Source: Pratylenchus scribneri (Eukaryota > Nematoda > Chromadorea > Rhabditida > Pratylenchidae). Taken from it: 64,000 nt of DNA. Below the pieces are notes generated by a model. It ran no database searches, was not told the origin of the DNA, and saw only the letters and a program-made list of their open reading frames with translations. Where the stretch lies: the NCBI GenBank assembly GCA_030063045.1, contig JAQSEB010000046.1, positions 1,302,001 through 1,366,000 of the forward strand. Reading direction: 5' to 3'. Both the position numbers and the translations under genes were made by a program. This document shows, one piece after another, positions 1-64,000 of the stretch (the stretch's first letter is position 1; every line of letters starts with the position of its first letter).

Positions 1-3000
1 ATTGAACCAAACATTTCGCGATGTATTCCATTTCGTTATGGTCGGTGTGGACGAATTGTCCGATGTGGGGGACCAAATGGCGTTGGAGGGAATCGGCGAA
101 TTATGGGAATGGATACCTTTTATGGAAATGAAATCAAATAAAATTTGGTTGCAAATTTACAATTATTACACGAAGGAAAATGACAATCTGAAACATCTTG
201 TAAGCGAAGAAAAATTTGATATAAAAGCTGAGGAGATATTCAATTTATTACCAGGTAAATTACAATATTCAAGAGATATTTTCTATTTTAGCTCAAATTC
301 TGATTTAAATTCATAAAAAAAATTCAAAATAATTTTTTTTTATTTAGAAAAAGAATTTATTGACGAACGATTAGAAGAGCAATATTCCGAAACCATTGAT
401 TTATTTAAAAATATAAATCCGAAAGAATTTTCGAATAAAGTAGAGGAATTGCCTATCAAAACTACGAAAAAGAGAAATAATAAGATTTTAAAAATTCAAA
501 AAAGGGATGAAGAAATTCAAAAAGTGGAGAAAGAAATTGAAGAAGAGAAGAAATTTTCGAAGGAAATAGAGGAATTTATACCTATTAAGGCTTGGATAAA
601 GAGCATAAATATGCTATTGAAAATTCAAAAAAGAGTGGAAGAAATTCAACAAAGAGATGAAGAAATTCAAAAAGAGACGAAAGAAATTGCAAAAATGAAG
701 AAAGGAATTGAAGAAGAGGAGAAAGGAAAAGAAAAAAGGGAGAAAGGAAATAAAAAGAAGAAAAAAATTCAAAAGAAGAAGGAAAAAATTAATAAAACAA
801 ATGAAGAAATTGAAATAATTGAAAAAAGTACACAACAATTTTTGAAATCGGTCTATGACAAATATTGGTACATGCTTTACAAGGAAAGGTATTCCTAAAG
901 ACAAAATATAAATTATTGATGAAATTAAAATTATGATTAATAAAAAATTTAGAAATAAAAATAATCAAATTTTATCCCTGTTCCCTACTACCCAATTCAC
1001 ATTATAGATTATATCAATAATTCTAAAAATTAATTAATTCATGAAAAAATTAATAAGTAAAGCATAAAAACCTAAGAGCAGCTATGAAATTAAAAATAGA
1101 ATAATTTACATTTTTATGAGTAGAGATCGGCAAGGCGCCTCGGTAAGGAACACGGTTCGCGATTCCGGAAAAATTCCCGAAACCGAATTACCGAGTCAAA
1201 AATAACGGGATCACATTCGGGATTCGTGAATTTTAAAATTGATGAAAAAACGAAAAAATAATATATAAAACTAAAACATATTTGATAGATTATTATTTGT
1301 TAGACATAAAAAATCAATATTTTATATTTTTTCATGGAAAAAATTTTAATGAAAAATGCCCAAAAGGCCCCTTTTTCTCTTTGGTCGGGTAATTTTCGGG
1401 AATTCCCGAATCCGTGTTGGTCCCAAAAATTCAAAAAAAATTTCGGTCGCGAATCATTCCAGAGTAGGGTTATCGAATTTTCTCGAACTGGTTCCCGTCT
1501 CCTCCGATCTCTATTTATGAGGCTAAACCATATTGGTGAATTAAGGAATATGCTTATTAGCTCATCAAAACATTTCACATTAAATATTAGCGATTTTTCA
1601 ATCTTTTTCTAGTAACAATAAGGATTTGTTTAAAATTAAAACGTCAAAATTATATAAATATATAATTTTTAGATTTAATGTTATTTATATGCGTATTCTT
1701 GAACTCACATATCAACTTTCTCTTGAAAATAATAAAACAAATTTAACTGAAAAAGATGAAAAAGTTGAATATAAAATGGATACACTTTTCAAGCTAATTG
1801 AGTCACTTAAGCCAGGCATTTTGGTGAAAATGATGGAGGTTTGTTTTTCCCAATAGCTATTAATGCTTACCCGAATATAGCTTATTTGCCAGTGTATATC
1901 TTTTAGTCAATTTTTATAATTATTAAAATTTACCTTCGGATTATTTTGCCTCTAATTAGAAGCGAAAAAAACTTTCTAAATGAAATAAGGTTAGATTTCG
2001 AGAGAGAATAAGCCAAAAATGCTATTATTTAGAAATTTGGATCAATTAAATTCAAAAACACTATTGCCACAAAAATGGCCATAACTCAAAAACCATAATG
2101 GCACAGCCCTTAACCCATGCATATCCCTTGCTCTATCCCCTAGAAACATGCAGTCTCTAACAAAGCCCTAACAGCGATTTTTCTCGAAATTTATTTCTTG
2201 ATTTTTTATAATTTTTGAATTATTTCTTATTTTATGTCTTTTTATCTTATTTTTTCATTTTTAAAATTTTTTTAGAAAATTTTAAAACTGACTTTGGAAA
2301 TTCTTGAACGTTATTTTTGGACCGAGAATTTCCGAGACCGTGAATTACCGTCTGTCCGAGATCTCGCGGTTATTCTTGTCCGAACTCTAGTTTATTGGTC
2401 TGTAATAAATTTCAGTCCCTTTACAGTCTTTTCGATATTTTCAATCCATTTTCGACATTTTTGATCTTTTTCGGCAAATAAATTTCTATTTAGATACTTA
2501 AAGCAGTTGATAAAGTTGTGGAAGATAATGAGATTGTAAAACGCGTGGAATATTATGAAGAAGATAAGGATTTCATTGGCTTTTTTGACAATAAAAATCC
2601 AAATTTGGAAGAATTTGAATTGCGAAAAAAGATGTCTGCTCTCTATGAAAAGATGATAATTTAGTAGAAGAAGGAGAGGAAGAGATGAGATATAAAAAAT
2701 GCCGTCATATGTCGGATGCGATGGATAAAATGCAAAAAAAAAAGAAAAAGAACTATTCCGTATTATTTAAATGTTTTTCAGAAGAAATGATTTTTATAAA
2801 GAGTGCAAATTATTTTATCGAGAATTTTAAGCTGCGGACATATAAAAGCATTACATTTTATGGGACTTTCTCATAACTTAGACAAAATTATAAACCAAAA
2901 TAATTAATTATTTCGTATAATAGATAATTCCTCCATATTATTCAAAAGTTCTAGAAAATAAATATCCCCCATTTTTAAATCTATTTAACTAAAATTTTCT

Positions 3001-4720
3001 CATGTTGAGGCATCTCTCAAATTCTACTTCTTTTTGCCCCAATGAATCAATGAAAAATTCAAAAATTATTTGCCTAATGGAAAATTCCCAGCAAATCAAA
3101 CAAGACAAATATATTTTGATATTGCCCAATCACCAACAATCTACTGTGTAGGGTCAATATAAGGAAGAGGGGTGAATAGGTGAAATAACAATTGTTAAGA
3201 ATGAATAGAAGAAAATTTAAAATTGGTTTGACCCTTGAGCCTTGATGACATTGAAAAGGGACAAAGAATTAATCTCCTTCATCAAAATTCCATTTTATTT
3301 ATTTTTTTTATTTGATGAAATTAAAATATGTGCCTTATTAGGCATTTTCCCATTCATCTCATCAGCAAATTTTTCCATTTTTTAATTTGGGTAATGGCAT
3401 TTGAGGATTTAACCCAGAATTGAACATTCATTTTTCAAAAAATGATTCTATTTTTAGGCCATTAACCTTCTTCTTCATTTAAAAGGACGCCAATATAAAA
3501 AGAGAATTTTCAATCAAGTCACCATAAAAGATAATGAATCATGCGCAATATTTTATTCATTCCGTATTTATTTAAAATTCATTTAAAATATATTATTTTT
3601 AAATAAAGTCTCTTTATTTTTTAATAAATTAATTTTTTTTATTTTATTTGGCTATCACGAAATGTTATTTTCTTTCTTATGTACTAGGCATAGGCACTTA
3701 CATTTGATACTGTCACCTTTCTAATCTAGAATATGGATTCAATTTTATGTTAAAAAAAAAGTGATTTTTATTCTCTTCAAATTCTCCATTTATATACCAA
3801 ATTTATTCACAGCAGAGAGTACTCCCTCCAAATTTAATCTGAAAATATGTATTTGATTCACCAATCATTAACATTATCGAAGAATTCAGAGATTTTCAAG
3901 AATTTAAGCAGCAAATTCGATTAGAATTATGCTCTCTTCTTAAAGGCTATTGTGACCTTGACGAATTTCGAAAAGATTTCATGTAAATTTCTTTATATTT
4001 TTAATTTATTAATTTATTTTTAAAGGGATGACAAATTCGACCCGGAAGAGAAGGCAAAAGAATTTGGTTATCGAAACCTTCGTGAATTGTTAGAATCTGA
4101 GGAAATGGAGGAATTTGTCAAAATTGAAAAGAATTTTACATATGGGGTCAATTTATTGTAAATTAATTTAAATAAAAATTTTTTAAGAATCCAACAATTT
4201 TTTATAAAGGAAGAGAAATTGATGAATGGAATTCGATTTTGAATGAAATGAAAGAAGGAGAAGAGGAGAAACAAAGAAAGTGAGAATAAATTCGATATAT
4301 TTTTTTTCTATATTTTAGACAAATACGAAAACAATATTGGCATGAAAAAAATCGGTAAAAATTTGATATAAAATATTTGTGAATATAATTTTTTAATGAT
4401 GTAACAGAAAAGAGCAAAATTGGGGAAAACAAAAGGCACATCAAAATGGGATGCAATTTTCGATAAATTCGAATAATTGGCAAAGGCGAAATATTCAACA
4501 AAATTGGTCAAATCAATTTAAACATCAATTTTTCAAAACCAACAATGTTCAAAACGGATGCCTCATAATTGGCTCTCCATTCCTTTCCTTTTGGTTTTCA
4601 CCTGCCTGTTGTTTCAATCCAATGCAATATCAAAATCCGGCACAATTCCCTCTGCTTTTTACTAGATCTCCCCCAAAGCCTTTATTTTTTATGAACCATT
4701 TTCTTCCGGCTGATCAGTAA
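1..4720 (+). CDS. Coiled-coil / LOTUS-like protein, copy A: 5' cut by window, 3' chimeric
   Basis: Exons by splice sites and phase: 1-254, 348-888, 1673-1838, 2494-2664, an exon ending at 3982, 4026-4146, 4188-4279, 4319-4354 and 4408-4720. The second exon is an extreme Lys/Glu/Ile-rich coiled coil (many repeats like EEIQK). The exon at 2494 stops at TAG 2662-2664, but the +2 shifted frame stays open and acidic to 2876, so there may be a one-base frame break. The exons around 3890-4146 resemble a LOTUS/OST-HTH fold (FGYRNLRELLES). The final exon matches the SPRY-bearing copy up to 4559, then reads 53 residues from spacer DNA and stops. The SPRY domain is missing. The join between 2876 and 3890 is unresolved, so two genes are possible. 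Confidence 0.6.
1116..1520. mobile_element. MITE-like foldback in an intron (also 12602-13006 and 23959-24363)
   Basis: The ends are imperfect inverted repeats around TAGAGATCGG on the left and CCGATCTCTA on the right, with further GC-richer inverted blocks inside (left GGTTCGCGATTCC, right GGTCGCGAATCATTCC). It sits in the large intron 889-1672 of the array gene. Two overlapping open frames of 92 codons on opposite strands come from this inverted structure and are not genes. Confidence 0.5.
2877..3860. other. Unassigned stretch inside the array gene (also in both later units)
   Basis: AT-rich with stops in all frames and no exon I can support. It lies between the coiled-coil part and the LOTUS-like part. 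It is either a long intron or the gap between two genes. Confidence 0.5.
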
Positions 4721-5373
4721 TCAGTGATGATCTAACCAAATTCCGTTCCTTTTCACCCAAATGCACTTTCATTATATGAACTATTTTTGGTCGGACCAGT
4801 GATCATCTACCCAAATGCCTCTCTCTGCTAGATCTTCCCCGCCATTTTAAAGCAATGCCCCTTCCCTTTTAGAGAGGAATTTTGCCCATAATAAAAACTT
4901 TCATTTGTCCTTGAATACACTCCGTCCTCTGTGGTCCAATTAATTGTGCCAATACTGAGTTCGCATCACTTTTCTCCAAATTCCACATTTTCAAATTCTT
5001 TGGCACTACTTAATTAACGGCTGGGGGGCAAAAATTATAAAATGGGGAGGGGGACAAATTTAAAGGGCAGAGTGGTACCCAAAAATTCATTATTCTGCCT
5101 CCCCCCCCCCCCCCCAATATTAAAAAGTCTGTAAAATGATTCTAAGCGTATTTTATCTTAATCTAAAGTCTACCTACTCTAAGCCTTGCCGTACTCTACC
5201 CCAGAAACCCATCTGGCACTACCGAAAGCTATTCCTACCCTATCTTAAAACCTAAATAAAATTTGTCTAAATCCTAAAGTGGCTTAGGTTATAGTAGTGT
5301 AGGGTTTAGAGTAGGTTCGGTTAGCTCATAGGTAGGGTAGAATTAGGTATTTTATTTTTCTTATTTTATCAAA
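4721..5373. other. Spacer and upstream region of array gene (also 16207-16862)
   Basis: No gene seen. It contains a 15-base poly-C tract (5101-5115; 18 bases at 16587-16604) and an imperfect inverted repeat around 5160-5345 built from CTACC/GGTAG motifs. The first 161 bases after the unit junction (from 4560) are translated only as the chimeric tail of the truncated gene copy. Any promoter of the array gene should lie here. Confidence 0.6.
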
Positions 5374-5399
5374 TTTTCAGTTCAATTTTTTATAAAAAA
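5374..5399 (+). promoter_or_regulatory. Candidate spliced-leader acceptor and start of copy B
   Basis: A TTTTCAG acceptor ends at 5380, 20 bases before the ATG at 5400, with AT-rich sequence upstream and no upstream in-frame exon. This layout is typical of nematode SL trans-splicing. The same site ends at 16869 for copy C. Confidence 0.55.
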
Positions 5400-8300
5400 A
5401 TGAATTTTTTTCCTGAAATTATTCATTCATTTTTTCTATTGCTAATTTTTTCCCAATTTGGCATCTCAATGAAGAGCCAAAATAAGGACAAAAAAATGAA
5501 GCAACATGAGAAGAAAAAAGATGCCATTGGTGGTAATAGCAGTAAAATTATAATAATGAAGAATTCATCTTCGAATTTAGATTCATTGCTAAAAATTGAA
5601 AAAGGTCGGTGAACAATTTTATTTATATTTAATGATTTAATTTATGAATTTAAAATAAATGGGTGAACCATTATAATCTTTTGGCATTTTTCAGTAAACT
5701 AAATATAATCATAATTTTAAAGTTGATGTGAATGAACGGCAGAGAAAGCAGAATGATGCAGAATTGCGGAAATGGTTAAAAACATTTTTTGGAAGCAACG
5801 GAAACGGTTATATAGATAATAAAACTTAGTTGATGGGAACTAGAAAAAACATTCAATACGTTTTTATTTTTAAAGCAATTTTTGTGTTTTCCGATTTTTT
5901 CACCAAACTTTTATATTCATTTGCGACAACTTTTTAGGAAAAAGAGCATTGGAAGGCAAAAATTGGAAGAGTTTCACACTTTTAAAATAGCATATATTAG
6001 CATTAGAGAGCTAATATTTTGTAGCAATTAAATGTCGCTTAACATAAGACAAAAAAAAACACTAAATTTGCTCTTTAATGCTAATCTAGCCTGTAAAGTT
6101 ATTTTCACATTCTGTATTTTTCGGCAAAATTATGACATTCCCAAATTTTTATATAATAAATTTAACATCTTCACAGGTGCCGCACCAATCTTTGAAAGTT
6201 ATAAGCAAATATTGTTGGCTAAAATGCCAGCTTCATCCTCTTCTAGCGGCCAAAATGAACAACATCAATCATCCCATCGTGAAGATGATATTCCGTTGAG
6301 CGATCCTGAAAGCAAAAGCATATCGTCCTCAAATGATAAAAATAAAAAACAAAATTCCAGCAAAGTTGGTTTTTGCAATACCCATTACATTATTAAAAAT
6401 TGGATTATACATTATATTACACAAAAAATGTAAAATATTCAATCGAAAAAAAATGAAATTTTTCTATTTTTTTTATTTTTACATATAATAGTAAGGTGCT
6501 AATTTTTTTGTCCAAAAATTTATTTTTTGTCCATAAATCAATTTTTTGAGTTTAATTTTTTGTGATTGATCCTAGATCTTAAAATCTTTTACCCATATTA
6601 TAGAGCTCATCGAGACGCGTCGATTGATGTATATATTTTTTCGAGTTTGGCAAAAATTCAAAGTATTAAACCGTTTAAACCATATTATGGTTATTGGATT
6701 CTAACTCTTTTAGTTTTGGACCTAATCCCAATAAATAATATATCATTCGACGCGTCTTGATGAGCTCTATTAAATGGGTAAAAAAGGTTTTAGGGCCTAG
6801 GATCAAACACTAAAAAGGTATATTCAAAAAACTTATTTGGACAAAAGAATGTAAATTTATGGACAAAAGAATGTAAATTTATGGAAAAAAGAATGTAAAT
6901 TTATGGAAAAAAGAATGTAAATTTATGGAAAAAAGAATGTAAATTTATGGACAAAAGAATGTAAATTTATGGACAAAAAGAATGTAAATTTATGGACAAA
7001 AGAATGTAAATTTATGGAAAAAAGAATGTAAATTTATGGAAAAAAGAATGTAAATTTATGGACAAAAAATATTTTCTCTTTAAAAATATGTTACAAAGGT
7101 AATTTATTACAACATCTAATATTGATATCATAAAATCATTAATTATGTGCCCAGAAACAGAAATACAAATAAAGTAGACAATAAAAAGACATGCATTTGC
7201 ATAGTAAACCTCTATTTGAAGCCCTCCTCTATTTAAAGCCCCCTCTAGGGAGTCTCTGAAATTTATAAGCCCCCCCCCCTGCATTGCTAGTAAATTGATA
7301 TTTTAAAAGAAACAAAAAAAAATTTCAGAAAAAATCAATCCCGCCCACTCGAATGATACCTACGGAGGAAACAACCAACGATGCAAAATCACAGGCAGTC
7401 ACGGTGATTGAAACGCCTAAAAGTCGAAAAATCGAATTGGTGCCCCGTCCAGAACCGAAGAAAAAGAATAAATACAATCAATTGGGGACCGATTTGAAAC
7501 AAAAGGGATCGAATGAGGCGGAAATTGCTGTTGATGATAATAACAATCAATTGGAAAGCGGAAATCACGGATCAGTAAAAGGTAAGCACAAAAAATAGAT
7601 AATTGAAGAATTTATTAAAATTTTATGTACATCCAAATTTTCTAGCGCTATTTTCGATAAGTTATAATAGCGGATTGGAAAAAATTTGATAAACTGAGTC
7701 GATCAAAGTATAGCATCGAAAATCTCTTAATTTTTCATTTAAAAACTTTTAAACCGGTTAAAAACCGCTTTGGCCAAATCGGCCGCACACATCCTTTTCA
7801 TTCCCGCGCATCTCGGGAATGTTGTAAACCTGTTTTATATAGCTTAACAATCACCCCCCCCCCCCGTTGGTGCAAAAAAAGCCTATTTTTGTGGTAGAAG
7901 AAAATTTCATCCAAAAATACCATATTAAAAAAAACCGACTGGATTTTTTTTTTGATTACCCAAACGATAGTCGGTAATTGATTCCTGTAGCACTAAATTT
8001 GCCCTAATCTATCTTGCTCTTGCAAAGTCCTATTCCTATCATAAATTATTAATAAAAATATTTGGCCTAAAATAAAAAACTCCAAAAAATATTTTAGGCC
8101 ATGTGTATACTTTTGTTTGATCAAACATTTTTCGTCTAACTTCTCTAATGCTCGCTTGCGTTGGGTCTCCCTCTCTCGAAAATGTTTGATCAAACATTTT
8201 GGCGAAATGCTTTGATGCGACATAGAAAAATAGCTGGAGCGAGAGAGAATGATAAAATGTACGCTTTTTCTCTAAAATGTTTGATGCACATAACCAAAAT

Positions 8301-11300
8301 GTTTGATCAAACAAGCGAGAGAGGGCAGACACACACGCGAGCAATGGAGAATTAGACGAAAAATGTTTGATCAAACAAAAAGTATATCTCAGGCCTTAGC
8401 CAATAATTTTGCAGAAGAAAAAGCCAGAATACAAAAAGAGAAGAAGGAAGAGGAGGAATTGTTTCGCCCATTTATTAAGAAGGCAGAAAAAGAACGGACG
8501 AAAAAAATGGAGCTGGAAAAAATGGTTAAAAATTTAATTTCGAAGAATAAGGAAAGAAGAGAGGAAATGGGGGTGGCTTTTTATTTTTATCAAGCAGAAT
8601 CATTCAATAATAAATTTAAAAAACAAGAAAAAGAACAAAGCGAATTCAACAAAATAAATAATATATTGAAAAATGTGAAGAATGAACTTAGTGAAATTAA
8701 AAAATTAGAGAAGGAATTGAATAAAATTGAGGATTTTTGGCTAATGGAAAAAATTGAACATTTTGGTAAAGAACTTCTGAATGGAATACAAATTATTGAT
8801 GACAGTGATTATGGAATTTTTCAAAATATAATAATGCCCTACCTTCTTTCATTTAAATATTCGAAAAAATTTGAAACATGGAACAATTTTAATGAGGAAC
8901 AAATTGATAAATTTAGGCAAATATTGATGAATGAATTTACAAAAAAGTACGATATTGATGAAATAGAGGAAATGAAGATTATTAAGGTAAACATATTTAA
9001 ATGTATAAAAATCAAAACTAATAAAAGTGAATTTCATCTACATATTTAGGGAGCAGCCCTAATGCGCGCAGCCAGGCAAATTGGGCGCAAGGCCCTATAG
9101 CTTTAAAAGTATTGAAGCATTTTCACTAAAATTGGTGTCAAATGAAAGAGCTAAAACGAGATCTATCGCATAATGCATAATTCACATTAATCGCTTTAAA
9201 ATTCAAATTGTTATGGTTAAAAAAGTCCAAAAAATTACGAAAAACGCACGCTTATTTTCAAAGTCTTATTTTCGCCATACCTGAATCAATCTTTTTATAT
9301 AATATACCATTCGATATATAAAACTCGGGTCTTCAAAATGACATTAAAATTATTGAAAATGATTTGGTACTTGTGAAGTTATGATGCGTCAAACTTTCTC
9401 GCGCCCATTTGGCCTGCGCCCAGTAGGGGTGGTACCCACAAATTTAGCATTTTAAGATAAATATTTTATAAATTTTCATTTCGATAAAAGCTAACATTTT
9501 CTTACCAAGATGCAAGATATGACGAAAAGGATGTCAAATTTGTTATAGGAAATTAAAATTATCTCTGAAAACTTATTTTTGCAGAAATTAAAAACTAATT
9601 TTATTTGGTTACGAAATTCGTAATAGTGCTAGTTAAAATAAAAAATATGGCTTTCTATTTTAAAATTTAGAGAAAAATGGAGAAACCGTTGCAAAATTTG
9701 TGGAATGAATATGAAGAAGTGCTTGTAATTCTCAACAGTTATTGGAAAAATCCTGATATCAGGAGACTTTTTGAATTAAAAAGACCCTATCATTTTATCA
9801 GGTAAATTACGTTTTAAACAAATTAATAAAAATATGAATAGAAAAAAATTTTTCAATCACTTTTTTCAGAGCCATTTATGGCATTACAATTCCCGCCGTT
9901 AAAGAAAGGGAAAAACTTAATTTGGAATTCAATGAAACAATGAAAATCGCATTGGAAAAAATGATATCGTATCGTTATTTATATAGGTACGGAATACGGA
10001 TAGTTTTTTTTATCAATGAAATTAAGGACAGTTACTGAAATAGATCTTAACTTAAATAAATATGTCGGCTAGTTTTTCGGCTACTTTCACAAAGTTTAGA
10101 ACAATGTTTCATTTTTTTCTAAATAAATCCAAACTACTTAAGAGAGCATTATTTTTTACCTGTGAAAAAAATATAAACTAATATTTTGAATAAATTATAT
10201 TTTTTAGTATTATATTTAACATTATGATATATTTTAACTTAATTCTATTTTTGAGATATCATAAATTTTAAGATTTAAAGAAAATCAGAGTAAAGAAAAT
10301 AGATTCTCTTGTTTAAATAGCATAGGAATAAAATATGACCAAGATGACCCAAATACCATATTTATATGGCATTTTTCATATTTTTGATCAACGGTCCATA
10401 TTTTTTCGTTTTTTTTTCTGTAGCAAGCATTCTTTGCAAAAATTTTTCTTTAGGCAGCCATTTTTGACTTAAATTTTTGCTGCCTCAATTTTTGGGCTAA
10501 ATTTTCGCTATATAGTCATTTTATATTTTTGCCATATTTTTGAAAAATTTCTCATATTTTTTTTTCATATTTTTAATAGCTTATGCCATATTTTTATCAG
10601 GTGTATGGGTCACCCTGAATAAGACCAAAAAAGCAGTAAAATTTTTAAATTTGGACTTTTGCAAAATATTAGAATAAAAGATTTTCCATTTGATTAAATC
10701 ATAGATCCTAATTCAACTCGTCGTCGAAAGATTCGGTACGCGTCTCGTGTCTCGTCCTATTAACATTATTAAAAAATAAAAAGAAAAAAACACAAATTAT
10801 AATTCTTTTATTTACATTTTTAAATATTTTAGTGACATTAAAATGAAGGATAAAGGCACTGGAAGATTTTTGGGAGAAAAAATGAATTGTTTCGAAGAAT
10901 TGTCAGAAAGTAAGTGAAAAAAAGAATTATTTTACAATCAATTGCTTCTTTCAAATTGGCCAAATTTTTTTTAACTTTTTTATAATGAATAATAATTTTG
11001 GTAAATTTAGAAGGATTATGCAATTGTAATAACTAATATTGCATATACTCCATCTAGATCTCTTAGCGGATATCCGTTTTCAAAAAACCTGCAATTTTAA
11101 ATTATATTTTGAATTCATTTTTAAATAAATAGGTTTTAATGGATGATTAACCAATAATAAATTTAAAAAGTGAAAAAGTACCAAAAAAATAATTATTTTT
11201 AGCGGAATTTAAAAAAATGTCAAAAAAACAATTAATTATTTTTATATCAAAAAATGACTAATTTAAAAATGTTTTGTCCTTTAATAAATTTAAAATATTT

Positions 11301-14300
11301 TGATTTTAAATCATTTTTCTTCTTTTGATTAATTCGTAGCTAATAATGCAATGACTTGAGAATTTTTAATAAATTGTAGCAAATTATATTAATAAAAGTA
11401 AAATCTGATTAAGGAATTCATCAGCTTAATAATAAACTTGACACGGCTGAAGACTATGAGAAACTCAGAAAATATTTCAATAAAGAATTGAACCAAACAT
11501 TTCGCGATGTATTCCATTTCGTTATGGTCGGTGTGGACGAATTGTCCGATGTGGGGGACCAAATGGCGTTGGAGGGAATCGGCGAATTATGGGAATGGAT
11601 ACCTTTTATGGAAATGAAATCAAATAAAATTTGGTTGCAAATTTACAATTATTACACGAAGGAAAATGACAATCTGAAACATCTTGTAAGCGAAGAAAAA
11701 TTTGATATAAAAGCTGAGGAGATATTCAATTTATTACCAGGTAAATTACAATATTCAAGAGATATTTTCTATTTTAGCTCAAATTCTGATTTAAATTCAT
11801 AAAAAAAATTCAAAATAATTTTTTTTTATTTAGAAAAAGAATTTATTGACGAACGATTAGAAGAGCAATATTCCGAAACCATTGATTTATTTAAAAATAT
11901 AAATCCGAAAGAATTTTCGAATAAAGTAGAGGAATTGCCTATCAAAACTACGAAAAAGAGAAATAATAAGATTTTAAAAATTCAAAAAAGGGATGAAGAA
12001 ATTCAAAAAGTGGAGAAAGAAATTGAAGAAGAGAAGAAATTTTCGAAGGAAATAGAGGAATTTATACCTATTAAGGCTTGGATAAAGAGCATAAATATGC
12101 TATTGAAAATTCAAAAAAGAGTGGAAGAAATTCAACAAAGAGATGAAGAAATTCAAAAAGAGACGAAAGAAATTGCAAAAATGAAGAAAGGAATTGAAGA
12201 AGAGGAGAAAGGAAAAGAAAAAAGGGAGAAAGGAAATAAAAAGAAGAAAAAAATTCAAAAGAAGAAGGAAAAAATTAATAAAACAAATGAAGAAATTGAA
12301 ATAATTGAAAAAAGTACACAACAATTTTTGAAATCGGTCTATGACAAATATTGGTACATGCTTTACAAGGAAAGGTATTCCTAAAGACAAAATATAAATT
12401 ATTGATGAAATTAAAATTATGATTAATAAAAAATTTAGAAATAAAAATAATCAAATTTTATCCCTGTTCCCTACTACCCAATTCACATTATAGATTATAT
12501 CAATAATTCTAAAAATTAATTAATTCATGAAAAAATTAATAAGTAAAGCATAAAAACCTAAGAGCAGCTATGAAATTAAAAATAGAATAATTTACATTTT
12601 TATGAGTAGAGATCGGCAAGGCGCCTCGGTAAGGAACACGGTTCGCGATTCCGGAAAAATTCCCGAAACCGAATTACCGAGTCAAAAATAACGGGATCAC
12701 ATTCGGGATTCGTGAATTTTAAAATTGATGAAAAAACGAAAAAATAATATATAAAACTAAAACATATTTGATAGATTATTATTTGTTAGACATAAAAAAT
12801 CAATATTTTATATTTTTTCATGGAAAAAATTTTAATGAAAAATGCCCAAAAGGCCCCTTTTTCTCTTTGGTCGGGTAATTTTCGGGAATTCCCGAATCCG
12901 TGTTGGTCCCAAAAATTCAAAAAAAATTTCGGTCGCGAATCATTCCAGAGTAGGGTTATCGAATTTTCTCGAACTGGTTCCCGTCTCCTCCGATCTCTAT
13001 TTATGAGGCTAAACCATATTGGTGAATTAAGGAATATGCTTATTAGCTCATCAAAACATTTCACATTAAATATTAGCGATTTTTCAATCTTTTTCTAGTA
13101 ACAATAAGGATTTGTTTAAAATTAAAACGTCAAAATTATATAAATATATAATTTTTAGATTTAATGTTATTTATATGCGTATTCTTGAACTCACATATCA
13201 ACTTTCTCTTGAAAATAATAAAACAAATTTAACTGAAAAAGATGAAAAAGTTGAATATAAAATGGATACACTTTTCAAGCTAATTGAGTCACTTAAGCCA
13301 GGCATTTTGGTGAAAATGATGGAGGTTTGTTTTTCCCAATAGCTATTAATGCTTACCCGAATATAGCTTATTTGCCAGTGTATATCTTTTAGTCAATTTT
13401 TATAATTATTAAAATTTACCTTCGGATTATTTTGCCTCTAATTAGAAGCGAAAAAAACTTTCTAAATGAAATAAGGTTAGATTTCGAGAGAGAATAAGCC
13501 AAAAATGCTATTATTTAGAAATTTGGATCAATTAAATTCAAAAACACTATTGCCACAAAAATGGCCATAACTCAAAAACCATAATGGCACAGCCCTTAAC
13601 CCATGCATATCCCTTGCTCTATCCCCTAGAAACATGCAGTCTCTAACAAAGCCCTAACAGCGATTTTTCTCGAAATTTATTTCTTGATTTTTTATAATTT
13701 TTGAATTATTTCTTATTTTATGTCTTTTTATCTTATTTTTTCATTTTTAAAATTTTTTTAGAAAATTTTAAAACTGACTTTGGAAATTCTTGAACGTTAT
13801 TTTTGGACCGAGAATTTCCGAGACCGTGAATTACCGTCTGTCCGAGATCTCGCGGTTATTCTTGTCCGAACTCTAGTTTATTGGTCTGTAATAAATTTCA
13901 GTCCCTTTACAGTCTTTTCGATATTTTCAATCCATTTTCGACATTTTTGATCTTTTTCGGCAAATAAATTTCTATTTAGATACTTAAAGCAGTTGATAAA
14001 GTTGTGGAAGATAATGAGATTGTAAAACGCGTGGAATATTATGAAGAAGATAAGGATTTCATTGGCTTTTTTGACAATAAAAATCCAAATTTGGAAGAAT
14101 TTGAATTGCGAAAAAAGATGTCTGCTCTCTATGAAAAGATGATAATTTAGTAGAAGAAGGAGAGGAAGAGATGAGATATAAAAAATGCCGTCATATGTCG
14201 GATGCGATGGATAAAATGCAAAAAAAAAAGAAAAAGAACTATTCCGTATTATTTAAATGTTTTTCAGAAGAAATGATTTTTATAAAGAGTGCAAATTATT

Positions 14301-16206
14301 TTATCGAGAATTTTAAGCTGCGGACATATAAAAGCATTACATTTTATGGGACTTTCTCATAACTTAGACAAAATTATAAACCAAAATAATTAATTATTTC
14401 GTATAATAGATAATTCCTCCATATTATTCAAAAGTTCTAGAAAATAAATATCCCCCATTTTTAAATCTATTTAACTAAAATTTTCTCATGTTGAGGCATC
14501 TCTCAAATTCTACTTCTTTTTGCCCCAATGAATCAATGAAAAATTCAAAAATTATTTGCCTAATGGAAAATTCCCAGCAAATCAAACAAGACAAATATAT
14601 TTTGATATTGCCCAATCACCAACAATCTACTGTGTAGGGTCAATATAAGGAAGAGGGGTGAATAGGTGAAATAACAATTGTTAAGAATGAATAGAAGAAA
14701 ATTTAAAATTGGTTTGACCCTTGAGCCTTGATGACATTGAAAAGGGACAAAGAATTAATCTCCTTCATCAAAATTCCATTTTATTTATTTTTTTTATTTG
14801 ATGAAATTAAAATATGTGCCTTATTAGGCATTTTCCCATTCATCTCATCAGCAAATTTTTCCATTTTTTAATTTGGGTAATGGCATTTGAGGATTTAACC
14901 CAGAATTGAACATTCATTTTTCAAAAAATGATTCTATTTTTAGGCCATTAACCTTCTTCTTCATTTAAAAGGACGCCAATATAAAAAGAGAATTTTCAAT
15001 CAAGTCACCATAAAAGATAATGAATCATGCGCAATATTTTATTCATTCCGTATTTATTTAAAATTCATTTAAAATATATTATTTTTAAATAAAGTCTCTT
15101 TATTTTTTAATAAATTAATTTTTTTTATTTTATTTGGCTATCACGAAATGTTATTTTCTTTCTTATGTACTAGGCATAGGCACTTACATTTGATACTGTC
15201 ACCTTTCTAATCTAGAATATGGATTCAATTTTATGTTAAAAAAAAAGTGATTTTTATTCTCTTCAAATTCTCCATTTATATACCAAATTTATTCACAGCA
15301 GAGAGTACTCCCTCCAAATTTAATCTGAAAATATGTATTTGATTCACCAATCATTAACATTATCGAAGAATTCAGAGATTTTCAAGAATTTAAGCAGCAA
15401 ATTCGATTAGAATTATGCTCTCTTCTTAAAGGCTATTGTGACCTTGACGAATTTCGAAAAGATTTCATGTAAATTTCTTTATATTTTTAATTTATTAATT
15501 TATTTTTAAAGGGATGACAAATTCGACCCGGAAGAGAAGGCAAAAGAATTTGGTTATCGAAACCTTCGTGAATTGTTAGAATCTGAGGAAATGGAGGAAT
15601 TTGTCAAAATTGAAAAGAATTTTACATATGGGGTCAATTTATTGTAAATTAATTTAAATAAAAATTTTTTAAGAATCCAACAATTTTTTATAAAGGAAGA
15701 GAAATTGATGAATGGAATTCGATTTTGAATGAAATGAAAGAAGGAGAAGAGGAGAAACAAAGAAAGTGAGAATAAATTCGATATATTTTTTTTCTATATT
15801 TTAGACAAATACGAAAACAATATTGGCATGAAAAAAATCGGTAAAAATTTGATATAAAATATTTGTGAATATAATTTTTTAATGATGTAACAGAAAAGAG
15901 CAAAATTGGGGAAAACAAAAGGCACATCAAAATGGGATGCAATTTTCGATAAATTCGAATAATTGGCAAAGGCGAAATATTCAACAAAATTGGTCAAATC
16001 AATTTAAACATCAATTTTTCAAAACCAACAATGTTCAAAACGGATGCCTCATAATTGGCTCTCCATTCCTTTCCTTTTGGTTTTCACCTGCCTGTTGTTT
16101 CAATCCAATGCAATATCAAAATCCGGCACAATTCCCTCTGCTTTTTACTAGATCTCCCCCAAAGCCTTTATTTTTTATGAACCATTTTCTTCCGGCTGAT
16201 CAGTAA
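5400..16206 (+). CDS. Secreted coiled-coil / LOTUS-like protein, copy B, lacking SPRY domain
   Basis: Exons with consistent phase: 5400-5604, 5723-5806, 6177-6364, 7329-7581, 8415-8986, 9671-9801, 9870-9986, 10833-10909, 11414-11740, 11834-12374, 13159-13324, then 13980-14150 (possible frame break), an exon ending 15468, 15512-15632, 15674-15765, 15805-15840 and 15894-16206. The start was chosen because a TTTTCAG acceptor lies 20 bases upstream and the first ~24 residues look like a signal peptide (hydrophobic IIHSFFLLLIFSQFGIS). The first 11 exons give 887 residues, mostly charged with a Ser/Asn-rich linker (~95-160) and long coiled coils (~245-435 and ~650-830). The last exon is chimeric after 16045: 53 residues come from the next unit's spacer. 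Function unknown. Confidence 0.6.
6500..7070. mobile_element. Foldback element with a VNTR inside its right arm (also 17989-18427)
   Basis: The left arm runs from TTTTTTGTCC through TTGATCCTAG, TTTTACCC and GAGCTCATCGAGACGCGTCGA. The right arm carries the same in reverse order, ending in GGACAAAAAATA. It lies in the intron between the exons ending 6364 and starting 7329. The arms are about 80-100 bases apart from the VNTR. Similar cores occur in several other elements of this window. Confidence 0.7.
6841..7061 (+). repeat. 22-bp VNTR, 10 copies
   Basis: Ten copies of a unit containing GAATGTAAATTTATGG preceded by ACAAAA or AAAAAA. One copy has an extra A. The matching array in the next unit, 18330-18417, has four copies. 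This is the main length difference between the two tandem units. Confidence 0.95.
8090..8397. mobile_element. MITE-like element with TGTTTGATCAAACA palindromes (also 19447-19754)
   Basis: The ends are inverted: the left has GGCC...TATACTTTTGTTTGATCA and CGTCTAA, the right has TTAGACG, TGTTTGATCAAACA and AAAGTATA...GGCC. The 14-base palindrome TGTTTGATCAAACA occurs four times, with a fifth partial copy near 8278. It ends just before the acceptor at 8414, so it lies in an intron directly upstream of the exon 8415-8986. Open frames through it on both strands reflect the symmetry. Confidence 0.65.
9052..9433. mobile_element. Foldback element in an intron (also 20409-20790)
   Basis: The ends are inverted and GC-rich: CCCTAATGCGCGCAGCCAGG on the left, and GGCCTGCGCCCAGTAGGGG on the right read as its imperfect reverse complement. 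The interior is AT-rich. It lies in the intron between exons 8415-8986 and 9671-9801 of the array gene. Confidence 0.55.
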
Positions 16207-16862
16207 TCAGTGATGATCTAACCAAATTCCGTTCCTTTTCACCCAAATGCACTTTCATTATATGAACTATTTTTGGTCGGACCAGTGATCATCTACCCAA
16301 ATGCCTCTCTCTGCTAGATCTTCCCCGCCATTTTAAAGCAATGCCCCTTCCCTTTTAGAGAGGAATTTTGCCCATAATAAAAACTTTCATTTGTCCTTGA
16401 ATACACTCCGTCCTCTGTGGTCCAATTAATTGTGCCAATACTGAGTTCGCATCACTTTTCTCCAAATTCCACATTTTCAAATTCTTTGGCACTACTTAAT
16501 TAACGGCTGGGGGGCAAAAATTATAAAATGGGGAGGGGGACAAATTTAAAGGGCAGAGTGGTACCCAAAAATTCATTATTCTGCCTCCCCCCCCCCCCCC
16601 CCCCAATATTAAAAAGTCTGTAAAATGATTCTAAGCGTATTTTATCTTAATCTAAAGTCTACCTACTCTAAGCCTTGCCGTACTCTACCCCAGAAACCCA
16701 TCTGGCACTACCGAAAGCTATTCCTACCCTATCTTAAAACCTAAATAAAATTTGTCTAAATCCTAAAGTGGCTTAGGTTATAGTAGTGTAGGGTTTAGAG
16801 TAGGTTCGGTTAGCTCATAGGTAGGGTAGAATTAGGTATTTTATTTTTCTTATTTTATCAAA

Positions 16863-16888
16863 TTTTCAGTTCAATTTTTTATAAAAAA
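16863..16888 (+). promoter_or_regulatory. Candidate spliced-leader acceptor and start of copy C
   Basis: This is identical to the site before copy B: a TTTTCAG acceptor ending at 16869, 20 bases before the ATG at 16889. Confidence 0.55.
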
Positions 16889-19800
16889 ATGAATTTTTTT
16901 CCTGAAATTATTCATTCATTTTTTCTATTGCTAATTTTTTCCCAATTTGGCATCTCAATGAAGAGCCAAAATAAGGACAAAAAAATGAAGCAACATGAGA
17001 AGAAAAAAGATGCCATTGGTGGTAATAGCAGTAAAATTATAATAATGAAGAATTCATCTTCGAATTTAGATTCATTGCTAAAAATTGAAAAAGGTCGGTG
17101 AACAATTTTATTTATATTTAATGATTTAATTTATGAATTTAAAATAAATGGGTGAACCATTATAATCTTTTGGCATTTTTCAGTAAACTAAATATAATCA
17201 TAATTTTAAAGTTGATGTGAATGAACGGCAGAGAAAGCAGAATGATGCAGAATTGCGGAAATGGTTAAAAACATTTTTTGGAAGCAACGGAAACGGTTAT
17301 ATAGATAATAAAACTTAGTTGATGGGAACTAGAAAAAACATTCAATACGTTTTTATTTTTAAAGCAATTTTTGTGTTTTCCGATTTTTTCACCAAACTTT
17401 TATATTCATTTGCGACAACTTTTTAGGAAAAAGAGCATTGGAAGGCAAAAATTGGAAGAGTTTCACACTTTTAAAATAGCATATATTAGCATTAGAGAGC
17501 TAATATTTTGTAGCAATTAAATGTCGCTTAACATAAGACAAAAAAAAACACTAAATTTGCTCTTTAATGCTAATCTAGCCTGTAAAGTTATTTTCACATT
17601 CTGTATTTTTCGGCAAAATTATGACATTCCCAAATTTTTATATAATAAATTTAACATCTTCACAGGTGCCGCACCAATCTTTGAAAGTTATAAGCAAATA
17701 TTGTTGGCTAAAATGCCAGCTTCATCCTCTTCTAGCGGCCAAAATGAACAACATCAATCATCCCATCGTGAAGATGATATTCCGTTGAGCGATCCTGAAA
17801 GCAAAAGCATATCGTCCTCAAATGATAAAAATAAAAAACAAAATTCCAGCAAAGTTGGTTTTTGCAATACCCATTACATTATTAAAAATTGGATTATACA
17901 TTATATTACACAAAAAATGTAAAATATTCAATCGAAAAAAAATGAAATTTTTCTATTTTTTTTATTTTTACATATAATAGTAAGGTGCTAATTTTTTTGT
18001 CCAAAAATTTATTTTTTGTCCATAAATCAATTTTTTGAGTTTAATTTTTTGTGATTGATCCTAGATCTTAAAATCTTTTACCCATATTATAGAGCTCATC
18101 GAGACGCGTCGATTGATGTATATATTTTTTCGAGTTTGGCAAAAATTCAAAGTATTAAACCGTTTAAACCATATTATGGTTATTGGATTCTAACTCTTTT
18201 AGTTTTGGACCTAATCCCAATAAATAATATATCATTCGACGCGTCTTGATGAGCTCTATTAAATGGGTAAAAAAGGTTTTAGGGCCTAGGATCAAACACT
18301 AAAAAGGTATATTCAAAAAACTTATTTGGACAAAAGAATGTAAATTTATGGACAAAAGAATGTAAATTTATGGAAAAAAGAATGTAAATTTATGGAAAAA
18401 AGAATGTAAATTTATGGACAAAAAATATTTTCTCTTTAAAAATATGTTACAAAGGTAATTTATTACAACATCTAATATTGATATCATAAAATCATTAATT
18501 ATGTGCCCAGAAACAGAAATACAAATAAAGTAGACAATAAAAAGACATGCATTTGCATAGTAAACCTCTATTTGAAGCCCTCCTCTATTTAAAGCCCCCT
18601 CTAGGGAGTCTCTGAAATTTATAAGCCCCCCCCCCCTGCATTGCTAGTAAATTGATATTTTAAAAGAAACAAAAAAAAATTTCAGAAAAAATCAATCCCG
18701 CCCACTCGAATGATACCTACGGAGGAAACAACCAACGATGCAAAATCACAGGCAGTCACGGTGATTGAAACGCCTAAAAGTCGAAAAATCGAATTGGTGC
18801 CCCGTCCAGAACCGAAGAAAAAGAATAAATACAATCAATTGGGGACCGATTTGAAACAAAAGGGATCGAATGAGGCGGAAATTGCTGTTGATGATAATAA
18901 CAATCAATTGGAAAGCGGAAATCACGGATCAGTAAAAGGTAAGCACAAAAAATAGATAATTGAAGAATTTATTAAAATTTTATGTACATCCAAATTTTCT
19001 AGCGCTATTTTCGATAAGTTATAATAGCGGATTGGAAAAAATTTGATAAACTGAGTCGATCAAAGTATAGCATCGAAAATCTCTTAATTTTTCATTTAAA
19101 AACTTTTAAACCGGTTAAAAACCGCTTTGGCCAAATCGGCCGCACACATCCTTTTCATTCCCGCGCATCTCGGGAATGTTGTAAACCTGTTTTATATAGC
19201 TTAACAATCACCCCCCCCCCCCGTTGGTGCAAAAAAAGCCTATTTTTGTGGTAGAAGAAAATTTCATCCAAAAATACCATATTAAAAAAAACCGACTGGA
19301 TTTTTTTTTTGATTACCCAAACGATAGTCGGTAATTGATTCCTGTAGCACTAAATTTGCCCTAATCTATCTTGCTCTTGCAAAGTCCTATTCCTATCATA
19401 AATTATTAATAAAAATATTTGGCCTAAAATAAAAAACTCCAAAAAATATTTTAGGCCATGTGTATACTTTTGTTTGATCAAACATTTTTCGTCTAACTTC
19501 TCTAATGCTCGCTTGCGTTGGGTCTCCCTCTCTCGAAAATGTTTGATCAAACATTTTGGCGAAATGCTTTGATGCGACATAGAAAAATAGCTGGAGCGAG
19601 AGAGAATGATAAAATGTACGCTTTTTCTCTAAAATGTTTGATGCACATAACCAAAATGTTTGATCAAACAAGCGAGAGAGGGCAGACACACACGCGAGCA
19701 ATGGAGAATTAGACGAAAAATGTTTGATCAAACAAAAAGTATATCTCAGGCCTTAGCCAATAATTTTGCAGAAGAAAAAGCCAGAATACAAAAAGAGAAG

Positions 19801-22800
19801 AAGGAAGAGGAGGAATTGTTTCGCCCATTTATTAAGAAGGCAGAAAAAGAACGGACGAAAAAAATGGAGCTGGAAAAAATGGTTAAAAATTTAATTTCGA
19901 AGAATAAGGAAAGAAGAGAGGAAATGGGGGTGGCTTTTTATTTTTATCAAGCAGAATCATTCAATAATAAATTTAAAAAACAAGAAAAAGAACAAAGCGA
20001 ATTCAACAAAATAAATAATATATTGAAAAATGTGAAGAATGAACTTAGTGAAATTAAAAAATTAGAGAAGGAATTGAATAAAATTGAGGATTTTTGGCTA
20101 ATGGAAAAAATTGAACATTTTGGTAAAGAACTTCTGAATGGAATACAAATTATTGATGACAGTGATTATGGAATTTTTCAAAATATAATAATGCCCTACC
20201 TTCTTTCATTTAAATATTCGAAAAAATTTGAAACATGGAACAATTTTAATGAGGAACAAATTGATAAATTTAGGCAAATATTGATGAATGAATTTACAAA
20301 AAAGTACGATATTGATGAAATAGAGGAAATGAAGATTATTAAGGTAAACATATTTAAATGTATAAAAATCAAAACTAATAAAAGTGAATTTCATCTACAT
20401 ATTTAGGGAGCAGCCCTAATGCGCGCAGCCAGGCAAATTGGGCGCAAGGCCCTATAGCTTTAAAAGTATTGAAGCATTTTCACTAAAATTGGTGTCAAAT
20501 GAAAGAGCTAAAACGAGATCTATCGCATAATGCATAATTCACATTAATCGCTTTAAAATTCAAATTGTTATGGTTAAAAAAGTCCAAAAAATTACGAAAA
20601 ACGCACGCTTATTTTCAAAGTCTTATTTTCGCCATACCTGAATCAATCTTTTTATATAATATACCATTCGATATATAAAACTCGGGTCTTCAAAATGACA
20701 TTAAAATTATTGAAAATGATTTGGTACTTGTGAAGTTATGATGCGTCAAACTTTCTCGCGCCCATTTGGCCTGCGCCCAGTAGGGGTGGTACCCACAAAT
20801 TTAGCATTTTAAGATAAATATTTTATAAATTTTCATTTCGATAAAAGCTAACATTTTCTTACCAAGATGCAAGATATGACGAAAAGGATGTCAAATTTGT
20901 TATAGGAAATTAAAATTATCTCTGAAAACTTATTTTTGCAGAAATTAAAAACTAATTTTATTTGGTTACGAAATTCGTAATAGTGCTAGTTAAAATAAAA
21001 AATATGGCTTTCTATTTTAAAATTTAGAGAAAAATGGAGAAACCGTTGCAAAATTTGTGGAATGAATATGAAGAAGTGCTTGTAATTCTCAACAGTTATT
21101 GGAAAAATCCTGATATCAGGAGACTTTTTGAATTAAAAAGACCCTATCATTTTATCAGGTAAATTACGTTTTAAACAAATTAATAAAAATATGAATAGAA
21201 AAAAATTTTTCAATCACTTTTTTCAGAGCCATTTATGGCATTACAATTCCCGCCGTTAAAGAAAGGGAAAAACTTAATTTGGAATTCAATGAAACAATGA
21301 AAATCGCATTGGAAAAAATGATATCGTATCGTTATTTATATAGGTACGGAATACGGATAGTTTTTTTTATCAATGAAATTAAGGACAGTTACTGAAATAG
21401 ATCTTAACTTAAATAAATATGTCGGCTAGTTTTTCGGCTACTTTCACAAAGTTTAGAACAATGTTTCATTTTTTTCTAAATAAATCCAAACTACTTAAGA
21501 GAGCATTATTTTTTACCTGTGAAAAAAATATAAACTAATATTTTGAATAAATTATATTTTTTAGTATTATATTTAACATTATGATATATTTTAACTTAAT
21601 TCTATTTTTGAGATATCATAAATTTTAAGATTTAAAGAAAATCAGAGTAAAGAAAATAGATTCTCTTGTTTAAATAGCATAGGAATAAAATATGACCAAG
21701 ATGACCCAAATACCATATTTATATGGCATTTTTCATATTTTTGATCAACGGTCCATATTTTTTCGTTTTTTTTTCTGTAGCAAGCATTCTTTGCAAAAAT
21801 TTTTCTTTAGGCAGCCATTTTTGACTTAAATTTTTGCTGCCTCAATTTTTGGGCTAAATTTTCGCTATATAGTCATTTTATATTTTTGCCATATTTTTGA
21901 AAAATTTCTCATATTTTTTTTTCATATTTTTAATAGCTTATGCCATATTTTTATCAGGTGTATGGGTCACCCTGAATAAGACCAAAAAAGCAGTAAAATT
22001 TTTAAATTTGGACTTTTGCAAAATATTAGAATAAAAGATTTTCCATTTGATTAAATCATAGATCCTAATTCAACTCGTCGTCGAAAGATTCGGTACGCGT
22101 CTCGTGTCTCGTCCTATTAACATTATTAAAAAATAAAAAGAAAAAAACACAAATTATAATTCTTTTATTTACATTTTTAAATATTTTAGTGACATTAAAA
22201 TGAAGGATAAAGGCACTGGAAGATTTTTGGGAGAAAAAATGAATTGTTTCGAAGAATTGTCAGAAAGTAAGTGAAAAAAAGAATTATTTTACAATCAATT
22301 GCTTCTTTCAAATTGGCCAAATTTTTTTTAACTTTTTTATAATGAATAATAATTTTGGTAAATTTAGAAGGATTATGCAATTGTAATAACTAATATTGCA
22401 TATACTCCATCTAGATCTCTTAGCGGATATCCGTTTTCAAAAAACCTGCAATTTTAAATTATATTTTGAATTCATTTTTAAATAAATAGGTTTTAATGGA
22501 TGATTAACCAATAATAAATTTAAAAAGTGAAAAAGTACCAAAAAAATAATTATTTTTAGCGGAATTTAAAAAAATGTCAAAAAAACAATTAATTATTTTT
22601 ATATCAAAAAATGACTAATTTAAAAATGTTTTGTCCTTTAATAAATTTAAAATATTTTGATTTTAAATCATTTTTCTTCTTTTGATTAATTCGTAGCTAA
22701 TAATGCAATGACTTGAGAATTTTTAATAAATTGTAGCAAATTATATTAATAAAAGTAAAATCTGATTAAGGAATTCATCAGCTTAATAATAAACTTGACA

Positions 22801-25800
22801 CGGCTGAAGACTATGAGAAACTCAGAAAATATTTCAATAAAGAATTGAACCAAACATTTCGCGATGTATTCCATTTCGTTATGGTCGGTGTGGACGAATT
22901 GTCCGATGTGGGGGACCAAATGGCGTTGGAGGGAATCGGCGAATTATGGGAATGGATACCTTTTATGGAAATGAAATCAAATAAAATTTGGTTGCAAATT
23001 TACAATTATTACACGAAGGAAAATGACAATCTGAAACATCTTGTAAGCGAAGAAAAATTTGATATAAAAGCTGAGGAGATATTCAATTTATTACCAGGTA
23101 AATTACAATATTCAAGAGATATTTTCTATTTTAGCTCAAATTCTGATTTAAATTCATAAAAAAAATTCAAAATAATTTTTTTTTATTTAGAAAAAGAATT
23201 TATTGATGAACGATTAGAAGAGCAATATTCCGAAACCATTGATTTATTTAAAAATATAAATCCGAAAGAATTTTCGAATAAAGTAGAGGAATTGCCTATC
23301 AAAACTACGAAAAAGAGAAATAATAAGATTTTAAAAATTCAAAAAAGGGATGAAGAAATTCAAAAAGTGGAGAAAGAAATTGAAGAAGAGAAGAAATTTT
23401 CGAAGGAAATAGAGGAATTTATACCTATTAAGGCTTGGATAAAGAGCATAAATATGCTATTGAAAATTCAAAAAAGAGTGGAAGAAATTCAACAAAGAGA
23501 TGAAGAAATTCAAAAAGAGACGAAAGAAATTGCAAAAATGAAGAAAGGAATTGAAGAAGAGGAGAAAGGAAAAGAAAAAAGGGAGAAAGGAAATAAAAAG
23601 AAGAAAAAAATTCAAAAGAAGAAGGAAAAAATTAATAAAACAAATGAAGAAATTGAAATAATTGAAAAAAGTACACAACAATTTTTGAAATCGGTCTATG
23701 ACAAATATTGGTACATGCTTTACAAGGAAAGGTATTCCTAAAGACAAAATATAAATTATTGATGAAATTAAAATTATGATTAATAAAAAATTTAGAAATA
23801 AAAATAATCAAATTTTATCCCTGTTCCCTACTACCCAATTCACATTATAGATTATATCAATAATTCTAAAAATTAATTAATTCATGAAAAAATTAATAAG
23901 TAAAGCATAAAAACCTAAGAGCAGCTATGAAATTAAAAATAGAATAATTTACATTTTTATGAGTAGAGATCGGCAAGGCGCCTCGGTAAGGAACACGGTT
24001 CGCGATTCCGGAAAAATTCCCGAAACCGAATTACCGAGTCAAAAATAACGGGATCACATTCGGGATTCGTGAATTTTAAAATTGATGAAAAAACGAAAAA
24101 ATAATATATAAAACTAAAACATATTTGATAGATTATTATTTGTTAGACATAAAAAATCAATATTTTATATTTTTTCATGGAAAAAATTTTAATGAAAAAT
24201 GCCCAAAAGGCCCCTTTTTCTCTTTGGTCGGGTAATTTTCGGGAATTCCCGAATCCGTGTTGGTCCCAAAAATTCAAAAAAAATTTCGGTCGCGAATCAT
24301 TCCAGAGTAGGGTTATCGAATTTTCTCGAACTGGTTCCCGTCTCCTCCGATCTCTATTTATGAGGCTAAACCATATTGGTGAATTAAGGAATATGCTTAT
24401 TAGCTCATCAAAACATTTCACATTAAATATTAGCGATTTTTCAATCTTTTTCTAGTAACAATAAGGATTTGTTTAAAATTAAAACGTCAAAATTATATAA
24501 ATATATAATTTTTAGATTTAATGTTATTTATATGCGTATTCTTGAACTCACATATCAACTTTCTCTTGAAAATAATAAAACAAATTTAACTGAAAAAGAT
24601 GAAAAAGTTGAATATAAAATGGATACACTTTTCAAGCTAATTGAGTCACTTAAGCCAGGCATTTTGGTGAAAATGATGGAGGTTTGTTTTTCCCAATAGC
24701 TATTAATGCTTACCCGAATATAGCTTATTTGCCAGTGTATATCTTTTAGTCAATTTTTATAATTATTAAAATTTACCTTCGGATTATTTTGCCTCTAATT
24801 AGAAGCGAAAAAAACTTTCTAAATGAAATAAGGTTAGATTTCGAGAGAGAATAAGCCAAAAATGCTATTATTTAGAAATTTGGATCAATTAAATTCAAAA
24901 ACACTATTGCCACAAAAATGGCCATAACTCAAAAACCATAATGGCACAGCCCTTAACCCATGCATATCCCTTGCTCTATCCCCTAGAAACATGCAGTCTC
25001 TAACAAAGCCCTAACAGCGATTTTTCTCGAAATTTATTTCTTGATTTTTTATAATTTTTGAATTATTTCTTATTTTATGTCTTTTTATCTTATTTTTTCA
25101 TTTTTAAAATTTTTTTAGAAAATTTTAAAACTGACTTTGGAAATTCTTGAACGTTATTTTTGGACCGAGAATTTCCGAGACCGTGAATTACCGTCTGTCC
25201 GAGATCTCGCGGTTATTCTTGTCCGAACTCTAGTTTATTGGTCTGTAATAAATTTCAGTCCCTTTACAGTCTTTTCGATATTTTCAATCCATTTTCGACA
25301 TTTTTGATCTTTTTCGGCAAATAAATTTCTATTTAGATACTTAAAGCAGTTGATAAAGTTGTGGAAGATAATGAGATTGTAAAACGCGTGGAATATTATG
25401 AAGAAGATAAGGATTTCATTGGCTTTTTTGACAATAAAAATCCAAATTTGGAAGAATTTGAATTGCGAAAAAAGATGTCTGCTCTCTATGAAAAGATGAT
25501 AATTTAGTAGAAGAAGGAGAGGAAGAGATGAGATATAAAAAATGCCGTCATATGTCGGATGCGATGGATAAAATGCAAAAAAAAAAGAAAAAGAACTATT
25601 CCGTATTATTTAAATGTTTTTCAGAAGAAATGATTTTTATAAAGAGTGCAAATTATTTTATCGAGAATTTTAAGCTGCGGACATATAAAAGCATTACATT
25701 TTATGGGACTTTCTCATAACTTAGACAAAATTATAAACCAAAATAATTAATTATTTCGTATAATAGATAATTCCTCCATATTATTCAAAAGTTCTAGAAA

Positions 25801-28800
25801 ATAAATATCCCCCATTTTTAAATCTATTTAACTAAAATTTTCTCATGTTGAGGCATCTCTCAAATTCTACTTCTTTTTGCCCCAATGAATCAATGAAAAA
25901 TTCAAAAATTATTTGCCTAATGGAAAATTCCCAGCAAATCAAACAAGACAAATATATTTTGATATTGCCCAATCACCAACAATCTACTGTGTAGGGTCAA
26001 TATAAGGAAGAGGGGTGAATAGGTGAAATAACAATTGTTAAGAATGAATAGAAGAAAATTTAAAATTGGTTTGACCCTTGAGCCTTGATGACATTGAAAA
26101 GGGACAAAGAATTAATCTCCTTCATCAAAATTCCATTTTATTTATTTTTTTTATTTGATGAAATTAAAATATGTGCCTTATTAGGCATTTTCCCATTCAT
26201 CTCATCAGCAAATTTTTCCATTTTTTAATTTGGGTAATGGCATTTGAGGATTTAACCCAGAATTGAACATTCATTTTTCAAAAAATGATTCTATTTTTAG
26301 GCCATTAACCTTCTTCTTCATTTAAAAGGACGCCAATATAAAAAGAGAATTTTCAATCAAGTCACCATAAAAGATAATGAATCATGCGCAATATTTTATT
26401 CATTCCGTATTTATTTAAAATTCATTTAAAATATATTATTTTTAAATAAAGTCTCTTTATTTTTTAATAAATTAATTTTTTTTATTTTATTTGGCTATCA
26501 CGAAATGTTATTTTCTTTCTTATGTACTAGGCATAGGCACTTACATTTGATACTGCCACCTTTCTAATCTAGAATATGGATTCAATTTTATGTTAAAAAA
26601 AAAGTGATTTTTATTCTCTTCAAATTCTCCATTTATATACCAAATTTATTCACAGCAGAGAGTACTCCCTCCAAATTTAATCTGAAAATATGTATTTGAT
26701 TCACCAATCATTAACATTATCGAAGAATTCAGAGATTTTCAAGAATTTAAGCAGCAAATTCGATTAGAATTATGCTCTCTTCTTAAAGGCTATTGTGACC
26801 TTGACGAATTTCGAAAAGATTTCATGTAAATTTCTTTATATTTTTAATTTATTAATTTATTTTTAAAGGGATGACAAATTCGACCCGGAAGAGAAGGCAA
26901 AAGAATTTGGTTATCGAAACCTTCGTGAATTGTTAGAATCTGAGGAAATGGAGGAATTTGTCAAAATTGAAAAGAATTTTACATATGGGGTCAATTTATT
27001 GTAAATTAATTTAAATAAAAATTTTTTAAGAATCCAACAATTTTTTATAAAGGAAGAGAAATTGATGAATGGAATTCGATTTTGAATGAAATGAAAGAAG
27101 GAGAAGAGGAGAAACAAAGAAAGTGAGAATAAATTCGATATATTTTTTTTCTATATTTTAGACAAATACGAAAACAATATTGGCATGAAAAAAATCGGTA
27201 AAAATTTGATATAAAATATTTGTGAATATAATTTTTTAATGATGTAACAGAAAAGAGCAAAATTGGGGAAAACAAAAGGCACATCAAAATGGGATGCAAT
27301 TTTCGATAAATTCGAATAATTGGCAAAGGCGAAATATTCAACAAAATTGGTCAAATCAATTTAAACATCAATTTTTCAAAACCAACAATGTTCAAAACGG
27401 ATTTATGGCTATGGCAAAAATGAAGAAGGAATTGGATGAAATAAGGAAAGTGATGATGATGACTGAGAAAGAGGAAAAAATTTCTGGATTGATTGAAGAG
27501 AATGAAAAATTGAAAAGAAAGATGATCGAATCTGAAAAGCGAATTGATGAAGTAAGTAAATATACTAGGTCAATTTTAATTGAAAATGTTTACATAGTTT
27601 TAATTGATAATACATTAAAAATCTGGGAAATTTGGATTTTAAATATTATTCAATTTCGGTTTTTTTATAACCATATTAATTTTGTATAACTCTATGGGGA
27701 ATTATTTTCCAATCCTTAAAAAATTATAATTGAATTTGAAGAACTTTAGGAAACTATTAAAATGCAATACATTTTTTTTATAATTTCATCCTAACAAATA
27801 AAACTAATAATAAATATATTTTATGATTTTTTTCAAAAAATATTCCAATTTTAATATTATATATATTTTATTGTATTAATGATAATTTTTCATTTCTAAT
27901 TTTCTATAATCCATAAAATACAAATTTTATGTAAAATATTTATTCTTTTATAAATTTAGAATAATAAATTCAACGATATATTTATACAATACGATTGGAA
28001 AACATACAAATTGAACGCCGATGATTGTGGCGGAGGATTGCGCATTACCGGTGGAGGACTGATAGCACATCATTTTGGACTTAGTATGCAATTTAGAATT
28101 AAATTTTTTTATAATTTTATTATTATTATAAAAGCACGGAGTTCTGTTCGTGCCACATTGCCGATTCCAATTTTTCCTGTCAAAAACGATTCAATTGCGT
28201 TCTATTATGAAATGAAAATTCTCAGAAAGGTATTTACAAGGTAATTTTTATTAATAAATAAATTTCTGCATGAAATTTTAAAAATAATCATATAATTTTT
28301 TCATTTACAAATAATTATTAATTATTCGGTCATAGAGACAATATCGATATTGGTTTTTGTTCGAAAGAATTTCCATTACAAGGCAAATTGTTGCTTGGAC
28401 GTGAGAAAAATTCGATTGGAATTTTTCAAAAAGGACAAATATGGGTCGATGGAAATTTAATTACTGCTTCGTCTGGATTAATGGATTTATCAGATGGAAA
28501 TGACAATGGATACTTCAATGACGATGATGTTATCGGAATTGGCATTATTCTTCAACCTAATTCAATAATTAGATGCTTTTACACATACAATGGAAAAGAA
28601 ATGGGTAAGATAATTCATGATGATTGGCAATATAAAAAAATTTAATTTGTGAATAAAATGAGGCAATAATTTAACGCAAATTAAATAAAATATAGTGAAA
28701 TGAATGGCAACTTTTATAACTCATGAAAATTTAAAAAAAATAAATTTAAATTCCTTTATTTAAATATGAAAAATTTGAAAAATTTTTGCATTTAAATAGT

Positions 28801-29642
28801 TGTCCAAAGTCGGGTATAGGAAATTTGGGCTCCGGTGAACTTTTGTTACCGCGAATTATGGGCAACAAATTGGAGAAATGTCTAAAAGCTCTCATAAAAT
28901 GGATTTATTCATTATTTAAATGAATATTATGCTAATATTATATAGTAAATTGGGTTTCTGTAAATTTTCTGACTCGATATTTTCAAAAAATCTCATAATC
29001 ATGCAAATTATCAATCAATCGACACAGCTCGACGAACAGATTATGAATGATTGTCATTGGCTTTGAATAAAACTCGAAAATATAATAGTTATGCACATTT
29101 AAGTATCCTATTTTTTAATGTGTATGTTTTTGAAATTTAAAGTTTATTTACCAAATCAATAAGATTTTTAAGTGCAGCTCGTTGACTGAGACGCGTCGAT
29201 TAATATATATCATTAGTATGATTTCGAGAAGTTTTTTTGCAAATTTGGAGCCAGAAAATTTATAAAAAAAACCTAACTATATAATATTAATATTAAATTC
29301 GTTTAAATAATGAATAAATCCATTTTATGATAGCTTTTAGACATTTCTCCAATTTGGTTACCATAATTCGTAGAGCCCAAGGTTCGCCGATGCCCAAATT
29401 TTATGGAATCTGTACTAAACTAGACCGATCTGTCGGGCTCGAAAATTTAATAATGAAAAATGACTAAAAAAATTCATAATATTTATTTACATTTTTCAAA
29501 AAAAAAAATAATTAAATCAAATTTAGGGACTGCTGATTTACCGTCAAAATTTTATAATATCAAACTTTTCCCGGTCGTCAGTCTGAATGTTTCGGCCGAG
29601 TTAATACAAGTGACCTTTGCCTCCCGCCATCTTAATCGCTAA
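16889..29642 (+). CDS. Secreted coiled-coil / LOTUS-like / SPRY-domain protein, complete copy C
   Basis: Exons: 16889-17093, 17212-17295, 17666-17853, 18686-18938, 19772-20343, 21028-21158, 21227-21343, 22190-22266, 22771-23097, 23191-23731, 24516-24681, 25337-25507 (possible frame break), an exon ending 26825, 26869-26989, 27031-27122, 27162-27197, 27251-27551, 27960-28083, 28135-28240, 28336-28604, 29527-29642. The first half equals copy B. Exon 27251-27551 crosses the array edge and adds a second coiled coil (EKEEKISGLIEENEKLK). The last four exons form a SPRY domain: GGGLRITGGG, SIAFYYEMKI, DIGFC, IGIFQKG, GIGI and a final YNIKLFPVVSLN strand. Secreted SPRY proteins (SPRYSECs) are known effectors of cyst nematodes. 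Whether this one is an effector is inference. A two-gene model split near 2.9-3.9 kb of the unit remains possible. Confidence 0.65.
18330..18417 (+). repeat. 22-bp VNTR, 4 copies
   Basis: Four copies of the same 22-bp unit that has ten copies at 6841-7061, in the equivalent position of the next tandem unit. Confidence 0.95.
28816..29408. mobile_element. Long foldback element in the last SPRY intron
   Basis: Arms of roughly 150-170 bases face each other: AAATTTGGGC, then GGAGAAATGTCTAAAAGCT and AAATGGATTTATTCATTAT on the left, with the reverse complement in the right arm (29293-29408). The centre carries GAGACGCGTCGAT (29190-29202). It enlarges the intron 28605-29526 between the last two exons of the SPRY gene, whose other SPRY introns are much shorter (about 50-410 bases). 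Confidence 0.75.
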
Positions 29643-30220
29643 TAACCAATGCCAAGTGCCCATGCCTAAATCAAATATAGACAAAGCATTAAAGGGTAAA
29701 TTGAAAATTTGAAGGAGGATCAAAACATTTTTTGATGTTTTTTAATTAAATTTATTCCATCTTTGAATGAACATCAAATAAAATTCATTTATATTTTTTT
29801 GACATATTTAAATTTTGATAAAACAATACAATAATAATATACTCTCTTACTTAATGGTCTTTAAAAATTTTATGTTCTGGGTAAATATATTTGCCCATAA
29901 ATTTGTTTCATAAAAAAGCATTTTATCTATTTTAAACTGATTTTGAAAAAATCTCCATTCGCATTTGTAGTTCATTATTACAAGTCTGCAAATTGTGAAT
30001 ACTATTTTTTTTTATTATAATGTTTACTTTTATAACTACTAATATATAGATATAGGTAGGATTTATTAATTATTTCTCTTGTTTAACAAATTATTAACTA
30101 AATATTGAAATTGATTCTAAATAAAAAATTAACAAAAATAAGAAAATCGGAAACTAATAATTTATAAAACCGAATAATGCAAAATAATAATTTAAAAGAA
30201 TTGATATCAAATACTAAATT
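29643..30220. other. AT-rich 3' flank of the SPRY gene
   Basis: No gene seen. A candidate polyadenylation signal AATAAA lies near 29777. Confidence 0.5.
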
Positions 30221-30263
30221 AACGAGCGTTGGGATGCCGCTTCGCGGCATCCCAACGCTCGCT
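30221..30263. repeat. Perfect GC-rich hairpin
   Basis: The arms CGAGCGTTGGGATGCCG and CGGCATCCCAACGCTCG are perfect reverse complements around a short CTTCG loop. It stands out in AT-rich spacer. Confidence 0.85.
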
Positions 30264-30429
30264 AAAACTTTTAAAAAGATGAAAGCTTAAAACTCTAAAC
30301 TTTCAATTATGTTTAAATAGAATAATGGAAAATAAAGATTCATGAACAATTTTCATCAAGTTAACCTATGCCCATAATTCATCATTTCTATATTCATTCC
30401 TTCATCAAATTCATCTTATTTCATCTACA

Positions 30430-31262
30430 ACATTCTCGACTATTCCCAGCTTTTTTACTCTTCATTCTTGACGATTTCCGGCTTTTTACTCTTCATTCTC
30501 GACCATTCCCGGCTTTTTTATTTCATTCTCGACCATTCCCATCTTTTTACACTTCATTCTCGACCATTCCCAACTTTTTACACTTCATTCCCGACCATTT
30601 CCGGCTTTTTATCTTTCATTCCCGACTATTCCCGGCTTTTTGCCATTCATTCTCGACCATTCCCGGCTTTTTTACCTTTCATTCTCGACCATTCCCTGCT
30701 TTTTTATTTCATTCTCGACCATTCCCATCTTTTTACACTTCATTCTCGACCATTCCCAACTTTTTACACTTCATTCCCGACCATTTCCGGCTTTTTATCT
30801 TTCATTCCCGACCATTCCCGGCTTTTTGCCATTCATTCTCGACCATTCCCGGCTTTTTTACCTTTCATTCTCGACCATTCCCGGCTTTTTTATTTCATTC
30901 TCGACCATTCCCATCTTTTTACACTTCATTCTCGACCATTCCCAACTTTTTACACTTCATTCCCGACCATTTCCGGCTTTTTATCTTTCATTCCCGACCA
31001 TTCCCGGCTTTATACCTTTCACTCTCGACCATCCCCGGTTTTATACCTTTCACTCTCGACTATTCCCGGCTTTATACTCTTCACTTACGACTATTCCCGG
31101 CTTTATACCCTTCATTCTCTCATTTCCTGCTTTATACCATTCATTCTCGACCATTCCCGGCTTTTTATCCTTTATTCTCGACCATTCTCGGCTTATCCTT
31201 CATTCTCGACCATTCCCGACTTTATATTTATACCTTTCATTCCCGATCATTCCAGGCCTTAT
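30430..31262 (+). repeat. ~30-bp minisatellite with higher-order period
   Basis: About 27 imperfect copies of a unit with core CATTCTCGACCATTCCC followed by GGCTTTTTA-like variants. Blocks of about six units recur with a period near 184 bases (for example around 30645 and 30829). All three forward frames stay open for 260-300 codons, which is a by-product of a stop-poor repeat and not evidence for a protein. Confidence 0.85.
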
Positions 31263-31410
31263 TTGCAATAAACTAAATGTTCCTATTCATCCCTTGATTT
31301 TGTTTAAAGATGTATTTTTGTTAGTCCAATTTGGTGTTTTAGTTTTCCCAAAACTTTTGTTTCAATTTCATTATACTCAATCATTTTCTATCCATTGTTT
31401 TAATTGCTTA

Positions 31411-31453
31411 AAGGAGCGCCCGGTCGCCGCTGCGCGGCTCCCGGCCGCTCCTA
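31411..31453. repeat. GC-rich imperfect hairpin
   Basis: GGAGCGCCCGGTCGCCGC pairs with GCGGCTCCCGGCCGCTCC around TGC, with a few mismatches. Its form resembles the hairpin at 30221, and the two flank the minisatellite. Confidence 0.75.
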
Positions 31454-32228
31454 TTGTCAATTTTCAATACTTCTCACATCCTTTTTTGTTATTTTACATT
31501 CCAGTAATATAATTTATTTAAATTTATAACAATTTACTTAAAAGAATTAATTAAAATGATGAAATATATTGTTTTTATACCATAACAAAAATATTTATTT
31601 TTATTTCCTTTATTTCTTTATATTTATACTATAAAAGCTCTTTTTCTTTACTTCTTCACTCTATCATTTTATTTTTGGATAAAAAGTCCTAAAAATTAAA
31701 AAATTCAAAACGCCAAAAAATAAATATTTAACTCGTATTTTTAGCGTGACGTGACGGTCGTGACTCGCTTACTATATAGGATAAGAACAAAAATAATATT
31801 GGTAAAAAAATGTCATCATTGAGAAAAAATTTGAGAGTAATTGTTTGCAGTAATAAAACTAGCTTAACCGAATATCGAAGGAGGTAGTGGATTTATTCAG
31901 TGCTCTATCCTACGCTTCATTTCCGCTAATAAATTTGCTGCTGAACGGCAAATCTCGGCTTAATGGCTGGCGGCATTTCCTTTTCTAGCAGGTTTATTTG
32001 ATGGTCAACTTCGTTCATAATGCCCAAAGGAAAAGGTTTTTTGGGCATTAATAAAGGGAAAATGGCTTTTTTGAGCGTTTATTTGATGGAGAGGAGAATG
32101 GGCATAGAAGATTTGACGGGCTGGGAAAGGAACCGACTTTCCCTTTCAAACCGCTTTTATGCATTTTGTGTGATGATTTCTTCCGATCAAATGCCCAAAA
32201 AGGAAGGGGGAAAAAGTTGATCTCGTGA
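31454..32228. other. Spacer upstream of the collagen gene
   Basis: No gene supported. There is a short GC-richer motif with GTGACGTGACGGTCGTGAC near 31745 and repeated ATGCCCAAA words near 32020-32200. The open frames here lack splice context or family resemblance. Confidence 0.5.
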
Positions 32229-32230
32229 TG

Positions 32231-32239
32231 TATATAAAA
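32231..32239 (+). promoter_or_regulatory. TATA box of the collagen gene
   Basis: TATATAAAA lies about 50 bases before the collagen ATG at 32289, a usual arrangement for cuticle collagen genes. Confidence 0.6.
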
Positions 32240-32288
32240 ATCACTTGAGGGCATTTTCCATCTCATTCTTGGTTGATTCCATCCCAAA

Positions 32289-35200
32289 ATGTCCACCGAT
32301 AAAATATTCTTTATCACCAACCAATCATCGCCAAAATTTGCGACTTCTCGGCGGCTGATCACCATTTCCATTGTTGGATGTGGTTTACTCGTTGTTTCCT
32401 CACTCATTGTATTGGGCTCGTTGTTCCGGGACATTAGCTCGTTGCAAGAAGAAATTCTAAGCGATTTGGATGAATTTAAGGTAAATTAAATTAAAAAAAG
32501 GTAATAAAAAATTATGGAAATGAATATCAAATAATTAATGAGATTAAAATGCAAAAATGTTTGTAATTTGGTAACAAATTTCGAATGGTTTAAATTGAAT
32601 AAAATTCTGATAAGTAAGAATATGCTTATTTTTGCCAAATCTCATCAAGAAAATTAATGATATAATTGGTTTAAAATAAAGCACTCTCATTCTGACTTTC
32701 AAAGAATTTATGCGATTCGATTTACATTTTAAAACCAATCAAATTTTTGTGATGATAAATCTTTGCCCTGCCATGGACTATGGACATTTTTATTTTATTT
32801 GAATTATAGGATAATTGACAGAAAATAATTGAAAATTTTTTTTGAAATCCATTCGATCCCCTACTGTTTATTATAAAATAAAAAAATAAATATTTTAAAG
32901 GGGATTGCCAATGATGCATGGCGTCAAATGATGGAGGATCCGGCCATGACGGCACATGTGCTCCGAGTCCGACGGCAATATGAACAACCAACTGGGGGCA
33001 CAAATCAAGAGCAAGGAGGCAAAAGTACGTTTTAGATTTTAAATTTTATAGAAATGAATGAAACATACTTTGAAGAATTTTGCAGAAAATTTCCTTCAAA
33101 ATTTTTTTTCCTAATTTTAGCTTTAGAAAAAAATTTTACTTAATGTATTAAGCATAATATTTCCAGCATTTTCCAATTTAGGCTAATCTTATTAACCATT
33201 GTAAAGATTTACCAGGATCGGCACATAATTTGCAAATTGACTTATAAAAAATATTTAGTGGAACAATAATTTTGAAAAATTTTTACGATTGAAATTTTTA
33301 GCAAAAATCATCATTTCCAAATTTTTAATGAAAAATCTAATCAATTCGGAAGGTCAATGCAATTGCGGAAAGCAACCGAATAATTGCCCAGCTGGCCCAA
33401 ATGGCCCACCAGGCCAACCTGGCCAGCCCGGAGAAGATGGCCAACCAGGACAACCGGGCAGTGCCGGCCAAAATGCCCAGTTAGTTGAGGCTGCACCGAC
33501 AGCCCAAAGAGGATGTATGAAATGTCCAGCAGGCCAGCCAGGACCCCCAGGCCCACTTGGACCACCTGGGCCAATGGGAATGCCGGGAATGGTGAGTAAT
33601 ATAATTATCTTAATTAATTATTATTTAATTATTAATAAATTATTTTAAATTGCTTTAATGATAGGATATATAAAAAGATAAATATTAATATTTGAAAATT
33701 TAAAATAAAAAGAGAAATAATTTTTTTAAATGGATTTAAATAATTTAAGTTAGGAAATAATAAAATAAATATGGAAATAAAGAGAGTGGTATAAATTTTT
33801 TCAAAATAATTATTGAAATTTATTTGGAATTTTAAGATAATCAAATAGATAAAATGTAGGAAAGGGCTAGGAGCTAGGAGTAAGCGAAATTTCCAAAAAA
33901 AAAGAATTTCATTTTTATATTCAAAAATCAAATAAAATTAAAAAAATTTTCAAAATAAAAATCAAAAATTCACCCAAATTTCAGTCCGGCATGCCGGGTA
34001 GAATGGGCCAAAATGGCGGATTCGGCCCACCTGGTCCACAGGGTGAACCCGGAACTGAAGGTCCACCAGGTCTAGCTGGCAATCCTGGACCAGCCGGAAA
34101 CCCAGGAATGCGTGGACAAGGCAAGCCAGGACCCAAGGGTCCGCCCGGATCACCAGGCATTGCGGGTGAACCTGGTCCGCCAGGCGCTTCACCTCCATCC
34201 GGTGCCCCTGGCCAACCTGGACCACCGGGTCCAGCGGGTCAACCCGGAATGCCAGGCACAAACGGAGAGCCAGGACAACCTGGCGGAGTTGGCCAGCCTG
34301 GATCCGATGGTATGATTTAAATATGAAATTTATTCATTTTAACCATACATTTATTTTAGGCAATTTGTCATTTTTAAGGTCATATATCATTCATATCAAA
34401 TATTATAATTTTAGTTAAATATAGGATAGAAATATTTATTTTAAGAAATAACTAAAAGCCAAATAATTGGCCTTAAAATTTCCCATTTTGGCAACAAAAT
34501 TTGTATATAAATTCATGCTACCCGAATTTTGCTCATTGCCCAAAATTTCGGCATCTTTTAAGTTATAAATAAAACTTATATTCTTATTGATTAAGTTATT
34601 TCTTTATAGTTTATAGCATTTAAATAATAAATAATAGTTTATTAAAATAATGAAAATGAAATCTACCAAATTTTTACTTATTTTCTATCTCTTTATGGTC
34701 AAACATATCCTTTAATTCTTTCTCCATCTCCAAATTAATTCAATGAAAACAAAAAATATATTAATGTTATTAAATTTGGTTACTTAAAATAAATATTCAG
34801 CCGATAATTCCATTGGGCTTATTTAAATGTGCTATTGAGTACAAATTTCAATTAAATTATTTTCCAAATTTTTTTCAGCTCAATATTGTCCTTGCCCATC
34901 GCGCACCGGTGAAATTGGCGGCACAAATCAAGCTGGCCATGGAATGCATGCATTGACGGATTATGCTCCACTTGGCCAACCATCTGGCGGCCATAATGCC
35001 GAAGGAGCTGGACAAAATGTCGAAACATCCGGCCATCCTGAACAAAAGTCTAATGGTGCCGGGGATTATGGAGGTGGTGAATCGGCAGCGCCTGCAAGTG
35101 ATAAAAGTCAACCGGCTCCAATTTCAGGTGAGAAAATGACTAGAAAAAATAAAAAATTTCAATATAATTTTTGAAATATTTAGATAACAATTAAGGCTAT

Positions 35201-36683
35201 ATCCAAGATTTATTTGTAATGGCAAATTTATTTTTACCATGATTTTATTTTATTAAATATTTTAAGATTTAAATTCTGATTATAATTAATTAATGTATAA
35301 AAACTTTAGATTTAAATTTCAGAATTTTTAGTCCTATTTTACCTAATCATAATCCATTTAAAATCATATCCCGTAATAAGCCCCGAAAACTAAATAAAAT
35401 ATACACTAAGATGGTATTCTTGGGGGTTTTAGGTTCTCTTTTTTGTACAAAAACTGAAAAAAGTGTAGGAAAAATGAAGCATCCCCTCTATGATGTTAGG
35501 AATATAACATAGTATTGAAGTGATTTCGTACCATCCTCTCACTGAGTGACTCTAACGTCTAACCCTAATCTTGATGAACAAAAAGAGTTGACCCTTCATT
35601 TTTCACTTTTGAGTAAAAAAGAAGGAATTACAGCCTACAAGTACCAAAAGTTGATTTTTTAAAACGAAAATTTTCGGTTAAGTTCAATGTTTTATTAGTA
35701 AAAATAATAAAAATTTATTCTTTAATTTGTCCTTTTCATTAGGTGAGAATGGAGCTCATCAGCATGCACATGAAGAAGCGGCTTCCGCCCCACAACCATC
35801 GCAAGGACCTTCGACAGAACAAAGTGCATCATCTGCTGCAGCAGCCTCGGCCGCAGCTTCAGCCGCAGCAGCTACAGCAGCAGAAACACCTGCAGCTGCC
35901 GAAATGGGTCCGGCACCACAACCTGCGCACAGCTATCTTCCAGGTTAAGCAATTTATTTTTGGTCTAATTATATTTATAAATATTTATTTAGATATTTTT
36001 AGAAATTATTCTAAATTTTATCCATTTTACAATAATACATTTCTTAAAAAATTACTATCAAAAAAATTAATAATATATAATCTTTTAAAGGATAAATATT
36101 TGAAGATAAAAAGAAAGGGTTTTGATTCGATTTAAAACTTATTTTTTGAGACTCTTTAAATTATTATTTTATTTATTACTCAGGGAGATAAAATTGGGTT
36201 TAAATTTGGTAAATTTCATGGCCTAATATCTATTTTTGACACAGAAATTTTTGAATAAATTTATCATTGTTGTATTTAACATTTTCTGGCAAATTAATAA
36301 ATGATTTTTTTCCAATTAAATTTATTATGAATTGAGAAATTATTAATTTTATATTCCATTTTAAATTAAAGCAGGGAAATTTTTTATCAGAATGTTTTAT
36401 TATTATTAAACTTAAATTTTTATCCCAAAAATATTCATCCATTTATTAAATTTATTGTTAAATTACTCAAAATTAATTTTCAGAAGAAAATTCCCCATCC
36501 GCTGCAGAATCGGCTGCGCCAGCCACCGCTGATTCAACAAAAGTTGGGGCCGAACAAAATGCGCCTCAAGGGGAACATCCCACCGACGCACCAGCTCAAC
36601 CAAACTCGTCAATAGCTGCTGGTGCTGAACATATTCCACAAACACCGAGTGGGTATCTTCGCCGTAGAAAATTACTAATTTAA
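32289..36683 (+). CDS. Cuticle collagen with long Ala-rich C-terminal tail
   Basis: Structural protein of the nematode cuticle. Exons 32289-32480, 32901-33024, 33353-33591, 33985-34309, 34879-35127, 35743-35943 and 36484-36683 join in phase to 509 residues. An alternative acceptor at 33301 would add 17 residues. Domains in order: N-terminal cuticle-collagen domain with a membrane/signal segment (~24-46); a furin-like site RVRRQY (~88-93) as in cuticle collagens; a Cys cluster ([10 protein letters not shown]); a Gly-X-Y block; CMKC; a second, long Gly-X-Y block with a short ASPPSG interruption; then YCPCP. About 200 further residues rich in Ala, Gln, Ser and Pro follow, ending in RRRKLLI. Most cuticle collagens stop soon after the last Cys pair, so this tail is unusual. 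A TATA box lies 50 bases upstream and AATAAA near 36856. Confidence 0.92.
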
Positions 36684-37078
36684 GAGAAGATTGTATGAAA
36701 TTCAAATGGATAATTTTGCTATTTATTTTGATAAATTTGTGATCATATTATGTATAAATGTGAATTTATATTAAAAATTATTTTCCATTTATTACATTCA
36801 ATCCATCAGCAGAAAAATGAATACATATTCCATTTTTCTTTTCCAATGCTAATGAAATAAAAGGATATAATCAACAATGGAAACTGATTATTTATTATTC
36901 TTTTCTATTCCTTGATCCTTGCACATTGCATTTCATTTCCTTCCAATTCCCTCAATGGTAGGGGACTTAATATAAATTCACAAAAAGTCAAAACATAAAT
37001 TCAAATTAAATTGTAAAAAAAAATACTTTATAAATATAACCATAATCATTTTCAAAGAGACCATTAAAAAACGTAAAA
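36684..37078. other. Convergent 3' spacer
   Basis: AT-rich spacer between the collagen gene (+) and the GT7 gene (-), with the collagen's candidate AATAAA at 36856-36861. Nothing else seen. Confidence 0.6.
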
Positions 37079-40060
37079 TTAACATCCTTTAATTGATTTT
37101 ATATCACTTTTCCATTTTTCCAATTCATCCTCCAATAAATCCACCTGTATGAATTATTAAAAACAATCCATTAATATATAATAATGCCATTCATTGCCTT
37201 AATCAATGTGTAAAGTCGATTGAATTCAATTGATTTGATCAAATATTGCAAATTGTTGAGTCCATCCACAGATTGACGAACATTTGTTCGTTTCAATAAT
37301 TCAAATCGACAACTTTAAAAAATTAATATTTTGGTATTATTAGAATTATATATAGGCCATACGGATTTGGTTTATTGCCCTTTTCATGAACTTCATGGTC
37401 CAATTGTTTGTATCGAGCTATTTGGTCGGAATTGCGCGCAATGGTCAGCCCAGATAATTGCACTCTAAAAATATTTATTCCATTGTATTATAAAATGTTT
37501 GTGTCAATTTAGTAAAAATTGTGAAATAAAAATAACTTTTTAAATATAAATTACCAATACCAACTTGAAAATAAAATATTAAAATAAAATATTATTAAAT
37601 TTATTATTATTTTTAATCTTTCATTGCAATAATCTGGGTCACGTTTAGGAAAGCGCTTTGCCTTTAAAAAATTCTAAAAATTATCTAAAATATAATTTTT
37701 AGAAAATTTAAATAGCTTACGACTTACGAGTCATTATGCTTATAAAATATATTTTTTTATTTAAATATATTAATAATATAGTAATTTTTAATATATTACT
37801 TAAAGGCAGATCGCTTTTCAAATTTGCTAATATCTTTTTTAGCTATAGCCAAAATTATGGCCCAGATTTAAGCAATGAAAGATTAAAAATAAATTTTAAT
37901 TTTTAATATTTTTTATTTTAATATTTCATTTTCAAATAGGTAATTAAATTTTAAGAATTAATTATATTTTCAATTAGTGAAGATGGAAAACTCCCACGTA
38001 ATTAATGCCCTTCTCTATTATGGAATTTTCCCCCGACGTTTTGGTTACCTTTTATAAAGGTCATCATCCTCGCCTCCCCATCCCCAAAAATCATTTGAAT
38101 ATCCATTCACCCGTCTGAAACTATCTATACCGAAAATCAATGCCCCACTGAAATATGTTGGATAGAGGAGTCTACATAAAAAATATAAAAATTATTTTAA
38201 TTCGAATAATTCACTTGTAGCCATGTTTTTGGAAGCCAACGGCCATATGCTTAACAATGTTTGAATTGTTAGGACAATTGTATGCATTTTGAATATTCTC
38301 AGGAATTGCATCGATGTCGTGGAAAACAAAACATTGCCAAGGGAATAATTTCATTGCCTAAAAATTCACACATTTATTATTCCAATCCTAGTTTTAATTA
38401 GAGAATTTCGGTTTTGTCCTATTTGACGATCTCTGTTTCGCTTTTTCGGTTTTTAAATTACGCCAAAAAATTTTAAAAATTTCTATTTATCCAAAAAATT
38501 TCGAAAATCGATATTCAATATTTTTTCATTAATTTTTAAATATTATTTTTCAGAGGTCCCTTAACAATAAATAAATTTCAAAAAAAAAAGACCTCATAAC
38601 CCTTTTAACAGCTCTATTAATAACCAGGCATTGTTATTTAAATCTGTTAATTAATCGCATTAATGTAAAAATTTTAGCTAAAATGATCAAAAAGGGAAAA
38701 TTTTTGGAAAAATGGAGCTGCAGGGAAAAAATTATATCAATTAATGCCATGAGAAAAATTTCAGTTAAAAATGGCTGCAAAGATTAAAATTAGACCAAAA
38801 ATGGCATCGACAGGGAAAATTTATTTAAAATTAGAATAGTCCATTTAGGGAATTTTTTACTAAATATGGTTCCACAATGAAAAATGTAACCAAAATTTTC
38901 CTCTCTGTGTGGCAAAAACGAAAAACCAATGGGTTTTTATTTTCGGTTTTGGCCGATTTTCGAAGCTCGGTTTCGGTTTTGTTAACTGACTCTGGACTAC
39001 CCTATTATAAATCCACATTTTGGTACCTCCAAAAATCCAATATTCAGCAATCTTCCTCGATTGAATGTCAAATTACCAAATTCCTCTACAACAAAAATTG
39101 CATATTCCAAATTTCTTTGTTTTTGCATGAATCGATGCAAATTCAATAAAAATGTACGCAAATGTTGCATTCGATTCCTAAAATTTTATTTATTTTATTT
39201 CCAACATATTTAACCTATATGGAAGGATTATTGCCACTCGATTTGAGGGCGAACAATTTTTTGGCCTCCAATGTCCGCCTAAATCCAATTCGGGGAATTC
39301 CTTCTCAATTTCTTCCATTTCCGGTGAGCGCGTTTCCACAATGAATTCATCAGTTGTTGCTGACATTTCCTCCGGACATAACTTACAAAATTGATTTATA
39401 TTTATTTTAATTAAAAAAAATTAACCAGTCGAGGCAAATCAGTCTGGTTAATCTTTGGATTTGGAAAAGGCCATTCTTCCTCCTTCTTTTCAGCATTTTG
39501 GCATCCACTATAAATTTAAAAAAATTTTCATTGAATCAAATTAAATATTTTTTTATTGGTCAACAACTATATAAATGTTTGGCCGAATATCGAAAATGGT
39601 CAATTATTGAAAATTGACCAAGAATTGAAAAATTAACAAAAGAGTCTTCACCATTTTGTCAAAAGCTGAAAATTGGCTGACGCTTAGCGAATTTTAAAAT
39701 TATGGACAATTCTCAAAAATTAGCCATTTTCAACATTCGGCGTAACATAAATAAAATATTTTTTAAAAATTTATTTTACCTTTCATTTTGCGAATATTCA
39801 TGAGCACCAGTCATTTTTCGAACTTAAAAATTTAGAGAAAAATTATTATCATAATTCAATTATATTTTACCTGCTCTGAATTTATACCAATTTTTATTAA
39901 AATTGTTTGTCATAAAATAGACAAAAAGGATTACTAATAATAAGCAAACAATGAATCCAAAATAGAAAATATAAAGGACAATATTCCGCCTATCCAAATA
40001 TTTGTATGGAGAGCGATAAATCCGAAGCCGAGAATAATCAATTAAAAATTTGTTCATCAA
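37079..40060 (-). CDS. Beta-1,4-galactosyltransferase family (GT7), BRE-4-like
   Basis: Golgi enzyme adding Gal or GalNAc to terminal GlcNAc. Exons, high to low: 40060-39871, 39822-39780, 39507-39426, 39381-39215, 39177-39027, 38357-38215, 38171-38049, 37464-37363, 37312-37198, 37144-37079, in phase to 393 residues. A single membrane anchor lies near residues 27-49. Family signatures in order: W.P..C...VAIILPYRNR, FNRGRLLNIGF, CFVFHDIDAIP (the DxD-type metal site), YPTYFSG, GYSNDFWGWGGEDDD, then RY..L.H with NP, DGLNNL.Y and LYT. The Tyr before FSG matches vertebrate Tyr289, which favours UDP-Gal, while invertebrate GalNAc-transferases usually have Ile or Leu there (family knowledge). The intron after 37198 starts with GC, not GT. 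The nearest C. elegans relative I recall is bre-4. Confidence 0.93.
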
Positions 40061-40469
40061 TTTTGGAAATATTTGGAGAGTGAATATTTCATCAATTTTT
40101 TATTTTGTAATTAAGCAATCAAATCCGGTATCCGGGTATCTCTCTGAATGAAAAGTGTCATTTTTTTCTATTAACAAATAAATTGTACCAGTTTAATTAA
40201 ATTAATGGAACTATTGATGAAAAATTGAACCATTTATTTTTAAAAAATAACCCATTTGAATTATTTTATTCGATGAAAATATTTAATTTTTCCACGTATC
40301 ATTTTGCTTCATAACAATGTGTTGGGATTTGCATATTTTAATACAAATGAAAAAGACACCAAAAAATTTTGAACGACAGAAACAGAAATCAATTATATAT
40401 AAAAATATTTGGCAATAATTAACAGTTTGAAGATATTAGTAAAAACAATATTGATTTTAGTATAAAATT
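40061..40469. other. Spacer between two minus-strand genes
   Basis: AT-rich, about 400 bases, between the end of the GT10 gene and the start of the GT7 gene on the same strand. The distance is long for a nematode operon, and no clear downstream acceptor was picked out. Confidence 0.5.
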
Positions 40470-41979
40470 TTATTTCCCCTTTGCAATTTTCTCTGCATAT
40501 CCTTCTTGGCATTGACCATTTTCCCAAAATTCAACAATATTTTTAATTCGCCTCTGTTTTCTTGGTTCTTCATTCGCCAATTTGCATAATTCACATAATC
40601 CATCCTCGGGCCATTTTCCATGCTTGGTCTTTTTATATTTCTTCGTCCATTCAAAATGTCTAATAAAAGCCATCTTTTTTTCATAAAAATATTTACCGTC
40701 TATATAATTGCCGATGGGCTGCCACTTTCCTCAAATGTTCGGCCAATTCCCTTGCACTCCCAAAATCATCGGCCGCAATGAATGCCTCCGGTGGAATGGA
40801 CAAATTGTCAAGAACTTTTCGATTTAAAACGACGGGTACAATCAGCCGTTTGATATTCCAGAATTTTTCCGTCACATAATTTTGGCAAACTGAATTCTCA
40901 AATGCCAAATAAAAGAAATGTTCATCTGAAAATATGAGAGGAATGCTTGGAAGGAGGAAAATAAAAAAAATATTTTACAGAGCATAAAATTAAATTTTAA
41001 TAAAAAAGAAAAAATAATATCAAAATAAAAAAAAGATGATTTTAAATATTTCTACACTTTTACCGATCATTTTGTCGTAGCAATCTCCTTCGCATCCACG
41101 ATTTTTGTCGCATTGGCCAATTTCCGTCACATTCATATACTTCTTCAATTCATGCACAAATTTTTCCCTTTTCGAATTTGTTTGGCAATTCGAAACGAAT
41201 TGGAGGGCCAATTTTGATTTAAGGCCAATTTTTTGTTCACTCTGGTCCGCAATTTATTTTAAAATATATTTTTAAATTCACTTCAAAACCTCTTCTTCTT
41301 TCCATTGGTCCACCCCATTCTTTATCTTTATGTCCAAAATTGGATCGAAAGCATCATATGGGAAGAATATATCGCTGTCTGCTCGATAGGTCATCGAAAT
41401 ATTGAAAAAATCCGGTGGCACATTTTTATGATTTTCACCCGAATGAATGGGTGATTCCAGCAGGAAAAATGTGTAAAATTGGTGTGCACTTCGATTTTTA
41501 GGAAGTTGGCCAAATTCATCCCGTATATGGAAAATAATAACCGATGCATTTTGTTCACTGATGGTGGGTTATATTTATTTTAACATCAAGAAAAATAAAA
41601 ACTCACAGTGCCCGATCACTAGAATAATGGCATCGATGTGAGCATGCTGGAATATTATTTTGTTCAAAAAGTGATGTTCCAAAAAATTTATTCCATGAAA
41701 GAATCAAAGGCGGCGATATTTTAGCTTTAATTCGCTGTATAATTTTCGTTTGAATATTGGGAAAATATCCTTTATTATTACCATTTTTAATTGTAATTTT
41801 TTCTCGTCATTTTTGATAAATACTGTATAGATAAAAAAGAAGATTATTAAAATAAATAGAAATAATTTAATTAGGCAATAATTTTTTATTATTTTCATTT
41901 TGTTATTCTTCAAATATAAATTCAATTTGATAGAATTCATAAAATTGATTAAACAGGGAGAAAATAAAAGTTTTTGCAT
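40470..41979 (-). CDS. Alpha-1,3-fucosyltransferase (GT10), minus-strand paralogue
   Basis: Golgi enzyme moving fucose from GDP-fucose to GlcNAc. Exons, high to low: 41979-41782, 41734-41607, 41557-41282, 41239-41064, 40925-40697, 40659-40470, in phase to 398 residues from the first ATG (a later Met would also keep the anchor). The membrane anchor is near residues 33-56. Family features: PLILSWNKFFG, a Cys pair and SSDRAL, then FHIRDE, PPDFFNISMTYRADSDI, KLALQFVSNC, and the hallmark FYLAFENSVC...YVTEKFWN..LIVPVV. The C-terminus has a Cys-rich LCELC motif seen in nematode members. The usual PYG after the SDI motif is PYD here and in the neighbour. It lies head to head with the second GT10 gene, start codons 170 bases apart. 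Confidence 0.93.
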
Positions 41980-42149
41980 AAATTAAAAATATTCTGATGG
42001 CTGAGTATAGCTGGTTAAATTCTTCCTTTTTTCATAAATATCTTTTTTCATATATATTCATATTTTAAAATTTTAAATCTAAGGAATAATTTATTTAAAA
42101 ATTAGTGCCAAATCAAACAATTACAAATTATTATTTATCATAAATAGAA
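41980..42149. promoter_or_regulatory. Shared 170-bp region between divergent GT10 genes
   Basis: Only 170 bases separate the first possible ATGs of the two fucosyltransferase genes, so promoter elements and any trans-splice acceptors for both must lie here or within the first codons. I could not assign a specific motif. Confidence 0.5.
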
Positions 42150-45137
42150 ATGCATGTTATATTGAGAATTTGCAATATTTTGTATTTGGGAATAATGAAT
42201 TATAAATTTAGAGACAAAAAAATGACAATAAATTTGAGCCAAATGGCGAAATATTTCTTTGCCATATTTGCCATAATATTAATTTTAATTTATTCATTTT
42301 ATATGCAAATGACCGCCTATAATGTGCTCATAAAGAGGATTATTTCAAATCAATATAAAGGAATGGAAAAAGCTGATCCAAATGTTAAGGAAAAATGTAA
42401 TTTTAAATATAATGAACAATTACAGTTTATTCCAATCATAATTGGCTGGAATAATTTTCACTTTTTTGGCAATGTAATTGAGGTGATGGCAAATCTTGCA
42501 AATGTTGACGAATGTTCATACAAATGCAAATATACTTCTGACAAAAATTTGTTCATCCCATAAAATTTTCTTAATCAATTATTTTATGAAAAAGATATCA
42601 AAATGCATCGGCCATTGTATTTTATATTCGTATGGAATATGGCCAACTGCCTGCGCAAAGATTGCCAAATCAACTTTATGCATTCTATTTGGATGAGCCG
42701 CCAAATTATACATTCGATTTATATAAGGTTGAGGATTTTTTAATTGGACTACAAAAAAGAACAGAAAATTCTAATTTAAAATAGAATATATTTGAAAATT
42801 ATTTAAATAAAAAAAAAATTTCAAGTCAAAAAATCGACAATTTTGATACCATAATTTTTTTTAATCATAACAAAAAATAACTAATTTTTTAATGCCAATT
42901 CTTAAATGTATATTTTATTTAAATTGATATTATTAATTCAAACTTTCCAAAATACAATAAAAATTACAATCCAAAACAAATTAACAATTGCAATCGAATA
43001 CAATTACAATCGAAAACATAATTACAATTACAATTACAATTACAATTCAAAACACATTTACAATTACAATCGAAAACACAATTACAATTACAATTCAAAA
43101 CACATTTACAATTACAATCGAAAACACAATTACAATTACAATCGAAAACATAATTACAATTACAATCGAAAACACATTTACAATTACAATCGAAAAAACA
43201 ATTACAATTACAATCGAAAACACAATTACAATTACAATCGAAAACATAATTACAATTACAATCGAAAACACATTTACAATTACAATCGAAAACATAATTA
43301 CAATTACAATCGAAAACACAATTACAATTACAATCGAAAACACATTTACAATTACAATCGAAAACACAATTACAATTACAATCGAAAACACATTTACAAT
43401 TACAATCGAAAACACAATTACAATTACAATCGAAAACACATTTACAATTACAATCGAAAACACAATTACAATTACAATCGAAAACACATTTACAATTACA
43501 ATCGAAAACACAATTACAATTACAATCGAAAACACATTTACAATTACAATCGAAAACACAATTACAATTACAATCGAAAACACAATTACAATTACAATCG
43601 AAAACATAATTACAATCGAAAACACATTTACAATTACAATCGAAAACACATTTACAATTACAATCGAAAGCACATTTGCAATTACAATCGAAAATACAAT
43701 TACAATTACAATCGAAAACACATTTACAATTACAATCGAAAACACAATTACAATTACAATCGAAAACACATTTACAATTACAATCGAAAACACAATTACA
43801 ATTACAATCGAAAACACAATTACAATTACAATCGAAAACATAATTACAATTACAATCGAAAACACATTTACAATTACAATCGAAAACATAATTACAATCG
43901 AAAACACATTTACAATTACAATCGAAAACACATTTACAATTACAATCTAAAACACAATTACAATTACAATTCAATACACAATTACAATAATTACAATTAC
44001 AATCCAAAATATTTTAGTTACAACAATTTTGTTTAAGGTATATTGAATATTTAAGAAACTTCCCTCCGACTTCTTCAACATCACTATGTCTTATCGAGCC
44101 GATAGTGATATATTTTTCCCATATGATCGATTTGTGCCGCTGAATAGCCATCCACATCCCGACGAAATTTGGACTGAAAAGGAGGTGTTTATAATTCTTA
44201 TTTTAATAAAAAAAATTTTTCAGGTTCTGGAAAAGATAAAAAATAAAACAAAATTGGCATTGCAAGTCAATTCGGATTGTGGTAAAATAAAAATTTTAAT
44301 AAATTATATTATTACAATTTTTTCATCAAAAGTTACTCCATCAAAACGGGAAAAGTTAGTAAAGGAATTGCACAATTTGGTGGAAGTGACTTTATATGGG
44401 GAATGTTTGAATGGGAGTAAATGCGATTGGGATGATGATTGCTACAATAGAGAATTGGGTCAGGCATCCAAAATATTTTTATTAATATTTATGTAAAATA
44501 AATAACATTAATTTTATTTTGAATCAAAATAATAATAAATTAATTATAGAATCCCACTTTTTCTATTTGGCTTTCGAAAATAATGTTTGTAAGAATTATG
44601 TTACCGAAAAATTCTGGAATTTGAAACATTTGATTGTGCCAATTGTGCTAACAAGAAGAAAATTTGATGGAATACCGGACATTCCCTTGGGCTCATTCAT
44701 TGCCGCTGATGATTTTAAAAATGGCAAAGAATTGTCCGAATATTTAATTTATTTAAGGAATGATTTGACCGCATATTTAAGGTGAAATTAAATTTTCAAT
44801 TTATTTATTTTTTCTTTTCTTAAGCTATTTTGAGTGGACCAAAAAATATCGCAAAACACATTATCATTCAATGCGTAAAATTCTGAGCAGAAAATATCAT
44901 CAAACAGCGATAATTGCCAAACAACCTGCAACCACTTCAGAGGCGACTAATCCCCTCTGTACCCTTTGTGAATTATTGCATCGACAAAATCGAGAGGGCC
45001 ATCCTCGGCGGAGAATTCCAAATATTTGGAAATGGTGGCAAGGCGAGGATGTTTGCATTGAAAATTTTGTAGATTTATGGAGGGATGGAAAGGTGGAGGA
45101 AGCTTTTGAAAAGGCAAAATGGCCAAGAAAAGAATGA
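42150..45137 (+). CDS. Alpha-1,3-fucosyltransferase (GT10), plus-strand paralogue
   Basis: Same family as its divergent neighbour. Exons 42150-42550, 42595-42727, 44056-44184, 44224-44281, 44333-44458, 44550-44781 and 44825-45137 join in phase to 463 residues from the first ATG; translation may start at a later Met before the anchor (~32-51). Motifs: IIIGWNNFHFFG, paired Cys with YTSDK, AIVFYIRMEYG, LPSDFFNITMSYRADSDI, KLALQVNSDC, and the hallmark FYLAFENNVC.NYVTEKFWN..LIVPIV. The C-terminus carries LCTLCEL. The intron pattern differs from the paralogue: it lacks the intron after the anchor exon and has two extra ones, one of which (42728-44055) holds a ~1-kb minisatellite. AATAAA lies just after the stop near 45150. 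Confidence 0.93.
42994..43992 (+). repeat. 24-bp minisatellite inside a GT10 intron
   Basis: About 40 copies of a 24-base unit beginning ATTACAATTACAATCG and ending AAAACAC, alternating AATTAC and ATTTAC variants, with a few shortened units. Because 24 is a multiple of three, frames on both strands stay open for 280-376 codons. The array lies wholly within the intron 42728-44055. Confidence 0.95.
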
Positions 45138-46238
45138 ATAATTTAATTTAATAAAAAATTATTTTTATAAATTTTATTGTTATAGAAAGATCCATTTATT
45201 TTAGAATAATAAATGTTGAAACATATTTAATATAATACAATATAATTTTTTAATTCCCTATTTTCAAATTTAGATTTACCCGAGTATTTTTCGGCTGTTT
45301 TAAGCCTTTTTTTTAGGATAAATTGAATATAATAATTAAATATATTATTGAAATATTGAAGAAAATTCTGATGAAAAAATAGCAAAATGTTATATAAGCA
45401 AAACATTGATTATGATCAAAATTTAAAAAAAAAAAGAATTTTTATCAAAATTTCAAAAAAATTCTCTTAAATTACAAATTATTCACCATTACATATTTTA
45501 GAAATTTTTATATTTATTTCCAAAATACAATTTTTAAAGATAATAATTTTCAATATGAAAATCTTTATTCTTGCATCTAATTCTACTCTTTTTTGCATCT
45601 AATTTGATTATTTTTTGTTTTTCCCTGGAAAACTTTTTTAGGATTAGGGCTAGGGTTAGGATTATGTTAAAGCCGGCATGGTTATGAGGGATAGTGTCAA
45701 GGTATGGGTAAGGTTAGGGATTAGGTCATAAATTTATTGAGTTATGGCCATTTTTGTGATAATATGTGTTTTTTGGCCATAACACAGTGGTCAATGGGCC
45801 AATTTTAAATATTCTAAATTGCATTTAATAGCTTTTTTTGTAGGCCATCGAATTGTATCTTATACTTTTTGATTGACAAAAAAAACCATTTTTCGCAAAA
45901 TTTGATGCAAAAATAAGTCGAATTAGATGCAAGAAAAAGGGATACATTTTTCAATAAATAGACAAATTAATTTTTTTATTAATTTTATTAAAAATTTTTT
46001 GTAAAAGTTCATAAAAATTTCTAAAGAGCAAAAAAAAATTAATATTAAAATTGTAAAAATTTCAAAATTAATGAAAATTTCCAAAAATGCTAAAAATATT
46101 GATATATATCAATAAAAAATTCGTACACTAATAATAATATATTTTAAATTCAAATTTTCATTGATTCAAAGCTTTGAATATTTAATCATTTTTCCATTAG
46201 ACCGATAAAATAAGGATTAAATACATATCGATTTAAAT
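45138..46238. other. Spacer with a foldback around 45560-45945
   Basis: No gene seen. TTCTTGCATCTAATTC at about 45568 faces GAATTAGATGCAAGAA at about 45921, with a second inverted pair inside, so a ~380-base foldback element is likely. The remainder is AT-rich flank of the GT10 and GT11 genes. Confidence 0.5.
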
Positions 46239-47901
46239 ATGCCCCCAAAAAAAAAACTTTTACAACTCACTTCAAAAATTTCAATGTTCCGCAATGTTGA
46301 ATTTAATTTAATTCATTTGAAGAAATTGGCTATTTTAATTACCATTTTTATGTTTTTCATAATTTTAATTATTTCTCCAAATCCCAAAGATGTTCAAATA
46401 AAAGTAAAGGTAAAATCAATTTTAAATGAATTTTTAAAAAATATTCTGCAAGGAACGCGAAGATTATGAATATTTCAGTCAATGGCTGGTTTATGATCCG
46501 AAAGTGCGAATTAAACCGGAATTTGATCGATTCATTTACTCAAATCGAATGGATTCGGGACTTGGAAATCAAGTTTTTCTTACATGACAAAATGAATTTT
46601 TATACCAAATTTATAGATGTATCGATTTGCATCCCTTTATGCCATGGGACAATTGGTCAATCGGACACCAGTCTTTTTGGATGTCGAAAATAAAATACAC
46701 GAAATTGACTCAGAAATTGGGCGAGGATTTCCAAATTGGCACAAACGAATTTATTTCATAGTATGGCTCAATATTTAACTGTTTTTCAGCGCTAAAATAA
46801 TGATAATTAATTATTTTTCGAGTAATTTAATAAAAATCTGAAAACAATTCACATTGAGATTTCCATTTGTAAAATATATTTATTTTGACATCATAGATAA
46901 GTTATAATCACATTGAATTATATGTCAAAAAATTATACGAATAATTATCACTTACTGAAAAATTTTTTTGCAAATTATTCAGAATAATGCTACACAAAAT
47001 TCTAGTGAAATTGATAAAATTGAACCATTTGATAAATATTGTTGTGACTATGCGGATACAAAAATGTATAAAATTTAATAAATATTTTTTAATAATATTT
47101 TTTTAAAGAATTTTCGAACACAATTCACATCGTTTTTTATGGCTACATGGACCGGGATTTTTTGAAAATAGCAAATATTTTCATAAAATTAGATCAAAAA
47201 TTATTGAATTATTTCAATTTGGAGAAGAAATTATGAAAAATGTGACTGCAATAATTCAAAGGGAATTCAAATTGGACAATGCATATAAAATTTGTGTGCA
47301 TACTCGAAATGGTGATTTTGTTGGGCTTGGTGTATCCAAGGCCGAACAAGTTGGCCCAGCAATTGATCGAATTATTGGATATTTGCCAAGCATTATAGTT
47401 TTAAAAATTTTTAATAAAATTTATTTTTTTTATTTGCCAAGAATGGCCGAATTGGAAATTATTCATTGGTGTTATTTGGCGAGGACCAAAAATTATTGCA
47501 TTCATTGAAATACAACAAAAATGTATAAATAAAAAATATATTTAAAATTATTTTTAGGTCATACAATCCACTTATTTTGTTACTGACATGAAAATTTCTC
47601 GAATTGGGGAATTGTATTTTGCCCAACAAATTTGTAATTTATTCCTTGATACAGCCTCCCTATCCTCATTCGCATTTTGGATGGGCTATTTAATGCCGGA
47701 GGTTAATTTTTTTAAAATATATTTTTATACATTTTCAATTTATTCTTAATTTTACCCTTTTAAATTTTAATGAATGTTTTTCTTTAGAATCTACCAAAAT
47801 TTTTCATTCGGAAACATATTAACCAACATTTTGTTGATACATTTGACACGCTTCCACCTGAATGGTTTCCAATGGAAGAAGATTGGTTAAAATTGAAATG
47901 A
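46239..47901 (+). CDS. Alpha-1,2-fucosyltransferase-like protein (GT11), plus-strand paralogue
   Basis: Predicted Golgi fucosyltransferase. Exons 46239-46409, 46453-46572, 46617-46760, 46983-47065, 47109-47397, 47442-47522, 47558-47701 and 47788-47901 join in phase to 381 residues. The anchor is near residues 28-47. Motifs: GLGNQ (~93-97) followed by YRFASLYAMG, a short KYCCDYADT segment, CVHTRNGDF (~235-243), NYSLVLFGEDQKLLHSL, and a DTASLSSFAFWMGYL block near the C-terminus. The family's nucleotide-binding motif is usually H-x-R-R-G-D; here the second Arg is Asn, in both paralogues. Function therefore needs caution. Five of eight exons have exactly the length of their counterparts in the tail-to-tail neighbour. 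Confidence 0.88.
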
Positions 47902-48097
47902 AAATTATACAGAATTTGTTTTTTATTTAATTTATATAAAAATATTTTTAAAATTTATTAAGATTAAATTAACATCAAATTTGCTCCATCATATAATTAA
48001 TTAAAAGTACAATTTCATCACTCTGTTCGAGCTTGTGCGTTAGGTAAAAATGCAAAATTGTTTCGTTCTATTTTCAATTTCCTACTAGTGCAATTCC

Positions 48098-49310
48098 CAA
48101 AAAAGATTTCTTTCCGGAAAATGTTCGCCAAGTTTTTTTTCCGGAAAATGTTCGCCAAGTTTTATTTTCTTCCGGAAAATGTTCGCCAAGTTTTATTTCT
48201 TTCCGGAAAATGTTCGCCAAGTTTTATTTTCTTCCGGAAAATGTTCGCCAAGTTTTATTTCTTTCCGGAAAATGTTCGCCAAGTTTTATTTTCTTCCGGA
48301 AAATGTTCGCCAAGTTTTATTTCTTTCCGGAAAATGTTCGCCAAGTTTTATTTCTTTCCGGAAAATGTTCGCCAAGTTTTATTTTCTTCCGGAAAATGTT
48401 CGCCAAGTTTTATTTTCTTCCGGATAATGTTCGCCAAGTTTTATTTTCTTCCGGAAAATGTTCGCCAAGTTTTATTTTCTTCCGGAAAATGTTCGCCAAG
48501 TTTTATTTTCTTCCGGAAAATGTTCGCCAAGTTTTATTTTCTTCCGGAAAATGTTCGCCAAGTTTTATTTTCTTCCGGAAAAAGTTTGCCAGGTTTTATT
48601 TCTTCCGGAAAATGTTCGCCAAGTTTTATTTCTTTCCGGAAAATGTTCGCCAAGTTTTATTTCTTTCCGGAAAATGTTCGCCAAGTTTTATTTCTTTCCG
48701 GAAAATGTTCGCCAAGTTTTATTTTCTTCCGGAAAATGTTCGCCAAGTTTTATTTTCTTTCCGGAAAATGTTCGCCAAGTTTTATTTCTTTCCAGAAAAT
48801 GTTCGCCAATTTTATTTCTTTCCGGAAAATGTTCGCCAAGTTTTATTTCTTTCCGGAAAATGTTCGCCAAGTTTTATTTCTTTCCGGAAAATGTTCGCCA
48901 AGTTTTATTTCTTTCCGGAAAATGTTCGCCAAGTTTTATTTCTTTCCAGAAAATGTTCGCCAAGTTTTATTTCTTTCCGGAAAATGTTCGCCAAGTTTTA
49001 TTTTCTTCCGGAAAATGTTCGCCAAGTTTTATTTCTTTCCGGAAAATGTTCGCCAAGTTTTATTTCTTTCCGGTAAATGATCGCCAAGTTTTATTTCTTT
49101 CCGGAAAATGTTCGCCAAGTTTTATTTCTTTCCAGAAAATGTTCGCCAAGTTTTATTTCTTTCCGGAAAATGTTCGCCAAGTTTTATTTCTTTCCGGAAA
49201 ATGTTCGCCAATTTTATTTCTTTCCGGAAAATGTTCGCCAAGTTTTATTTCTTTCCGGTAAATGTTCGCCAAGTTTTATTTCTTTCCGCAAAATGTTCGC
49301 AAGCCAACCA
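48098..49310 (+). repeat. 31-bp minisatellite between the two GT11 genes
   Basis: About 39 copies of a 31-base unit with core CCGGAAAATGTTCGCC followed by AAGTTTTATTTCTTT or a TTTTCTT variant. A few units are shortened or carry point changes. As 31 leaves remainder one on division by three, successive units shift frame and all three forward frames are open; these are not genes. An inverted partial copy (CTTGGCGAACATTTT) lies just after the array at 49385-49399. Confidence 0.95.
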
Positions 49311-49590
49311 GAAAATGGTCGCTAATAATATTTTCCGATAAATGTTTTCCAAAGAATTTTATCCCAATCCGGAAAGAAATAAAGCTTGGCGAACATTTTA
49401 AAGAAAGAAATAAATTTCCTCCCCACCTAAATCCATTGAGTTTATCGAGCTCACTAATGAGCCATCGTTCAGCAAGTAAATCTAATAGAAAAAAGTAGAT
49501 TTATATTAATTGAATGCTTTAATAAACAGTAATCAATTAAATATATTTCAATATTTATCAAACAAAAAAATTTTTCATTTTAAATACTCT

Positions 49591-51449
49591 TCATTTTATT
49601 TTGAGCCAATCCTCCTCAATTGGGAACCATTCGGGTGGAAGTTGATCGAAAGTATTTATGAGCTGCTCTGCGGGCTGTACTTTGCGGATAAAAAATTTAG
49701 GTTTAGTCTTAAAATTGTATTATTTAATAAATTTTAAATGAATATAGTAACCTCCGGCATTAAATAGCCCATCCAAAAAGCGAATGAGGAAAGGGAGGCT
49801 GTATCAAGGAATAAATCGCAAAATTGTTTAGCCAAATGCATTTCTCCAATTCGACCCATTTTCATATCAGCAATAAAATATGTGGAATGTAGGGCCTAAA
49901 AAATATTGAAAGTTTTATGTTATTAATTTTGCACATTTTTATTGAATTTCAATGAATGCAATAATTTTTGATCTTCGCCAAAGAGCATTAATGAATAATT
50001 GCCAACTTTACCATTCTAAACAAAAAATTAAAAATATAATTAAAAAATCAATAACCGTAATACTTGGCAAATGTCCAATGATTCGATCAATTGCCGGCCC
50101 AACTTGTTCAGCCCTGGATTCTCCCATCCCCTTAAAATCACCATTCCGAGTGTGTACACAAATTTTATAGGCATTGTCCAATTTGAATTCCTTTGGAATT
50201 ACTGCCGCCACATTTTTCACAATTTCTTCTCCAAATTCGAATAATTCGATAATTTTTGGTCTAATATGATGAAAATATTTGCTATTTTCAAAACTTCCTC
50301 CGAATCCATTTATTTTCAATAATCGTTTTTCGTGTCCATAAAGTCTATAATTAATAATCAAATAAAAATTATTTACTATTTTTAAATACACTCTCGTATC
50401 CGCATAATCGCAACACATCTTATCGAATCCATTAATTGTTTCAATTACACTTTCATTTTGTTTTGGCTTCTTAAAATTAATAAAATTATTTAAAAATTAT
50501 TAAAAAATAAATTTTACAAGAAAATAAATTCTTCGATGAAAATTTGGGAATCCTTTGGCCAATTCCTCATCCATTTCATGCATTATTTTTTCATCTCCAT
50601 TATAAATTGGCGTTCGATTAACCAATTGGCCCATTGCATAGAGGGACGCAAAACGGTACAACTTTAGAATGAAAAAGAATAGATTTGACAGCAAAATGTT
50701 TCAATTTTTAATAGAAAATATTTACGGAAAATCTTCTCTTATTAGGAGCTCAACTCCTTCTAATAGAAGCGGCCCATTCTAATAGTAGCCCACAATGTAG
50801 AGCCCCCAAATTTATATGCCTAACTTCTAGTAGAAGCCCACCCTATAATATAAGCTCACCCTCATACATTTCATCTTTGAATTTTAATTCTATAAAGATT
50901 ATTTTGAATGATAAAAACACAAGTTTCGAGTCCAATGTTTTTAATTTTAAAAAATGTTTTCAAATTTGTAAAAACTTGTTTAAATTGTAAAAACATATTG
51001 CAAAATCATATTTTTTTCTTAAAAACATGTTCAGATTTATAGTAAATTTTATTGAAAATGTTTAGTTTTCATTAAATTTTCAATTCTAATATTGCTACAA
51101 AAATGTTAAAATAACTCGCCTGATTTCCAAGCCCACCACCCATAATATGTGAGTAAATGAATCGATCAAATTCCGGTTTAATTCGAACTTTCGGATCATA
51201 ATCCAGCCATTGGCTGAAATATTTATAATCTTTGTCTTCCTGGCAGAATATTTTTTTTTGTTAAATTCATTAAAAAATGAATTTTACCTGTTCAATTAAA
51301 TCACTGAATTGTTTAAATTGAGCATCTTGATGATTTGGTAAAATCATTAAAATTATAAAAAATACAATAATGATAAGTAGAATGGCAAATTTCTTGAAGT
51401 GGATTAATTTAGTGCTCAGGTGTTCATTAGATTCAAAATTTCGGAACAT
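49591..51449 (-). CDS. Alpha-1,2-fucosyltransferase-like protein (GT11), minus-strand paralogue
   Basis: Exons, high to low: 51449-51288, 51239-51120, 50661-50518, 50469-50390, 50344-50056, 50015-49935, 49895-49752, 49707-49591, in phase to 378 residues. The N-terminal anchor (~23-42) follows MFRNFESN, like the MFRN inside the plus copy. GLGNQ, YRFASLYAMGQLVNRTP, CVHTRNGDF (~232), SLMLFGEDQKLLHSL and the C-terminal DTASLSSFAFWMGYL are shared. The second intron starts with GCGAGT, a GC-AG intron, and is long (51119-50662) compared with 44 bases in the plus copy. It is tail to tail with the paralogue, the minisatellite between them. Confidence 0.88.
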
Positions 51450-51748
51450 TGAAAATTTTAAAGCGATAATCGAAGAATTTAAAAACTCTTTTTGGGAGCA
51501 AAATATTTTTTAACTTGTTGAGAAAAAATCGATGTATTTTTAATCCTCATTTTAATCGGTATATTGGGAAAAATGATTAAATATTCAAATCTTTGAAAGA
51601 ATAAAAAATTAGAAATTTTCTCTATTTTATTAAAAAACATTATTATTATATTTAATTTATCGAATAAAAAAGCAAAAAATAGCCCAAAAAATTTAAGCTA
51701 ATTTTCTGCTTTCTATAGCATTGTCTAAATTTGAAAAATGGCCAATTA
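51450..51748. other. 5' flank of the GT11 minus gene
   Basis: AT-rich. Nothing recognisable apart from the start of the foldback element that follows. Confidence 0.4.
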
Positions 51749-52009
51749 TAACGATTTAGTGATTTGTCCTAAACCTCCTAACCCTATACCCAATTGATAG
51801 ATCTTGTCAAGGCGCACCGAATGATATATATTTGGCGTGGGTTTAACCAATGTTAAAGTAGTTTTGGACCAAAAACCAAAAGATGGTTTAAACGGTTTAA
51901 TACTTTTAATTTTAGGCCAAAACAGAACTAATATATACCATTCGATGCGCCTTGATGAGATCTATGGGTTTAGGGTTTGTGGGGTCTAGGACAAACCACT
52001 AAACCGTTA
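51749..52009. mobile_element. MITE-like element with ~70-base inverted ends
   Basis: Left end TAACGATTTAGTGATTTGTC, right end the imperfect reverse complement (GACAAACCACTAAACCGTTA-like). Inside each arm is a version of the shared core (GATCTTGTCAAGGCGCACCGA on the left read in short pieces, GATGCGCCTTGATGAGATC on the right) with ATATA beside it. No coding capacity. Confidence 0.75.
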
Positions 52010-52020
52010 AAATCTATTAT

Positions 52021-52090
52021 TACTTTATTTGGCATTTTCAATATTCTATTTGGCATTTTCAATAATTTATTTGGCATTTTAAATATTTCC
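52021..52090 (+). repeat. Three copies of a ~23-bp repeat
   Basis: The word TTTATTTGGCATTTTCAAT or a close variant recurs three times directly after the MITE-like element. Confidence 0.6.
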
Positions 52091-52222
52091 CTTTATTAAA
52101 TAACATCAATTTTTTTCATATGTGTATATTTTTTTTAAATAAAAACAAAATATTTTGAAATATGTTGTTGATTGTGCATTGTTTATAATTTCCATAATAT
52201 TTGGAATATATTGCTAAAATAA

Positions 52223-55200
52223 TTATTTGTGACAACAATTAACAGTGCTAACAAAATTTCGTTCATCCGCTTCATTTAGTCGCCTGTATCTTAGTACTTC
52301 ATATTTTTTCCCGACAAGACCAATTCTTGGATGTTTGGAATCGGCATGGGGCAGAAAATTGATACCTTAAAAATAAAAAATCATTTATAGAGAACTTTAT
52401 AAAATCGTTAGCAAAAAATCAACATTGACCAAAATCCGAGAAGGGAAATCAAAAATTCGGCAAATGCTAAATTTATTCGCTAACATGATAATCGTCAGAT
52501 GTGAAAAAACCCATAATTTTGCGATCAATGTTTGCAATTAAATAAATTTTCTCCCAAATATCTCAATTTCCATTAATCGGCAATCCCGGAGAATTATGGT
52601 TTCTTTAAAAAATTTTTATTATATTCGGAACAAACTTTTCTAACAAGGATAATTAGTGCATAGAACACGAAATTGACATGTATTTTATCATATCTTATCA
52701 TCTTGGTAAGATTGACAACTTTTACCAAGAAAAACTCAGGGGGGGGGGGGGAATTTAGAATAATAAGGGCATAAAATATTTCAATCGGCGCAGTTCGGTG
52801 AGTTGAATCGTATAAGATAAAATTCAGTTTTGGCAAGTTATATGTCCATAAGATATATTCATTCATCTTGGTAAGGTATTTGGAAGTATAACTTGATCAG
52901 ATTATATTACTACCTTATAAAAAATGGTACCATTTGATTCTGCTCACCGAGCGCGTTGTTTGGAATAAAATATGTCTATACAAAAAAATTAGGAAAATTT
53001 CCCAAGCCCCCCTGAGATTTTCTTGGCAAAAGTTGTCATAATTTCACCAAGATTGTAAGATATGATAAAATACATGACAGATTCGTGTTCTACGCATCCG
53101 ATTTCCCCTAAAAATGTGGTTTAAGAATTTTTATAAAATTTTTTTGAGAAACCATAATTCTTCGGGATTGCCCATTAATCCTTATTTATGGAAAATTTTC
53201 AATTCCTTAATGAGCAAATTATTTTCACACCTTCATTGTATAATTTGTCATGTTCCGCGTTCACAGTCAAGATGGTCAAAATGCTCTGATCCTGCCGATT
53301 GCACATTCCAGCATCATTCAGTCGACTTTCATCACATTTCAAATCCACTCTAGTCCCAAAAGGTTCAATACATTGACGGGTTAAGGCGCACAATAAGGCC
53401 CTAAAATTTTGTTTTTTTTTTTTTAAATTTAATAATTATAATAAATGCAAAGGGTAATACTGTCGTACTAGCATACCTATCTCACATTTTTCCAAAAAAT
53501 ATTTTTTAATTTTATTTTCTGCTAAAGAGATGTATTTATTTAGTGGTTTTTGATGATCGAGAATCCGAATTTGACATTTTTTTTCATGAATTAAAATCCT
53601 TTAACCAGTAAAAGTGTACAAACCGGTTTTGAAAAAATTGAACTTTTGTATTTTGGGTGATATTATAAATCACTCAATGCGTCTTGATTAGCTTATCACG
53701 AATTTGTCATTTGTTTCTCTAAAAACACAAAACTTATCAGGTATGACTATTTAGATTAGAAGTTCAACTAAGCACTTTCAATTTGTATGGCTTTCTTTAA
53801 TTTTGGGTTTTAGAAAAAAAAAATGACAGATTCACAATCGGCAACAAGACGCGTCGAATGATGTATATGTTGCAGCCGATCTCGTTTTTTTAGCCGATCT
53901 CGATTTCGGCTAGCCGATCTCGTTTTTTTCTGAGAGAAATAGTGTAGTGGCAGACATTGTAGTTTGTGACCAATGGCCATATCTCAGTTCCTAGGCCACC
54001 TAGAGTTTTAATTCTTTTTCCTAGCCCTAACCCCTATCCCATAGCCCCTAAAACCCATGCTGACCCTAAACCTAGCCTAACCCCTACCCTAGTTAAACCG
54101 GTTTGAAAACCCGAAATTTCAATTGGCCATAACTTTGGTTCAAACTTGTCAAATCTTACTGAAATTGAAATCTTATAAAGAAAACCGACCCTGACGAATC
54201 GAATGAGCTATAGATCAAGTCTGTACGATAACTAGAACATGCCGAAAACGAGATCGGTTAAAAAACGAGATCGGCTGCAACATATATAATATGACCAAAT
54301 ATACCAGAGAGAGTTCAACGATACCGATTTGTGAACATATAACAGTTTAGAAAATTATTTTATTGGAAAAATAGTACTATATTCGGGGTTTTCGTCATCG
54401 AAAAGAAAACCACTAAATACATCTTTTAGCAGAAAATTTAAAAAAATTTTTTTTGGGAAAAGTGGGGTACTAACGACAGTATTACCAATGAAAAAATAAA
54501 AAATTAATTCGATAAATATTCATGTATAATAGCTTAATTACTAAATTTATTATTTGACAAATTTATGATTTTAAACGGCAAATATTTTCGAAATGTTTTT
54601 TTTTAATTTGGCGAATAGAAAATACAAAACGCCTAAGAAATAATTTATTTGCATATTATTAATAATAATTATATTTAATTTAAACTGACCATTTTAGCAA
54701 TTTCCTTGAGTATTCACTTTTATGGACAATAAAAATGTTCGACTCCCATTGTTTTTTCTCCCAATCAGCTGATAATGGATACCAATCTGGCGCAAACGGC
54801 AAAAAATTATACATTCCTGCAATTTTGATTTGATTAAAGAAAGAATAATGAATTATCAAAATAAACTTTTCGAGTTTTGGACAACCGCCCAACTCTTCGA
54901 ACCATCATTTAACGCTATAATCTAATTCAGAATTCGGCTCACATCCCAATTACTTTTCGAATTAATCCCCTTTACTCTTTTCAAATAATGAGCTCGTCAC
55001 AGAACATATTTATTACACAATTGTGGAATTTAGCAATTAATAACACAATTTATACTTACTAGGATTTGTTGCAAATCGCATTCCATGATAATTATCTAAA
55101 TGTTTAAAAGAATTTATTAAATCCTAATATTTTGGCAATTGATATTTGCCTCCAGGAATAATTAATTCTGAAACATTTCCTTTCTCGATTGCCATAAAAA

Positions 55201-57863
55201 TTGGCTCAAAAAGCATTGGTTCATGAAATATAATGGAAGTATCCAGCCATATCCATGTGTCAAATTCCGCAAAAGAATGCTAGAAAATAATAATAATAAA
55301 TTTCCCAAAAGTTTAATTAACCGCAAAAATGATAAATTTCCATGCAAAAATGTTCATCCTTTCACGAACATCCGGCAACAAATAGGACCAATTAAACATG
55401 CGAATTTCCAGGCCGCATACAGCATTCAATGGCTCTCTCTAAAGAGTAAAAAATTTATTTTTTAAATTATATGTTCCCGAATATTAATTTTACGAAAATT
55501 AGGGAAGCTGGGATAAAGTGGATACAAATATAATTTGTATCCGCTTTTTCTTGAGAAGGGAAAAAGTGCAGTGTCCCCCTTTGGGTAATCAGAAATAAGG
55601 TTAGTGGTCATTAGGAGTTACCTGACTGAGAGGATATCTTATCCGTACATGACCCCTAAAAATCCGAAGCCTAATTCAGATTATCCAAAGAGGAGAGCTT
55701 TCACTTTCCTTAGTTGACCGAAAAAGAGGATACAAAGTACATAAGTACCTAAAAATGATCTCCAACCGAATGTGTGATAAAACTAATGTGTGAATTTTGA
55801 TTAATTAATTACAAAATGATATAAAAAAAATTAATTTTAATATTTAAGCTAATATTTTGATAGAAAAATTTTTTGCTATTTTTTGAGTTCTGACACAATT
55901 GTGGGACTCTATACTTTTTCAATTTTAAGTTTCTGGTAATTCATGTCAATGAAGTGATACCCAAAAATTACCCAAAAATAAGCCCAAAATCATTTTCAGC
56001 ATCCAAAATTAATCATAACATGAGATTTTTCATAATTGTTGGTGAGGGTGGCTCATAGCCGAAAGTACCGATTTTTTCATTAAGAATCACAAAAAAGTAA
56101 TATTAATTTTGCTTAATTTTATGCTCATTAAAATGCTACTCTTAATTTATCAAGTAAATATCACTTAACAACAATAGAATATTTATTTTAATATATAAGA
56201 GCCGAATAATTTTAAATTACCAATGTTTTGTTCAGGCTGAATCCATCCATATCATAGACGATTATTTTTTGTTGGCATTTAAATGTTTTCTTCAAATTGA
56301 ATAAAAGTGTCTTCAAGTAGGCGTAATATTTGTAATTTGCAGCAGTGACAAAAAAGAAGCCGTCCTCTCCCGGTCTTTTCAACTAATATGATTTTGTTTT
56401 CGTAAATAAAAAATTTAATAAAAAAAATAATAAATACCGGAACACTTTTCTCAATGATATATTTATCGGAGAGTTTAAATTTATGAAGCAGCCAAAGGAA
56501 TGAGCAATTGAAGCGATGGCCCATTACAAAATTTGTGGACAAATTTGAATAGCGACGAATTCGTAGGCTATAACGCATCTAATTGAGAAAAGAAATGGAA
56601 AATTATTTAAACAAATGTGAATTTACCATTTCATCACCACAATAACCAATTTCCGCATCTACTCTAATATTAATTCTGTCTTGCAACTGAAAAAAATAAA
56701 TTTGAAGAAAAAACACCTCAAAAAAGCCGTTTTAAATGTTATGTTAAATTATTTAAGATGAATTGTCCAATATTTAGCTTGTTAAGATTAAGAGTTGAGA
56801 AGACATTTACGGAAGCGACAATTGCAGACGAAACGGTCGGATGCGATGATGGTAAAGGTTCGGTGGCATTGTTTATAATAGCATTTATTAGGTATATAAA
56901 ATTGGTTACAAAATGATAGCAAAAGCATTAGCAAATGTTGAAATATTCAACAGTTACGACCAAAAAAACGGAAAGAAACACAATTTTAATTAAACCAATG
57001 GTTTTTTTTGGCTATAACTTATTGAATATCCAACATTTGAACAATGCTTTTGATATTATTTTGTAGCAAATTTTATGTCTAATTAAACGCTATAAACATT
57101 GTCATCTCAACTTTAGCCACCAACTTTGCTATAAATCTTTTCGTCCGCAAATGCAGCCTTAATCAACTTGTCGCGATCCAATAATTTGTTGAAGCCAACT
57201 TGTCACCGATAAAAATAACTTGCCAATGATGCTTATAAACCAATTTAGATGATTTTATTATAAAGTTAAAAAAAAAAACTCTTGGCTATCAAATTGATAT
57301 TAATTGTATATCTTTGGATAGCCAAAAGTTCGCTCTTTAATTTAGTAATAAAAATATTTCAATTGATTTAAGTATTCGAATTATTTTTTTACTCGGTTAC
57401 AATTTGACCGTTACAAGTTGTTGTCACATCACTACTCGGACGTTGACAATTTGGACTGTTTTCTTTAGATATTATTATTAAAAAGAATCATTATTATTAA
57501 CTTTCTATACAAAAAAAAATCCGAGAAAAGTGAGGAAAATCCTACTTCTATTTATTTGAATTGAACTCTTATATTATAATAAAATATTTTAACCAATTTG
57601 TCTCCACGAAATTCCGAATTATGTGCAGATTTTCTATAAAATTATGAGGAAAATTATTAATAATTAGAAAAAAATTTTGTAACCAACAATTGATTGTATT
57701 CGAAATGTAAAGGATTTTCATCAATTGCTAAGTTTCTGACACATTCCAATGGAAAATGTGAATAAATAAGGAAAATAAATAAAATGGCACAAATCAACAC
57801 GATGAAGACAAATTTATTGGTAAATGGACGCGATGTTTTATTGGATTTGTCAAAATTAAGCAT
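52223..57863 (-). CDS. DUF1647-like type II membrane protein, minus-strand paralogue
   Basis: Exons, high to low: 57863-57684, 56686-56627, 56578-56438, 56382-56221, 55438-55322, 55279-55150, 55095-55060, 54816-54690, 53400-53231, 52365-52223, in phase to 421 residues. The anchor is near residues 17-35. I recognise the nematode DUF1647 pattern: EIGYCGDE, FFFVTAANYKYYAYLKTLL, QKIIVYDMDG, FNWSYLLPDV, DTWIWLDTSI, NYHGMRFATNP, ALLCALTRQCIEPFG, QDQSILTILTVN and HADSKHPRIGLVGKKYEVLRYRR. The mix of a short anchor, a KIIVYD strand and a WLDTS motif resembles GT-A glycosyltransferases, so a sugar-transfer role is a fair guess (inference). The intron after 55150 starts with GC. Four introns carry foldback elements, which stretch the gene to 5.6 kb. 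Confidence 0.85.
52572..53179. mobile_element. Foldback element in the last intron of the DUF1647-like gene
   Basis: The left arm starts ATTAATCGGCAATCCCGGAG and reaches a poly-G run (52739-52752). The right arm runs from CCCCCCTGAGA to GGGATTGCCCATTAAT. Each arm is ~175-200 bases with blocks such as TGTATTTTATCATATCTTA conserved in inverse order. No transposase frame. Confidence 0.8.
53453..54486. mobile_element. Nested ~1.03-kb foldback element in a DUF1647-like intron
   Basis: The outer ends are GGTAATACTGTCGT and its reverse complement, with arms of ~130 bases (TTCTGCTAAAAGATGTATTTAG-like blocks, GATGACGAAAA, CCGAATA). Inside sits a smaller inverted pair at about 53660 and 53865 carrying the ACGCGTCGAATGAT core. 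A third pair of GCCGATCTCG / CGAGATCGGC repeats lies at 53870-53930 and 54247-54280. At least three inverted layers are therefore stacked. Confidence 0.75.
55516..55745. mobile_element. Short foldback in a DUF1647-like intron
   Basis: TTTGTATCCGCTTTTTCTTGA on the left (in pieces) faces GAAAAAGAGGATACAAAG on the right, with GGGTAATCAGA / TTCAGATTATCC inside. It lies in the intron between exons 56382-56221 and 55438-55322. Confidence 0.55.
56812..57168. mobile_element. Foldback in the first intron of the DUF1647-like gene
   Basis: Arms of ~150 bases: GCAGACGAAACGG, GTGGCATTGTTTATA, AAAGCATTAGCAAATGTTG on the left, and their imperfect reverse complements on the right (56995-57168). Confidence 0.65.
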
Positions 57864-58060
57864 TTTTAATTGAAAATTTTGTGATTTTTTTTTCCTAAAA
57901 TTCGATAAAAAATTATATTTAAAATTTTGAATTATTTCAGAAATTTTACGGATTCACCTTAATGTGAATAATTTTTATATAGGGGCGATAATCGTCAGAA
58001 TATTTGAATTATTGAATTAATGCAAATCGGAGAGCAGAGTTGTGTTTATGTATACTGAAC
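57864..58060. other. 5' flank of the DUF1647-like minus gene
   Basis: This short upstream region is cut off from the rest of the 3.5-kb intergenic region by the hAT-like insertion that begins at 58061. Confidence 0.5.
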
Positions 58061-59226
58061 TAGGGTTGCGCCCCCGAAGGTCGGGGGTGAGTTGGACGGG
58101 GACGGGGGTGATCGGGGATGGCACCTTCGGGGACGGGGACGGGGGTGACCTTGACGGGGACCCCCGCGGGGATCCCCGCGGGGGTACGGGGGTGATCTAA
58201 ATTTTTTAAAAGGCCTTATTTTTCAGACAAAAAATTTTCTGAAGAAAAATTTACTAAAATTTCAATAAATTATAAGCGTAAATATATTTTACATCGTCAT
58301 TTATTCCAATTTCCTATCTAATTTCTTCCGCAATAAAACCAGATTTTGTTGGTTCCAATTGAAAATCATCCAAATTTGCTTTTACAACTAAAATTTGACG
58401 GAAGTTTCTTGGAAAACTTTTAAATAAAATCAACTATATGGCGAGATATGATGAAGTCAGATTCTTGTTTCCTAAATTAGCTATAGGAAGTGATTTTCGT
58501 AAATCTTTGATTGGGAATTGCATACTTAATAATAGAAAAGTTTAGGTTGAGATCATTTCTATCTCGGATATTTCCGTATCAGCAATTTTGACGAACCATA
58601 GTTCATCAATCATCATCCAAATAACCAATCAGAATGTTTAAAGTGCATCTTATAGCCCAATTATTAGCTATCTATTGATATATCGTTCATAAAAACTGTA
58701 ATGTTTTGGCTAAGTTATGGCCATAAATACAAAAATAAAGGCGGATTTTCAAAGTTTTTGGACAAAAATTGGACAAAACTTACATATTTAGATAATCAAC
58801 ATACCAATGGATAGCCAATATTAGGGCTATTAAACTTACTTTAGATCTTTTAAATTGTTTAATTGGGTGGCGAGCTGCAACTCGTCAAATTCGCTGACTG
58901 AGATGGAAGTGGCGAGACGGAAATGTCCCTCGCCGAAAAAGTTTCAATAGCCTTGCAGCGAAAAATATTAGCCAGATAAAGCCGCGCAGCGAAAAATTTT
59001 TACCGCCCTACAGAAATCTGCACAAAATTTCTTTATCTTATCCCATTTTCCTTGAAAAATCCAATAATATGGGGTGCATGTTCACCCCCGTACCCCCGCG
59101 GGGGTGAGCTTTCGGGGACGGGGATTTACGGGGATGGACCTTCGGGGACGGGGACGGGGGTGAGGCCCAAAATCCTCGGGGATCCCCGTCGGGGGTGGCC
59201 CCCGCGGGGCCGGGGGCGCAACCCTA
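58061..59226. mobile_element. hAT-like non-autonomous element, 1166 bp, with 8-bp target duplication
   Basis: Inverted ends TAGGGTTGCGCCCCCG and CGGGGGCGCAACCCTA are perfect over 16 bases. The 8-base direct repeat TACTGAAC flanks the element (58053-58060 and 59227-59234). An 8-bp duplication with TAGGG-type ends fits the hAT superfamily. About 140 bases at each end are extremely GC-rich (repeated GGGGACGGGG and CCCCCGCGGGG), while the middle is AT-rich. It is too short for a transposase. Confidence 0.88.
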
Positions 59227-59234
59227 TACTGAAC

Positions 59235-60819
59235 AATGAACATCGGCATTTCACATTCGAAATGGGGATTTTATATAGTGATGGGAAAGAATACAATTAT
59301 TTAAAAGGCCCAACAAATTTGACTGGTAATGGTAGTTGCTAGAATAATTGTAATTTTGTCCATCAGTTTGGTTTTGATTTTTGGAGGCAAATTATTCTTT
59401 ATTTATTATTTTATTAATTTTTCCGGCTTTCAAATTGACAATTTTTTGAATATATTCTATCAAATTTGAGGAAAACTTACCAACCATCTTTGAATTATTC
59501 TAAAATTAGCCACAGCATAGACAAATATCACAATTTATAAACATAATTTAAACGATATTAATATTATTATGGAAATAAAAATACAATAAAGAAATCACAT
59601 CCCTTATTATGGCAAAAGAAAATAATAAAAAAATAAATAAATAATTAAGTCAAAATGCTAATCATTTTATTTTGCAAATCTTTCTCACAATTTCTTGTTC
59701 AAAAATTCACTGCCAATTTAATTAAAAATTTCCAAAATTGAAGTTAATATTTTTAATTATTTATTTCTAATATTTGTCGTCATTGAACAATTTTACATTT
59801 ATAGTTTTCATTTTTATTGTAATGTAAAATATATAATTCCTAAAAATAAAAAAAAGTATAAATCAAAATGGTACCTGAAAAAAGTATTTCTTATTTTAAT
59901 TTGTTGAAAATTTTGGTTAATTTATAGTCTAAATTTTATGTTAAAATGTAGGAAAGGACGAAGAAAAATTGCTTTTTCCACAAAATGTACCATAAATTTA
60001 TTATGCTACACCAGAATTCATATTTTTATTTTGATTACCTATATTTGATGCTTTCGAATGCGCTAATTTATTATAATGGCTAATTTAAACAATTCCAAAT
60101 CCTTCAAAATTTAATTCTCTAATAAGCCCCAAGGGGCGAAGAAGATAGCAACAGTCACACTTCCTAGCTCAAACGCCCGATAGGGCGTTCTTCTGATGAG
60201 CTAGTTATAATTATTATTGAGAAAATGGCTGGCATTTCCTATAATCAGAAAACTTTCTTATATAATTTGAAAAAAATTGGTTACCAATTATGAATATGCA
60301 AAGAAAATGAATTTTCTATAGGAAATGGCTAGAATGTTGCAAAAAAATATTCAAATGAATTAATTACTTCAAAATAAATCAGAAAATGTCAGCCAAAACC
60401 CAAAATCCCGCATCCCATGTCCATTGTTCCTCTCACCCCGATCCATGCTTACCGAATTGCCAATTGGCAAGGGGCTCAAAACCGCCAATCAATCCCCATA
60501 TAAGGGGAATTCATGGTTAAAGTGACGATGATGAATAACGATCGAAGGAAAAGGACCAAAAATAAGGAAAAATGGGAAAGGACACCTCACCCCCCCCCCC
60601 AACCCCTTTCCCAGCTTTTGGGAAAACAAAAATTGATCGTCGATAGTTTCAACATTCACCCATAGAATTAAATATTTCTCATTGATTTTTCTTTAAAATA
60701 AAATTACTATAGTTAAAATTAATTTTTAACACCATTATTTCATGTAATTGGGAAAATAGAAAATTTTAAAAATTATAAAATTTAAGGAAAATATTTTTTA
60801 CCGAGAAAATAATTTTTGC
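59235..60819. other. Intergenic region between divergent DUF1647-like genes
   Basis: No gene supported. It holds a small hairpin AACGCCC/GGGCGTT at 60172-60189 within a CTAGCTC/GAGCTAG frame, and a 10-base poly-C tract near 60591. Confidence 0.5.
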
Positions 60820-61122
60820 AGACAAAACAGTTTTTTTTAATAAATCATAAACCAGTTTTAAACACTAAAAACCTTATGTCAATTTGTAGATCTCATCGAG
60901 ATTCGAGACGCATCGAATCGTATACAAAATTGTAGGTTTTGCCCTAAAAGTAAAGAGTTAAAATTAAAAATATGGTTTAAACTTTTTAATTTTAACTTTT
61001 TGCCAAATCAGACATTTTATATACCATTCGATGCGTCTCGATGAGATCTACAAATTGATAGAAAGTTTGTAGGTTCTAAAAGCGGTTACTGATTTATAAG
61101 AAGTTAAAAATTGTTTTGTCTG
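60820..61122. mobile_element. MITE-like element upstream of the plus DUF1647-like gene
   Basis: The ends are AGACAAAACAGTTTTT and its imperfect reverse complement. Each arm contains GTAGATCTCATCGAGA, a GACGCATCGAAT core and an AT-rich flank. Both arms are ~110-120 bases. The same core recurs in the elements at 6500, 51749 and 62404. Confidence 0.75.
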
Positions 61123-61338
61123 TAACCAAATTTAAACAATACTTTTTACATTAAACAGAATTTACATAATTGTTTACATTTTCTTAATTTGAAAATGGAA
61201 ATGGGCTCCCCCTATTTATGGTCACAATAGGCTCAATTTATTCTAAAATCCATATTTACAATTCGTTTAAATAATATAAAAATATACAATATTTCCATAA
61301 AAAAAATAATATTTCATTTGCTCCAATTAGATAATTTA

Positions 61339-63911
61339 ATGACTAAAATCAATAAATACGAATTAATTGTTGAAAATGGAAATGTTCCAAAGAAGTCAAA
61401 TTATTATTATTTTTTCCTTTGCCTATTCTTCTCCTTAATAATTCCAATTATTTTCTTATACAATTTTGCTATTTCGAATAAATTAACGCCATTCCATCAA
61501 AAATGTGAACAAAGCACTGATGATTCAAACATTAATGTAAACATTATTTTTATATTAATTTTAAAATAAAATTTAATAAGCTTTATAAAATTGTAAACTG
61601 CAAAAAAATATTTCCCAAAAAACGTGTAATAATCCTAGCCCTGATTGCCCTATTGTTTATTTATAATAAAAAAAGCCATTTAAAAAATTTTAATCAATTT
61701 ATTTTAGCTTAAAACTAAAATCTTTATTTTGATCCCTAAATCTTTATTTTCAAGGCTAGTGTACTTTATTTTGAAAAAAAAATCTGGCAACCCTGGCCTA
61801 ATGGAATTTTATCATCATTTAAAAAAATAATAATTTTTTTATTTTGTTTGAGAGCAACTCGATGAACTTTATAAAAATTGCAACAGAATTTCTCATTAAT
61901 TTTATTTTATTTTTTTAAAAATATTTTTTCGTTTTCCTCTTTGATTTCTTTAATGCTTGTACATCTCCTATAATTTTTTTAGAAAAAATTCATACAAAAT
62001 AACTTAGAAAAAAAATTAAATTTCTTTTTGAAAAGCTAATTTTTTATATATGTTGCCTTATTTTATCATCTTCCAGGTTCCAGCAGAAGGCAAAATTAAT
62101 ATCATAGAAGCGGATGCGGAAATTGGTTATTGTGGTGATGAATTGGTAAATTCACTTTTGTTTAAATAATTTTCCATTTCTTTTCTCATTCAGATGCGTT
62201 ATAGCCTGCGAATTCGTCGCTATTCAAATTTGTCCACAAATTTTGTAATGGGCCATCGCTTCAATTGTTCATTCCTTTGGCTGCTTCATAAATTTAAACT
62301 CTCCGATAAATTTGCCATTGAGAAAAGTGTTCCGGTATTTATTTATTTTTTCCGTTAAAATTTTTAATTTACAAAAATAGAATTATATTTTAAGATGGAA
62401 ACTAATTTTTTTACCCAAAAGTAATTTTTAAAATCTAAATAAATCAGAAACCGGTTATAGACCCAAGACATCTTAAATCAGTTTGTTGATCTCATCGAGA
62501 TGCGTCGATTGGTATATAATTTGTCAAGGTTTAATTAAAATTAAGGAGTATTAAACCGTTAAAACCCTCTCATGGTTTTTGGTTCAAAAGTAATTTAAAT
62601 TTCACCTAATCATGACATTTTATATACCAATCAATGCATCACGATTAAATCTACAAAATGGTATAAGTTTTGTAGGGTCCAAAAGTGTTTTCTGCTGATT
62701 TATTAGAAATCAAAAAACTACTTTTGGGTAAAAAAATACTTTTTTTTTTGGAAAAAAAATTTTTTGCTAAAAAATAATTACTCTTTTAGACTTACAGAAT
62801 TGCCAAAAATAAGAAAAATATAATGTATTTTTGATCAAAATTATGGATGAATACAAAAATTCCCCATAATTGTATCAAATTAAATTAATTTTAAGCACTT
62901 ATAAAAAATAATTTAAATATCCTTTGTTATTCAGTCGTATTTTCTTCATAAAAATTATATTTAATAACGCCTAAATATAATTAGAAAACTTGATTTGTCC
63001 TTATTTTTCGAGCCATAAAATTTTTTAATTTTTCTTAAACATTCGTGCAGTTGAAGAGACCGGGAGAGGATGGCTTCTTTTTTGTCACTGCTGCAAATCA
63101 CAAATATTACGCCTACTTGAAGACACTTTTATTCAATTTGAAGAAAACATTTAAATGCCAACAAAAAATAATCGTCTATGATATGGATGGATTCAGTCTG
63201 AACGAAACATTGGTAATTTAAAATGCCTCTTAGATATTTTTGGCAATAAATAAGCAATCTGGTCTCGATGGTAAACCTGGTTAAAAAATGGTTATAAAAT
63301 TAATATATTTTTTTGAGTTTTATTGAAAAATTACATATGGCTAATTTTGTCTGAAAGAGGGTATTAATTATTTGATCCATTTTGTAATTAATTTACCCAA
63401 ATTAAAATGCCATATAAATTCATTCATCAGTATACCACACATTCTATTCTAGATCATTTTTCAGCTCTCTGATTGTCTATTAATAATCGATAATCATCGG
63501 TTAAAAAATTTTTTACCCATCACAGAAAGAGCCTCTGAATGCTGTTTGCGGCATTGAATTTCGCATGTTTAATTGGTCCTATTTGTTGCCGGATGTTAGT
63601 GAAAGAATGAACATTTTTGCGTGGAAATTTATCATTTTTGCGGTTAATTTAACTTTTGGAAAATTTATTATTATTATTTTCTAGCATTCTTTTGCGGAAT
63701 TTGACACATGGATATGGCTGGATACTTCCATTATATTTCATGACCCAATGCTTTTTGACACAATTTTTACGGCGATTGAAAATGGAAATATTTCGGAGTT
63801 GATTATTCCTGGAGGTGAATAATAATAATACCCAAAATATTTGGATTAATTAATAAATTATTTAAAATATTTTAGATAATTATCACGGAATGCGATATGC
63901 AACCAATCCTA
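61339..63911 (+). CDS. DUF1647-like protein, plus-strand paralogue, 3' end beyond the window
   Basis: Exons 61339-61536, 62077-62145, 62194-62334, 63051-63212, 63526-63642, 63685-63814 and 63876-63911 join in phase, and later exons lie past 64000. The first ATG after the upstream stops was taken as the start. The anchor (~24-46) follows a Lys/Asn-rich N-terminus. Motifs match the minus copy: AEIGYCGDEL, MGHRFNCSFLWLLHKF, FFFVTAANHKYYAYLKTLL, QKIIVYDMDG, FNWSYLLPDV, DTWIWLDTSI and NYHGMRYATNP. Exon lengths from the third on (141, 162, 117, 130, 36) equal those of the minus copy. The intron 62335-63050 carries a MITE-like element that the minus copy lacks at this place. Function unknown, possibly a glycosyltransferase. 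Confidence 0.82.
62404..62738. mobile_element. MITE-like element in an intron of the plus DUF1647-like gene
   Basis: The ends are TTTTTTTACCCAAAAGTA and its reverse complement, followed by AAATAAATCAG in both arms and by GATCTCATCGAGATGCGTCG on the left, with a decayed version on the right. It belongs to the same core family as 60820-61122. Confidence 0.75.
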
Positions 63912-64000
63912 GTAAGTAAATTGTGTTATTATTATTATTATTATTTGCTAATTCGTGTAATGAACAAGTATGAAAAAAATCTAAACATATTAGGTCTATT

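Follow-up and report, generated by a model that had tools for sequence, protein, structure and literature searches.

A tandem array that carries one gene whole and cuts its neighbor within an exon

Introduction

What happens to two neighboring genes when a tandem duplication takes in all of one and ends inside an exon of the other? The locus described here raises this question. The window (the whole stretch of 64,000 nucleotides that we analyzed) is contig C46, positions 1302001 to 1366000, from a genome of 227.2 Mb in 276 contigs. The original prediction, made from the sequence of the window, was that a single rearrangement had yielded a family of a secreted coiled-coil protein with and without its SPRY domain. 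We compared the window with itself, with its left flank, and with the rest of the genome, and we describe the locus in terms of two genes, A and B.

Three near-identical units with blunt junctions

A self-comparison that included 40 kb of the contig upstream found exactly three head-to-tail units, which are near-identical and about 11.4 kb each. In the negative coordinates, 0 is the base preceding the window, and the array starts 6,931 bases to the left of the window.

-6930 to 4559, + strand: unit U0, 11,490 bp by self-comparison (1 to 4559 is inside the window; C46 1295070 to 1306559)
4560 to 16045, + strand: unit U1, 11,486 bp by self-comparison
16046 to 27402, + strand: unit U2, 11,357 bp, with a shorter 22-bp repeat block than U0 and U1
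4559/4560: U0/U1 junction, blunt, with 0 bases common to either flank
16045/16046: U1/U2 junction, with letters identical to those of the U0/U1 junction
27402/27403: right edge of the array, within exon 5 of gene B
6838 to 7067, + strand: 22-bp tandem repeat in U1, 10.4 copies (in U2, 18327 to 18423, 4.4 copies)

Both junctions and the right edge had been placed at these bases in the original prediction, and the self-comparison bears them out. The main difference in length among the units is the 22-bp repeat block, whose long form is common to U0 and U1. Apart from indels in homopolymer runs and the 22-bp repeat, the three units differ by only two substitutions, at U2 positions 23207 and 26556. 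We rejected an exchange driven by repeats at the ends of the units, since 0 bases are shared at either edge; the blunt joint fits end joining.

Since the copies are nearly identical and are known from one assembly, we considered whether the assembler had tripled a single copy. However, the units differ in the number of 22-bp repeats, in homopolymer runs, and at the two substituted positions, and genome searches with the edge sequences (26402 to 28402 and 16046 to 17346) found near-identical copies at this locus only. We consider an assembly artefact to be very unlikely.

Gene A is whole in each unit

16889 to 25507, + strand: gene A, U2 copy, from the ATG at 16889 to the stop at 25505 to 25507, exon borders partly mapped
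5400 to 14150, + strand: gene A, U1 copy, with its ORF from the ATG at 5400, by near-identity to U2
1 to 2664, + strand: gene A, 3' part of the U0 copy, by near-identity to U2

All of gene A falls within the unit, and every copy of it is uncut. Judged by eye, its first exon (ATG 16889) is signal-peptide-like and further exons are coiled-coil-like; the product is likely to be secreted. No Pfam family scored above its cut-off on the pieces of gene A that were scanned. With a piece of gene A as the query, the protein collection returned one protein of 92 amino acids, which matches 71% of the query at 99% identity.

Gene A has many relatives. A conserved ORF of 129 amino acids (22770 to 23156 in the U2 copy) has 39 matches in the genome, three of which are the array copies; 10 are on contig C21 and 9 are on C46, including the array's three. 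The six further relatives on C46 lie between 1.21 and 1.28 Mb. In a genome search, the coiled-coil-like ORF at 19741 to 20403 had no matches beyond the three array copies, although a part of it has a weak match in the left flank. Sequence comparison also identified relatives of several gene A exons in the left flank, and in two of these relatives, the last exon stops at the place that corresponds to 25505 to 25507.

Across C46 1206659 to 1325156, gene A relatives are clustered in both orientations, and the window's three copies are near-identical members of this cluster. About 3.5 kb to the left of the array (C46 1291479 to 1291610), there is another signal-peptide-like exon of the gene A type; no later gene A exons were matched between it and the array edge. 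Just downstream of another gene A relative, at about C46 1265790 to 1265990, is a stretch that looks SPRY-like by eye and contains an in-frame stop.

Gene B is a separate gene

26734 to 28645, + strand: gene B with the SPRY-like end, exons placed by GT..AG and frame
26734 or earlier to 26825, 26869 to 26989, 27031 to 27122, and 27162 to 27197, + strand: gene B exons 1 to 4, by GT..AG and frame
27251 to 27551, 27960 to 28083, 28135 to 28240, and 28336 to 28645, + strand: gene B exons 5 to 8, borders at 28240 and 28336 by eye
26869 to 26989, + strand: gene B exon 2, which holds the core of DUF7515 (PF24359; 40 bits, cut-off 27)

The curated cut-off for DUF7515 is passed both by exon 2 in the window and by a spliced relative on contig C14 (60.7 bits). 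We rejected a LOTUS domain for gene B: on exon 2, OST-HTH reached just 12.2 bits (cut-off, 23.8), and DUF7515 passes. No literature joining the LOTUS domain, nematodes, and SPRY was found.

DNA relatives of gene B are on C99, C40 (two), C14, C35, C103, and C5. These seven, together with the three array copies and 13 further places, make up the 23 genome matches to DUF7515; our statements about relatives of gene B cover the seven loci. Each of the seven relatives has its own in-frame ATG shortly before the conserved start of the DUF7515 domain, and by eye none has a signal peptide. In the window, no in-frame ATG is present in exon 1, back to the preceding in-frame stop, in any of the three copies of gene B. 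The original prediction had overlooked that the cut gene is missing this ATG.

That prediction treated the cut exon as part of a secreted coiled-coil protein. A single long gene would then begin at the signal-peptide exon, pass through coiled coils, and finish with SPRY, and secreted forms with and without SPRY would come from the array. The parts do lie on one strand, with 1.2 kb between the stop of gene A and gene B, and because gene B has no start of its own at this locus, a fusion by splicing is conceivable. However, the signal-peptide-like exon is part of gene A, whose stop at 25505 to 25507 corresponds to the stops in the two left-flank relatives, and the relatives of gene B that were read start at their own ATG. 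The relatives of the two genes also stand apart elsewhere in the genome. For the gene B places on C99, C14, C35, C103, and C5, no gene A match is on the same contig, and for the two on C40, the nearest gene A match is more than 270 kb away; the three array copies, which complete the set of 10 gene B places that we compared, are the only ones with a close gene A match, at a distance of 4.1 kb. On these grounds, we reject the single long secreted gene, which is the least probable of the explanations we considered.

In the SPRY-bearing copy, exons 2 to 8 of gene B are open and keep their phase, and pairwise dN/dS between the window's gene B and the seven relatives is 0.52 to 0.79. Thus, some constraint on gene B is possible. 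The C99 relative has its own ATG, but its first exon is frame-shifted by one base; one of the C40 relatives has a broken frame in exon 4, given the exon borders that we chose. The family therefore seems to include several damaged members. In the C14 relative, the DUF7515 exons are followed by an open stretch with a CxxC...CxxC pattern that is weakly RING-like (best E of 0.012, below the cut-off). The gene B family may carry different C-terminal ends. When the protein collection was searched with the C14 relative, none of the 33 candidates had an E value up to 0.001.

The C-terminal end of gene B is SPRY-like

28322 to 28645, + strand: SPRY-like ORF containing exon 8, 19.1 bits for Pfam SPRY (PF00622), below the cut-off of 26.3

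The score falls short of the cut-off for one exon scored alone, with the exons of the domain unjoined. This ORF has many relatives in the genome: 150 of 856 candidates were scored, and all of them, the window and 149 others, have E values below 1e-13. We aligned the window with 8 of 11 fetched relatives (three with stops were left out). Four of these nine members match SPRY at E up to 0.1, and a profile of all nine had 0 matches to solved structures at E up to 0.01. We therefore use the label "SPRY-like."

Just one of the seven loci with relatives of gene B, on C99, matches the SPRY-like ORF (at E up to 1). The other six have no SPRY-like match within the approximately 6 to 7 kb that was read downstream. 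In C14, C35, and C103, the frame closes within a few residues of the end of the shared sequence; by eye, an acceptor-like site comes next, so these three may splice on to other exons. A tree of eight sequences gave no clear order of gain or loss for the SPRY-like end, with two inner branches at 68%.

The array edge cuts exon 5

4408 to 4720, + strand: chimeric exon 5 of truncated gene B copy 1, stop at 4718 to 4720
15894 to 16206, + strand: chimeric exon 5 of truncated gene B copy 2, letters identical to copy 1

Exon 5 of gene B (27251 to 27551) is open and contains the array edge at 27402, as predicted. In the last copy, it continues into a stretch that is coiled-coil-like by eye and later into the SPRY-like exon, which ends with TAA at 28643 to 28645. 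The continuation agrees with the original prediction of a second coiled coil and a SPRY domain; the two labels are softer, as the coiled coil was judged by eye and the SPRY score is below the cut-off. In each of the other two copies, the exon crosses the unit junction, gains the 53 new residues that had been predicted (CLIIG...PADQ), and then stops.

The uncut form of the exon is older than the array: the C99 relative aligns with exon 5 across the breakpoint (53% identity, query residues 5 to 103) and has a SPRY-like exon about 0.7 kb further on. As for the proposed family with and without SPRY, one rearrangement did set truncated, SPRY-less copies of the exon beside a copy with a SPRY-like end; "secreted coiled-coil," in contrast, merges two neighbors. 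Also, 6 of the 7 other loci have no recognizable SPRY in the DNA that was read, so the array need not have originated the SPRY-less form.

The relatives at five places (C14, C35, C103, and C40 twice) cease to resemble gene B at 27348 to 27363, or about 40 to 54 bases from the array break at 27402. This suggests another possibility, that a DUF7515-SPRY gene repeatedly sheds its C-terminal half at a short stretch of exon 5 and that the array is a fresh case. If true, a recurrent switch between SPRY-bearing forms and SPRY-less forms with new tails would be readable here. We doubt it strongly, about as much as we doubt an assembly artefact.

Another explanation is that the truncated copies of gene B are new working genes, which would encode a SPRY-less DUF7515 protein with a tail of 53 residues, under a duplicated promoter. 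The two copies carry chimeric exons that are open and have the same sequence, an AATAAA at 4890 is 170 bases past the stop of the chimeric exon, and relatives of gene B without a recognizable SPRY exist. In Drosophila yakuba, similar rearrangements often activate transcription (30 cases; PMC5460883). However, none of the three copies has an in-frame ATG in exon 1, and the tail is within chance for its composition: 244 of 5,000 shuffles of 4560 to 5400 (841 bp) stay open as long, as do 795 of 5,000 shuffles of the tail itself. Thus, the length of the tail is no evidence of coding. The chimeric ORF had no match in the protein collection, which seems to hold little of this genome. In the genome search, none of the matches listed outside the array begins before unit base 419, a span that covers the tail. 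We consider it unlikely that the truncated copies are working genes, though this is less improbable than the other alternatives.

Gain of gene A as the most probable explanation

We favor, with a probability of roughly 70%, the explanation that the array is a gain of whole copies of gene A and that the truncation of gene B in the two upstream copies is a by-product. The first tandem duplication would have been made by end joining, and the third unit would have come from unequal exchange between copies. Any benefit of the array would come from the extra gene A. From the truncated copies of gene B we would expect hardly any protein or none: they lack the start codon of the family, and any transcript from them would continue into the DNA that precedes the next gene A copy. 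However, an upstream exon that we have not seen could be spliced to exon 1 of gene B, or the splicing of exons 1 and 2 could create an ATG at which translation starts, so the truncated copies may yet yield protein.

Genome setting

Beyond the array, the window contains collagen and fucosyltransferase exons. Pectate lyase (PF03211) has 27 exon-wise matches in the genome; these matches and the many SPRY-like places indicate that the genome probably belongs to a plant-parasitic nematode.

The rest of the window has three long minisatellites: 30431 to 31223 (units of 31/186 bp), 42946 to 44003 (24 bp), and 48106 to 49300 (31 bp). The 24-bp minisatellite is open in several frames and is flanked by fucosyltransferase (GT10) exons at 40693 to 41568 (- strand) and 44047 to 44496 (+ strand). 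Around the third minisatellite is an inverted pair (47160 to 47723 and 49726 to 50293), 82.5% identical over about 570 bp; ORFs that overlap both arms show a weak resemblance to glycosyltransferase family 11, with scores under the cut-off.

Discussion

Plant-parasitic nematodes have expanded SPRY families, such as the SPRYSECs of Globodera, and an injected SPRY effector of this kind has a signal peptide followed by SPRY and is expressed in glands. Like the Globodera expansions, this genome has many SPRY-like places (150 of 856 candidates scored) as well as pectate lyase exons. Unlike the SPRYSECs, gene B joins its SPRY-like end to DUF7515, and by eye its relatives lack a signal peptide.

The array also resembles a whole-gene tandem duplication in a clustered multigene family, in that gene A is whole in each unit and has relatives on the same contig. 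It differs from a plain duplication of this type in that the unit also carries half of an unrelated neighbor, gene B.

A closer parallel is found in Drosophila yakuba, where Rogers et al. (2017; PMC5460883) described tandem duplications with "recruited non-coding sequence." There, the 5' part of a gene is copied and set against formerly untranscribed DNA. In the array, similarly, the duplicated 5' part of gene B is joined at the junctions to other, presumably non-genic DNA, and the older uncut arrangement is known, from C99. The array most likely belongs to this described class. The Drosophila study concerned population variation with RNA data; ours concerns three units in one nematode assembly. 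That study (PMC5460883) found that expression changed little after whole-gene duplication, an argument against a simple dosage benefit; it also reported 30 cases in which sequence next to cut genes had become transcribed, which leaves room for a transcribed chimera here.

This locus shows cleanly, and to the base, how a single tandem duplication can copy one gene in full and truncate the next; the older state survives both in the last copy and in C99, a relative at another place in the genome. It also carries a caution: when a gene array is read without relatives, two neighbors can be merged into an imagined protein. Should chimeric transcripts be found, the locus would offer a recent instance, in a nematode, of intergenic DNA giving rise to a new protein tail.
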